Shown: positions 1-41,151 of the stretch, piece by piece
Layout: each line of letters begins with the position of its first letter
How positions within the stretch are numbered: the first letter of the stretch is position 1
DNA from: Candidatus Omnitrophota bacterium
GTDB taxonomy: Bacteria; Omnitrophota; Gorgyraeia; Zapsychrales; JAHFFX01
NCBI GenBank assembly: GCA_023247725.1
Contig: JAHFFW010000022.1
Coordinates: forward strand, 1 to 41,151
DNA: 41,151 nucleotides
Direction of reading: 5' to 3'
Made by a program: the position numbers and the translations under genes
Notes under the pieces: model-generated
What the model saw: the letters and a program-made list of their open reading frames with translations, nothing else
Database searches by the model: none
What the model was told of the DNA's origin: nothing

Positions 1-49
1 ACTGACGAGCTTGCTTCTTCAGTTTTACACAATGGCTTTTTTGGCTCAT
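1..49 (-). CDS. 5' end of a probable transposase gene (partial, runs off the left edge)
   Basis: An ATG at 49-47 reads leftward off the window for 16 codons (MSQKSHCVKLKKQARQ). It has a strong Shine-Dalgarno (AGGAGA) six bases upstream and a consensus-like promoter further up (83-112). A short basic N-terminus of the form VKLxKxxRQ is compatible with the helix-turn-helix start of an IS630-type transposase. Sixteen residues are too few to assign a family, so this is inference. The context supports a mobile element: on the other side a sensor-kinase reading frame begins abruptly in the middle of its ATPase domain, as expected if an element had inserted there. It could instead be an unrelated small gene. 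Confidence 0.4.
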   Translation of the reverse strand, partial: MSQKSHCVKLKKQARQ

Positions 50-82
50 GGGTTATCTCCTCTCGGAAGATAATACCATGAA

Positions 83-112
83 ATTATAAACCATTAACAA
101 CTAACTTAACAA
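83..112 (-). promoter_or_regulatory. Sigma-70-type promoter of the leftward edge gene
   Basis: On the minus strand TTGTTA (107-112) is followed after 18 bases by a perfect TATAAT (83-88). The start codon of the edge gene is about 34 bases further on, behind a good ribosome-binding site. The surrounding 100 bases are clearly more AT-rich than the rest of the window, consistent with foreign DNA. Confidence 0.5.
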
Positions 113-452
113 TGTACTAGTCCGGGCGGACCGCCTCCACTTAAGACGATTATTCTTTAACCTCATTGACAATGCCCTCAAATATTCCCCTCCCAAAAGC
201 CATGTGTATATCGAAGTTCAACTCCCGCCCCACAAAATCGTGGCCGCGATCCGGGATTCTGGGCCGGGAATCGAACCTGAGAATATTTCCAAAATCTTTG
301 ACCGTTTTTTCCGCGCAGAGACAGGTGGCACGGGGGTGGGCTTAGGCCTTCATATCGCCAGAACAATCGCCCATATCCATCGCGGTTCCATTGAAGTCGA
401 AAGTCAAAAAGGCGACGGGACAACGTTCTGTGTCATCCTGCCTCGCGCATAA
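105..452 (+). pseudogene. C-terminal fragment of a sensor histidine kinase (ATPase domain)
   Basis: The frame is open from 105, after an in-frame TAA at 102-104. From about 120 it encodes the end of a HATPase_c domain: N-box NLIDNALKYS, G1 box DSGPGIEPE, F-box FDRFFR and G2 box GTGVGLGLHIA, ending ILPRA. The dimerisation/phosphoacceptor domain (H-box), sensor region and start codon are missing. The first in-frame ATG (204) lies beyond the N-box, so an independent functional kinase is unlikely. Kinase homology starts at about 120, right next to the AT-rich sequence carrying the leftward gene. The simplest reading is a kinase gene cut by an insertion element, whose 5' half would lie beyond the element, outside this window. 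An assembly join is the alternative. Confidence 0.75.
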
Positions 453-600
453 ACACCCTTCCTTGTTCAAACCGTTCCCCACTTACGAGGTGGGAAGTTT
501 GCCTCGATAAGAATATTTTAATATTCTTTTAATCCTTTTCTTAAGAAGACTTTGTTAATGTGTCATCGTTGAACCTGAACGGGAATGGGGCTTCTTATTG

Positions 601-981
601 ATGAAAAAAATTCTCATTGTTGATAGTGACCCAAAGGAACGCTTGTTGTACGCCAAGATTTTTCGCACGGAAGGCTTCAAGGTTTACGAAGCCATCGATG
701 CGTGGGAAGCGGTGGAAGTGCTTTTGAATTATTGCATTGATTTGATTATCCTTAATCCGGGCCCGAAAGAAACCGATCAGGAATTCCTTGATTTGTTGGA
801 AATCGATTACGCTTACTTGAAAGTCATCATCATGGACACACCGGCACGGGACCAAGACGCGTTTTTCCGGGCGAACGATTATTTTGATAGATCAACAGGC
901 CCTTATGCGCTCTTGCACAAGGCCACGGGCCTCCTCTTCCGCGAAGACACCGCAGACATCCATTATGCCCTGGTGAAGTGA
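601..981 (+). CDS. Degenerate response-regulator receiver domain protein
   Basis: This 126-residue protein is one receiver-like domain: MKKILIVDSDPKERLL at the N-terminus (the acidic pocket is kept) and alternating strands and helices after it. The usual phosphoacceptor Asp at the end of strand 3 is replaced: DLIILN has Asn52 where LxxLD is expected. No output domain follows. It is therefore a candidate phosphorylation-independent 'pseudo-receiver' that could work by protein-protein contact; this is inference from the missing residue. ATG at 601 is preferred over the TTG at 598, and no strong Shine-Dalgarno is visible. It lies just downstream of the kinase fragment and upstream of a diguanylate cyclase, with a second degenerate receiver after that gene. 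Confidence 0.7.
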   Translation: MKKILIVDSDPKERLLYAKIFRTEGFKVYEAIDAWEAVEVLLNYCIDLIILNPGPKETDQEFLDLLEIDYAYLKVIIMDTPARDQDAFFRANDYFDRSTGPYALLHKATGLLFREDTADIHYALVK

Positions 982-1044
982 TGGTCGCTGGCAACAAGAC
1001 CTTGTTGAGATATTCATAAGCTCCGGACAGGAAGCAGGTGGATC

Positions 1045-1329
1045 ATGAACCTTCGATTGATAGGAGCACTGGCGCTTATATTGCTTTATCCTTATGGCCA
1101 AGCGACAGCGTGCAATAAGGTCGGATATTCCTTGCGGGCTCAAGACCCCCATCCGTCCGATCAAAAAGGGCTCACGTTCAAGGCAACGAAGCAAAAGATC
1201 AAATCGGACTGGCTCAATCTTGTTGAAGGTGATTGGACAGGGCCGGCCATGAATTTTCTTTTTCAGCATAGAAATACTCCCTCCCCTTGCTTTGAAAAAG
1301 AATCGGCGATTCACGACGGGTTTTGTTAA
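1045..1329 (+). CDS. Small secreted protein of unknown function
   Basis: I do not recognise this 94-residue protein. It begins with a plausible signal peptide (MNLRLIGALALILLYPYGQATA) with an A-x-A-like cleavage site just before Cys23, leaving a mature part of about 70 residues that is polar and mildly basic, with two Cys (23 and near 82) and one at the very C-terminus. The ATG follows an AGGTGG sequence at suitable spacing. A longer frame on the opposite strand overlaps both this gene and the receiver; I consider it a shadow. The 3' spacer contains a small hairpin (TCTCCTT/AAGGAGA arms, 1344-1363) before the next gene. The signal peptide is the main support for it being a gene. Confidence 0.5.
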   Translation: MNLRLIGALALILLYPYGQATACNKVGYSLRAQDPHPSDQKGLTFKATKQKIKSDWLNLVEGDWTGPAMNFLFQHRNTPSPCFEKESAIHDGFC

Positions 1330-1408
1330 TAACCCAAAGCTATTCTCCTTAACTTAAAGGAGATTCGAATACAAATGGGTCAATATGGTTATCTTATGAG
1401 GTGCATTT

Positions 1409-2830
1409 ATGATAAATTCAGTTTTGGAGTTCAATGAACTCATGCGTTCCGATACAGTAAAAATGTATTGGACAGCTTTTATGGACTCACTGCCAGAGGC
1501 CCTTATTGGAATCAACTTGGATGGGATTGTTATCGCTTGGAATAGGGGCGCGGAGAAACTCTTTGGCTTTAGCTCTGAGGAAATCGCCGGTAAACCCATG
1601 ACTCTGTTATTCTCTTCCCTGCATTTTTTAAATTCGGCGGAACAGCTCAAGCGTTTATTGAACGGCGATCATTTGCACTTGCGCGAGCATTACAGTCGGA
1701 CCAAGGAGGAGGGGACCATGCCTGTCTTTTTAACCATTTCTGCGGTGAAAGACATCTTTGGTAATGTGATCGGCATGGCCATCTTTATTGAAAAGGCCCC
1801 CGCAGAAAAGTCATCTTCGCTTTTGCGCCACGGGCCGCACGCCCAACAGGAAGTCATCAAAATGGAAGCCGTCCTCAGTTTGGAAGAGGGACTCAATTCC
1901 ATTCTCAAACTCGACAAGCTGATTGATTTTGTCGTCGATAAAACCACTTCTATTCTCAATGCGGAGCGTTGTTCCTTTATGCTCCTCGATGAGGAATCAC
2001 AGAAATTGTGCATCAAAGGATCCAAGGGCATTGACGAACGTTTCATTTCGTCGAGCCGCATCCGTTTAGGTGATCCGGTCGCCGGGCTCGTGGCCCAAAG
2101 GGGTGAACCGATTCTGGTGGCGGATATTGAAACGGATCCGCTTTTTCGGAGGGCGAATCGTTATTCCTTCAAATCCAAATCGTTCATCATTGCGCCCATT
2201 CAACGCGGGTCCCATCTGATGGGAGTACTGTGTGTCGCGGAAAAGATGGTTTCCAATGCGGTTTTTAGCGAGCTTGATCTGAAAATTCTCTGCCTCATCG
2301 CCCGGCAGGTGGCCGTGGCCATCGAAAATGCCCGACTCTACAAAGAGTTGAAATACCTTTCCGTCAAAGATACCTTGACGGGACTCTCCAATTACCGTCA
2401 CTTTATTCGAAGTCTCGACGATGAAATTAAGCGAACCAAAAGGTATCCCAATTCCCTGTGCCTGTTGATGCTCGATGTGGATCACTTTAAGCCTTACAAT
2501 GACCTCTACGGCCAAGGGGAAGGGGATCAACTCCTTAAGACCATTGGCCGGATCCTGCAACAAAATCTGCGAGATGTCGATATCCCTTGCCGCTATGCGG
2601 GCGATGAATTCGCGGTCATTCTGCCAGAAACCAAGATTGACCAAGCCAAACGGGCGGCGGAAAAGATCAAAGAAAAAATTGAACAACTTCCGCACAAATG
2701 CAAAGTGACGATCAGCATTGGCGTTGCTAAGTTTGAATCCTCCATGGACCGCTATGAATTGATCCGTAAGGCCGATAGTGCTTTATATCAAGCCAAACAA
2801 GGAGGGAAAGCCACCGTCTGTTTGGCGTAG
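1409..2830 (+). CDS. PAS-GAF-GGDEF diguanylate cyclase
   Basis: This 473-residue soluble protein is predicted to make cyclic di-GMP from two GTP. Domain order: PAS sensor (about 20-128, with LPEALIGINLDGIVIAWNRG), GAF sensor (about 155-305, ending VAVAIENARLYKEL), then a GGDEF cyclase domain (about 312-473, beginning DTLTGLSNYRHF). The active-site loop is AGDEF (397-401) rather than GGDEF; Ala at the first position is tolerated in some active enzymes. The RxxD inhibitory site is present as RDVD (388-391), five residues before the loop as is standard, so product feedback inhibition is likely. There are no membrane segments, so it senses cytoplasmic signals. The ATG at 1409 follows a GAGGTG ribosome-binding site. 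Degenerate receivers lie on both sides and may be partners. Confidence 0.93.
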   Translation: MINSVLEFNELMRSDTVKMYWTAFMDSLPEALIGINLDGIVIAWNRGAEKLFGFSSEEIAGKPMTLLFSSLHFLNSAEQLKRLLNGDHLHLREHYSRTKEEGTMPVFLTISAVKDIFGNVIGMAIFIEKAPAEKSSSLLRHGPHAQQEVIKMEAVLSLEEGLNSILKLDKLIDFVVDKTTSILNAERCSFMLLDEESQKLCIKGSKGIDERFISSSRIRLGDPVAGLVAQRGEPILVADIETDPLFRRANRYSFKSKSFIIAPIQRGSHLMGVLCVAEKMVSNAVFSELDLKILCLIARQVAVAIENARLYKELKYLSVKDTLTGLSNYRHFIRSLDDEIKRTKRYPNSLCLLMLDVDHFKPYNDLYGQGEGDQLLKTIGRILQQNLRDVDIPCRYAGDEFAVILPETKIDQAKRAAEKIKEKIEQLPHKCKVTISIGVAKFESSMDRYELIRKADSALYQAKQGGKATVCLA

Positions 2831-2839
2831 ATTGCCGTA

Positions 2840-3289
2840 GTGCGATCTTGTGCCTTCCTCTATAATAGGCCTGTTATCCAATCGTTATCTCCGTTCCTTG
2901 AAGATGACGAAGAAGCCCTTCAGCTTTTGCCTTCGCAACTGACACAAAACGGATACAACGTCAAGGTGGCCACCTCCGTCGCGCAATGCCTGGAAGAAGC
3001 GATCCGTTTTTCTCCTCACCTCATCCTTTCCAAGTACATCTTGCCCGGAATAGCCGGAAGCAAGGTGATTGAGTTACCCCGCAGCATGTCTCATCTTAAA
3101 ACCATCCCCATCATTGTGTACTCTCAGGAAATCATGGGTGGAGAGAAGGAAAACGCCTTCGCCACCGGGGACACCGATTTTGTGACAGGCGCTAACGAAG
3201 AGAAAATCCACCGCCTTATCAACCAATATTCAAAAAAGGCGAGGGGCCGCCGCTGCTTTAAAGCGGGGCGGCCCCTCGCCTTTTTATAA
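2840..3289 (+). CDS. Degenerate receiver-domain protein
   Basis: This 149-residue frame starts at GTG 2840, ten bases after the cyclase stop, so it is probably co-transcribed with it. Residues 12-130 show the receiver pattern: acidic EDDEE (21-25), NGYNVKVATS, HLILSKYILPGIAG, IPIIVYS and a C-terminal helix. The phosphoacceptor position (four residues before Pro69) is Lys65, not Asp, and the conserved Lys near the end is not evident, so it cannot be phosphorylated in the usual way. The last 18 codons run through the stem-loop of the terminator (3233-3285) and the stop codon sits just after its T-tract. The natural C-terminus is therefore odd; a frameshift upstream of the hairpin is possible. 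No good start-codon alternative exists. Confidence 0.55.
   Translation: MRSCAFLYNRPVIQSLSPFLEDDEEALQLLPSQLTQNGYNVKVATSVAQCLEEAIRFSPHLILSKYILPGIAGSKVIELPRSMSHLKTIPIIVYSQEIMGGEKENAFATGDTDFVTGANEEKIHRLINQYSKKARGRRCFKAGRPLAFL
3233..3285. terminator. Bidirectional intrinsic terminator between convergent genes
   Basis: Perfect 19-base arms, AAAAAGGCGAGGGGCCGCC (3233-3251) and its complement (3267-3285), enclose a 15-base loop. The stem is GC-rich with an A-run on the left and a T-run on the right, so it can stop transcription from both the cyclase/receiver genes (+) and smpB's neighbours (-). Its core is the same as in the hairpin at 21663-21707. Confidence 0.9.
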
Positions 3290-3314
3290 AAACCACATCC
3301 GGACGGCTTTTAAG

Positions 3315-3773
3315 TCACTTTCGCCTCTGATGCATGGTCCGTTTTAATTCCCGCTCAATATCCCGTTTTTTGATATCTTCCCTTTTATCGTAAATTTTTT
3401 TACCTTTTCCGACGGCAAGTTCCACTTTCACCAAACCCCGACGATTGATGTAAATTTTTGTCGGAATAAGCGCGAGATGCTTTTGATTGATCAAGGCGTC
3501 GATCTTTTCAATTTCCCTCCTATGCAAAAGCAACTTGCGCGGCCGATCCGGCTCGGGATTAAGATAACTGGCCTGGGCATAAGGACTGATATGCAAGTTG
3601 TAAAGTTTCACTTCCCCCTGCTCAACCCGCGCAAAACTATCAGCAAAATTGACCTCGGCCTGACGGACGGATTTGACCTCACCCCCTTTGAGTTCAATGC
3701 CGCATTCCCACTTGTCAGTCAGAAAAAAATCGCGGAAGGCTTTTTTATTGGTGGCAATGGCTTTGGATTCCAT
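3315..3773 (-). CDS. smpB: SsrA-binding protein SmpB
   Basis: This 152-residue protein has the usual SmpB length and all family hallmarks: the N-terminal beta-barrel with AIATNKKAFRDFFLTDKWECGIELKGGEVKSVR-type sequence, the NFADSFARVEQGEVKLYNLHISPYAQ segment, and the basic C-terminal tail (KKIYDKREDIKKRDIERELKR) that inserts into the ribosome's mRNA channel. SmpB carries tmRNA (SsrA) to stalled ribosomes for rescue in trans-translation. The tmRNA gene itself is not in this window. The start ATG at 3773 lies one base after the stop of the upstream AEC permease gene, so the two are probably translated from one mRNA. The gene ends shortly before the bidirectional terminator. Confidence 0.97.
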   Translation of the reverse strand: MESKAIATNKKAFRDFFLTDKWECGIELKGGEVKSVRQAEVNFADSFARVEQGEVKLYNLHISPYAQASYLNPEPDRPRKLLLHRREIEKIDALINQKHLALIPTKIYINRRGLVKVELAVGKGKKIYDKREDIKKRDIERELKRTMHQRRK

Positions 3774-3774
3774 A

Positions 3775-4731
3775 TCATCCTAACCGCACATGCAAATACC
3801 AAGACAAAAACGCGGGGATTGTCAAAAGGCTCAGGATGTGGCTGAAGAGCAATCCCTGATTGATAAATTGTTCATCGATTCCCTTGTAGTGCCTGGCCAA
3901 AATGGAAAGTGTAATCGCGCTGGGAACAACGCTTTGCAAGAGGATTAAAAAGCCCATCCAGAATTCGAGCCGCAATCCTTCAATGAAAAAGAAGGCTAAT
4001 AAAGGCATCACGATCAGTTTGGCAAAGACTGCTCCTAGGACGGCCCGCTTGCTGACCTGCTCCACCTTAAGGGCGGCAAGGCTTCCCCCGACGGTCAAAA
4101 GCGCCATCGGCAAGGCACACTGGCTCAACATTTCCGTTGCCCTCATCAAGGAGTGAGGCAAAATTTTTTGCCCACCGAGGGCAATAAAGAGCAAGGTCAT
4201 AACAATCGCCAGGAATGGAGGATTCAGCAACCACTTGGAATCAAAATGTCCTTCTTGCCGGCCGTGCAGAAACCAAACCCCCATGGTCCAGATAGAAAGA
4301 TCAAATCCCACCAGAAAAATCAAAATGTATATGGTCAATTGCTGCGCTTCCATGGCCGGAAAAATAGTGGACGCGAGCATCAAGGGCAAAAAACCCGAAT
4401 TTTGAAACGCGACCAAGGCCATAATTTCTTTGCGTTGGTTTGCCCAAGGAAAAAAACTTAATAGCGCCCTGCCGATCCCCATTCCTGCGGCGGTGATCGT
4501 GAGGCTAAGCAAGGGAAAAATCCACCATCTTGGGTATTCCTGGAAGTGGAACTGCTGAGTCAGATGAAAAAAGACATAGTTAGGCCAAAAAAAGTTGACG
4601 AGGAGCTTCGCCAAAAGGCGTAGCCCCGACTCATCCATAAATTTTTTCCGGACAAAAAGAAAACCGGCCACCCCTATCAAAAAAATCTGAACCATGGCCG
4701 AGGCCACATCCCCAAAATCCACTCTGTACAT
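3775..4731 (-). CDS. AEC-family (auxin efflux carrier-like) permease
   Basis: This 318-residue protein has about ten hydrophobic segments in the 5+5 arrangement typical of the Mem_trans/AEC family (e.g. MVQIFLIGVAGFLFVRKKFM at the N-terminus, the NSGFLPLMLASTIFP half-helix, ALPMALLTVGGSLA, VVPSAITLSILARHY near the C-terminus). Bacterial members include malonate, malate and other organic-anion transporters, but the substrate cannot be read from sequence. ATG at 4731 is chosen; a TTG at 4755 would add eight residues. Its stop is one base from the smpB start. The upstream gap is short and shares sequence with the divergent tRNA promoter region. Confidence 0.88.
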   Translation of the reverse strand: MYRVDFGDVASAMVQIFLIGVAGFLFVRKKFMDESGLRLLAKLLVNFFWPNYVFFHLTQQFHFQEYPRWWIFPLLSLTITAAGMGIGRALLSFFPWANQRKEIMALVAFQNSGFLPLMLASTIFPAMEAQQLTIYILIFLVGFDLSIWTMGVWFLHGRQEGHFDSKWLLNPPFLAIVMTLLFIALGGQKILPHSLMRATEMLSQCALPMALLTVGGSLAALKVEQVSKRAVLGAVFAKLIVMPLLAFFFIEGLRLEFWMGFLILLQSVVPSAITLSILARHYKGIDEQFINQGLLFSHILSLLTIPAFLSWYLHVRLG

Positions 4732-4804
4732 GGCCGGTATTATCCCAAAATTCAATGGCCCTGTCCACGAGAGATTCGAAAGCTCGACGATTGAGGAAGG
4801 CTGG

Positions 4805-4833
4805 TTGACAGACAGAAAAATTGTGGGTATACT
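4805..4833 (+). promoter_or_regulatory. Strong sigma-70-type promoter of tRNA-Leu
   Basis: Perfect TTGACA (4805-4810), 17-base spacer and TATACT (4828-4833): near-consensus strength, as expected for a stable-RNA gene. The predicted start near 4840 gives a leader of about 95 bases before the tRNA, occupied by two tandem hairpins. Confidence 0.85.
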
Positions 4834-4853
4834 GACTGCGATTTAATCCCGAA

Positions 4854-4937
4854 GCCGCCCCGGTTTTCTCTATAAAGATCTGTGGTAGCCGGGGCGGCGA
4901 GGTTCTCTTCTATAAAAAATTGTGGTAGAACCTCGCC
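4854..4937 (+). promoter_or_regulatory. Two tandem leader hairpins before tRNA-Leu
   Basis: Hairpin 1 has 10-base arms GCCGCCCCGG (4854-4863) and CCGGGGCGGC (4889-4898). Hairpin 2 has 11-base arms GGCGAGGTTCT (4896-4906) and AGAACCTCGCC (4927-4937), the last three bases being the first three of the tRNA. The loops are related: both contain TCTATAAA, four variable bases, then TGTGGTAG. The stems differ completely in sequence but both are perfect, so this looks like a duplicated structural unit. Hairpin 2 competes with the tRNA acceptor stem, so it may affect 5' processing or folding. This role is inference. Confidence 0.7.
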
Positions 4938-5018
4938 GAAGTGGTGAAATTGGCATACACGTAGCGTTCAGGGCGCTATTCCCTTACGGGATTGTGGGTT
5001 CGACTCCCACCTTCGGCA
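4935..5018 (+). tRNA. tRNA-Leu (anticodon CAG)
   Basis: The 84-base gene folds as a class II tRNA: acceptor stem GCCGAAG (4935-4941) pairs with CTTCGGC (5011-5017) plus discriminator A (5018). The anticodon stem TAGCG/CGCTA holds loop TTCAGGG with anticodon CAG (4969-4971). The long variable arm TTCCCTTACGGGAT and T arm GTGGG-TTCGACT-CCCAC identify it as leucine. CCA is not encoded and must be added by the CCA-adding enzyme. The 3' end is duplicated 122 bases downstream. Confidence 0.96.
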
Positions 5019-5147
5019 TAAATCTAAAACAGGGTTCGATCCTTCGACTCGTTCGCTAAACTCTCTCGCTCAGGATGGTTCGACTTGTGGTGAGCGAATC
5101 CGCCAAAAGCGGATGAGTCGAACCACTCCCACCTTCGGCATAAATCT
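5003..5147 (+). repeat. Direct repeat of the tRNA-Leu 3' end (att-like) flanking 99 bases
   Basis: Bases 5003-5025 (T-arm and acceptor 3' end of the tRNA plus seven bases of spacer) recur perfectly, 23 of 23, at 5125-5147. The 99 bases between them hold an imperfect inverted repeat (GGTTCGACT at about 5088 and AGTCGAACC at about 5115) and a short GATCCGCC/GGCGGAT-like stem. Duplicated tRNA 3' ends are the mark left by site-specific recombination at tRNA genes. No integrase is nearby, so this would be a tiny element or a scar. Confidence 0.75.
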
Positions 5148-5160
5148 TCCTCTGAACGAC

Positions 5161-5188
5161 CTACTCTCACTCCCGGGGTGAGAGTAGG
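5161..5188. repeat. REP-like palindrome, CTCTCAC...GTGAGAG family
   Basis: A near-perfect palindrome CTACTCTCAC/GTGAGAGTAG around a TCCCGGG centre, in the spacer between tRNA-Leu and aceE. The inner 21 bases (CTCTCAC-TCCCGGG-GTGAGAG) are identical to copies at 18253-18273 and 18290-18310. The remainder of this gap to 5322 is AT-rich. It may hold the aceE promoter (a weak candidate is TTGCTT at 5235, 17 bases, TAGAAT at 5258). Confidence 0.75.
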
Positions 5189-5322
5189 CCTGAAAAAGAT
5201 TAAAGTCAATTAGCCATTCCCGCTCAAAATCTCCTTGCTTACAGTTACAGATCATAATAGAATAAACCTCTTAAAAATCCTTTACCGAAAATTTTGCTTT
5301 CTAACCAACAAAAACACTTACC

Positions 5323-8001
5323 ATGAATGATGAACCCAAAAGCACGGATGTTCGGGATATTGAAATCAAGGAATGGCTCAGTTCTCTAGATTACGTCCTG
5401 GACCACGATACGCCCGAACAGGCCAAAGAACTCCTGCAGCAATTGCAAGTGCGGGCGGAGATTGCCGGCATCAAACTTCCCTTCACTAGTAATACCCCGT
5501 ATATCAATACCATTTCGCCCGATAAGCAGCCTCCCTATCCGGGAAATCGGGACATCGAACGCCGGATCAAAAGCATTATTCGGTGGAATGCCATGGCCAT
5601 GGTCGTGCGGGCCAATCGCGTAGAAAGCGGGATTGGAGGGCATATCTCCACCTATGCCTCGGCGGCCACGCTTTTCGAGGTGGGGTTTAATCACTTTTTC
5701 CGCGGAAAAAATCATCCTTGCGGAGGCGACATTGTCTATTTTCAGGGTCACGCTTCTCCCGGCGTTTACTCTCGAGCCTTTTTAGAAAACCGGCTATCGA
5801 TGGAAAAGTTAGAAAACTTCCGGCGGGAATTGCGCCCCGACGGCGGGCTTTCTTCTTACCCTCACCCCTGGCTTATGCCAGACTTCTGGCAGTTTCCTAC
5901 GGTTTCCATGGGCCTGGCCCCAATCATGGGAATTTATCAGGCGCGTTTTAACCGTTACCTGGAAGACCGGGGTCTCAAGCCAAAGACCGATCAAAAAGTC
6001 TGGGTATTTATGGGGGATGGAGAATGCGATGAACCCGAATCTCTGGGCGCCATCAGCCTGGCCTCTCGCGAGAAACTGGACAATCTGATTTTTGTCATCA
6101 ATTGCAATCTCCAGCGCTTGGACGGCCCTGTGCGGGGCAACGGCAAAATCATTCAAGAGTTGGAAGCCATCTTTCGCGGGACCGGTTGGAACGTGCTCAA
6201 GGTCATCTGGGGCAGCCATTGGGATTCCTTATTAGCCGCCGATAAAGAAGGACTTTTGGTCAAACGTATGGGCGAAATTGTCGACGGCCAATATCAAAAA
6301 TACACAGTCTCCAGCGGTAAGTACATCCGCGATCATTTCTTTGGGACTTATCCAGAATTAATGGACTTGGCCAAAAATTTGACTGATGAACAGATTCGGA
6401 ACCTCAACCGCGGCGGTCATGACCCGGTCAAGGTTTATAGCGCCTATAAGGCAGCCGTAGAAGAAAAAGGTTCGCCGACGGTCATTCTGGCCCAAACCAT
6501 CAAAGGCTATGGTTTGGGGGAAAGCGGCGAAGGGAAAAACATCACCCACCAGCAAAAAAAGCTCAATGAGCTGGAACTCAAAGAATTCCGGGCCCGCTTC
6601 AGTATTCCCATCTCCGATGAAGAAGTCGCCAAGGCCCCGTTTTACAAACCGCCGCCAGATGCGCCGGAAATCAAATATCTGCACGAATGCCGCCAGAAGC
6701 TCGGGGGTTACCTTCCCTCTCGCAGCACCAAAAGTATTCCTCTGCCTGTACCTCCAGAAGATTTGTTTGAAGAATTCTACAAAGGCACTGAAGGCCGCGA
6801 GGTCTCAACCACCATGGTTTATGTCCGGGTCCTGAACAAATTACTGCGCGATCAAGAGCTGGGGAAGCTCATTGTTCCCATCGTCCCGGACGAAGCCCGG
6901 ACCTTTGGCATGGAGGCCTTGTTCCGACAGTGCGGGATCTATTCTCACGTCGGGCAATTGTATGAACCGGTCGACGCGGACAGTTTGATTTATTACAAAG
7001 AAGCCAAAGATGGCCAGATTCTCGAAGAGGGCATTACCGAAGCAGGTTCTATGTCTTCCTTCATCGCCGCCGGAACCGCCTATTCCACTCACGGAATCAA
7101 TACGATTCCGTTTTTTACTTATTATTCCATGTTCGGCCTGCAACGGATTGGCGATTTATTTTGGGCGGCCGCCGACCTGCGCTGCCGGGGATTCCTCGTA
7201 GGCGCAACGTCGGGAAGGACGACCTTGGCCGGCGAGGGATTGCAGCATCAAGATGGTCACAGCCAGCTGTTTGCTTATGCCATTCCGAATCTCATGGCCT
7301 ATGATCCCGCCTTTGCCTTTGAGATTGCCGTTATTATCCGCGACGGCATCAAACGCATGTATCAGGATCAGGAAAGTCTTTTTTATTATCTGACCGTGGG
7401 CAATGACAATTATCCGCAGCCTTCTTTGCCTTCCGGACCGAATGTGAAGGACGGAATCCTCAAAGGCCTTTACCGATTCAAATCTTCCACCTTGAACAAT
7501 CCAACCCTTAAGGCGCATCTGTTCGGCAGTGGCGCCATCATGAATGAGGTCATCAAGGCTCAGCAAATTCTGGAAGAGCAATACAGAATCTCGACGGATA
7601 TCTGGAGCATTACCAGTTATAAGGAATTACGACGCGACGGCCTGGAAACCGAACGCTGGAACATACTTCATCCGTTGGAAAACCCCCGAATTCCTTACGT
7701 TAGCAAAATCTTAAATTCAGAACAGGGAATTTATGTGGCGGCCTCAGATTATGTCAAGGCCCTGCCGGATTCGATCGCCCGCTGGATTCCAGGGTCTTTG
7801 ATTTCACTGGGAACCGACGGGTTTGGTCGCAGCGACGGCCGGCAGGCCTTGCGTGATTTCTTCGAGGTCGATAGCCGGCATGTGGCCTTTGCGGCCATTG
7901 GCGGCCTTTATCGCCAAGGTAAGCTTAAAATGGACTCCGTGCAAAAAGCGGCTCAAGATCTGCAGATTCATCCCGATAAGTTGGATCCGATGGTTTCGTA
8001 A
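5323..8001 (+). CDS. aceE: Pyruvate dehydrogenase E1 component, homodimeric type
   Basis: This 892-residue protein matches the AceE family in length and along its whole sequence (HISTYASAATLFEVGFNHFFRG, GDIVYFQGHASPGVYSRAFLE near the N-terminus; transketolase-like C-terminal half). It decarboxylates pyruvate with thiamine diphosphate and acetylates the lipoyl group of E2. The ThDP/Mg motif GDGECDEPES lies around residue 230, with the closing Asn in VINCNLQRLDG. It is the single-polypeptide (alpha2) E1, unlike the alpha-beta E1 of many Gram-positives. ATG at 5323. It is followed by aceF and lpdA in the same direction, so the complex is complete, though each gene is separated by a heptad-repeat spacer. 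Function is oxidative acetyl-CoA formation linking glycolysis to biosynthesis or the TCA cycle. Confidence 0.97.
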   Translation: MNDEPKSTDVRDIEIKEWLSSLDYVLDHDTPEQAKELLQQLQVRAEIAGIKLPFTSNTPYINTISPDKQPPYPGNRDIERRIKSIIRWNAMAMVVRANRVESGIGGHISTYASAATLFEVGFNHFFRGKNHPCGGDIVYFQGHASPGVYSRAFLENRLSMEKLENFRRELRPDGGLSSYPHPWLMPDFWQFPTVSMGLAPIMGIYQARFNRYLEDRGLKPKTDQKVWVFMGDGECDEPESLGAISLASREKLDNLIFVINCNLQRLDGPVRGNGKIIQELEAIFRGTGWNVLKVIWGSHWDSLLAADKEGLLVKRMGEIVDGQYQKYTVSSGKYIRDHFFGTYPELMDLAKNLTDEQIRNLNRGGHDPVKVYSAYKAAVEEKGSPTVILAQTIKGYGLGESGEGKNITHQQKKLNELELKEFRARFSIPISDEEVAKAPFYKPPPDAPEIKYLHECRQKLGGYLPSRSTKSIPLPVPPEDLFEEFYKGTEGREVSTTMVYVRVLNKLLRDQELGKLIVPIVPDEARTFGMEALFRQCGIYSHVGQLYEPVDADSLIYYKEAKDGQILEEGITEAGSMSSFIAAGTAYSTHGINTIPFFTYYSMFGLQRIGDLFWAAADLRCRGFLVGATSGRTTLAGEGLQHQDGHSQLFAYAIPNLMAYDPAFAFEIAVIIRDGIKRMYQDQESLFYYLTVGNDNYPQPSLPSGPNVKDGILKGLYRFKSSTLNNPTLKAHLFGSGAIMNEVIKAQQILEEQYRISTDIWSITSYKELRRDGLETERWNILHPLENPRIPYVSKILNSEQGIYVAASDYVKALPDSIARWIPGSLISLGTDGFGRSDGRQALRDFFEVDSRHVAFAAIGGLYRQGKLKMDSVQKAAQDLQIHPDKLDPMVS

Positions 8002-8005
8002 AAAA

Positions 8006-8065
8006 GTCACCAGTCACACGTCACCGGTCACAGCAAGAACTATGGTGACATGTGACTTATGACTT
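8006..8065. repeat. Heptad-periodic inverted repeat (GTCACnn) in aceE-aceF spacer
   Basis: Left arm: four 7-base units GTCACCA, GTCACAC, GTCACCG, GTCACAG (8006-8033). Right arm: GTGACAT, GTGACTT, ATGACTT (8045-8065). The arms can pair into a long imperfect hairpin. A related copy in inverted orientation is at 28684-28745. Confidence 0.85.
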
Positions 8066-8082
8066 AATAAAGGACTTTCCCA

Positions 8083-9402
8083 ATGCCCACCACTGACTTC
8101 AAACTTCCCGGTCTCGGTGAGAACATCACCTCGGGTGTCGTCACGAAAATCATGGTGAAGGTCGGCGATACCGTCAAAAAAGATCAGATGGTGATCGAAT
8201 TAGAGACCGACAAAGCAGTTCTGGAAGTTCCCTCCCCCATGGAGGGCGTGATTAAAGAAATCCTCCTCAAGGTTGGCCAATCCGCCAAAGTTGGTCAAGT
8301 TGTTATGCGCCTCGAGGAAGGGGCAACAACCACCGCGACTCCACCAACGGTTGCCACGCCGCAAAAGCCCAAGGAAGAAGAAAAAAAAGAGACTCCTTCT
8401 GCGCCCCCCGCTTCACTGAAAACCGAAATCCCCACCCAAACAGCGCCGGTAGAAAAAGAATTCCCGCTCCCGGATTATGAACCATCCCTGGCAAAGGATG
8501 TTCCCGCTGCCCCCTCTGTGCGCCGCTTTGCTCGAGAGATTGGCATTGAAATCAGTCAAGTTCCCGGCAGTGGACCAAAAAGCAGGATTTCCATCGACGA
8601 CGTAAAGGCGTTCGCCAAGGCGATCAATACCGGCGCGACCGGGCGTCCATCCAGCGACAGTCATGTTCTTCAACCCCCTCTCCCCGATTTTACCAAATGG
8701 GGCGGGGTTGAACGTCAAGCCATGAGCATGGTGCGAAAAAAAACGGCCGAGCATTTAAGTCTCGCCTGGTCCATGATTCCTCATGTGACGCAGTTTGACA
8801 AGGCTGATGTTACCGAGCTGGAAAAACTACGGAAACGCTTCGCCAAAAAAGCCGAGAGTAAAGGCGGCAAGCTTACGATCACCGCCTTTCTTTTGAAGGT
8901 GTTGGCCGGCGCCTTAAAAGTTTTCCCCCAATTCAATGCGAGTGTCGATATGCCCCGCAATGAAATCATTTACAAAAAATATTTTCATATTGGTGTCGCC
9001 GTCGACACCGATCGGGGTCTGATTGTTCCCGTCATCCGCGATGTGGATAAAAAAGGGATCTTTGATCTGGCGGTCGAACTCGCGCAGATGGCGGAGAAAG
9101 CCCGCAACCGCAAAACCACGATTGAGGAAATGCAGGGAAGTTCTTTCACGCTGACGAATTTAGGAGGAGTGGGCGGCACGGCTTTTACCCCCATCATCAA
9201 TTGGCCGGATGTGGCCATCCTCGGAGTCTCACGAGCGAACCTTGAACCAATTTATATCGAAGGCCAACTTGTTCCTCGCCTCTTGCTTCCCCTTTCTTTA
9301 TCTTACGACCATCGCCTCATCGATGGAGCGGACGGGGCCCGATTTTTGCGTTGGGTTTCCGAGGCGATTCAGCAGCCTTTGCTGATTGAGCTGGAGGGTT
9401 AG
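8083..9402 (+). CDS. aceF: Dihydrolipoamide acetyltransferase (PDH E2)
   Basis: This 439-residue E2 has one lipoyl domain (about 1-78, lipoylated Lys44 in ETDKAVLEV), a Pro/Ala/Thr/Glu-rich flexible linker (about 80-135), a peripheral-subunit-binding domain (about 142-178, PSVRRFAREIGIEISQVPGSG) and the catalytic acyltransferase core (about 210-439) with the active-site DHRLIDGA motif near residue 410. It moves the acetyl group from E1 to CoA and forms the core of the complex that binds E1 and E3. Start ATG 8083 follows an AAAGGA ribosome-binding site. One lipoyl domain is the small end of the AceF range, where E. coli has three. It ends with TAG. Confidence 0.97.
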   Translation: MPTTDFKLPGLGENITSGVVTKIMVKVGDTVKKDQMVIELETDKAVLEVPSPMEGVIKEILLKVGQSAKVGQVVMRLEEGATTTATPPTVATPQKPKEEEKKETPSAPPASLKTEIPTQTAPVEKEFPLPDYEPSLAKDVPAAPSVRRFAREIGIEISQVPGSGPKSRISIDDVKAFAKAINTGATGRPSSDSHVLQPPLPDFTKWGGVERQAMSMVRKKTAEHLSLAWSMIPHVTQFDKADVTELEKLRKRFAKKAESKGGKLTITAFLLKVLAGALKVFPQFNASVDMPRNEIIYKKYFHIGVAVDTDRGLIVPVIRDVDKKGIFDLAVELAQMAEKARNRKTTIEEMQGSSFTLTNLGGVGGTAFTPIINWPDVAILGVSRANLEPIYIEGQLVPRLLLPLSLSYDHRLIDGADGARFLRWVSEAIQQPLLIELEG

Positions 9403-9411
9403 TTTTGTAAC

Positions 9412-9575
9412 GTAGGACGTGGGACGTTCGCTCACTTCGTTCGCTGGGACGCAGGACGTGGATTTCGAGTGGAGCTGCATTCAAATTTTACGTCCCTCGT
9501 CCGAGCGAGCCCCGTTATTTGCTTGCAGCAACAAACAAAAATCAGCGGGGCGAGCGGACGTCCCACTTCCCACGG
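9412..9575. repeat. Heptad-periodic inverted repeat in aceF-lpdA spacer
   Basis: Left part has units GTAGGAC (9412), GTGGGAC (9419), GTTCGCT (9426), GTTCGCT (9439) and GCAGGAC (9451). The right part (about 9550-9575) reads GCGAGCGGACGTCCCACTTC, the complement of the left arm in order. A very similar left arm recurs at 36129. Together with 9403-9588 this fills the aceF-lpdA gap. It can be translated in frame with lpdA but is not part of that protein. Confidence 0.75.
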
Positions 9576-9588
9576 GAAAGGAATTTTC

Positions 9589-11007
9589 GTGAGCAACTCT
9601 TCGACTCACCTCGTGGTCATCGGCGCTGGCCCCGGCGGTTACGCGGCGGCCTTTCTCGCTGCCGATTTAGGGATGGCGGTAACCCTCATCGATGAGGACA
9701 CCAATCCCGGCGGAGTCTGTCTTTACCGCGGTTGCATTCCTTCCAAAGCGCTCCTGCATGCGGCCAAAGTCCTCTCCGAAGCCAGGGAAGCCAAAAATTT
9801 TGGCGTTGATTTTCCTGAACCCAAAATTCATCTTGATCAGCTGCGTCAATGGAAAAATAATGTCGTCGGCCGGATGACCTCTGGGTTAGGGGTCCTGGTC
9901 AAGCAACGCAAGATCCAATACATTCGGGGAAAGGCCAGATTTCTTAATTCCTCTTCTCTGCAGATTAACGAAACCAGTGGTTCTGTAACGCAATTAAACT
10001 TTGCCACGGCTATCCTGGCGACGGGATCGCGTCCGATTCTCTTGCCCAATCTGCCTGCGTCGGACCGAATTATGGACTCCACCTCGGCCCTGGAGATTAA
10101 GGATATTCCTCAATCACTTCTGGTCGTTGGCGGCGGTTACATCGGTCTGGAACTAGGCACGGTTTATGCGCAATTGGGTTCGAAAATCACCGTCGTGGAA
10201 ATGACGCCGGGATTAATTCCAGGAGCGGACCGCGACGTAGTTCAAATTCTTTCCAGACAGGTCGAAAAGATTTTTTCCAATATGATGCTAAATACAAAGG
10301 TCACCGGCATGGCCACAACCGACAGCGGAATCAAGGTGACCTTTGAACAGGAAGATGGACAGAAAAAAGCAGCGGAATTTAGTAAGGTCCTCATCGCGAT
10401 CGGACGCAAACCCAACACGCAAGATTTAGGGTTAGAACATACCAAAATCCAACTCGACAGCCGCCAATTTGTCAAGGTCTCACCGACTCGCCAAACCACG
10501 GATAAAAATATTTATGCAATCGGTGATATTGCCGGGGAACCCATGCTCGCGCATAAGGCTTCTCATGAGGGCCGGATTGCCGTCGAGGCGATCGCCGGCC
10601 ATAAGGTGGCCTTTGAGCCGCAGGCGATTCCGGCGGTGGTCTTTACCGATCCGGAAATTGCCTGGTGTGGATTGACCGAAACGCAGGCGGCCAAAGAGAA
10701 TCGCCCCGTCAAAGTGGCCAAATTCCCCTGGGGGGCCTCGGGCCGCGCCGTTACCTTGGATCGGCCGGAGGGCTTGACCAAGCTGATCATCGATCCGGCG
10801 ACCGAACGGGTTTTAGGGATGGTGGTTGTGGGGACCGGGGCCGGAGAACTCATTGCGGAGGGTGTCCTCGCTGTCGAAATGGGATCCGTTGTGTCCGATA
10901 TCAAATTGAGCATCCATCCGCATCCCACGCTTTCCGAAACCATCATGGAATCCGCCGAGAGTTTCTTCGGTCAGAGCACGCATATTTATCGGCCGATACA
11001 AAAATAA
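9589..11007 (+). CDS. lpdA: Dihydrolipoamide dehydrogenase (PDH E3)
   Basis: This 472-residue flavoprotein reoxidises the dihydrolipoyl arm of E2 and passes electrons to NAD. Visible motifs: FAD-binding VVIGAGPGGYAAAFLA at the N-terminus; redox-active disulphide Cys44-LYRG-Cys49; NAD-binding VVGGGYIGLELGTVYAQLG; second FAD motif YAIGDIAGEPMLAHKA; and the C-terminal catalytic His-Glu pair in HPHPTLSETIMES. I place the start at GTG 9589 because an AAAGGA ribosome-binding site lies just upstream and the family N-terminus begins there. An in-frame ATG at 9469 would add 40 residues translated from the repeat-filled spacer. A strong terminator follows, closing the PDH cluster. Confidence 0.96.
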   Translation: MSNSSTHLVVIGAGPGGYAAAFLAADLGMAVTLIDEDTNPGGVCLYRGCIPSKALLHAAKVLSEAREAKNFGVDFPEPKIHLDQLRQWKNNVVGRMTSGLGVLVKQRKIQYIRGKARFLNSSSLQINETSGSVTQLNFATAILATGSRPILLPNLPASDRIMDSTSALEIKDIPQSLLVVGGGYIGLELGTVYAQLGSKITVVEMTPGLIPGADRDVVQILSRQVEKIFSNMMLNTKVTGMATTDSGIKVTFEQEDGQKKAAEFSKVLIAIGRKPNTQDLGLEHTKIQLDSRQFVKVSPTRQTTDKNIYAIGDIAGEPMLAHKASHEGRIAVEAIAGHKVAFEPQAIPAVVFTDPEIAWCGLTETQAAKENRPVKVAKFPWGASGRAVTLDRPEGLTKLIIDPATERVLGMVVVGTGAGELIAEGVLAVEMGSVVSDIKLSIHPHPTLSETIMESAESFFGQSTHIYRPIQK

Positions 11008-11009
11008 AA

Positions 11010-11038
11010 AAAGCGGAAAACTCTGAGTTTTCCGCTTT
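11010..11038 (+). terminator. Intrinsic terminator after lpdA
   Basis: AAAGCGGAAAACTC (11010-11023) pairs with GAGTTTTCCGCTTT (11025-11038), two bases after the lpdA stop. It is A-rich before and T-rich after, so it could also act on the convergent response-regulator operon, though 90 bases separate it from that gene. Confidence 0.88.
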
Positions 11039-11128
11039 GCCTTTATCCTTTCGACGTCTCTCGTCCCAGTGAACCCCGCCGGTTCCTAACGAATGGTCAG
11101 ATGGCGGGGTGAACGGTCCCCTCGCCTC

Positions 11129-11500
11129 TCAAATCTCCCTCCCAATCGCCGCCTTGATCGCCCTTTTGACGTCTTCCATTTCAAACGGCTTTTTAAGGCA
11201 CGTCACTGCGCCCAGCGCCTGGGCCTGTGCCCTCTTTTCCTCGACGGAATAGCCGCTCATCATGATGATGGGTAATTTGGGTGACACCGAGCGGATCTCT
11301 CTGAGGATTTCCACTCCGTCTTTTCCCGGCATAACAATATCCAGGAAGGCGATATCAAAATCCTGTTTGCGGATCGCATTGATGGCATCGAGGCAATTGT
11401 CCACGACAGTGATGTGATGGCCGCTATATCCTAAAGTAAAGTCAAATAAATCGCCGATGACTTTTTTATCATCAACGACTAAAACCTTGATTTTATCCAT
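11129..11500 (-). CDS. Single-domain response regulator (CheY-like)
   Basis: This 123-residue receiver keeps the full active site: acidic VVDDKK, phosphoacceptor Asp54 in AFLDIVMPGKDG, MMSGY (Thr/Ser position) and the conserved Lys in CLKKPFE. There is no output domain, so it acts through protein contact or a phosphorelay. It lies 40 bases downstream of a membrane histidine kinase gene and is its likely partner. It contrasts with the two receivers at 601 and 2840, which have lost the phosphoacceptor. Confidence 0.92.
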   Translation of the reverse strand: MDKIKVLVVDDKKVIGDLFDFTLGYSGHHITVVDNCLDAINAIRKQDFDIAFLDIVMPGKDGVEILREIRSVSPKLPIIMMSGYSVEEKRAQAQALGAVTCLKKPFEMEDVKRAIKAAIGREI

Positions 11501-11540
11501 CCAAATCTCCTAAAGGGATTGGCGCCATTATACAATAAAC

Positions 11541-13070
11541 TCAAACTTTCTGCACGTTGAAGTTGATTCCGTCACGTCCATTCTCGCAAGGCAGACGAAT
11601 AACGAAGGTCGCACCAGAACCGGGAGAACTTTCCAATTCGATATTCCCTCCGTGTTCGGCGATGAGATCCTTGCACAGAGCCAGCCCGATGCCGGCCCCG
11701 GTTGTTTTCGTGGAAAAAAATGGTTCAAAGATTTGGCTCGCGACCTCGGGCGGCAAACCGGGACCGCTGTCCTCAAAGGTGACCACCACCTGATTCTTTT
11801 GTTTGGCGAATTCGGAGGTGATCTTCAAATACCGCCGGGATCCGCGGGGCAAATCGCTCATGGCCTGAATGGCATTGATGACAATATTCATAAAGACCTG
11901 CTGCAGGTGAACTCCATCGGCATAGACCTTGGGCAGATCCTCGGTCAAAATTAGATCCCAGTCGACCCGGCGGATCCTCAATTCATCCGTCAACAAGTTG
12001 ATGGCCCGCTGAATAGAAACGTTGACATCAATCTGTTCCTTGCGGATCTCACGGTGACGGATGAGCTCCATCAGATCCTCGAGCATTTCCTTGAGATACA
12101 CGGATTGCTCCTCCATGAGGCAAATCGGTTTGTAGAACGGCTGATCCGGCGGCATTTCTTTTTTGATGAATTTCACAAAACCATGGATGGCGGTGATGGG
12201 CTGGCTGATCTGATGGAGAATGCCCGCACTCAAAGACGCCAGGGCGGAGACCTTTCCCGTTTCTAATAACTTCAGCTGTGTTGTCCGCAATTCCTCGACG
12301 ATCTTCGAAATCTCCCGGGTTTTACTGTCAATCTCCTGTTCCAATTCGCGGGCCCTGCGTTTGGACTGATCATAAAAAACCTTGATTTTAAAACAGGTGA
12401 TCGACACGACAAACCCTAAAATGGCCATATACCCCAAAGGGTAAAACAGGAGGTCATATCCAGCCAGAAGATCGAGGAAACTCAAAGAGACGGCCAAAAA
12501 AGCCAGCGTAAAAAATCGCACCTTGCGCTGTTCCCAGGAATCTTTCGGCCGCCAATTGTATTTGATGACATTGAGTAAGCTCAGCAATAGGCACAGCAGA
12601 ATGAAAAACAGCATCACGAATTGCAGGGGGCCGGCTCGCGGGTAAAATCCGAAGGCGTATTCTCCCATCTCGTCGAAGAAATCGGGATGACGGATGAACA
12701 TCGCCAGAATAATCGACAATAAATAAAAAACATAAACAAAATGTCGCTGCTGATCCCATTGGTCGGTCAGGGTCACCGACAGATGGAACATGGTGACCGC
12801 CGCCAGCATCATGCCCATGAACAAAACATACGACCAGAAAAAGGCCAAGGACGCATAATGAGAATTGACGACCATCCCGCAACCCACCAGCCAAACCGCG
12901 CAGCTGGCATAAAAATACAAAAGCGAACGATTGAAACTGGAGGTTTTTTCCAGACGCTGGATAAAAATACCGAAGATGAGAGCAAGGATGGCAACGAGAA
13001 AAGAAGCAATGGAATAGGGATTGAGGTAATAATTTTTAAAGGCCCATACGTCGGAGGGAGTGATATTCAT
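11541..13070 (-). CDS. Membrane histidine kinase with multi-helix N-terminal sensor
   Basis: This 509-residue kinase has six to seven hydrophobic segments in residues 15-230 (e.g. ASFLVAILALIFGIFI, FVMLFFILLCLLLSLL, YMAILGFVVSITCF), a coiled-coil linker (about 232-272), an H-box with His286 (SLSAGILHQISQPITAI), and a HATPase_c domain with N-box MNIVINAIQAM, G1 DSGPGLPPE, F-box FEPFFSTKT and G2 GAGIGLALCKDLI. The N-terminal part resembles the 7TM sensor modules of some kinases, and its ligand is unknown. It should phosphorylate the receiver encoded next at 11129-11500. The gene is the next-to-last in a minus-strand series after the DUF192 gene, with a 78-base gap before it. Confidence 0.93.
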   Translation of the reverse strand: MNITPSDVWAFKNYYLNPYSIASFLVAILALIFGIFIQRLEKTSSFNRSLLYFYASCAVWLVGCGMVVNSHYASLAFFWSYVLFMGMMLAAVTMFHLSVTLTDQWDQQRHFVYVFYLLSIILAMFIRHPDFFDEMGEYAFGFYPRAGPLQFVMLFFILLCLLLSLLNVIKYNWRPKDSWEQRKVRFFTLAFLAVSLSFLDLLAGYDLLFYPLGYMAILGFVVSITCFKIKVFYDQSKRRARELEQEIDSKTREISKIVEELRTTQLKLLETGKVSALASLSAGILHQISQPITAIHGFVKFIKKEMPPDQPFYKPICLMEEQSVYLKEMLEDLMELIRHREIRKEQIDVNVSIQRAINLLTDELRIRRVDWDLILTEDLPKVYADGVHLQQVFMNIVINAIQAMSDLPRGSRRYLKITSEFAKQKNQVVVTFEDSGPGLPPEVASQIFEPFFSTKTTGAGIGLALCKDLIAEHGGNIELESSPGSGATFVIRLPCENGRDGINFNVQKV

Positions 13071-13148
13071 TGCGGCTATTCTAACATTCGCGTCCTTTTC
13101 ATTCCATGGGAAACTCAGAATTTTCCGGGATGGGGAAGCGGAAAATCT

Positions 13149-13610
13149 TTAGCGCAGAAGAATCTTGGCCGTGTCGTTTTTTTTGATTCCGAATTGTTGA
13201 GCGGATCCGGCATTGACTTCCAGGACATAAAGGGCAGGCTGTACCGGCGCGTAATTGGGACAGGGATCATGAACGCACGCCGGCACGTTGGTTTCCAAAT
13301 GCACAACCGAGCGATCGGAATTGAGCCAAATGATATCCAAAGGGATCAAGGTGTTTTTCATCCAGAAGCTGTAACGCTCCGGCCGGGGAAAAACAAACAG
13401 CATCCCCTCATCCGGTGGCAAAGACCGTCGGAACATAAGTCCTTTGGAGAGTTCTTCCGGCCGCGAGACAACTTTCACTGCGAAACAATGCTGTTCAAAG
13501 CAGACCTGATCAATTTTTGATCGGGGGAATTTTGATGAGCAGCCAAGGAAAGGCAAAAGAAATAACCCAAGGACAAGGAAGAAACCCGCCCAGAAAAACG
13601 TCCGGATCAC
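13149..13610 (-). CDS. DUF192-family lipoprotein
   Basis: This 153-residue protein has a lipoprotein-type signal peptide (hydrophobic stretch ending LLPFLGCSS, lipidated Cys near 24), so it should sit on a periplasmic membrane face. The rest is a DUF192 domain with its signature blocks: EELSKGLMFRRSLPPDEGMLFVF, FWMKNTLIPLDIIWL, and PALYVLEVNAGSAQQFGIKKND. The molecular function of DUF192 is not established. Its ATG overlaps the stop of the Maf-M48 gene by four bases (ATGA), so it is translationally coupled to an envelope protease gene. Confidence 0.92.
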   Translation of the reverse strand: MIRTFFWAGFFLVLGLFLLPFLGCSSKFPRSKIDQVCFEQHCFAVKVVSRPEELSKGLMFRRSLPPDEGMLFVFPRPERYSFWMKNTLIPLDIIWLNSDRSVVHLETNVPACVHDPCPNYAPVQPALYVLEVNAGSAQQFGIKKNDTAKILLR

Positions 13611-14935
13611 CGCTCACCCGTGAGGTTGAGATAATCCCGAAATTCCAATTGTCCTTTGACATCGGCGCGGGCCTGGGAGATCCGTTGGCTCAAATGCGGA
13701 TGAGTTCGCCAATAGCTGAAGGGACGGCCCGGTTCCTTGTCTTCTTCCGCCTTGAGGATGGCTAAGGCCTCCCCCATTCCGGCGGGATTAAAACCGGCCT
13801 TGCGCGCATATTTGATTCCAAGTTGGTCAGCCTGGAACTCATCTTGTTGCGAGTATTCCAGGAAAACCGAAGTAAAGGCAGCATCAAGACCCGGCGCCAT
13901 CTGGGCATTGCCTGATCCGATGGTCGCGATTTGCAAAAGGGTATAACCGTACATCGATTGCAATTTTTTGATCGCGTGCCGCGCCGTGATATGACCCACT
14001 TCATGACCAATGACGCCAGCCAGCTGATCGTCGGTTTTCAATTTGTCCAGCAAGCCTTTAAAGACATACACGTAACCGCCGGGAAGACTGACGGCGTTCA
14101 ATTTATCTTCGTCAATAACTCGAATGGAGTAAACCAATTCCTGGCGGTCGCACACAGCCACAATGCAATCGAGGATCCGCTGCACACGTTCGTTCGTGTC
14201 CACATCCTCGACATATTTGTAATGTTTGTCGAATTGCCGGGAAAGGGAATTACCAATGGAAACTTCTTTATCGGTTCCATACAGCAGGGTTTCGTGCTTC
14301 CCCGTCGCCAGATTATATTCGGTAGCGCATCCGAAGAGACCGAGGAGCAGGACCAAACCTAAAAGATGCACTCCCATTTTCTTGAGCATTTGAAATAACT
14401 TCGCCATCGGAAGCCCGATGACATTGAAATAACAGCCTTCAATCCGCCGGATAAAAAGCGCCCCATGGCCTTCAATATCAAAACCTCCCGCCTTATCCAA
14501 AGGAGACACTTTGTTGTGATAACGCTCGATTTCCTCATTGGACAAATGCGTCATGAACACCTTGGTTTTTTCGTAATCGACCATTTGCCGGCCGGTCTGC
14601 GTATCGATGACCGCCAGACCCGTATAAACCCAATGCGGTTGGGCAAAAAGTCGCCGGAGAATCCGTTGGGCTTCCTTGAGGTCTTTGGGTTTACCCACGA
14701 TCGTTTTCCCTCCCAGATACACCAGCGTGTCGGCCCCGATCACGATGGAATCGGTTGTGCGTCCGGCGACATCCGTGGCCTTTTGCAAGGCATTTTCCTT
14801 CACCAGATCCGCGCAGGTGGTGCGGATTCTGGACTTTTCCCGGATATGGCTTGGCTCGACGCACAATGGAATCCCGAGACGTTTTAACAAATTCTGTCTC
14901 TGGACGGACGCCGAGGCCAAAATAATTTTTTTCAT
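13607..14935 (-). CDS. Maf nucleotide pyrophosphatase fused in frame to a lipoprotein M48 metallopeptidase
   Basis: One 442-codon frame encodes two normally separate proteins. Residues 1-180 are a complete Maf domain (ILASASVQRQNLLKRLGI, catalytic Asp69 in GADTLV, IVGKP, DKAGGFDIEGHGALFIRRIEGCYFNVIGLP), which hydrolyses non-canonical nucleoside triphosphates in the cytoplasm. Residues 187-442 are a YfgC/LoiP-like M48 zinc peptidase with its own lipoprotein signal (GVHLLGLVLLLGLFGC, lipobox Cys203), HEVGH zinc site (311-315) and DEFQAD third ligand. A cytoplasmic domain in front of a secretion signal is topologically odd. Internal Met codons at 177, 183 and 187 (14407, 14389, 14377) could start the lipoprotein separately, but none has a clear Shine-Dalgarno. 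It is preceded by pyrE and followed by an ATGA overlap with the DUF192 gene. Confidence 0.9.
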   Translation of the reverse strand: MKKIILASASVQRQNLLKRLGIPLCVEPSHIREKSRIRTTCADLVKENALQKATDVAGRTTDSIVIGADTLVYLGGKTIVGKPKDLKEAQRILRRLFAQPHWVYTGLAVIDTQTGRQMVDYEKTKVFMTHLSNEEIERYHNKVSPLDKAGGFDIEGHGALFIRRIEGCYFNVIGLPMAKLFQMLKKMGVHLLGLVLLLGLFGCATEYNLATGKHETLLYGTDKEVSIGNSLSRQFDKHYKYVEDVDTNERVQRILDCIVAVCDRQELVYSIRVIDEDKLNAVSLPGGYVYVFKGLLDKLKTDDQLAGVIGHEVGHITARHAIKKLQSMYGYTLLQIATIGSGNAQMAPGLDAAFTSVFLEYSQQDEFQADQLGIKYARKAGFNPAGMGEALAILKAEEDKEPGRPFSYWRTHPHLSQRISQARADVKGQLEFRDYLNLTGER

Positions 14936-14945
14936 GCGTTGGTCA

Positions 14946-15500
14946 CTAAAAAAATTCGGAGGCCTTAAAAAGCGAAATCAAAGGACAGCCTTTCTGGGCC
15001 AGTGCCTCCTCAGCGCCTTCCTGCCGATCAACAATACAGAGGGCCTTAAGCGGTTTTATTCCAAGGGCCTTCAACACATCAATGGATTGTACAAAGGCCT
15101 GTCCCGTCGTTGCCACATCATCGATGAGAACAACCCGGGCCTGCGGTGACAACAATGGTCCCTCGACCTGCTGCTGTTTTCCGTGCGGTTTGGGGGCTTT
15201 GCGGACAATAAAGGTATTGATCGGCTTCTTGGCTTGATAGCTTAAAACCCCAATGGCGCCCAGAAAAGGATCTGCCCCCAAGGTGGGTCCACCCATCGCG
15301 TCAAAGGGTTCGTCTTTTAATTTTTCCAAAATGAGTTTGGCGCACAAATAAACGCCTTCGGCGTTCAATGTTACCCGTCGGGCGTCAATATAATAATCGC
15401 TGGTCTTGCCGGAAGAGAGAACGATTTTTTCTTTGAATAAGGCCATCTGTTTCAACATCTCGCGCAATCGGGCCTTGTCCGGGTTCAAGTCGGGCTTCAT
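14946..15500 (-). CDS. pyrE: Orotate phosphoribosyltransferase
   Basis: This 184-residue protein converts orotate and PRPP to orotidine monophosphate, the fifth step of UMP synthesis. It shows the OPRT pattern: LSSGKTSDYYIDARRVTL near the N-terminus (substrate loop), GGPTLGADPF, RKAPKPHGKQQQVEG (catalytic flexible loop Lys) and the PRPP-binding motif VVLIDDVATTGQA. The ATG overlaps the stop of the upstream small secreted protein by four bases (ATGA). Downstream, ten bases separate it from maf. Length is at the short end of the family (usually 180-215). Confidence 0.95.
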   Translation of the reverse strand: MKPDLNPDKARLREMLKQMALFKEKIVLSSGKTSDYYIDARRVTLNAEGVYLCAKLILEKLKDEPFDAMGGPTLGADPFLGAIGVLSYQAKKPINTFIVRKAPKPHGKQQQVEGPLLSPQARVVLIDDVATTGQAFVQSIDVLKALGIKPLKALCIVDRQEGAEEALAQKGCPLISLFKASEFF

Positions 15501-15853
15501 CGTTTTTGGATATTCAAACTCATTTCATCGTGATCGAGGCGAGGGGCTTTCAATTTGCGTTCGTCAATTTCTTCCAAAAGAAGGATTTTATACCGCAGAA
15601 GATTTTTATAATTTTCGTATTCCTGGGGTTTAAAGCCGGAGGTCCGGTGAAAGGCCTCGACGGCCTTGAGCTCGACCAGCACGTTGATGTAGCTGTCCAA
15701 CAGATCCTGGTCGGCTAGCTTGTCAATCGCGCCGCGATCCAGAATCTCAATCTGGCTTTCGAAAGCGGCCTGGACAAGCGGGGCTGAGGCATTGAGAGTG
15801 GCTAAAACGGTGAGGATTAGTGCCATTGCTAGAAAAATCGATCGATGATTCAT
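15497..15853 (-). CDS. Small secreted helical protein of unknown function
   Basis: This 118-residue protein starts at ATG 15853, chosen because an AAGGAGG ribosome-binding site lies five bases upstream. An upstream in-frame start would add 19 residues without such a site. A signal peptide (MNHRSIFLAMALILTVLATL through VQA-AF) precedes a mature domain of about 85 residues, rich in Glu, Lys and Leu and probably helical or coiled coil (LLDSYINVLVELKAVEAF, NLLRYKILLLEEIDERKL). I do not recognise a family. It is coupled to pyrE by an ATGA overlap and heads a pyrE-maf/M48-DUF192-kinase-receiver series. Confidence 0.75.
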   Translation of the reverse strand: MNHRSIFLAMALILTVLATLNASAPLVQAAFESQIEILDRGAIDKLADQDLLDSYINVLVELKAVEAFHRTSGFKPQEYENYKNLLRYKILLLEEIDERKLKAPRLDHDEMSLNIQKR

Positions 15854-15954
15854 TGGGTCCTCCTTCTTCTCTGCTTCTCTTAAGTTGAATGATTCCCGGA
15901 TGCAAAACAAGGGGTATTATACGACGGTGGTCGGGGCGTGACAATTTATTTCTA

Positions 15955-16102
15955 GGGTATAGGGTGATGGGTATAGGGTATAGGCGGAATAGATATTGTA
16001 AGACCGCCGGAAAAGGAAATTCTTTAAAACCTTTTGGTCGTTTGAAATTTGGATTTTGGATTTGTTTGGAATTTGGTCATTGTAAATCTATCCGCTATCC
16101 GC
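15955..16102. repeat. Heptad-periodic inverted repeat (GGGTATA / TATCCGC)
   Basis: Left arm GGGTATA, GGGTGAT, GGGTATA, GGGTATA, GGCGGAA (15955-15989). Right arm TATCCGC, TATCCGC (16089-16102), the complement of the GCGGATA-like phase. Between them, about 16050-16078, the word TTTGGA(A) repeats at a similar period. The array fills the 250-base gap between the FAD-oxidase stop and the secreted-protein gene. Confidence 0.8.
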
Positions 16103-16104
16103 TG

Positions 16105-17580
16105 CTACGGAAGTTCCTCCCGAAACATCTCCCGGTAATGCCGATACCAGTCGCTCTGAAAACGTTCCGTCGGGTCGTACTTTAATTTCAATTTCAAAAA
16201 ATCCACGAATTGCGGATAACAGGCCAAGACCTGCTCCTTGGTCGCCCAGCGATGATAGGTCAAATAATAGCTTCCCTTAAACTCGATGGCGCGGTCAATG
16301 AGGCGGCGAAAATGTTCCTGCGCCTCTTTGATTCCTTCCGGGGTATGCTCCACATGCAGATTTAAAATGACGCAAATAAAATTCTTTCTGGCCCAGGCCA
16401 AAAAACTTTCCTTATCCTCTTCAATCCAGCGGACGGTGCCATAGATGAGCGGGACATTGTATTTCAAAAAATCCTGACGCACTGCCTCCATAAAATCCAC
16501 GAGCTGATCGCGGGGGACATAAATCTCGGTGATCATCTCCGATCCCGGATGGGTGGATTTGAGCTGCTGATCGACGAGTGTATGATAATTCTCGATATAG
16601 GTTGCCAAGTCGGCTGTGTCCGACCAATAGATCTGCCCGGCGGTTTTGAGGTAATACCGGGAATATTTTTGGTAAGCCTCGGCAGGATTTGTATGAGCCA
16701 GGTAATATAATTGCCGCTAATCCGAATCAGTTTGTTTCAGAGGATTGGCGGTCAAAGGAGTCGCGTGATCCACCGGCGCATACGTAGGAAATATTCCTTC
16801 GCGCATGAAATTCTCGGAGATCTTGTCAGTCGAATACTGAAAGTCTCCGTACAGATATCCGGCCTTGATCCGTTCTTGAAACTTTTCGACAAGATTGTTG
16901 ATGGAAATGATCTCCACATCGCGGCGGACTCTCATCCTTGTTCCCAACCGCAATTGAATCTGAGTAATCACCCCGAACAATCCATAACCGCCGATGACTA
17001 AACGAAAAAGCTCGGGGTTGTGCCGGCGACTGCAGCGCTTCATTTTTCCGTCGGCATCAATCAACAAAAATGATTCCACCTGGTCAATGATCGGTTTGCA
17101 GGTCAATGCCCGGCCGTGGGCGTTGGCCGACAATGCGCCGCCGATGCTCAGGCGACTGGTCCCGGTTTGCTTTTGGATAATTCCCCATTGGTGGCGATCG
17201 CCTTCTTGCGCCTTGAGTAGATATCCCACCAATTCCGGCCATTGGATTCCGGCCTCCACTTCAATCATTCCCCGACGGCGATCAAAGGCTAGGATCTCAT
17301 TCATTCGGCTCATATCAATGAGGAACGTGCCAGCTCCGAACTGTTGGCCTCCCATGGCATGGCGTCCGGCGCAGATGCTGACGGCCAGATGCCCTCGTTT
17401 GGCCTGCTTGATGAGGGCAATGACCTCGGCCGTCAATTCAGGGTAATGAATGCTGTGAACCGTTGTTTCATTGAGGGCCGAATGAACATCATTAACAACC
17501 GGATTTATTTGCGCCAGCACCGGCGAGGAAAGCATTGCTGCGATCAAAAGACCGGCAAAGACTAAAGAAATTTTTTTCAT
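16105..17580 (-). pseudogene. Secreted FAD-linked oxidase interrupted by one in-frame TAG
   Basis: From ATG 17580 the frame encodes a signal peptide (MKKISLVFAGLLIAAMLSSPVLAQ), then an FAD-binding (PCMH-type) domain: SICAGRHAMGGQQFGAGTFLIDMSRMN, EVEAGIQWPEL, QTGTSRLSIGGALSANAHGR, VIGGYGLFGVITQIQLRLG. After 287 codons a TAG occurs at 16717-16719. The same frame continues without gap for 203 codons (RQLYYLAHTNPAEAYQKYS..., TEIYVPRDQ, HVEHTPEGIKEAQEHF, YPQFVDFLKLKLKYDPTERFQS) to a second TAG at 16105. The second part is the normal C-terminal half of this oxidase family. Without the internal TAG the protein would be 491 residues. Because TAG also ends this gene and others here, a nonsense mutation (perhaps TGG to TAG) is more likely than recoding. 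The ATG overlaps the stop of the upstream membrane-protein gene. Confidence 0.85.
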
Positions 17581-18236
17581 TGCATTGTTTCTCGGGGAAA
17601 AGGTTTGAGAGCTTGACCGCAAAAGAATAACAGCGCGAACGAGGCCATCAGAAACAGATGATAAATCGTGTTGTGGTTCAAATACACGGGATCCCAGGCC
17701 AGCCGCGCATTTTGGATGTACGACCCCGCTAAAGCCAAAAGTAATCCGGCAACACCCAGGAATGCCGTCCCCTGTTTTGTTTGAACCCCAAGCTGGCCAA
17801 GCACGACGAGCAAAAAGACAACGGCCGGTAAATAATTGGCGATGACAAACAGGTAATCCGGGAGGAAGAAGAGGACGAGCGGGATATAAAGACTCAATTG
17901 CACAACCGATAATCGCCGCAGGATCTGATTCCATCGAGCCTCTGGATAGATGGCCGCGCTCGCCTGCCAAAGCCCGAAGATCGCTGGGCCGATGGCCAAT
18001 AAAATCCATCGCCAAAGGATTTTAAAACCCCAGGACGAGCGGGCTGAAAAATAGGCGTGGACCATCGCTCCTAAAAGGGCGGCCCAGCCGCTGGAATGAA
18101 AAAACAGGACCAGCGACGAGCGGAAATAGTTGGAGGGCGTTTTGCGCACCAAGAGCCAGGCGAATAAAAAATTCTCAATGGATAAAAAAAAGTTGGTCAA
18201 GGCCACAATAGAATCGGCGTTGGTCATAGATTTCAT
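17577..18236 (-). CDS. Multi-pass membrane protein (DUF6962-like)
   Basis: From ATG 18236 this is a 219-residue protein with about seven hydrophobic segments (e.g. VALTNFFLSIENFLFAWLLV, WILLAIGPAIFGLWQA, LVLFFLPDYLFVIANYL, VVFLLVVLGQLGV, TIYHLFLMASFALLFFCG). It resembles 7TM proteins of unknown function of the DUF6962 type; the assignment is tentative. An upstream in-frame start at 18296 is rejected because it would translate the REP palindromes. The stop overlaps the ATG of the secreted FAD-oxidase gene (ATGA), so the two were made together. A membrane partner, such as an electron acceptor, for the oxidase is possible but not shown. No heme- or quinone-binding signature is obvious. Confidence 0.7.
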   Translation of the reverse strand: MKSMTNADSIVALTNFFLSIENFLFAWLLVRKTPSNYFRSSLVLFFHSSGWAALLGAMVHAYFSARSSWGFKILWRWILLAIGPAIFGLWQASAAIYPEARWNQILRRLSVVQLSLYIPLVLFFLPDYLFVIANYLPAVVFLLVVLGQLGVQTKQGTAFLGVAGLLLALAGSYIQNARLAWDPVYLNHNTIYHLFLMASFALLFFCGQALKPFPRETMQ

Positions 18237-18252
18237 TGCTACGGTAGCCACC

Positions 18253-18310
18253 CTCTCACCCCGGGAGTGAGAGAAGCGCATAAATGATGCTCTCACTCCC
18301 GGGGTGAGAG
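18253..18310. repeat. Doublet of CTCTCAC...GTGAGAG palindromes in opposite orientation
   Basis: Copy 1 (18253-18273) is the exact reverse complement of copy 2 (18290-18310), with 16 bases between. Each is a 7-base-arm palindrome around a CCCGGG centre. Copy 2 is identical over 21 bases to the one at 5163-5186. Head-to-head pairing is reminiscent of REP doublets (BIMEs). Confidence 0.8.
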
Positions 18311-18395
18311 GGACCGATAAAAAATTTTCCAGGCATAAAATAAAATGGTCAGGGCAACGAAGAAATTCGGATTGGCCATTGGTAATTTAAGATTA

Positions 18396-18440
18396 CGCGG
18401 GGGGCGGCCCCGTAAATCATTTGCGGGGCCGCCCCCCGCG
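18396..18440. other. Very stable GC-only hairpin
   Basis: Perfect 17-base arms CGCGGGGGGCGGCCCCG (18396-18412) and complement (18424-18440) around an 11-base loop. No T-tract on either side, so it is not a classic terminator. It lies between the minus-strand membrane-protein region and the divergent comF, and shares the GGGGCCGCC core with terminators at 3233 and 21663. The rest of the 18311-18478 gap holds only a 28-codon frame of doubtful value. Confidence 0.75.
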
Positions 18441-18478
18441 CGAATTGACTTTCCACCAAATCCTGTTAAGATGGGCCC

Positions 18479-19198
18479 GTGATCAAAACGCTCGCGCAGG
18501 GCTTTTGTGATCTCCTCTACCCTCACAATTGTATTATCTGCCAAAAATATTTAAAGGGCCATCTTAAAACTGACATCTTTTGTCCAGGCTGCCGGAGTCT
18601 GTGGATCGCCAACCCGCCGCCTTTTTGCGTTGTGTGCCCGCGGCATTGCCTAAAGCCTGGTTCCTGCTGTTCCGATTGCCACCGTCGCCCTCCTTTTTTC
18701 GACCGCGCCTGGTCCGCATTCCTTTATGAAGGGCCTCTGCGCCGGCTGCTCCATGAATTCAAATATGGGCAAAAAACATTTTTGCGGCATGAGTTTGGCA
18801 AGGCGCTGATTGATTTCGTCCAAACCTATGCCCTGCCCATCGAATCCCACGATTACATCATTCCCATCCCTTTACATTCAACCCGGCTGCGCGAACGCGG
18901 ATACAATCAGGCCCAGCTTTTGGCAGAAATGATCGGCCGCCGGTTTGAACTTCCGCTTTTATCGAACAGGCTGCTTCGCCGGCATTTTACCCGCTATCAA
19001 GCGACGGTCAAACCAAAAGAACGCTGGACAAACCTAAAAGGCGCCTTTACAATAAGCCAACCTCGGGAGCTCTTTGGAAAATCGGTTCTTCTCGTCGACG
19101 ATTTGTTAACCACCGGCGCTACGGTTTCGGAGGCCGCGCTTTTGCTCAAGATGGCTGGGGCGAGGCGGGTTGATGTTCTGACGCTCGCCGTTGCATAA
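18479..19198 (+). CDS. ComF-family amidophosphoribosyltransferase-like protein
   Basis: This 239-residue protein has the ComF architecture: an N-terminal zinc-ribbon with CxxC pairs (CIICQKYL, CPGC, CVVCPRHC, CCSDC), then a phosphoribosyltransferase-fold domain with IIPIPLHSTRLRERGYNQAQLLAE and the PRPP-type motif VLLVDDLLTTGATVSEAA. In naturally competent bacteria ComF helps import of single-stranded DNA. In others the role is unclear, and no competence machinery is seen here. The start is GTG 18479 with little spacing from the hairpin upstream. A 225-base repeat-filled gap separates it from lptF. Confidence 0.9.
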   Translation: MIKTLAQGFCDLLYPHNCIICQKYLKGHLKTDIFCPGCRSLWIANPPPFCVVCPRHCLKPGSCCSDCHRRPPFFDRAWSAFLYEGPLRRLLHEFKYGQKTFLRHEFGKALIDFVQTYALPIESHDYIIPIPLHSTRLRERGYNQAQLLAEMIGRRFELPLLSNRLLRRHFTRYQATVKPKERWTNLKGAFTISQPRELFGKSVLLVDDLLTTGATVSEAALLLKMAGARRVDVLTLAVA

Positions 19199-19217
19199 AC
19201 ATTCTGGGCTCCTCGTG

Positions 19218-19399
19218 CCCAGCATCCAACTCCCGGCTATCGTAACACTGGGAGCTTGGGGCTGGGTGACAAGTAAATATCAAGGACTAGGAACAGGGAG
19301 CCATTCTCGCTAAAATTAAAACGCTGCGTTCTCATGCCAAGCAAGCAGCTCCCGGTGCTGAACATCTACTGCTTGGAGCCTGGCGCTGGGAGCTGGACG
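19218..19399. repeat. Two successive heptad-periodic inverted repeats (CTGGGAG family)
   Basis: First palindrome: CCCAGCA-TCCAACT-CCCGGCT (19218-19238) against CTGGGAG-CTTGGGG-CTGGGTG (19248-19268). Second: CCAAGCA-AGCAGCT-CCCGGTG (19337-19357) against CTTGGAG-CCTGGCG-CTGGGAG-CTGGACG (19372-19399). The strict 7-base phasing holds in both. GCCATTCTCGCT follows both palindromes (about 19300 and 19399), so the unit appears duplicated. It occupies the comF-lptF gap. Confidence 0.85.
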
Positions 19400-19423
19400 C
19401 CATTCTCGCTTTACTCGATCATC

Positions 19424-20515
19424 ATGCGAATCCTGCGTAATTATATCCTCGCTGAATGCGTCATCCCTTTTTTTTTGTCCCTGGGGGTTTTGACCTGCGT
19501 TTTTCTTTTGGGAAATCTGATCCAACTGGCGAACCTCGTCATCAATAAGGGAGTGAGTCTGACCGCCATAGGAGCGGTCTTCGTTTTGTACATTCCGCTG
19601 CTTCTGGGTTACACCCTGCCCATTTCGTGTCTGACCGCCATCATCCTCGCTTTCAGCCGGCTATCGGCGGACAATGAAATCCTCGCGATGCGCTCAAACG
19701 GCCTCAATCTACGGCATCTTTTGGGGCCGCTTTTTGTCGTCGGGATTATGTTCAGCCTCATATTGATTTTACTGAACGAACGCCTTATTCCTTACGCCCA
19801 TTTCGAGCAAAGAAAGGTCCTCAAAGAGGTGGGCATAAAAAATCCCACGGCGGCGCTGGAGGCCGGAACGTTCATCAATGCCTTCAAGGACCAGATCCTT
19901 TTCATCTACCGGATCGATGGCAGTCGGATGTATAACGTCCGCATCTATCAGCCTCAGCCCAACGACAAACCAACGCGCACCATCATCGCCCGCGAAGGTG
20001 AATTCACGCCGGTGCCCGGCGAGGATAAGATCAAGCTCAAACTGATCGATGGGACCTCCGATGAGCCCAATTTGAAAAATCCCGACAGCTTTTACAAGCT
20101 CAATTTCCGTACCTATTTCATGACGCTGGATCTGTCCCAAAAGGCCGAAAGCCTGGACAAAAAGCCCAAGAGCATGACCTTCAGTGAATTGAACGCCAAG
20201 ATTGCGGAGATGGACATGCTCTTGATTGATCCCTCACCCCTGGTGACCGAGTTTCACCGGAAAATCTCCTGGTCGTTTTCGGCGCTGGTCTTTATCCTTC
20301 TGGGATTTCCCCTGGCCATCATCACCCACCGACGGGAAAAAAGCGCCAATATGGTCATGGCGATTTTATGCGCCGCCCTTTACTACCTGATATCGCTCGG
20401 GTGCGAGGCCTTGAGCATTCAGAATATCACCCCTCCCGCCCTGACCATGTGGGTGCCCAATATCCTGGGAGCTGGCGCGGCCCTGTTTCTCAACTACCGC
20501 CTATGCGCATCATAG
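19424..20515 (+). CDS. lptF: LPS export permease LptF
   Basis: Taken from ATG 19424 this is a 363-residue YjgP/YjgQ-family permease with the family layout: three N-terminal membrane helices (CVIPFFLSLGVLTCVFLLGN, FVLYIPLLLGYTLPISCLTAIILAF, FVVGIMFSLILILLNERLIP), a periplasmic beta-jellyroll domain (about 130-265) and three C-terminal helices. LptF and LptG form the membrane part of the ABC exporter that extracts LPS from the inner membrane and feeds the Lpt bridge; the LptB ATPase is not here. An in-frame ATG at 19334 would add 30 residues read from the repeat and is rejected. It overlaps lptG by 13 bases. It sits first and keeps the ERLIPYA-type boundary motif; the F/G naming is by order. 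Confidence 0.87.
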   Translation: MRILRNYILAECVIPFFLSLGVLTCVFLLGNLIQLANLVINKGVSLTAIGAVFVLYIPLLLGYTLPISCLTAIILAFSRLSADNEILAMRSNGLNLRHLLGPLFVVGIMFSLILILLNERLIPYAHFEQRKVLKEVGIKNPTAALEAGTFINAFKDQILFIYRIDGSRMYNVRIYQPQPNDKPTRTIIAREGEFTPVPGEDKIKLKLIDGTSDEPNLKNPDSFYKLNFRTYFMTLDLSQKAESLDKKPKSMTFSELNAKIAEMDMLLIDPSPLVTEFHRKISWSFSALVFILLGFPLAIITHRREKSANMVMAILCAALYYLISLGCEALSIQNITPPALTMWVPNILGAGAALFLNYRLCAS

Positions 20516-21609
20516 ACCGATCCATCTCCACTTCCATCGTGCGGATCTTCGCGGGAACGATCCTGATCTTTTCGCTGTTATATGTCCTTATTGACCTCGC
20601 GGCCAACCTCACCGAAATCATTGACCGCAAAGTGCCCCTCGATGTCCTCATTCAATATTACAGCTCCTTTTTTCCCATTATCCTCGTCCAAACCTCGACG
20701 ATCGCGTGCCTCATCGCCACCTTATTCACCTTCAGCGGCATGAATGGCCATAACGAGGTCATTGCGCTTCGCTGCGCGGGGCTCAACTTCTGGCAGATCA
20801 CCCGGCCGGCGATTGTCTTTGCGCTCGTCGTCGCCGCGGTCATCTTCTGGATCAACGAACATTACGTTCCTCACGCCACGATTGCCTCCGATGAAATCCG
20901 CAATGAAAACATCATCCTCAAATCCGATTCGGAAAATAAAAAGAAAGGCCAGATCAAATATCTGACCTTCTACGGCCTGCAAAACCGGCTGTACTTTATC
21001 GATCAGTTTGACCCCAACACCTTTGAGCTCGAGGGCATCACGATCATCGGCCAGGATGAAAACCAGAATCTCGCCGAGAAGATTGCGGCGTTAAAAGGCA
21101 AATGGACGGGAATTGCCTGGAAATTTTTTCAGTGCCAGGTGACGACCTTTGATCCGCAAGATTTCAGCAAGGCCAAGGAAATCAAATATTACAAGGAAAA
21201 GCTCATGGACATCAAAGAAACCCCGCAGGATTTCTTAAAGCAGCGCTTGAATGTCACCTCGATGAATCTCCAGCAATTGTCCGCCTATATTGGACGGTTT
21301 TCCAAAAGCGGGGCCACGAAGGCCTTGAATAATCTGCGCGTGGATCTGCATCAAAAGATCGCCTTTCCTTTCGCGACGATCGTGATTGTGCTCGTCGGTC
21401 TGCCTCTGGCCATGCTCACCGGCCGGCGCAAGGCGCTGACCTTTACCTCGCTTGGCATCGCGGTCCTCATTGGCTTTCTCTATCATGTGTTTAACGCGGT
21501 GGGTCTGGCCTTTGGCAAGGGCGGGTTATTTCCGCCCGTCTTTGCGGCGTGGCTGGCTCCGGCGGTGTTTTTCCTGGCGGGGATGATTTTGATCAGCAGT
21601 AAATTTTAG
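20503..21609 (+). CDS. lptG: LPS export permease LptG
   Basis: This 368-residue paralogue of LptF starts at ATG 20503 inside the end of lptF. It has the same 3+3 helix plan (IVRIFAGTILIFSLLYVLIDL, IILVQTSTIACLIATLFTFSGM, then KIAFPFATIVIVLVGLPLAMLTGR and two more C-terminal helices) and a central periplasmic domain. A typical small-residue pattern MNGHNEVIALRCAGLNFWQI marks the cytoplasmic coupling helix that contacts LptB. The pair confirms an LPS-containing outer membrane. It is followed by a strong terminator that also separates it from the convergent alr. Confidence 0.9.
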   Translation: MRIIDRSISTSIVRIFAGTILIFSLLYVLIDLAANLTEIIDRKVPLDVLIQYYSSFFPIILVQTSTIACLIATLFTFSGMNGHNEVIALRCAGLNFWQITRPAIVFALVVAAVIFWINEHYVPHATIASDEIRNENIILKSDSENKKKGQIKYLTFYGLQNRLYFIDQFDPNTFELEGITIIGQDENQNLAEKIAALKGKWTGIAWKFFQCQVTTFDPQDFSKAKEIKYYKEKLMDIKETPQDFLKQRLNVTSMNLQQLSAYIGRFSKSGATKALNNLRVDLHQKIAFPFATIVIVLVGLPLAMLTGRRKALTFTSLGIAVLIGFLYHVFNAVGLAFGKGGLFPPVFAAWLAPAVFFLAGMILISSKF

Positions 21610-21662
21610 CGCGGCGGGCAGAACGCCCATCGTCCCAAAATATGCGGATGGAGGAAATTGCG

Positions 21663-21711
21663 GGGGCCGGGGCCGCCCTCGAGAAGGAACCAGGCGGCCC
21701 CGGCCCCTTTT
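21663..21711 (+). terminator. Intrinsic terminator after lptG
   Basis: Perfect 15-base arms GGGGCCGGGGCCGCC (21663-21677) and complement (21693-21707), 15-base loop, then TTTTATTTT. It is strong in the plus direction. The minus side (for alr) lacks a T-tract. Core and loop length match the terminator at 3233. Confidence 0.92.
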
Positions 21712-21731
21712 ATTTTCCTATCCACTCTACG

Positions 21732-22889
21732 CTAACCCCTGCTTTTATAAATCCTCGCGACCCCACTGCCGAGGCTCGTGACGATTTCATAGCTAATCGT
21801 ATCGGCCCACTGGGCCAGATCGTCTGCGGAAACCTCTTTCTGTCCCTGCCGACCCATGATGACCGCTTCGATTCCTGGTTTGACGCCTTTGAGATGTGAG
21901 ACATCGACCATGATTTGATCCATGGTGACCCTGCCGACAACCGGACAAGGCTCACCCTTGATGAGGACAAAGGCCCGGTTGGACAAACTTCGAAAGTACC
22001 CATCCCGATAACCAATGGCCAAGGTCGCAATCGTCATCGTCCGTGGCGCCACAAAAGTCCGGCCATAGCTGATACTGCGACCTTTGAGCATGCGTTTGAC
22101 AAACATCACTTGTGATTTAACGCTTAAAACCGGTTTTAAGCGCACCTTCCCCACGTGCCGGCCATTGGGATGAAGCCCATAGAGCATTAATCCCGGCCGG
22201 GCCAGATTGAGCGTCTTGCTTTGGTATTTGACGATCCCCATGCTGTTGGCCGCATGAATGTAAGGAACAACCAGCCCTAAACGATCCAATTGGCTTACGA
22301 CCTCATCCAGTTTTTGAATTTGCCGACGAGTAAACTCCGGGTCCGCCTCAGCCACCGGAAAATGCGTGTAAATGCCTTCAATGGAAAGGCAATGATGATC
22401 TTTGAGGACCTTCGAAATAAAAGGAACAGCCTCTTCATGCCAAAGACCAAGGCGCCCCATCCCGGTATCGACCTCCACATGAATGGCAATCCGGCGGTTG
22501 ATCGAGCGGGCATAGCGATTCAGTTCCTTGGCCAATTCGAGCGTGCAGATCGTGGGAATCAAATCGAATTCCGCAATGAGAGGCGCGTCCTGCGGCAGGG
22601 TGCTTTCAAATAAAAGGATTTTTTGGGTGAATCCAGTCTGGCGCAGCAAAACGCCCTCTTCCACATCGGACACCCCGAAAAATTTGACACCGGCGTCATT
22701 AAGAATCGAAGCCACCTGCAGCATCCCATGACCATAAGCATCCCCTTTGATCACCGGCAGCATTTCCGTCTTAAAACCGGCCAATTTTTTTAAAACTCGA
22801 TAGTTGTGCGCCACAGCCTGAAGATCGACCTCGCACCACGTGGGGCGGTGCAAGGGATGAATGTCCGTCGGATACAAGGGGTTTTTCAT
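21732..22889 (-). CDS. alr: Alanine racemase
   Basis: This 385-residue PLP enzyme makes D-alanine for peptidoglycan. The PLP-binding Lys48 lies in LPVIKGDAYGHG, the second catalytic residue Tyr in SISYGRTFVAPR (about residue 275), with GMGRLG and ARPGLMLYG as further family blocks. Length is typical. Its start overlaps the stop of tsaB by four bases (ATGA), so it ends the long minus-strand series thiL-tsaE-tsaB-alr. It converges with lptG across a terminator. Confidence 0.96.
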   Translation of the reverse strand: MKNPLYPTDIHPLHRPTWCEVDLQAVAHNYRVLKKLAGFKTEMLPVIKGDAYGHGMLQVASILNDAGVKFFGVSDVEEGVLLRQTGFTQKILLFESTLPQDAPLIAEFDLIPTICTLELAKELNRYARSINRRIAIHVEVDTGMGRLGLWHEEAVPFISKVLKDHHCLSIEGIYTHFPVAEADPEFTRRQIQKLDEVVSQLDRLGLVVPYIHAANSMGIVKYQSKTLNLARPGLMLYGLHPNGRHVGKVRLKPVLSVKSQVMFVKRMLKGRSISYGRTFVAPRTMTIATLAIGYRDGYFRSLSNRAFVLIKGEPCPVVGRVTMDQIMVDVSHLKGVKPGIEAVIMGRQGQKEVSADDLAQWADTISYEIVTSLGSGVARIYKSRG

Positions 22890-23575
22890 TGGGTCACCTG
22901 ACAGTCCTCGGGATAAAGGTAGAGCGGCAATAGATCGCTCGCCGCGGTCAATTCCTGATTGAGAAATTTAGGGAGGGATAACGAAATGAAGGTCCGGGCG
23001 TTCGGCAGCCACTGATGTTCTGGGGCGAATGACGCCTTCCACCCCTGTTTCTTCGCGGCCTGCGCCATCATGGGCGCAAACAGGCTGATACCATTGCCCG
23101 TAAAAAACGTGTCGGAATGGATGCGCTCTAGAATTTTCTGGGGCGGCACCAAAAGGTAATCCGTGAGCGCCTTCAGTTCATTGCGGGTCTTTTGGTAAAG
23201 ACAACCAAAGACCATGTTGCGCCTGGCATCACAAAGGACTGCGATTTGTCCCGCTTCCTCAACCTCTGCATTTGCGGCGATGGCATCGAGACTGCTGATT
23301 CCCACAATCGGTCGACCCGTGGACCACGCCAGCGCTTTTACCGTCGAGATGCCAACTCGGAGGCTGGTGAAGGACCCGGGGCCCAGCCCGGCCACGAAGC
23401 CGTCGACTTGAGCCAGCGTGAGTTTGCTTAAAAAAAGCAGCCGTTCAATTCCCGGAATGACCGAATCCTCCAGCACATCGGGCAAATGCAGATTCACTTG
23501 CGCCAGGATCTGATCATCCGACGAAATCGCCAGGCTATAATTTTTTGTGGAGGTGTCAATGGCGAGAATATTCAT
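22886..23575 (-). CDS. tsaB: tRNA threonylcarbamoyladenosine biosynthesis protein TsaB
   Basis: This 229-residue ASKHA-fold protein starts MNILAIDTSTKNYSLAI and has VDGFVAGLGPGSFTSLRVGISTVKALAW and PIVGISSLDAIA, the hallmarks of TsaB. It is the non-catalytic partner that binds TsaD and TsaE to put the threonylcarbamoyl group on A37 of ANN-decoding tRNAs. The start overlaps the end of tsaE by 20 bases, consistent with coupled synthesis of complex partners. TsaD and TsaC are not in the window. Confidence 0.95.
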   Translation of the reverse strand: MNILAIDTSTKNYSLAISSDDQILAQVNLHLPDVLEDSVIPGIERLLFLSKLTLAQVDGFVAGLGPGSFTSLRVGISTVKALAWSTGRPIVGISSLDAIAANAEVEEAGQIAVLCDARRNMVFGCLYQKTRNELKALTDYLLVPPQKILERIHSDTFFTGNGISLFAPMMAQAAKKQGWKASFAPEHQWLPNARTFISLSLPKFLNQELTAASDLLPLYLYPEDCQVTQ

Positions 23576-24059
23576 ACCGTAACGGTTCCAGAATGTGTTG
23601 ATAATGATGCCCGACGGGTGTCAGGCGAATGCGCCGCTCTGACGGGAACGGGGCCCGGCCACTCAACTCGATTTTGAGAAACTCGGCGGGCAGAAAATTC
23701 TTTAACCGCTCGGCCCATTCCACCACGGTGATGCCTTGTCCGTAAAAATATTCCTCATAATCCAGATAAAAAAGTTCTTTTGCTTGTTCGATCCGGTATA
23801 AATCAAAATGATGCAACGCCAGGCGCCCCCGGTAAAGATTCAGCAAAACAAACGTGGGGCTGTTGACCGCTTTCGGATCAATGCGCAAGCCCTTGGCAAT
23901 GCCTTTGACAAACGTGGTCTTACCGCTGCCGAGATTCCCCAATAGACACAGAATATCGCCGGGACCTAGACAGTGGGCGAGTTTCATCCCGAATCGGATT
24001 GTCTCCGCGGGTTTTCTGGTCGTGATTTCCAGGGAAGCGGGTGTATTCTGTTTGGTCAT
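23556..24059 (-). CDS. tsaE: TsaE, ATPase of the tRNA t6A complex
   Basis: This 167-residue P-loop protein has Walker A LGNLGSGKTTFVKGIAKGLRI, then SPTFVLLNLYRGRLALHHFDLYR and YDYEEY-like, GITVVEWAERLKNFLP, all characteristic of TsaE/YjeE. It drives turnover of the TsaBD complex in t6A synthesis. The ATG lies one base after the thiL stop and the 3' end overlaps tsaB. Confidence 0.95.
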   Translation of the reverse strand: MTKQNTPASLEITTRKPAETIRFGMKLAHCLGPGDILCLLGNLGSGKTTFVKGIAKGLRIDPKAVNSPTFVLLNLYRGRLALHHFDLYRIEQAKELFYLDYEEYFYGQGITVVEWAERLKNFLPAEFLKIELSGRAPFPSERRIRLTPVGHHYQHILEPLRYEYSRH

Positions 24060-24060
24060 A

Positions 24061-24972
24061 TCAAAAATGTTGAAACCCTTTCAAGTCAATGGATTGTTTA
24101 CGGCCTCGACGATCAAAAAGAAAAATCTGCCTCGGCCGTCCTTCAATCCGACCAATGGGATAAAAATGCATGGTTCGCCTTGGGCCACGGGCTAACAATC
24201 GTTTGGCTTTTTGTTCGGGAAGAGTAAAGATCAGTTCAAAATCCTCGCCGTCATAGAAGGCATTGGACAACGATGATCCTTTCGTCCTTGGTATGAATTT
24301 TTCCCATAGTGTAGCGCCAACGCCGCTCTTGTTCAAGATATGTCCCAAGTCTGCAATCAAGCCGTCGGAAATATCGATCATGGCGTTGGGTTGAAAATGA
24401 TCGACGAGGAATCTGGCTTCTTTCACTCTGGGGAAGAATCGAAGATGCCGGCCGCTGGGCAAAGATCGCCCCAAAGGGCCGGTCAGAAAAATCCAGTCTC
24501 CCTTTTGGGCTCCGCTACGCGTGACCACCCGATTCTTTTCCACCTTTCCCAAAAGCCCGACATTGATAACGACCTTTTGTGCACGATTCGTATCTCCGCC
24601 AACAATGGCCACATGGAATCGTTTGGCCAAACGGTTCATTCCTTTATAAAGATCCTGAACGAATTTCACCGATAATGCCGGGACTAAACCCAGCGACACA
24701 ACGGCGAAGAGGGGCAGTCCGCCCATGGCCGCAATGTCGCTGAGATTGCAGGCCATGGCCTTGTGGCCGATCGCGATGGCTGGATCATTTCGGAGGAAAT
24801 GCACTCCTTCGACCAGCATATCCGTCGTTAACAAAAGAAAATCCTTGTGGCCGATATCCAAAACCGCCGCATCATCGCCGATGCCGTTGATGACGCCCGG
24901 TCGCATCCGTACAGTCTTGGCTAACTGGTCTATCAGGCGGAATTCGCCTAGATCTTTGAGGGTGGATGGCAT
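24061..24972 (-). CDS. thiL: Thiamine-monophosphate kinase
   Basis: This 303-residue protein phosphorylates thiamine monophosphate to thiamine diphosphate, the cofactor used by AceE in this window. Family motifs: INGIGDDAAVLDIG (nucleotide/metal binding), LLTTDMLVEGVHFL, AMACNLSDIAAMGGLP, VGGDTNRA, and MIDISDGLIADLGHI. Length (usually 300-330) fits. The upstream gap to mtnA carries a heptad repeat. Confidence 0.95.
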   Translation of the reverse strand: MPSTLKDLGEFRLIDQLAKTVRMRPGVINGIGDDAAVLDIGHKDFLLLTTDMLVEGVHFLRNDPAIAIGHKAMACNLSDIAAMGGLPLFAVVSLGLVPALSVKFVQDLYKGMNRLAKRFHVAIVGGDTNRAQKVVINVGLLGKVEKNRVVTRSGAQKGDWIFLTGPLGRSLPSGRHLRFFPRVKEARFLVDHFQPNAMIDISDGLIADLGHILNKSGVGATLWEKFIPRTKGSSLSNAFYDGEDFELIFTLPEQKAKRLLARGPRRTMHFYPIGRIEGRPRQIFLFDRRGRKQSIDLKGFQHF

Positions 24973-24983
24973 ATTTGTTTCAT

Positions 24984-25052
24984 GTGTTATGTGTCACGTG
25001 TTATGTCCTGTCAGAATTCCATTCCGTAGTTATAAAACATGACACGTAACAC
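24984..25052. repeat. Heptad-periodic inverted repeat (GTGTTAT) between mtnA and thiL
   Basis: Left arm GTGTTAT, GTGTCAC, GTGTTAT, GTCCTGT (24984-25011). Right arm ATGACAC, GTAACAC (25039-25052), complementary to the left. An exact 7-base period holds in both. It fills the gap between two genes otherwise arranged like an operon. Confidence 0.82.
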
Positions 25053-25053
25053 A

Positions 25054-26097
25054 TTAAACAAACTTGAATGCCTTTTTGATATTGCGGCCTAACGGCGGCC
25101 GGATGATCCCTCGCTCCGTAATGATCGCCGTGATCAGGGAATGATCGGTCACATCAAACGCCGGGTTATAGACCGTAACGCCGTCGGGGGCAATCGGTAT
25201 TCCGGCCATGGTCGTGACTTCTTCTTTCTTTCGTTCTTCAATCGGAATCTGACGGCCGGTTTGGATCTTAAGATCAAAGGTGGACGAGGGAGCCACCACA
25301 TAAAACGGAATTCCGTGATGTTTGGCCAGAACGGCGAGATTGTATGTTCCAATTTTATTAGCGGTGTCGCCGTTAGCCGCGATGCGGTCGGCGCCGGTAA
25401 AGATTCCCTGAATTTTTCCCTGCTTCATGACGGTTGCCGCCATATTGTCGCAAATGAGCGTCGTCGGAATCTTCTCTTTGGTCAATTCCCAGGCGGTGAG
25501 GCGCGCGCCCTGCAAAAGCGGTCTGGTTTCGCAAGCCATCACCTTAAATTTTTTTCCCTGGCGCTTGGCTGAATACATGACTCCCAGCGCCGTTCCATAA
25601 TCGGCAGTGGCCAGGGCGCCGGCGTTACAGACCGTCATGATTTGCTGGCCCGAACGGATCAATCCTGCGCCAAGGTCCCCCATCCGTCGGCAAACCGCGC
25701 GGTCTTCTTCGAAAACCGCCAGGGCCTCTTTTTTCAGAACGGTTTTTAACCCGGCGACGGATTGGCCAGCATGCGTTTCGGCGGCATTTTGCATCCTTTC
25801 TAAGACATGGAATAAATTGACCGCCGTCGGGCGGGAAGAACCGATATATGCGCAAACCTTTTTTAGATGGGCCAAAAATTTTTGGGAATCCTTCCCCTTA
25901 AAATCCTTGATCCCCAGCAAAACGCCAAAACCCGCGGCAATCCCTAAGGCTGGCGCCCCGCGCACGGCGAGGGTTCGGATGGCCCACCAAAGTGTTTTGA
26001 GATCGCGGCAGATAATGTATTGGAGTTTCCTGGGAAGCTCACGCTGATCAATGATCTTGACGCCGCTATGAATCCATTGAATGGTTTGAATTGCCAT
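25054..26097 (-). CDS. mtnA: S-methyl-5-thioribose-1-phosphate isomerase
   Basis: This 347-residue protein of the eIF2B-like fold isomerises methylthioribose-1-phosphate to the ribulose form in the methionine salvage pathway. The catalytic Cys lies in MTVCNAGALATADYGTALG (about residue 158) and the catalytic Asp in IFTGADRIAANGDTANKIGTY (about 235). It also has RGAPALGIAAGFG at the N-terminus. Related ribose-1,5-bisphosphate isomerases exist; the MtnA length and motifs favour MtnA. No other mtn genes are near, so salvage may be partial or scattered. Confidence 0.93.
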   Translation of the reverse strand: MAIQTIQWIHSGVKIIDQRELPRKLQYIICRDLKTLWWAIRTLAVRGAPALGIAAGFGVLLGIKDFKGKDSQKFLAHLKKVCAYIGSSRPTAVNLFHVLERMQNAAETHAGQSVAGLKTVLKKEALAVFEEDRAVCRRMGDLGAGLIRSGQQIMTVCNAGALATADYGTALGVMYSAKRQGKKFKVMACETRPLLQGARLTAWELTKEKIPTTLICDNMAATVMKQGKIQGIFTGADRIAANGDTANKIGTYNLAVLAKHHGIPFYVVAPSSTFDLKIQTGRQIPIEERKKEEVTTMAGIPIAPDGVTVYNPAFDVTDHSLITAIITERGIIRPPLGRNIKKAFKFV

Positions 26098-26116
26098 TTG
26101 CTTCCTCTATGGATCT

Positions 26117-26434
26117 CTAATTTCTTTGCGCCACAGTCATCTGTAAACAATAATCCTCGAGCTCCTGGGGCGCGATCGGATAAACGCCGGTACCCGCGTA
26201 CCAGTCGCAAACAACTTCCCGCAAGCGGGCGATTTCTTTTAAACCTTCGCCCAAAGTCCGATCCATTAAGGTTAAGTCAATAAGATCAAGAGCTCTCAAC
26301 AACGATGCGTCTCGCTCGACGGAAGCCTGAGTTTCATCGGCCTTCCGGGCCCGATGCAGTTCGCTGCCAATATTTCCCAAACGAAACGCCAGGCTTTTTT
26401 GGTTCCAAACCTGTGGATCGATCATGGGACCCAT
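26117..26434 (-). CDS. Small helical protein, conserved family of unknown function
   Basis: This 105-residue acidic, probably all-helical protein has a pattern I associate with an uncharacterised bacterial family: WNQKSLAFRLGNIGSELHRA at the N-terminus, then RALDLIDLTLMDRTL and GLKEIARLREVVCDWY. The family link is from memory and cannot be checked here. ATG at 26434 (alternative 26425). It is the last of three small genes (DUF5674, 94-residue protein, this one) between metG and mtnA. The similarity in size and helix pattern to the 94-residue neighbour suggests they act together. No enzymatic motif is visible. Confidence 0.72.
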   Translation of the reverse strand: MGPMIDPQVWNQKSLAFRLGNIGSELHRARKADETQASVERDASLLRALDLIDLTLMDRTLGEGLKEIARLREVVCDWYAGTGVYPIAPQELEDYCLQMTVAQRN

Positions 26435-26476
26435 TGATCCATAATGAAAAATTTGTATTCAATCCTTGAACAAAAT

Positions 26477-26761
26477 TTATGTCAGTGTTGCCCGATGCGT
26501 AAGAATGTTGGCCCAAGTCAACATGGCCTCGGCCCAATCCGCATCCATTCGGATGTCCCGACGCAATTTTTCAAAATCCTCCTTAAACCACTCAAAGGTA
26601 GGGATAAATCGAACCGATTTTGGAGCCGCTTCCAAGGCTTTTAAATACTCTTCCGTCTCGAGCAGGAATTGATCCACTCTTGACCGGCGGCCTTCCATGG
26701 ACCATCGGCATAACCGCCCCAAATTAATGGCGATGTTTAAAGTTAAGTCCCTGGCTTGCAT
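26477..26761 (-). CDS. Small helical protein, partner of the 105-residue protein
   Basis: This 94-residue protein is predicted helical: LTLNIAINLGRLCRWSMEGRRSRVDQFLLETEEYLKAL, then FEWFKEDFEKLRRDIRMDADWAEAMLTWANILTHRATL. I recall similar proteins found next to homologues of the 105-residue protein, but give no function. The start (ATG 26761) lies 19 bases inside the end of the DUF5674 gene, so translation is coupled. Both small proteins share an 'N-I-x-x-x-L-x-R' motif near the N-terminus. A toxin-antitoxin or nucleotidyltransferase-partner role is conceivable, but the RxxxxH HEPN motif is not clearly present. Confidence 0.75.
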   Translation of the reverse strand: MQARDLTLNIAINLGRLCRWSMEGRRSRVDQFLLETEEYLKALEAAPKSVRFIPTFEWFKEDFEKLRRDIRMDADWAEAMLTWANILTHRATLT

Positions 26762-27093
26762 TCTTGTTCCTCCAATAATTGTCGGGTTACCATCTCAACT
26801 TTTTGTCGAATCTTTGGATCTAGTATTTCCCGACTTGAATTTTGCGCCGGCCTTATGTTAATCATTGAATCAAAATCCATCTGACCAGTTTCCAAGTCTA
26901 AGCCGGCCCCCCAAAGGTTTTCCTGCCGACTCCCGTCCTTGAGAAGCAATTCTTCTCCATCAACATGCTTTTGCCCTCCGGCGGACATAATACCGCGCTG
27001 CACATCCACAACAACTTTAATATAACCTTTTAGATCTTCGGCAATTTTTTGCCGCAATTCTGGATCGATCTTGGCTCGGATGACCACTAACAT
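26743..27093 (-). CDS. DUF5674-family protein
   Basis: This 116-residue protein matches DUF5674: an N-terminal region with DLKGYIKVVVDVQRGIMSAGGQKHVDGEELLLKDGSRQENLWG followed by FDSMINIRPAQNSSREILDP. Function unknown. Conserved Asp, Glu, His and Arg residues in the DVQRG, GGQKHVDGE and DGSRQENLWG blocks could form a metal or active site (inference). ATG 27093 has an AGGAGA ribosome-binding site five bases away. It leads the three-gene cassette and overlaps its second gene by 19 bases. It is 31 bases downstream of metG. Confidence 0.85.
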   Translation of the reverse strand: MLVVIRAKIDPELRQKIAEDLKGYIKVVVDVQRGIMSAGGQKHVDGEELLLKDGSRQENLWGAGLDLETGQMDFDSMINIRPAQNSSREILDPKIRQKVEMVTRQLLEEQECKPGT

Positions 27094-27124
27094 ACATTCT
27101 CCTAATGACTCTCAAAGAAATTTT

Positions 27125-28648
27125 TTATTGTTTCTCCATTTCGAACCGCGGAAACAGCGGGCCGTGGGTTTTTAATTTGGTTCCGGATTTCAGTTCGCCC
27201 CACTTTGTCCCCGTTCCTGCAGCACCTAAAACCTCGAGGACAATCTTTGTTTTTTCGGGCATGACGGGCTGCAAAAGAACCGTGCACAAACGCAAACCTT
27301 CGGCAACAACGTAAAGGGTTGTTGCCGCCAGTTTAGGATCCTGCTTCATTTGCTGCCAGGGCGCTTGGAATTCCAATTGGGAATTCAATAAACCAACCTT
27401 CCTCATCATCTCAACCAGAGCCTCTTGAAGTTCAAGGTTATTGATCTTTTTTGGAATACGTTCCACCATTTCACTGATTGTTTCCTTAATGACCTGGCCA
27501 AAGGGACTTGCCGTGTCGTACTCCGGAACCTCTCCATTAAAATATTTTCCGATCAGACCACTGATTCGATTTAATAAATTCCCGTAATCATTGGCCAGAT
27601 CACTGTTGTAGACGCCGATGAATTTGTTCTCGGAAAAATCGCTGTCCATGGTTTCGAACGGCCCATTGGTTGCGAGGAACCACCGCAACGCATCCACCCC
27701 AAAACGCCAGGCATAGTCTTCGATTTTATCGAGATCGATAAAATTCCCCAGGGACTTGCTCATCTTCTGGCCTTCGCTCGTCCAGAAACTATGCGAATAA
27801 ACCACTCGCGGCAGCGGCTCCTCCAAAGCCAAAAGCATGGCCGGCCAGATGACCGCATGAAACCACAGAATGTCCTTGGCAATCAAGTGAACATCCGCCG
27901 GCCAATAGTGCCGGCGCTGCGGTGTATCGACGATGGAAAGATAATTGAAAAGCGCATCGATCCAGACATAAACATTTTGATCGGGATCGCCGGGGATGGG
28001 GATGCCCCAGCCGCCGGTGCCGCTGCGCGAAATGGGGACGTCATTCAAACCTTCTTTGATCCGGTTGATGGTTTCGTTACGCCGCGCTTCTGGCTGGACG
28101 TCAAATTCGTTTCTTTTTTCCAAGAGTTCAAGTAATTTCGGCGCGTACTTGCTTAATCTGAAAAAATAATTTCTTTCTTTCTTGCGCAGGAGCGGCTTGC
28201 CGTTGATCGGAGATTTGTAGTCGTAGTCCTTGGCCTTGTTATCGGTGACATATTCTTCTTGCCCTGCGTCATACCAACCCTCGTACTCGCCGGAAAAGAC
28301 ATCCCCGGTTTGCATCAGCTTCGCCACATAATCTTGAACCTTCTTCTGATGGCGCTCTTGAGTCGTTCGGACAAAATCGTTATTGGTGATGAAAAATTTT
28401 TGGAAGGTTTCCGCAAATGCGGCGGCATTTTGATCAGCCCATTGAAGGGGAGTTAGCCCGCGTTCTTTGGCCGCCTCCACCACCTTGGCGGCATGCTCGT
28501 CGGTGCCAGTGAGGAAAAAGACGTCTTCTTTAAACAAACGGTGATAGCGGGCCAGGATATCCGCCATCGTCGTCGTGTAGAGGTGACCGATATGGGGTTT
28601 GTCATTGACGTAATAAATGGGGGTCGTGACATAAAACTTAGAGTTCAT
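27125..28648 (-). CDS. metG: Methionyl-tRNA synthetase
   Basis: From ATG 28648 this is a 507-residue class I synthetase charging tRNA-Met. The HIGH signature is PHIGHLYTTTM near residue 19, and KMSKS is intact in GQKMSKSLGNF (about residue 300). The short length, without a C-terminal tRNA-binding (EMAP-like) extension, fits the compact bacterial form. In-frame upstream codons to 28666 are ignored as there is no start signal. A GTCAC heptad repeat lies between it and ricT. The order tmk-holB-ricT-metG is a conserved cluster in many bacteria. Confidence 0.96.
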   Translation of the reverse strand: MNSKFYVTTPIYYVNDKPHIGHLYTTTMADILARYHRLFKEDVFFLTGTDEHAAKVVEAAKERGLTPLQWADQNAAAFAETFQKFFITNNDFVRTTQERHQKKVQDYVAKLMQTGDVFSGEYEGWYDAGQEEYVTDNKAKDYDYKSPINGKPLLRKKERNYFFRLSKYAPKLLELLEKRNEFDVQPEARRNETINRIKEGLNDVPISRSGTGGWGIPIPGDPDQNVYVWIDALFNYLSIVDTPQRRHYWPADVHLIAKDILWFHAVIWPAMLLALEEPLPRVVYSHSFWTSEGQKMSKSLGNFIDLDKIEDYAWRFGVDALRWFLATNGPFETMDSDFSENKFIGVYNSDLANDYGNLLNRISGLIGKYFNGEVPEYDTASPFGQVIKETISEMVERIPKKINNLELQEALVEMMRKVGLLNSQLEFQAPWQQMKQDPKLAATTLYVVAEGLRLCTVLLQPVMPEKTKIVLEVLGAAGTGTKWGELKSGTKLKTHGPLFPRFEMEKQ

Positions 28649-28683
28649 TTGAAAAATCCGATGCAAATCAGATCAGTCAGAAG

Positions 28684-28745
28684 GTCACTCGTCACAAGTC
28701 ACAGGAAAATTTTCTTGTGACCATGTGACTGGTGACTTTGTGACC
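28684..28745. repeat. Heptad-periodic inverted repeat (GTCACnn) between ricT and metG
   Basis: Left arm GTCACTC, GTCACAA, GTCACAG (28684-28704). Right arm GTGACCA, GTGACTG, GTGACTT, GTGACC (28717-28745, two 8-base steps). Its reverse complement aligns over much of its length with the aceE-aceF array at 8006, so the two are the same element type 20 kb apart. Confidence 0.83.
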
Positions 28746-28762
28746 CTTAAATACCGTGCAGC

Positions 28763-29560
28763 TCAATTTCCCTCCGTCCGAGGATACGCCACTTTAGTAA
28801 TCCGGCCTTCGCCCAAATCCACGTTCACCGTTCCTTTGAGAATATTGATGTCCATCACCTTGCCTTTACCTTCGGGAGTGGTGATTTTTTCGCCGAGCCG
28901 GGGAAGGCTTTTGGCGCATTCCCGATAGACGGTAAACTCATAGGCCATGCAGCATTTGATGCGGCCGCAGACCCCGGAGATGCGGGAAGGATTCAAAGGC
29001 AGGCCCTGCTCTTTGGCCATTTTGATGGACAAGGGATGGAATCCTTTCAAAAAGGAAGAACAGCAAAGCTCCCGTCCGCAAACCCCAAACCCGCCGATGA
29101 TCTTCGCCTTGTCCCGGACGCCGATCTGCTTGAGTTCAATGCGGACACGGAAAATTCGGGCGAGATCCTGCACCAGGTTGCGGAAATCTACCCGCCCGTC
29201 GGCAGTAAAATAAAAAATGATTTTGCTGGTATCGAACGAATACTCGGCCTTGACGATCTTCATGTCAAGCTTGCGTTCATCCACCTTGCGCTCGCAGATG
29301 CTGATGGCGTCTTTGGCCTTCGTCCGATTATTTTCGATTTGTTTGTGATCGCCTTCGGTGGCCCGGCGCAGGACTTTCCCAGCGAGATTTTCTGCCTTGG
29401 CTTTGCATGCGACCGAGGGATCGGAGATGACCATGCCAAATTCCGCTCCCCGGTCCACCTCGAGGATCACCGTGTCCCCTCTCTGGCAAACGACCTCTCC
29501 CAACTCATAGAAAAGCACCGGCCGGTAATCGCCGAGCTTGATTTCAATCAGCTTTGACAT
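28763..29560 (-). CDS. ricT: RicT/YaaT (PSP1 domain) protein
   Basis: This 265-residue protein has the PSP1 region with the Cys-rich motif GGFGVCGRELCCSSFL and SGVCGRIKCCMAYEF, which in RicAFT binds iron-sulphur clusters. In Bacillus it is part of a complex that controls RNA processing and sporulation phosphorelay. Beyond that group its role is less clear. The start ATG overlaps the end of holB by 13 bases, and metG follows, giving the widespread tmk-holB-ricT-metG arrangement. Confidence 0.92.
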   Translation of the reverse strand: MSKLIEIKLGDYRPVLFYELGEVVCQRGDTVILEVDRGAEFGMVISDPSVACKAKAENLAGKVLRRATEGDHKQIENNRTKAKDAISICERKVDERKLDMKIVKAEYSFDTSKIIFYFTADGRVDFRNLVQDLARIFRVRIELKQIGVRDKAKIIGGFGVCGRELCCSSFLKGFHPLSIKMAKEQGLPLNPSRISGVCGRIKCCMAYEFTVYRECAKSLPRLGEKITTPEGKGKVMDINILKGTVNVDLGEGRITKVAYPRTEGN

Positions 29561-30510
29561 AATTTTTCCTTGATCAGGGCAAGGGCAACTTTCACATTCA
29601 GATTTTCATTCAGTGCGAGAAAGGCGGCGGTCACTTCCTGACTCAACTCGTGAAGATCCTTCAGTGAAAATTGCGACTGCGATTTCTGCAAATCATTCCG
29701 ACGGTCAAAATTGACCAGCTCACCGGAATTTCCCGCGGCTTTAACCATCAGGAGATCCCTCAGCCAGCTGAGCGTCACCTGCAGCGCCTGTTTTATCTTT
29801 ATCTTATCGCCCAGGATCTTCTTGAAAAACGTTTCGCTCTGGCGATTGTAAACAATCTCGTTAATGATGTCATTTTTTTTGCGCCAAAAATCGCCTTCTT
29901 GCAACCGGCGACCTTCGGCGGGACACCCTTGCGCAAAATAAGCCAGGCCAAAGGCGAGCGCCGGCTCTATAGAATAATCTTTTGCCAACTCCTGCGCAAG
30001 CATTCTTAATGGTTGCGGAAAGAAATAAATCGGCTGGCAGCGGGACCGGATGGTATCAAAGACCTGTTCCGGCACACTGCTGGTGAGAATAAACAGGGTA
30101 TTCGGTGCGGGTTCTTCCAAAGTCTTTAAAAAAGCATTGCTGCCCTCCGCGGTCAGGCATTCGGCCTCAAGGATCATAAAAACCTTACTGCGGGCTTCAT
30201 AACTTCTCAACTGACTTTGGCCGATGAGATCGCGAATCTGGTCGATCGAAATACATTCCTTCCCGTCGGGTTTTTTGAATAGATGGACGTCCGGATGCTG
30301 GAGATTGTGGATTCTGACGCAGGTGGGACAAATACCGCAAGCCGGGCCTTTTTCACGGCGATCACAATTAAGCAGTTGGGCCAAGGCCAAGGCGGTTTGG
30401 GTTTTTCCAATCCCCTCTGGGCCGATAAAAAGATAGGCATGCGCGAGGTGCTGGGCCTCCATGAGGCGGGCGAAGCGATCGAGCAGGGTTGGGTTAATTT
30501 GGGAAATCAT
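29548..30510 (-). CDS. holB: DNA polymerase III delta' subunit
   Basis: From ATG 30510 this is a 320-residue clamp-loader subunit. It has the AAA+ N-terminal domain with GPEGIGKTQTALALAQLL (P-loop) and a zinc site CDRREKGPACGICPTC (Cys-x8-Cys-x2-Cys-x2-Cys), DQIRDLIGQSQLRSYEARSKVFMILEAE (Walker B), and EEPAPNTLFILTSSVPEQV with an arginine-finger region. A TTG at 30546 would overlap the tmk stop but lacks a good ribosome-binding site. It loads the sliding clamp with the other clamp-loader subunits encoded elsewhere. Confidence 0.92.
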   Translation of the reverse strand: MISQINPTLLDRFARLMEAQHLAHAYLFIGPEGIGKTQTALALAQLLNCDRREKGPACGICPTCVRIHNLQHPDVHLFKKPDGKECISIDQIRDLIGQSQLRSYEARSKVFMILEAECLTAEGSNAFLKTLEEPAPNTLFILTSSVPEQVFDTIRSRCQPIYFFPQPLRMLAQELAKDYSIEPALAFGLAYFAQGCPAEGRRLQEGDFWRKKNDIINEIVYNRQSETFFKKILGDKIKIKQALQVTLSWLRDLLMVKAAGNSGELVNFDRRNDLQKSQSQFSLKDLHELSQEVTAAFLALNENLNVKVALALIKEKLCQS

Positions 30511-30542
30511 TTCATTGGGTACCTGGGGCGCTGGGGGACCTT

Positions 30543-31175
30543 TCAATTATTTCTTCTTAACAAATCGTCCACAAATCCACGCACAACCTTTTGCACCTCA
30601 TGCTTATTCCCATCCACCTTAATCAATTTCACCCGATGGGGTTCTTTGGATGCAATCTCGCAATATCCCCAACGAACCCGGTTGTGGTAATCCAAAGAAC
30701 GCAATTCAATCCGGTCTTTTCTGGAAGTTTTGCGCGCCAGGCCTCGTCGCGTATCAATATCAAAAATGAAGGTCAAATGAGGGACGATGCCTTGAGTTGC
30801 CCTTTTGCCCAACGATCGGATAAATTCCAGAGGAAGGCCATGCCCATAGCCCTGATAGACGAGCGTTGAATCAAGAAAGCGATCGCACAGCACAATGGCC
30901 CCTTTCCTTAAGACCGGGGCAATCACTTCCTCGACGAGTTGCGCCCGGGCCGCCATGTATAACAAGGTTTCACAGACCGCATTCATTTCTTTGTGCCGCA
31001 CATCCAGAAGGATCCGGCGGATCGCTTCGCTAATCTTAACGCCTCCGGGTTCGCGGATAAGAAGAACGGATGGGTAGCGGCTTTTCAAATATCGATAGAC
31101 CAGTTTCGCCTGGGTGCTTTTCCCGGAGCCTTCGGAGCCTTCGAATGTGATGAATTTCCCTTTGTGTCGTGTCAT
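30543..31175 (-). CDS. tmk: Thymidylate kinase
   Basis: This 210-residue kinase makes dTDP from dTMP. The P-loop is FEGSEGSGKSTQAKL, followed by REPGG, the DR motif in CDRFLDSTLVYQGYG, and the lid region GLARKTSRKDRIE. ATG 31175 is preferred over TTG 31190. It is the first gene of the tmk-holB-ricT-metG run. The 197-base gap upstream (31176-31372) holds no gene and no heptad repeat that I can see. Confidence 0.95.
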   Translation of the reverse strand: MTRHKGKFITFEGSEGSGKSTQAKLVYRYLKSRYPSVLLIREPGGVKISEAIRRILLDVRHKEMNAVCETLLYMAARAQLVEEVIAPVLRKGAIVLCDRFLDSTLVYQGYGHGLPLEFIRSLGKRATQGIVPHLTFIFDIDTRRGLARKTSRKDRIELRSLDYHNRVRWGYCEIASKEPHRVKLIKVDGNKHEVQKVVRGFVDDLLRRNN

Positions 31176-31372
31176 TTGGTTCAGGGCCAAACAAATCCTG
31201 GGCTCATCGTCCTTTGGCGTTCATCAATGCTCTTTTCTTAAGAATGATCCAGCGCCGTCGTATGGTTTTGACCTGTGCCTCTCTCTGTTGATCCTGTGAA
31301 CGGGGAAAAAATGAATTCATCAAGAAACAGAGTTGCTTAAATTTTATAGAAATAGGCGCTGTTCGCGACTCT

Positions 31373-32803
31373 TCAATTTGCATGCCTCATTCGTTTCTTC
31401 CATTCAAGCTCAATAAACGTAATGCCCGAAACCGTATCCACGGCCGCCAGATGAAAGCGGCTCCGCATTTCCTGACGCAAGGCATCCGCCCGGGTAAAAT
31501 CTTTATTTTTTTTGGCGGCCTCTCTTTGCCGAACCAGTTCGCGGAGCTCCTCGGGTAACTCCTGGGCCGTTTTCACTTCCAATCCCAGAAGACCAAATAA
31601 TTCCGAAAGCCGCAAGAGCGCGTAACGAAAGGCCTCTTCTTTTCCGGCGGAAATCAATACCGAACCCCAGTCCACCAAATGGAACATCGCGGCCAAGGCC
31701 TGCGGGGTATTGAAATCATCGTCCATCGCGGCGGTAAAAGCCGCCACGGCGGCGTCAACTTTCCCAAAATCATCGTCGGAGACGGGAACCATCGGTTGAC
31801 CCGGATAAGCCGACCACCCGTGCACCTTGTCCATGAATTCCACAAAATGCCGCCGGGCCTTTTGGGCCTCCAGGATTTTTTCTTCAGTGAAATCAATCGG
31901 ACTCGCATAGTGCGAGGATAAGAAAAAAAGTTTAAGGTTATCCACGCCGTATTGAGAAATCGCTTCTTGCACCGTAATGAAGTTGCCCAGCGATTTGGCC
32001 ATCTTCTGGCCGTTGATGGTTAAAAGACCATGATGAATCCAATATCGGGAGAAAGGTTTTCCGGTCAAGGCTTCCGATTGGGCAATTTCATTCTCGTGAT
32101 GGGGAAAAACCAAATCCCGGCCACCGGCATGGATATCGAGCGTCTGCGTCTTTAAATGCTTCATGCTCATAGAAGAGCATTCGATATGCCAGCCCGGCCG
32201 GCCTTCTCCCCAGGGGCTCGCCCAAGAGGGCTCGCCGGGCTTGGACTTTTTCCATAAAGCGAAATCAAGTGGATCTTTTTTCTTCGAATCTTTTTCGATC
32301 CGAACCGCCTCCAACATTTGATCGATGCTTTGACCCGAAAGCCGGCCATAATCCTTGAATTTGCGAACATCAAAATAGACATCACCATCAATGGGGTAAG
32401 CAAATCCCTTCTGAGCAAGACCCTGGATGTGTTGAATCATGTCCGGGATATCATCCGTGGCCTTCGGTTCCTGGTCGGCTCGGGCAATACCCAGCGCCTC
32501 CAGGTCCCGATCATAAGAGGCGATATTTTCCGAGGCGACCTGCTGGCTGGTTTTTTTCTGCTCCTGCGCCTTATTGATGATTTTGTCATCGACGTCAGTA
32601 ATATTGCGGACAAATTGAACGTCATAACCCCGATACTTTAGGTAACGGCGGATGACATCAAAAATGTAAAGGCTGCGCGCGTGTCCCAGGTGACATTGGT
32701 CGTACACCGTCACCCCGCAAGTATACATCTTGACGACCGGAGGGTTTTGCGGAAGAAATTCTGCTTTTTGTTTCGTGAGGGTATTGTAAATTTTGAGAGG
32801 CAT
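31373..32803 (-). CDS. cysS: Cysteinyl-tRNA synthetase
   Basis: This 476-residue class I synthetase charges tRNA-Cys. Zinc-binding Cys in MYTCGVTVYDQCHLGHARS, HIGH as HLGH, GWHIECSSMSMKHL and FPHHENEIAQSEA (zinc ligands), and the KMSKS motif as KMAKS in GQKMAKSLGNF (Ala in the third position). Standard length. It follows cysE at a 193-base gap, and the cysE-cysS pair links cysteine synthesis and its use. The start ATG 32803 is just before the TAGCGGG array. Confidence 0.96.
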   Translation of the reverse strand: MPLKIYNTLTKQKAEFLPQNPPVVKMYTCGVTVYDQCHLGHARSLYIFDVIRRYLKYRGYDVQFVRNITDVDDKIINKAQEQKKTSQQVASENIASYDRDLEALGIARADQEPKATDDIPDMIQHIQGLAQKGFAYPIDGDVYFDVRKFKDYGRLSGQSIDQMLEAVRIEKDSKKKDPLDFALWKKSKPGEPSWASPWGEGRPGWHIECSSMSMKHLKTQTLDIHAGGRDLVFPHHENEIAQSEALTGKPFSRYWIHHGLLTINGQKMAKSLGNFITVQEAISQYGVDNLKLFFLSSHYASPIDFTEEKILEAQKARRHFVEFMDKVHGWSAYPGQPMVPVSDDDFGKVDAAVAAFTAAMDDDFNTPQALAAMFHLVDWGSVLISAGKEEAFRYALLRLSELFGLLGLEVKTAQELPEELRELVRQREAAKKNKDFTRADALRQEMRSRFHLAAVDTVSGITFIELEWKKRMRHAN

Positions 32804-32806
32804 TTT

Positions 32807-32841
32807 TAGCGGGTAGCGGGTAGCGGGTAGCGGGTAGTGGT
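32807..32841. repeat. Heptanucleotide tandem repeat (TAGCGGG)
   Basis: Four perfect copies of TAGCGGG in direct tandem (32807-32834) followed by TAGTGGT. The 193-base cysE-cysS gap also holds a diffuse inverted repeat with GAGTTTG/GGAGTTA on the left (about 32853) and its complement AACTC...TAACTCC on the right (about 32977). No gene is seen in this gap. Confidence 0.92.
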
Positions 32842-32996
32842 CATTTTTTATAGAGTTTGGGAGTTAGGGAAATTTTAATAGGTATTGTCACGATTGAGTT
32901 GAATTACTCCAAGGAAATCATGTAGTTGCTGTCTTTCATATTAGTTGGCTGCAAACATATTTTCTTTACCGCCTTAACTCTCTAACTCCAATTTCT

Positions 32997-33686
32997 TCAC
33001 TTTCCCTTCAATCTCTCCTCCAAATCCCTAATCCGCTGCAACAACTCCGCCATATTCTGCATGACCGGATCGAGGATATGCACGTGATCCATCTGGGTGT
33101 CGATTTTTTTTCCCTCCTGGCGCGTGATCCGTCCGGGAACTCCGACCACCGTCGAGTTAGGGGGAACGTCTTTGACCACGACGGCATTGGCTCCGATATA
33201 AGAATTGTCGCCGATCGTGATGTTGCCTAAGATTTTTGCCCCGGCCCCGACGACAATATTATTGCCCAGGGTCGGATGCCGTTTACCGGTTTCCTTGCCC
33301 GTGCCCCCCAGGGTGACGCCTTGGAACAGGGTGACATTGTCACCGATCATCGAGGTCTCACCAATCACGACTCCGGTCCCATGATCAATAAAAAGGCCGC
33401 GGGCGATCCGGGCTCCGGGATGGATCTCGATGCCGGTCAAAAAGCGCGCGAATTGGGAAATGGCCCGAGGAAAAAACGGAATCTTGCAATTCCAAAGAAA
33501 ATGCGATAATCGGTAGGCAATGATCGCATGAAAACCCGCATACAATAAAACGATTTCGAGCACGCCCTTTGCCGCCGGGTCTCTCTCTTTGGTCGCCTGG
33601 ATTTCCGCAGAGAAAAAAATAACACAGATTCCCACCCACGCCAGAACAATGAGCGCCAAAAATAAAAGAAATCCGAGAAATCCCAT
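32997..33686 (-). CDS. cysE: Serine O-acetyltransferase with N-terminal membrane anchor
   Basis: This 229-residue hexapeptide-repeat acetyltransferase makes O-acetylserine for cysteine synthesis. It has [55 protein letters not shown], the CysE active-site block with catalytic His in DHGTG and KRHP, then the left-handed beta-helix to GVPGRITR. Residues 2-28 are a hydrophobic helix ([24 protein letters not shown]) absent from the soluble short CysE type, so this copy may sit on the membrane. The ATG 33686 has an AAGGAG ribosome-binding site, which supports that start. cysS lies downstream, ispF upstream. Confidence 0.9.
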
Positions 33687-33700
33687 CGCTGCTCCTTTTC

Positions 33701-33740
33701 GTGGCTCGTGGCCTGTGGCTCGTCACGGATCACGAGCCAC
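33701..33740. repeat. Heptad-periodic inverted repeat (GTGGCTC) between ispF and cysE
   Basis: GTGGCTC, GTGGCCT, GTGGCTC, GTCACGG, ATCACGA, GCCAC run at exact 7-base spacing (33701-33740). The inner GTGGCTCGT (33715-33723) pairs with ACGAGCCAC (33732-33740). It forms a compact hairpin in a 56-base gap. Confidence 0.83.
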
Positions 33741-33742
33741 CA

Positions 33743-34231
33743 TCACGATTCCTTTTCTAAGACCGCCACCGCGTAGGCCGCAATCGCCTTTTTGCCCGAA
33801 CCAAAACCCATTCCCTCCTGGGTGGTCGCCTTGATATTGATTTGATTTTCGTTGATGGCAAGTGCACCGGCAATTTTTTTTCGCATGGCTGGTTTATATT
33901 CCTGCAGATTCGGCTCCTCGACGAGAACCATGGTATCGATATGACCGATCCGGTATTGTGCTTTCTTCACCATGGTTTTGACCCTTGTGAGCAATTGCAA
34001 GCTGGAAATTCCTTTGAAGCGAGGATCTTTATTCGGAAAATGCTCGCCGATATCGCCTTTTCCCGCCGCGCCTAACAGTGCATCACAAATGGCATGCAAC
34101 AACACATCCGCATCGGAATGCCCCAAAAGCCCCCATCGATGCGGAATCAAAACCCCGCCCAGAAATAACCGCCGGCCTTTGACCAGGCGGTGGATATCAT
34201 ATCCAAAACCAACGTTGGAGATGTTGATCAC
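33743..34231 (-). CDS. ispF: 2-C-methyl-D-erythritol 2,4-cyclodiphosphate synthase
   Basis: This 162-residue zinc enzyme closes the ring in the MEP isoprenoid pathway. Metal-binding GYDIHRL (Asp12, His14), GHSDADVLLHAICDALLGAAGKGDIGEHFP and the C-terminal KATTQEGMGFGSGKKAIAAYAV are the family signatures. It follows ispD in the same operon, separated only by a 63-residue gene overlapping both. Standard length. Confidence 0.96.
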   Translation of the reverse strand: MINISNVGFGYDIHRLVKGRRLFLGGVLIPHRWGLLGHSDADVLLHAICDALLGAAGKGDIGEHFPNKDPRFKGISSLQLLTRVKTMVKKAQYRIGHIDTMVLVEEPNLQEYKPAMRKKIAGALAINENQINIKATTQEGMGFGSGKKAIAAYAVAVLEKES

Positions 34232-34419
34232 GCTCCGATCTTCCAGATCCGCGCCCTTTTTCCTCGTCGGCGTTCAAGCAGCGCCGCCATTTTTTGCATT
34301 TTAACCAGCATGCGAATTTCTTCTGGAAAAGACTGACGAGCGAGTTCCTTGCGCCGGGTTTGCCTTTGAACAAAAATCTTTTTCAGTTGAGGATCTAAGT
34401 GTTCGTCCATTCTCGCCAT
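34228..34419 (-). CDS. Small basic protein in the ispD-ispF operon
   Basis: This 63-residue, strongly basic, helical protein (LDPQLKKIFVQRQTRRKELARQSFPEEIRMLVKMQKMAALLERRRGKRARIW) overlaps the end of ispD by 25 bases and the start of ispF by four (ATGA). The RRKELAxxxFxEExRxLxxxQKMAxxxxxRRGxxxRxW pattern resembles small uncharacterised bacterial proteins in which it reads RRxxLAxLPFEEKxRxLxxLQ; the link is from memory. Tight overlaps argue that it is a real gene. Function unknown; RNA or protein binding is possible given its charge. Confidence 0.68.
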   Translation of the reverse strand: MARMDEHLDPQLKKIFVQRQTRRKELARQSFPEEIRMLVKMQKMAALLERRRGKRARIWKIGA

Positions 34420-35111
34420 CTCCGGCTCAAAGGGATTCTTAGCAAAGCGCCGGCCAGGACAAGATCTTCCGGTGTCGTGACCTTCAGATTGAAATGATCT
34501 CCCGGAAAAATTTTGACCTTGACCCCCAGGGCCTCCACCAGCGCCGCATCATCCGTCGGATTCGGGTGAGTTCGTTTTAGGTGCGCCCGCAAAAGCAAGT
34601 CTCTGTCAAAGGCTTGCGGGGTTTGGATCTCGTAAATTTTTTCTCGATCCAGAGTTCGTTCAACCATGCCGGTCCCGGGATTGATTTCCTTCACGGCGGC
34701 CTTGAGCTTGACGGCGGCCACGGCCGCTGCGAAACGCCGCGCCTGTCTGATCGCTTCTTTAATAAGTCGTTCATTCAACATGGGTCTGGCCGCATCATGC
34801 ACGAGGACAAACCGCGTGTCTTTGTCCAAACATTGCAGCCCGGCAAAGACAGAATCCGAACGCTCTTTGCCCCCGTCGATGATTCGAGTCACCTTGCGCA
34901 GTCGCAGCGCCTTGATCATTCGCTCCGCGCGATCGTGTTGAGCCGGCTGAACAACCAGAATGATGCTATGAATCAAAGAACACCGCTCCAGCGCAGCCAG
35001 CGAATAATAAACCAGGGGTTTTCCATTCAAAGGGATGAGGGCTTTGCTGGTACGGCGCTTGAGTCTCACCCCGCGTCCGGCCGCCGGGACAATGGCTTGA
35101 ACCTTCACCAT
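34395..35111 (-). CDS. ispD: 2-C-methyl-D-erythritol 4-phosphate cytidylyltransferase
   Basis: This 238-residue nucleotidyltransferase transfers CMP to methylerythritol phosphate. The N-terminal signature is VPAAGRGVRLKRRTSKALIPLNGKPLVYYSL (Gly-rich CTP loop), followed by GGKERSDSVFAGL, LVHDAARPML, and the TPQAFDRDLLLRAH and DDAALVEALGVKVKI blocks. Its start overlaps the stop of the PIN/TRAM gene. With ispF it gives two adjacent MEP steps; the intermediate step IspE is not here. Confidence 0.96.
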   Translation of the reverse strand: MVKVQAIVPAAGRGVRLKRRTSKALIPLNGKPLVYYSLAALERCSLIHSIILVVQPAQHDRAERMIKALRLRKVTRIIDGGKERSDSVFAGLQCLDKDTRFVLVHDAARPMLNERLIKEAIRQARRFAAAVAAVKLKAAVKEINPGTGMVERTLDREKIYEIQTPQAFDRDLLLRAHLKRTHPNPTDDAALVEALGVKVKIFPGDHFNLKVTTPEDLVLAGALLRIPLSRRWREWTNT

Positions 35112-36103
35112 TAACCCTTCTCGGCCTTAACCGGTTTGGCAAAAATCATTCGTCCCGCCTGAGTCTGCAGAACCGAGGTAACGGTCGCCTTGATCTTTTG
35201 TCCCAAGAGATGCCGGGCCTCCGACACCACGATCATGGTTCCGTCGTCAAGATAGCCGACCGCCTGATTAGGCTCTTTGCCTTCTTTAAGTAGTCGCACT
35301 TCCATGACTTCACTGGGAAAGACGACGGACTTGACGGCATTGGTCAGCTCATTGATATTAAGAACTTTTACTCCCTGGATCGTGGCGATCCGGTTGAGAT
35401 TAAAATCCGTCGTGCAGACCTTGGCCTCCATCATCCTGGCCATTTTAACGAGTTTATTATCGACGTCTATTTCCCCCGGAAGGTCATCCTCTTGAATGCG
35501 CATCTCGATCGCCGGATCTTTTTGCATGGAGCGCAGAATCTCCAATCCGCGCCGGCCTTTCTGCCTTTTCAAGGGGTCGTCGGAATCGGCGATTTTCTGC
35601 AGCTCCTGCAGGACAAACCGCGGCACGACCAGGCGTCCGGAAAAAAAATTGGTTTTATAGATGTCCGCCATCCGGCCGTCGATGATGGAGCTGGTATCCA
35701 GCAGCACATCCTCGTCGCGAATATCCTGGCGTTTGAACCGGACATAAGGAATGATGACGCTAAATTCATCCTTACCGCGCATGGCCATGACCGCACCCAG
35801 GTAAGAAAAGATGAGGGTCAGAACCACGCGCGCGATATTTTTAACCGCATCGCTCAAAGGCAATAACGAAAGGATGTCGGCCACCAGATTCGCCATAAAT
35901 ACCCCCAACAGCAAACCAAAGACCATGCTGGAAAGCCCGCGCACAGAGACCCGCTGCATATTGGCTTCGACGACGATCAACAAAAATGCAGCCAGGATCC
36001 CTAAGGCCATCCCGATGAGCGGCTGGTTATTGATGGCCCCGACCTGATCACCGACGATGCCGCTGATGATCACGAAAAAACTGCGGATAAATAGTAAAGT
36101 CAT
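35111..36103 (-). CDS. Membrane PIN-TRAM domain protein (YacL-like)
   Basis: This 330-residue protein has four hydrophobic helices in residues 1-110 (e.g. PLIGMALGILAAFLLIVV, MVFGLLLGVFMANLVADIL), a PIN ribonuclease-fold domain (about 130-240) with acidic motifs LLDTSSIIDGR and TTDFNLNRIA, and a C-terminal TRAM RNA-binding domain (about 265-325, VGYLDDGTMIVVSEARHLLGQKIKATVTSVLQTQAGRMIFA). It is expected to be a membrane-associated RNase or RNA-binding protein. YacL-type genes lie next to radA and ispD in Firmicutes, the same order as here. A heptad spacer lies between it and radA. Confidence 0.92.
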   Translation of the reverse strand: MTLLFIRSFFVIISGIVGDQVGAINNQPLIGMALGILAAFLLIVVEANMQRVSVRGLSSMVFGLLLGVFMANLVADILSLLPLSDAVKNIARVVLTLIFSYLGAVMAMRGKDEFSVIIPYVRFKRQDIRDEDVLLDTSSIIDGRMADIYKTNFFSGRLVVPRFVLQELQKIADSDDPLKRQKGRRGLEILRSMQKDPAIEMRIQEDDLPGEIDVDNKLVKMARMMEAKVCTTDFNLNRIATIQGVKVLNINELTNAVKSVVFPSEVMEVRLLKEGKEPNQAVGYLDDGTMIVVSEARHLLGQKIKATVTSVLQTQAGRMIFAKPVKAEKG

Positions 36104-36128
36104 ATCTACTCCTTAAAGATCATTCCAC

Positions 36129-36149
36129 GTAGGACGTGGGATGTTCACT
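36129..36149. repeat. Heptad-periodic repeat (GTAGGAC) between radA and PIN-TRAM
   Basis: GTAGGAC, GTGGGAT, GTTCACT (36129-36149) repeats at 7 bases, and GTTCGGACGTG follows at about 36169. The first 21 bases match the left arm at 9412 with two changes. The 85-base gap has no gene. Confidence 0.7.
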
Positions 36150-36188
36150 CCTCGCTAAGGCACAGGGTCGTTCGGACGTGCACCCACC

Positions 36189-37562
36189 TCACAACGCCTC
36201 CAGCGCCTGACGAACATTGGCAACGCCGACGATCTGCAATCGGCCGTCAGCAAATCGGTCGCGCATTTTCAAATTGTTTTCTGGAAGGATGCAGCGCTTA
36301 AAACCCAATTTTTCCGCCTCATTGAGCCGCGGCGTCAATTGGCTGATCGAACGAACCTCGGCGGAAAGCCCGACTTCGCCCAAGACCACGACATCGGAAG
36401 GCACGTTCTTATCCAGCAAGGCGGAGGCAATCGCCAAACAAACCCCCAAATCCGCCGCCGGATCCATGAGCCGCACTCCCCCGACGACATTTAAAAAAAT
36501 GTCCTTATCCTGCAGATTCAATCCCAATCGCTTTTCCAAAACGGCCCCCAGAAGCGCCAAACGATTCGGATCAAACCCTTGCGCCTTCTGGCGAACCATA
36601 CCAAAATTCGAACGGCTGACCAGCCCTTGGATCTCCACCAAAAAGGGCCTCGTCCCCTCAAGAATGGGAACAACGACGGACCCGGAAGCATTCTGGGGCC
36701 GCTCGGATAAAAAAATCTCAGAAGGATTGGACACCTGCGATAGACCACCGGAGGTCATTTCAAAAACGCCCAGCTCATGGGTGGACCCGAATCGATTTTT
36801 GATCGTGCGCAAAATCCGATAGGAAGAATATCGTTCGCCTTCAAAATACAACACCGTGTCGACCATGTGTTCCAAAACTTTCGGACCGGCGAGCATGCCT
36901 TCTTTGGTCACATGCCCGATCAAAAAAAGCGCGAACCCTGCGGACTTGGCCAATTGGGTCAGGACCGCCGCGCATTCCCTGACCTGGGCCACGCTGCCCG
37001 GCGAAGAAGATAGACCATTCATAAAACAAACCTGAATGGAATCCATGACGACGACCTCCGGCTCCAAGGTTCGGATGTGGTCGACGATTGGATCTAAATC
37101 CACCTGATTCACAATATAAAGGAACTGATTGGATTTGGGCATCAAGCGGTTGGCGCGAAGCTTGGTCTGGGCGACGGATTCTTCCCCGCTGACATAAAGG
37201 ACCTTTAAACCCTGCTCACTTAAAGCCGCGCTGACTTGTAAAGTCAAAGTGGATTTTCCGATCCCCGGATCACCGCCGACGAGCGTGACCGAGCCTGGAA
37301 TGATGCCAGCGCCCATCACCCGGTCAAATTCCTCCATGCCCGTCGAGAGTCGTTTTTGCTCGGTCACGGACACATCGGTCAAAAGAACCGGCGTTGCCTT
37401 CAGAGTCACGATTCCTCGGCGGTCATCGGTGAACATGGGGGCAGCCAGAATTTCTTCGACCAAGGTATTCCAGCTCTCGCAGCTGGGACACTTTCCCATC
37501 CATTTCAAGGATTGCGCCCCGCAGCTTTGGCAGACAAAAAGCGTTTTGGTCCCCCGTGTCAT
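36189..37562 (-). CDS. radA: DNA repair protein RadA (Sms)
   Basis: This 457-residue RecA-like helicase processes branched recombination intermediates. Order: N-terminal zinc finger (CQSCGAQSLKWMGKCPSC), RecA-like ATPase with Walker A GGDPGIGKSTL, the RadA-specific KNRFGSTHELGVF motif, and a C-terminal Lon-like domain (about 290-457, VGGVRLMDPAADLGVCLAIASA) without the protease active site. ATG 37562 is used; a TTG just upstream is not. The disA gene that usually follows radA in Firmicutes is absent here. Confidence 0.96.
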   Translation of the reverse strand: MTRGTKTLFVCQSCGAQSLKWMGKCPSCESWNTLVEEILAAPMFTDDRRGIVTLKATPVLLTDVSVTEQKRLSTGMEEFDRVMGAGIIPGSVTLVGGDPGIGKSTLTLQVSAALSEQGLKVLYVSGEESVAQTKLRANRLMPKSNQFLYIVNQVDLDPIVDHIRTLEPEVVVMDSIQVCFMNGLSSSPGSVAQVRECAAVLTQLAKSAGFALFLIGHVTKEGMLAGPKVLEHMVDTVLYFEGERYSSYRILRTIKNRFGSTHELGVFEMTSGGLSQVSNPSEIFLSERPQNASGSVVVPILEGTRPFLVEIQGLVSRSNFGMVRQKAQGFDPNRLALLGAVLEKRLGLNLQDKDIFLNVVGGVRLMDPAADLGVCLAIASALLDKNVPSDVVVLGEVGLSAEVRSISQLTPRLNEAEKLGFKRCILPENNLKMRDRFADGRLQIVGVANVRQALEAL

Positions 37563-37648
37563 CAATGTTTACTCCGGACTTCTCGGGACCAAAGCCAAGT
37601 GACAATCACTAAAAAATATTCGATGTTTACGTCACGCGGCATTGGTCG

Positions 37649-38350
37649 TCATGGTTTGGCTGGAGAATTCTTCGGGCGGTACAACAATTTCCAGGGATTG
37701 GCCTTTAAATCAGCGGTAAAATCCTGCAGATTGTCATAAATGGTCTGGTCATAAAGCAATTTTCCTACCGTCCCTTTGCCGTCCTTGATGTTTGAGACAA
37801 TGACACTTAATCCTTCCAAAGCCTCTTGTAGAGATCTTTGATTTTTTTCATTCTGAACAACCCGATTGAAGCCCTCCAGGCTTGCCTCCGCCTTCTGTGC
37901 GACTTCGCTGATCATCTCGGTGATTCGCTCGACGGCAATAGGATCTTTGCCAATGAGCTGGGCGCCATTTTCCAGAAAATTCTCGGTGTCCACCCCCGGC
38001 ATGACCTCAATGTATTTTTCCCCCAGCAACCCCAGCTGATTGATGGCGACCCTGGAATCGGCCGGGATCTCAACGCCATTCTTGAGCCAGCACTCGACCG
38101 CCACCTTCGTCTTCGCTTCCTTGCGGTCAAAAAAGATGGTGATGTCGCGCACGATCCCGGCATCAACCCCGGCAAAACGCACCGGCGCGGATTTTTTGAG
38201 GCCGTTGGCAAATTGAAAAATGACCCGGATCTTTTTGCCTTCTTCAAAGGAGGAAAAGTCACTGACGGAAAAAATAAAAACCACCAGCAGCACGACCGCC
38301 AACACGACGAAAGCTCCGACCTTGATCTCCAAATTTGTTTCTCTGGGCAT
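37649..38350 (-). CDS. mlaD: MCE-domain lipid-transport protein (MlaD-like)
   Basis: This 233-residue protein has one N-terminal membrane helix (VGAFVVLAVVLLVVFIFSV), one MCE domain (about 38-115, ANGLKKSAPVRFAGVDAGIVRDI and INQLGLLGEKYIEVMPG) and a helical C-terminal tail. MlaD hexamers form a channel on the permease for phospholipid movement between the inner and outer membranes. It is encoded after mlaF and mlaE in order E-F-D. The ATG 38350 has an AGGAGG ribosome-binding site. Confidence 0.92.
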   Translation of the reverse strand: MPRETNLEIKVGAFVVLAVVLLVVFIFSVSDFSSFEEGKKIRVIFQFANGLKKSAPVRFAGVDAGIVRDITIFFDRKEAKTKVAVECWLKNGVEIPADSRVAINQLGLLGEKYIEVMPGVDTENFLENGAQLIGKDPIAVERITEMISEVAQKAEASLEGFNRVVQNEKNQRSLQEALEGLSVIVSNIKDGKGTVGKLLYDQTIYDNLQDFTADLKANPWKLLYRPKNSPAKP

Positions 38351-38391
38351 GTTGGGTTATCCTCCTTAAGAAACACTTTTTAAAGCGTTCA

Positions 38392-39165
38392 TCATTTGAC
38401 ATGCCCAAAGACCAGATTTTCATCTTCGGTAATCGGTCCTTGGGCCAATCCATGGATAAACTGACGCACAACCGGGTGCGAGGTATTGCGAATCTCGTCA
38501 GGAGTCCCATCGGCGATCACATGGCCATGATAGAACATGGCGATGGAATCCGCGACTTTATAGGCGGCGTTCATATCGTGAGTGACGACGATCGAGGTGA
38601 CCCGCAGTTTATCGCGCAGTTCAATGATGAGGTTATTGATGGCATCCGCGGTGATCGGATCAATCTCGGAGGTCGGCTCATCGTACAAAATGATCTGCGG
38701 CTCCATGCACAGGACGCGGGCGAGGCTGACGCGTTTTTTCATTCCACCGCTCAGATTCGACGGCATCAAATTCTCGACGCCTTTGAGTCCCACGAGGGCG
38801 AGGGAATCCGCCACGCGGTCGGCAATGGTTTTTTTGTCCAAGTCCATGAATTCATTGAGAACAAAGGCCACATTCTCCCCGACGGTCATGGAATCAAACA
38901 AGGCCCCGCCCTGGAACACCATGCCAATTTCCATGCGGACCTTGTTATATTCCTTCTCGGATATCCTGGTCACCTCAATGCCATTGACCTTGATGGAGCC
39001 ACTGTCCGGCCGGATAAGACCGATGATGCTTTTGAGCAAAACGCTTTTCCCCACGCCGGAACGGCCAATCATCACCTTGGTTTCGCCGGTTTTGATCGTC
39101 AAATCAAGATTGTTAAGAACTGGCTGATGTCCGAAGGTTTTGCAGAGGTTTCTAATCTCAATCAT
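38392..39165 (-). CDS. mlaF: ABC transporter ATPase MlaF
   Basis: This 257-residue ATPase drives the MCE lipid transporter. Walker A GRSGVGKSVLL, Q-loop FQGGALFDSMTV, ABC signature LSGGMKKRVSLAR, Walker B IILYDEPTSEIDP, and the switch His in VVTHDM. The GMVFQGGALFDSMTVGENV and DEPTSEIDP wording is typical of MlaF. It lies 12 bases after mlaE, which precedes it in the operon. Confidence 0.95.
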   Translation of the reverse strand: MIEIRNLCKTFGHQPVLNNLDLTIKTGETKVMIGRSGVGKSVLLKSIIGLIRPDSGSIKVNGIEVTRISEKEYNKVRMEIGMVFQGGALFDSMTVGENVAFVLNEFMDLDKKTIADRVADSLALVGLKGVENLMPSNLSGGMKKRVSLARVLCMEPQIILYDEPTSEIDPITADAINNLIIELRDKLRVTSIVVTHDMNAAYKVADSIAMFYHGHVIADGTPDEIRNTSHPVVRQFIHGLAQGPITEDENLVFGHVK

Positions 39166-39177
39166 AACCCAGCCTCG

Positions 39178-39969
39178 CTACTGATTAAAAACAAAATAAA
39201 ACATCGTCGTAAAGATACAGTCGGTGACAATAATGAAAATAAAGGATCGGACAACCGAAACGGTGGTCGCCCGGCCAACGCCTTCGGCACCGCCCTTGAC
39301 GGTCAATCCCTGGTGGCAGCCGACCAAGGCAATGATGATCCCGAAAAAAATCGTCTTGATGAGTCCCGTGACAATATCCTTGATCGCCAAGGACTGCACC
39401 ACCATGTTCAAATACATGGCGGGGCTGATCGAAAGCTTCAAGACGCAGATGATATACCCACCGAAAATACCAATCAAATCGGCAAAGACCGTCAACAAGG
39501 GCAGCATGAGAATAAGACCCAAAAACCTTGGCACGACGAGGTATTTAACGGGGTCTGTGGCAAAAGCCCTTAAGGCATCCACCTGCTCGGTCACGGTCAT
39601 CGAACCAATTTCGGCCGTAATCCCTGCGCCGATTCGACCGGCCACAATCAGGGCGGTCAAAACCGGCGCCAACTCGCGGGTCAGCGAAACCGCCACGACA
39701 TTGGGGATATAGATCTCCGCCGACAATTTGACCATGAGATACGCCATCTGCAGGGCAATGATCATCCCGACGAAGAACGCGACCAAAGCCGAGATCAAAA
39801 AACTTCCCGGCCCGATCCTTTTGGCCTGCTCCAAAAACCGGCCTCCCTGATAAGAAGGAACGAAAATCCAGTAAAGGGTTCTCATGAAAAGAAGAGCCAA
39901 TTCCCCCATGTACTGGACAAAATTAAAAATCCAAGATCCGGAACGATGAAAAAGGCTGATCGTTGTCAT
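39178..39969 (-). CDS. mlaE: ABC transporter permease MlaE
   Basis: This 263-residue permease has the MlaE family body: LFMRTLYWIF and VFVPSYQGG-type N-terminus, GSFLISALVAFFVGMIIALQMAYL, SLTRELAPVLTALIVAGRIGAGITAEIGSMTVTEQVDAL (the family signature with the coupling helix), and several C-terminal helices. It moves phospholipid with MlaF and MlaD. It starts one base from the stop of the AsmA-like gene. Confidence 0.95.
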   Translation of the reverse strand: MTTISLFHRSGSWIFNFVQYMGELALLFMRTLYWIFVPSYQGGRFLEQAKRIGPGSFLISALVAFFVGMIIALQMAYLMVKLSAEIYIPNVVAVSLTRELAPVLTALIVAGRIGAGITAEIGSMTVTEQVDALRAFATDPVKYLVVPRFLGLILMLPLLTVFADLIGIFGGYIICVLKLSISPAMYLNMVVQSLAIKDIVTGLIKTIFFGIIIALVGCHQGLTVKGGAEGVGRATTVSVVRSFIFIIVTDCIFTTMFYFVFNQ

Positions 39970-40947
39970 CTAAAAGTGAATGCTTCGTTCGACTCCCAGG
40001 AGATCACTCGTTTCCTTAGGCGCCGTCGTTGCATTATTATTGGCCTTACGCAAAAAATATTTGAATTCCGTCGTCTTCGACTGGTCTTCCTCATTATGGC
40101 GTTTGAGAGTCCATTCCAAAGTAGAATGATCTTGGCTCACGACAGGCAATTTCTTCAAGGCCGCAATCTGATTGGAAAAATGCTCGCGGTTGGCCAGATC
40201 AAAGGTCCCTTCCAAATTAAAGGTCATGCCGTCAGACTTGGCCACCGACGATTTTTTTACCTGCATGAGGGGATAGACTCCTTCCACATTAAGCACAATC
40301 GTGTCATACGCCAGGTCCTGCACCATTCCGTCGAGGGTGGTGAAAGAACCTCGCAGGAGAGGATTATCAATGGCTCCCTGAATTCGAATATCCCCGTTGA
40401 CCTCGCCTTGAGACCGAACGTGCTCATCGGCTCCCCAGAATTTCAAAAAATCGCTCATGGGGATATTCGACAATCCCATCGAGAGATTGACCTTGAAAGG
40501 CGCAGATAACTCTACGGTGCCCTGCGCGGTCACGCCTCCCAGAGACACCGATTCCAGAAAAAGGACACGATCCTTAATGCGAAAATTTCCCGATAATTCC
40601 TGGACCGGTTTGTAATTGATGAGGGTGTATTGGCTAAGGACCGCTCCTCGCAAAGCGAGGCGGCGCTTTTGATCCACGACAACGGAAAAAAGACTCTGGA
40701 GCTGAGTCGAGATGTCAAATCCCGGGAAACGCAGATGATCGAGCGACAAATGCAGCTGATAATTGTCCGGAGAGGCTTGCACAATGTTCAAACTGACGGC
40801 CTCTTGATGGCCGGTCTGCACATCCAGCCGCAATTCCTTTTTGACAAAATCAATGTGCCCTTTGAAAGGGCATATCTTTTGAGCGAAGACGGGGCCGGCC
40901 AGTCCCGAGGAAAAACACAATAAGAAGAAAAAAAATCGTTTGATCAT
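39970..40947 (-). CDS. AsmA-like periplasmic protein encoded with mlaEFD
   Basis: From ATG 40947 this is a 325-residue protein with a signal peptide (MIKRFFFFLLCFSSGLAGPVFA) and a beta-rich body with alternating polar and apolar residues. The stretch around residues 120-230 (LSGNFRIKDRVLFLESVSLGGVTAQGTVELSAPFKVNL and GEVNGDIRIQGAIDNPLLRGSFTTLDG) resembles the AsmA/TamB groove domain that conducts lipids between membranes. Its location directly before mlaE suggests a lipid-bridge partner for the MCE system. The role is inference. A GTG 36 bases upstream has no good ribosome-binding site. The last part (about 280-325) is polar and low complexity. Confidence 0.75.
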   Translation of the reverse strand: MIKRFFFFLLCFSSGLAGPVFAQKICPFKGHIDFVKKELRLDVQTGHQEAVSLNIVQASPDNYQLHLSLDHLRFPGFDISTQLQSLFSVVVDQKRRLALRGAVLSQYTLINYKPVQELSGNFRIKDRVLFLESVSLGGVTAQGTVELSAPFKVNLSMGLSNIPMSDFLKFWGADEHVRSQGEVNGDIRIQGAIDNPLLRGSFTTLDGMVQDLAYDTIVLNVEGVYPLMQVKKSSVAKSDGMTFNLEGTFDLANREHFSNQIAALKKLPVVSQDHSTLEWTLKRHNEEDQSKTTEFKYFLRKANNNATTAPKETSDLLGVERSIHF

Positions 40948-41031
40948 ATTGTTTCTGCGTTCCTCCGTCGTTCTAATCTTCACAATTCGGTGACCGTTAC
41001 CGAAATACCGAAACCAGGACGTCTTTTATTC

Positions 41032-41054
41032 GGCTCTTTGAAGTTTTGAATGGG
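41032..41054 (+). mobile_element. Possible terminal inverted repeat of an ISL3-type element
   Basis: GGCTCTTTGAAGTTTTGAAT (from 41032) resembles the GGCTCTTT-type ends of ISL3-family elements as I remember them. It lies 74 bases before the transposase start. The other end is outside the window, so it cannot be confirmed. Confidence 0.35.
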
Positions 41055-41074
41055 TAAGCGTTATCGGTTATAAT
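41046..41074 (+). promoter_or_regulatory. Promoter of the right-edge transposase gene
   Basis: TTGAAT (41046-41051), 17 bases, TATAAT (41069-41074). An AGGAGGAG ribosome-binding site follows at about 41093-41100, before ATG 41106. Confidence 0.6.
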
Positions 41075-41105
41075 CCTGGAAAACAAATCAACCAGGAGGA
41101 GACCG

Positions 41106-41151
41106 ATGTTTACCCAGCCACTATTTGAACTTGCTCTTAATATAAAAGATC
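41106..41151 (+). CDS. 5' end of a probable ISL3-family transposase (partial, runs off right edge)
   Basis: Only 15 residues are visible (MFTQPLFELALNIKD). The pattern of a short start then LFELALNIK is typical, as I recall it, of ISL3-type transposases, whose next residues are usually PWF. The strong AGGAGG ribosome-binding site and own promoter fit a stand-alone mobile gene. With the left edge it means the window may be bounded by insertion sequences, as metagenomic contigs often are. Confidence 0.5.
   Translation, partial: MFTQPLFELALNIKD

Follow-up and report, generated by a model that had tools for sequence, protein, structure and literature searches.

Short palindromic arrays with a 7- or 8-base step between the genes of an Omnitrophota bacterium as candidate docking arrays

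The spacers of a 41,151-nucleotide stretch of DNA from a Candidatus Omnitrophota bacterium (contig JAHFFW010000022.1; in the following, the window) carry short words that repeat every 7 bases, and this pattern is real and specific to spacers. The underlying elements are inverted hairpins of about 50–210 bp, whose arms are rows of about four units of 7, sometimes 8, bases. We favour, with a probability of roughly 45%, the reading that they are families of short intergenic palindromic elements that act as docking arrays at the level of the DNA and spread as dispersed repeats. Their class of bacterial intergenic repeats has been described before and has received little attention.

Results

Period-7 signal in the spacers

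We scanned the spacers of the genome to which the window belongs, in a sample of 371 kb, for autocorrelation, with dinucleotide-shuffled spacers as the null model; all rates in the analysis derive from genome samples. Only lag 7, together with its multiple 14, stood far above the shuffles. At lag 7 we obtained 33 segments compared to a shuffle mean of 3.4, and at lag 14 24 segments compared to 2.5, with coding DNA of the same sample providing 8 and 5 segments in 298 kb, respectively. With a stricter lag-7 scan 12 spacer segments were found, compared to 0.07 in shuffled and none in coding DNA. The original prediction had named such a scan as its own check; spacers exceeded both shuffles and coding DNA, and the opposite outcome, no excess, did not occur. 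E. coli K-12, taken through the identical pipeline over 150 kb, gave no lag-7 excess.

Words with a 7-base period had been reported at nine gaps of the window and were seen at all nine using lag-7 shuffle tests. When lags 4–14 were compared, the best 14-base match count was found at lag 7 throughout, the only exceptions being ties with, or one-base wins by, lag 14. Each gap passed its own test against 2000 dinucleotide shuffles, with p ranging from <0.0005 to 0.037, values that are uncorrected for the choice of places. Intergenic tandem repeats whose unit is exactly 7 nt, as in STRR-type repeats, occur here alongside 8-nt families. For hairpin arms the lag 7/14 values were 0.53 in the relative G001 (unbiased contigs 0.51), 0.44 in G009 and 0.36 in G000, compared to about 0.2–0.33 at other lags and to 0.26 in E. 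coli. A wide distribution of heptamer hairpins in other phyla was rejected, since pooled arms showed no lag-7 peak there; Acidobacteria L016 and Pirellulales L059 are isolated cases.

Elements at the individual gaps

In the aceE/aceF gap a GTCAC-family hairpin (8004..8065; lag-7 p<0.0005; all features are given without strand) has the left arm AGTCACC-AGTCACA-CGTCACC-GGTCACA, the loop GCAAGAACTA and the right arm GGTGACA-TGTGACT-TATGACTT; more than 10 further places in G001 match it. Another GTCAC-family hairpin lies in the ricT/metG gap (28676..28744; p 0.002, fold −41.5 kcal/mol). Its right arm, GTGACCAT-GTGACTG-GTGACTTT, is spaced 8-7-8, and the gap measures 0 nt in G001 and G002. The aceF/lpd gap, which ends at about 9603 and not at 9468 since lpd homology starts near 9603, carries a compound palindrome of the GGACG family (9409..9585; lag-7 p 0.0035, fold −92.5 kcal/mol) that reads GTAGGACGTGGGACG ... 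CGTCCCACTTCCCACG with an inner TTCGCTCACTTCGTTCGC. Over 111 bp it shares 88% identity with the equivalent gap of G001, compared to about 70% for the flanking genes, and more than 10 further copies occur in G001.

Hairpins of other words were found in the comF/lptF gap (CCCAGC..CTGGGAG..CTGGG, 19216..19267; p 0.013, fold), in the mtnA/thiL gap (GTGTTAT/GTGTCAC, 24974..25060; p 0.005, arms, fold), where the arms have 31 bases and the right one extends to the mtnA stop, and in the gap between the gene at 33743–34231 and cysE (GTGGCTC, 33699..33745; p 0.0005, arms, fold), with arms of 17 bases and a loop of 6 bases. A TAGGGTA/GGGTATA array (15953..15984; p 0.001, TRF) shares its gap with a TTTGGAT array plus CTATCCG pair (16040..16103; TRF, lag scan); the counterpart of this gap in G001 carries TAGCGTA arms. 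Directly upstream of the cysS start lies a direct TAGCGGG array (32806..32840; p<0.0005) of 4.4 perfect copies (TRF 100%), and the G001 counterpart of its gap bears ATGGCTC arms. Finally, a short GTAGGAC/GTGGGAT array (36127..36182; p 0.037) matches L100 of the same genome at 87% over 53 bp.

The inverted layout that had been described for most gaps is clear at 8006, 9412, 24984, 28684 and 33701, and at 19218 by its fold. It is weak at 36129, and at 15955 and 32807 a search for an inverted partner with the same word found none.

Word families, unit length and anatomy of the arms

Two further parts of the original prediction, a different word at each place and a strict period of 7, did not stand. 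The elements at 8006 and 28684 are both GTCAC, those at 9412 and 36129 both GTAGGAC, and words recur elsewhere: GTCACnn, CGTCCnn, GTGTTAn, GTGGCTC-like and TAGCGnn words were found genome-wide and in another genus, with several word families, seven or more, in one genome. Besides the 8-7-8 spacing at 28684, other word families are 8-periodic. In G001 spacings of 7 and 8 occur at a ratio of 84:6 for GTGAC words, whereas CCCAG words prefer 8 over 7 at 35:4, such that families each have their own unit length (84:6 vs 4:35, p 6e-21). The step of the GTGAC core is 7 or 8 depending on the genome. A survey of 193 genomes from the phylum yielded GTGAC arrays of four units at spacings of 6, 7, 8 and 9 in 0, 20, 16 and 0 genomes, respectively, i.e. 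none at 6 or 9. Because unit length follows the word family within one genome and one core occurs at either step, the common period does not imply a copying machine of fixed unit length, as had been supposed.

Of 50 arms in the GTCAC family, which is best sampled, 39 have exactly four units and none has more. Its unit columns (G.90, T.67, C.94, A.98, C.96, then.36 and.50) describe a fixed core followed by two free positions. Across families, one to three positions of the unit are free and the remainder form a fixed core; unequal column use is clear for GTCAC alone and a weak effect (2.6 sd) for all families untrimmed. As nearly all GTCAC arms have four units, matching unit numbers between arms are uninformative on joint change. 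The arms of several families share in-register deviations (142 vs 45 after unit permutation, a count inflated by the best-register choice). Some copies have identical 13-nt and 9-nt loops. Overall, loops were common to copies in 29 pairs compared to 22.5 by shuffling, and homologous loops were rejected as general proof of whole-element copying; such copying is demonstrated for parts of the GTCAC and GGACG families alone.

Genomic position and turnover

The arrays lie mainly between co-directional genes and close to the upstream stop codon, at a median distance of 9 nt from the stop and 24 nt from the next start. This bias could be mere tolerance. A comparison of gaps between relatives, which had been proposed along with the original prediction, revealed filled and empty gaps: elements are present or absent at conserved gene junctions, with the gap changing along with the element. 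In an AceE tree the window groups with Omnitrophota, and our literature search found no described counterpart in this lineage, as had been anticipated.

Discussion

The elements may act at the DNA level, with the arrays serving as putative docking sites for a DNA-binding protein or, alternatively, for an enzyme that copies the elements. Such a protein would read the core at a 7–8 bp step on both arms. Spread and replacement would occur as for small dispersed repeats, in a REP/MITE-like manner, with the elements being tolerated at gene ends and probably not retained for RNA pairing. Among the three options offered originally (mRNA-processing hairpins, protein-binding arrays, slippage products), candidate protein-binding arrays fit best. 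The presence of at least seven word families in one genome speaks against docking in that several proteins or one lax protein would be required, as do the in-register deviations common to both arms, which fold-back copying would explain equally well. In a wider reading, which we consider improbable, one general class of DNA element would be common to Omnitrophota and scattered other phyla. Its members would consist solely of two opposed rows, with about four cores each, at a step of 7 or 8 bp; the words would be interchangeable, and a hitherto undescribed protein that binds or copies DNA would sense the step rather than the sequence.

Functionless by-products of replication are a somewhat unlikely alternative to docking arrays. 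Slippage would duplicate 7–8 nt, template switching by fold-back would make the inverted arm, and the length of 7–8 nt would be set by the polymerase footprint, after Mrazek et al. As summarised in two reports, heptanucleotide repeats outnumber the other 5–11 nt classes in most bacteria, and Mrazek et al. proposed the footprint as setting the repeat length (PMC4679880, PMC4692102). The shared in-register deviations, the mostly unrelated loops and the rapid turnover between relatives agree with such an origin, and the restriction of the GTGAC core to 7 or 8 would correspond to a footprint that tolerates a one-base difference. However, unit length tracks the word and not the genome, the unit count is fixed at four in GTCAC hairpins, free positions are limited to set columns, and the same words turn up at numerous loci, another genus included. 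The broad spread of unit numbers and even column decay of a slippage microsatellite were not seen across the GTCAC arms sampled. The fixed four-unit count and the core-plus-free-position columns speak against pure slippage.

Less probable still is a role at the mRNA level, as hairpins between the genes of an operon that would stabilise transcripts, process them or terminate them. While the position close to the stop codon, with co-directional genes on both sides, and the strong predicted folds would suit such hairpins, G-U and A-C mismatches on the transcribed strand are equal (95 vs 96), from which it follows that RNA pairing is not selected. As controls, non-periodic hairpins and the hairpins of E. 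coli show the expected G-U excess, the contrast between arrays and controls being borderline (p 0.051). A T-run, as expected for intrinsic terminators, follows the hairpin in only 6 of 88 cases, and the Rfam search gave no family match besides a tRNA. On these grounds (G-U test, Rfam, T-runs) the RNA hairpin reading was rejected, and with it the mRNA-processing option loses favour.

REP/BIME elements of enterobacteria and pseudomonads are small dispersed palindromes between co-directional genes without periodic arms, and REPs depend on a RAYT (Y1 transposase). The elements described here are likewise dispersed small palindromes, the 9412 element is reminiscent of REPs in its GTAGGAC start and its palindrome, and G000 has four Y1_Tnp matches, three of them with identical score and length. 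G001, however, the array-richest genome sampled (about 90% complete), has no Y1_Tnp match, and an origin as REPs moved by a RAYT was rejected as very unlikely. Although every single array is short, chance or an assembly artefact is already refuted by the genome scan, with shuffles, coding DNA and E. coli all clean and the aceF-lpd element preserved in two genera.

The dominance of 7-nt repeats in bacterial spacers has called for an explanation since a survey of 2007, and the polymerase footprint was proposed as one. The phylum offers handles on it: the core at 7/8 and not 6/9, the unit length per word family in one genome, the four-unit count, and empty versus filled gaps at conserved gene junctions. 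In combination these separate footprint, binding and RNA models from sequence alone.

Comparison with known systems

A resemblance in form to the heptanucleotide repeats of cyanobacteria had been pointed out and holds. The nearest parallel there is the P6b stem of the Nostoc tRNA-Leu intron, in which either of two 7-nt words, TDNGATT or NNTGAGT, makes up the arms (PMC4476775). As in our elements, hairpin arms of 7-nt words, alternative words at one site and whole-unit changes are found in the tRNA-Leu(UAA) P6b of Nostoc and Calothrix. That stem, however, occupies a single locus within a group I intron RNA, whereas here many intergenic loci lack an RNA-pairing signature (PMC4476775). The 7-nt STRR repeats known from heterocystous cyanobacteria, as well as the repeats GGGAATC in Xanthomonas and GGGGA(C/T)T in Nostoc, also form intergenic arrays, mostly between aligned genes and nearer the 5' neighbour, but with one G-rich word per genome and G-quadruplex potential, in contrast to the several words, fixed short count and 8-nt variant here (PMC4692102). 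The host and words are also not cyanobacterial, the AceE tree placing the window in Omnitrophota and the words differing from the named cyanobacterial ones. In marine Beggiatoaceae the many-copy intergenic 7-nt repeat TAACTGA is a single word, nearly always direct and close upstream of start codons, unlike the inverted arms nearer the upstream stop found here (PMC4679880).

In Geobacter metallireducens, paired arrays on opposite strands, made up of four GTTGCTYN octamers or five MTYCTGA heptamers, are described as 'global regulator binding sites' classes 1–3, and a GGACCGG family of four heptamers occurs at 49 places (PMC2700814). Binding of an IHF/HU type is a hypothesis of that source, whose passages on these arrays report no orthologous-gap comparison or RNA-pairing test (PMC2700814). 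The phylum is another one and the words mostly differ, although MTYCTGA matches the AGAAGTC/CTTCTGA word of our relative G009. As far as the passages go, the systems have in common pairs of opposite-strand arrays at variable distance, degenerate positions, many intergenic copies and several families per genome (PMC2700814). Two opposed arrays at variable distance, each of about four (3–5) units of 7 or 8 nt with degenerate positions, are what we found in Omnitrophota as well, and the paired arrays of G. metallireducens are the closest precedent for these elements.

Results

The window is contig 14 of a 2.19-Mb metagenome genome (G000) in 52 contigs. It carries a housekeeping gene set comprising aceE, aceF, lpd, maf, pyrE, comF, lptFG, alr, tsaB, thiL, mtnA, metG, ricT, cysS and cysE. 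In an AceE tree the window and four relatives of its order grouped with two named Omnitrophota (support 100/99); since this is a single gene, an Omnitrophota lineage is likely but not proven. On the minus strand a 442-aa ORF (13607-14935) fuses a Maf nucleotide pyrophosphatase (residues 1-185) with an M48/BepA-like protease (221-424). Its match is full-length in the relatives G001 and G002 and limited to the protease part (202/205-442) in G009 and G005. Also on this strand, a match to an FAD-linked oxidoreductase (16717-18296) spans about half of the family model, and two ORFs overlap here; the gene is possibly broken. Elsewhere G000 holds three Y1 transposase genes of equal score and length (C8:1196, C49:18884, C52:34538).

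Periodicity was measured with lag scans, which detect segments where each base equals the base k positions further on. Genome-level rates for G000 refer to sampled stretches totalling 371 kb. In their spacers we found 33 segments at lag 7 (shuffle mean 3.4) and 24 at lag 14 (shuffle mean 2.5), with no other lag exceeding 15; the fourfold larger coding DNA held 8 and 5. Under a stricter threshold lags 7 and 14 alone remained, with 4 segments each. The same excess appeared in 21 kb of G001 spacers (16 vs 0.0) and within hairpin arms of G001 and G009, and was absent from E. coli K-12 treated identically. The original prediction of a 7-base period in spacers was thus borne out, over shuffles as well as coding DNA, and all nine gaps named in it (8006, 9412, 15955, 19218, 24984, 28684, 32807, 33701 and 36129) passed their own shuffle tests (9/9).

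Its further claims, of a different word at each place and of a strict period, did not hold. GTCAC is common to 8006 and 28684, and GTAGGAC to 9412 and 36129. Both words recur elsewhere in G000 and in another genus, and a DNA search with the first half of the window gave more than 10 G001 matches each for the 8006 and 9412 elements. Steps of 8 bases occur at 28684 (right arm, 8-7-8), in CCCAG cores of G001 and in GTGAC arrays of the phylum. In G001 the distance between successive GTGAC cores is 7 in 84 cases and 8 in 6, whereas for CCCAG the counts are 4 and 35 (Fisher p 6e-21). Among 193 phylum genomes four-unit GTGAC arrays have spacing 7 in 20, spacing 8 in 16 and spacing 6 or 9 in none. The unit length therefore follows the word family and, for the GTGAC core at least, takes no value other than 7 or 8.

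Other arrays differ in form. A phylum relative carries a pure GTGACTT array (G080:C7:120741-120857) with many consecutive units instead of the usual four, and G005 a composite minisatellite (L167:18165-18420) in which rows of GACACnn heptamers are split by a repeated GAAAACCTTAAAAACAGAAAAAA block. In other phyla, 8-periodic spacer arrays CACGAAAG / CACAGAGG occur at PDH loci (L022, L029, L036, L071) on Acidobacteria, Desulfobacterales and Chlorobi contigs.

The majority of arrays are hairpin arms. For arms 17 bases or longer, the share of positions matching the base 7 further on was 0.53 in G001 (0.51 on contigs chosen regardless of arrays), with 0.44 for G009 and 0.36 for G000, against about 0.2-0.33 at lags besides 7 and 14. 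In the best sampled family, GTCAC, each unit consists of G[T/A]CAC followed by two free bases, with column identities of 0.90, 0.67, 0.94, 0.98, 0.96, 0.36 and 0.50 (104 inner units). Four units form 39 of its 50 arms and none has more; mismatches between arms concentrate at columns variable within an arm (28.6% vs 7.6%). In a sample partly picked for array hits, elements sit a median of 9 nt past the upstream stop and 24 nt ahead of the next start, fill about 60% of their gap and, in G001, are rare between divergent genes (0.14 per kb vs 1.42).

Gene order is conserved across the order, so that the same gaps can be compared between relatives. In G000 the metG-ricT gap is 96 nt long and contains a GTCAC hairpin, and in G001 and G002 it is 0 nt; the alr-tsaB gap holds a 132-nt heptamer hairpin in G001 and measures 0 nt in G000, G002 and G009. 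Between cysS and cysE, G000 has TAGCGGG and G001 ATGGCTC arms, and in the x330-x458 gap G000 has GTAGGAC and G009 AGTGTCA arms. Such filled, empty and differently worded gaps show that elements are gained, lost and exchanged for another word. The element in the aceF-lpd gap (9403-9603) is unusually well kept: G000 and G001 share it with 88% identity over 111 bp, above the approximately 70% of the flanking genes. Its copies may recently have converted one another, or constraint on it may be strong.

Selection for RNA pairing predicts more G-U than A-C mismatches on the transcribed strand. Periodic hairpins (n = 91) had 95 G-U and 96 A-C, non-periodic ones (n = 129) 159 and 116, and E. coli hairpins 21 and 9; the direct G-U contrast between periodic and control hairpins was borderline (p 0.051). 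A T-run followed 6 of 88 periodic hairpins, and an Rfam search of the window returned tRNA only. We take the elements, if they act at all, to act as DNA.

Discussion

Most of what is observed would be explained if the elements were docking arrays for a putative DNA-binding protein and spread as small dispersed repeats; so many word families argue against one strict reader protein. Copying of whole elements is shown in part by loops identical at two G001 loci (13 nt) and at two further loci (9 nt), together with the many 9412-like copies; loops are generally not shared between copies. In-register deviations common to both arms (142 vs 45 for permuted units, a difference inflated by best-register choice) point to fold-back copying in some families. 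Spread by a RAYT, the Y1 transposase of REP palindromes, is unlikely because no such transposase was found in G001. Pure slippage does not account for the fixed four-unit count, the free positions in set columns or the word-tied unit length.

Among repeats with units of 5-11 nt, heptanucleotides were reported to be the most frequent in the majority of bacteria, and a polymerase footprint has been proposed for them (Mrazek et al. 2007, cited by PMC4679880 and PMC4692102). In Nostoc, P6b stems are built from either of two 7-nt words that can replace each other (PMC4476775). The arrays of Geobacter metallireducens come closest: the account in PMC2700814 gives opposite-strand site pairs at variable distance, where a site comprises either four copies of the octamer GTTGCTYN or five of the heptamer MTYCTGA, a family of four heptamers at 49 places, and an IHF/HU-type regulator as the proposed reader. 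The Omnitrophota elements agree with these arrays in how they are laid out, in the number and length of their units and in their degeneracy. To this kind they add the absence of an RNA-pairing signal, the turnover at gaps, the limit to 7 or 8 and a family-bound unit length. Given this agreement and the added features, we file them under an already known, little-studied kind of repeat.

Follow-up and report, generated by a model that had tools for sequence, protein, structure and literature searches.

An in-frame TAG interrupts a conserved oxidase gene

The genome of a Candidatus Omnitrophota bacterium (assembly GCA_023247725.1) carries a gene for a FAD-dependent oxidase whose frame is interrupted by one TAG codon, and the question is what this stop represents: a mutation, a sequence error or a codon that is read through. 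The gene is located in the window, i.e., the whole stretch of 41,151 nucleotides of contig JAHFFW010000022.1 that was analysed (Table 1). The first-pass annotation, made from the letters of this stretch, had placed the TAG at 16717-16719 with 203 open codons beyond it. Coordinates and codon count were right, and the strand, absent from that annotation, is the minus strand. Besides the TAG at codon 288, neither a second stop nor a frameshift was found inside the 491 codons. By eye, the N-terminus MKKISLVFAGLLIAAMLSSPVLAQ is a plausible signal peptide. Adjoining the 3' end of the gene is a low-complexity intergenic segment (15950-16100) with TATAGGG-like units and GAAATTTGGATTTTGGATTTG; the 19-base core of the latter motif has only two occurrences in the genome at one mismatch or fewer. 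Further along the window, positions 32807-32837 hold a short exact tandem repeat (TAGCGGG, 4.4 copies).

Table 1. Positions in the window of the oxidase gene, its parts and the gene upstream.
Feature	Position	Strand	Description
Oxidase gene	16105..17580	-	FAD-dependent, PF01565, GLDH/DprE1-like fold; 491 codons on read-through, one TAG inside
Start codon ATG	17580-17578	-	
Pre-stop part	16720..17580	-	287 codons; covers the predicted signal peptide and, at residues 46-184, the FAD_binding_4 domain
In-frame TAG, codon 288	16717..16719	-	Replaces an invariant Trp
Post-stop open frame	16108..16716	-	203 codons, rest of the oxidase
Terminal TAG	16105..16107	-	Natural stop
DUF6962 gene	17577..18296	-	Just upstream of the oxidase gene, with its TGA and the ATG of the oxidase overlapping as ATGA

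Both sides of the stop encode a single FAD-dependent enzyme

The sequence past the TAG had been read as the second half of the same oxidase. A tblastn match to an intact homologue runs without gaps from residue 11 to residue 490, and an AlphaFold model of the read-through protein, built with 30 homologues (mean pLDDT of 88.6), matches L-galactonolactone dehydrogenase (GLDH) and DprE1 across its full length by structure comparison; the two halves are therefore one protein. An arrangement as two separate genes was considered and rejected: the homologues are continuous as one protein, and the post-stop part has no nearby start. Its earliest candidate start is a TTG 36 codons past the TAG, with no Shine-Dalgarno-like sequence found at this codon, and its earliest ATG lies 60 codons past the TAG. 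Homologues that end at the TAG site and are followed by a separate second gene, a case which the first-pass annotation had itself set against its reading, were looked for and not found.

The FAD_binding_4 domain scored 75 bits against a gathering score of 26.4, which places the protein in PF01565. With the GLDH/aldonolactone oxidase group of VAO-type FAD oxidases (PF01565) it shares this domain and the full-length fold (Foldseek E-value of 1.4e-26), but identity is about 16% and the score falls far under the NCBIfam cut-offs for these enzymes. Decaprenylphosphoryl-beta-D-ribose oxidase (DprE1) provides the top PDB sequence matches by phmmer and also matches in fold; the oxidase differs from it by a signal-peptide-like N-terminus and by a score of 78.7 bits on an NCBIfam model with a cut-off of 500. 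The gene product is plausibly a sugar-oxidase-like FAD-dependent enzyme, with export suggested by the predicted signal peptide. In the structural model, codon 288 sits at the start of a helix (residues 285-297), and a product truncated there would lack everything beyond it, including the strands at residues 346-411 and the C-terminal helices.

Codon 288 is a tryptophan codon in homologues

The first-pass annotation placed a Trp at this point in homologues, i.e., a change from TGG to TAG, and the alignments bear this out. Across 81 homologues drawn from many phyla and aligned here, codon 288 is TGG in 80 and TTA (Leu) in the remaining one, and Trp 288 is invariant in our homologue alignment A1; the ancestral residue is Trp. 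No stop at codon 288 was found in the other homologues, either among the 81 aligned loci or among the matches in the order. Four loci of Candidatus Omnitrophota metagenome-assembled genomes (L039, L040, L048 and L083) are among the closest matches in named collections, and the family is also found in Acidobacteria, Planctomycetota, Methylomirabilota, Nitrospira, Massilia and others.

The frequency of stops in the oxidase family was judged from 80 loci. A homologue in Massilia sp. ZL223 (L105, about 6184-6186) has a single in-frame TAG that aligns to approximately residue 87, with the flanking frame intact. It has no connection with the TAG at codon 288 and shows that sporadic stops arise independently in the family. 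A stop had also been reported for the related copy in genome G051, and a shared TAG was rejected in this case: codon 288 of G051 is TGG (Trp), and the reported stop is the terminal stop of that gene, absent from a shorter profile match ending two codons earlier.

Constraint is not relaxed beyond the stop

Identity to the nearest relative is 63.3% before the stop and 73.7% after it. At sites 90% conserved in the other homologues, the window protein deviates at 6 of 73 positions before the stop and at 2 of 66 after it, and by the same measure its sister L039 deviates at 3 of 70 and 3 of 63. The post-stop part is thus no less conserved than the pre-stop part, which argues that selection acted on the gene until very recent times. 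With constraint past the stop not relaxed, the TAG must be very young if it is real. Synonymous divergence (dS) has reached saturation between the nearest relatives, so dN/dS is unusable and no date can be given to the TAG.

We consider it probable that the TAG is a real and very recent nonsense mutation, making the gene an incipient pseudogene or a strain variant. The single disabling change falls at a codon that is a sense codon in homologues, and further decay is absent from the frame. The interpretation offered beforehand (recent pseudogene, strain variant, assembly error or programmed readthrough, with genome-wide recoding judged unlikely) is supported, and the TGG-to-TAG change at an invariant Trp is confirmed. 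The main rival to a real mutation is an error in the assembly: the true base would be G, the codon TGG and the gene intact. Only one base departs, every comparable neighbouring gene is near full length, and the lack of relaxed constraint and of further decay past the stop is expected under an error as well. The source is an assembly of 52 contigs, estimated to be 91% complete, from a phylum known mostly from metagenomes. However, substitution errors in a consensus are rarer than insertions or deletions, and a survey of about 0.44 Mb of the genome turned up no second gene interrupted by a stop. On balance, an error seems unlikely, with a chance that is far from negligible.

TAG is an ordinary stop codon in this genome

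Recoding of TAG throughout the genome, by pyrrolysine or a suppressor tRNA, would account for a TAG lying in frame within a conserved gene, and was thought unlikely from the outset. A suppressor tRNA and PylS, proposed beforehand as a check, were searched for. Release factor 1 is present and well above its cut-off (480 bits against 423). In this genome, about 91% complete, no PylS was found above cut-off (matches of at most 34 bits against 178), nor any anticodon CUA among the 42 tRNAs above cut-off. The same PylS model also matched 13 of 14 control genomes, only one of them above cut-off, and the weak matches are probably other class II synthetases. TAG also ends other genes: in sampled stretches covering about 0.44 Mb of this genome, from which both stop usage and interrupted genes were surveyed, it terminates 57 of the 329 open reading frames of at least 200 amino acids. 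The window agrees with what had been noted there, as TAG closes the oxidase gene itself (16107-16105), aceF (8083-9402) and a "cyclase" gene (1409-2830) whose product is a GGDEF protein. Wider interruption by TAG was examined and rejected: same-frame open stretches past stops mostly begin near a start codon, like separate genes, and when ten less clear stretches were scanned as joined proteins, none had a single domain across the stop. Recoding is largely refuted by these data, and we give it almost no credence.

A leaky stop is another way to reconcile the TAG with a conserved second half, in that readthrough at a low rate would lower the expression of a still useful enzyme. Such leakiness has been proposed for many in-frame stops of bacteria. 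Purifying selection past the stop is compatible with this, and Belinky et al. 2021 (PMC7918605), who describe numerous in-frame stops in bacterial genes under purifying selection, argue that they are common and in some cases kept. The oxidase resembles these genes in its single in-frame stop with conserved flanks. In that study, however, the large-scale test was limited to stops shared by orthologues because many cases might be artefacts, and its stops were shared by at least two species, whereas the oxidase stop is present in one genome and in no homologue. The lack of a CUA tRNA among the 42 detected also stands against leakiness, as does the RNA downstream of the codon, which folds no better than shuffles (z = 0.09). 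Without conservation of the stop in orthologues or a stimulatory structure past it, programmed readthrough has no positive support. Functional leakiness is in our view improbable, and slightly more so is a real TAG with some full-length enzyme made by leaky reading of UAG, the stop acting as a reversible expression switch in the population.

Loss of the oxidase may be tolerated

Under a nonsense mutation, a single G-to-A transition would have converted the invariant Trp codon into TAG. It would be a very recent event, either of this lineage or of only some members of the sampled population. Ribosomes served by release factor 1 would terminate after residue 287, and the fragment so made would keep most of the FAD-binding domain but miss the C-terminal portion of the fold. 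This fragment is probably inactive. Such an event is of an ordinary kind, a G-to-A substitution that puts a stop into an accessory gene, and nothing about the oxidase TAG is evidence of a new mode of decoding. The gene would be either a clean example of gene loss caught at its first step or a one-base metagenome assembly error mimicking one.

Matches to the oxidase were found in 9 of the 81 genomes of the order, and a close full-length form in only three (this genome, G001 and G051), of which only the copy studied here has an internal stop. The gene is thus sporadic and accessory in the order, so that its loss is tolerable. No second, intact copy was found elsewhere in the same genome. The nearest relative, G001, belongs to another genus of the same family and carries an intact copy, 66% identical, with a gene order around it identical to that of the window. 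The DUF6962 relative of G001 occupies the same location and is only 35% identical, compared with 56-79% for the other neighbours examined. In another genome, 25 residues (L180, G004:C73, 5851-5925) share 80% identity with the oxidase C-terminus; no upstream part lies nearby, and they look like what is left of a deleted oxidase copy.
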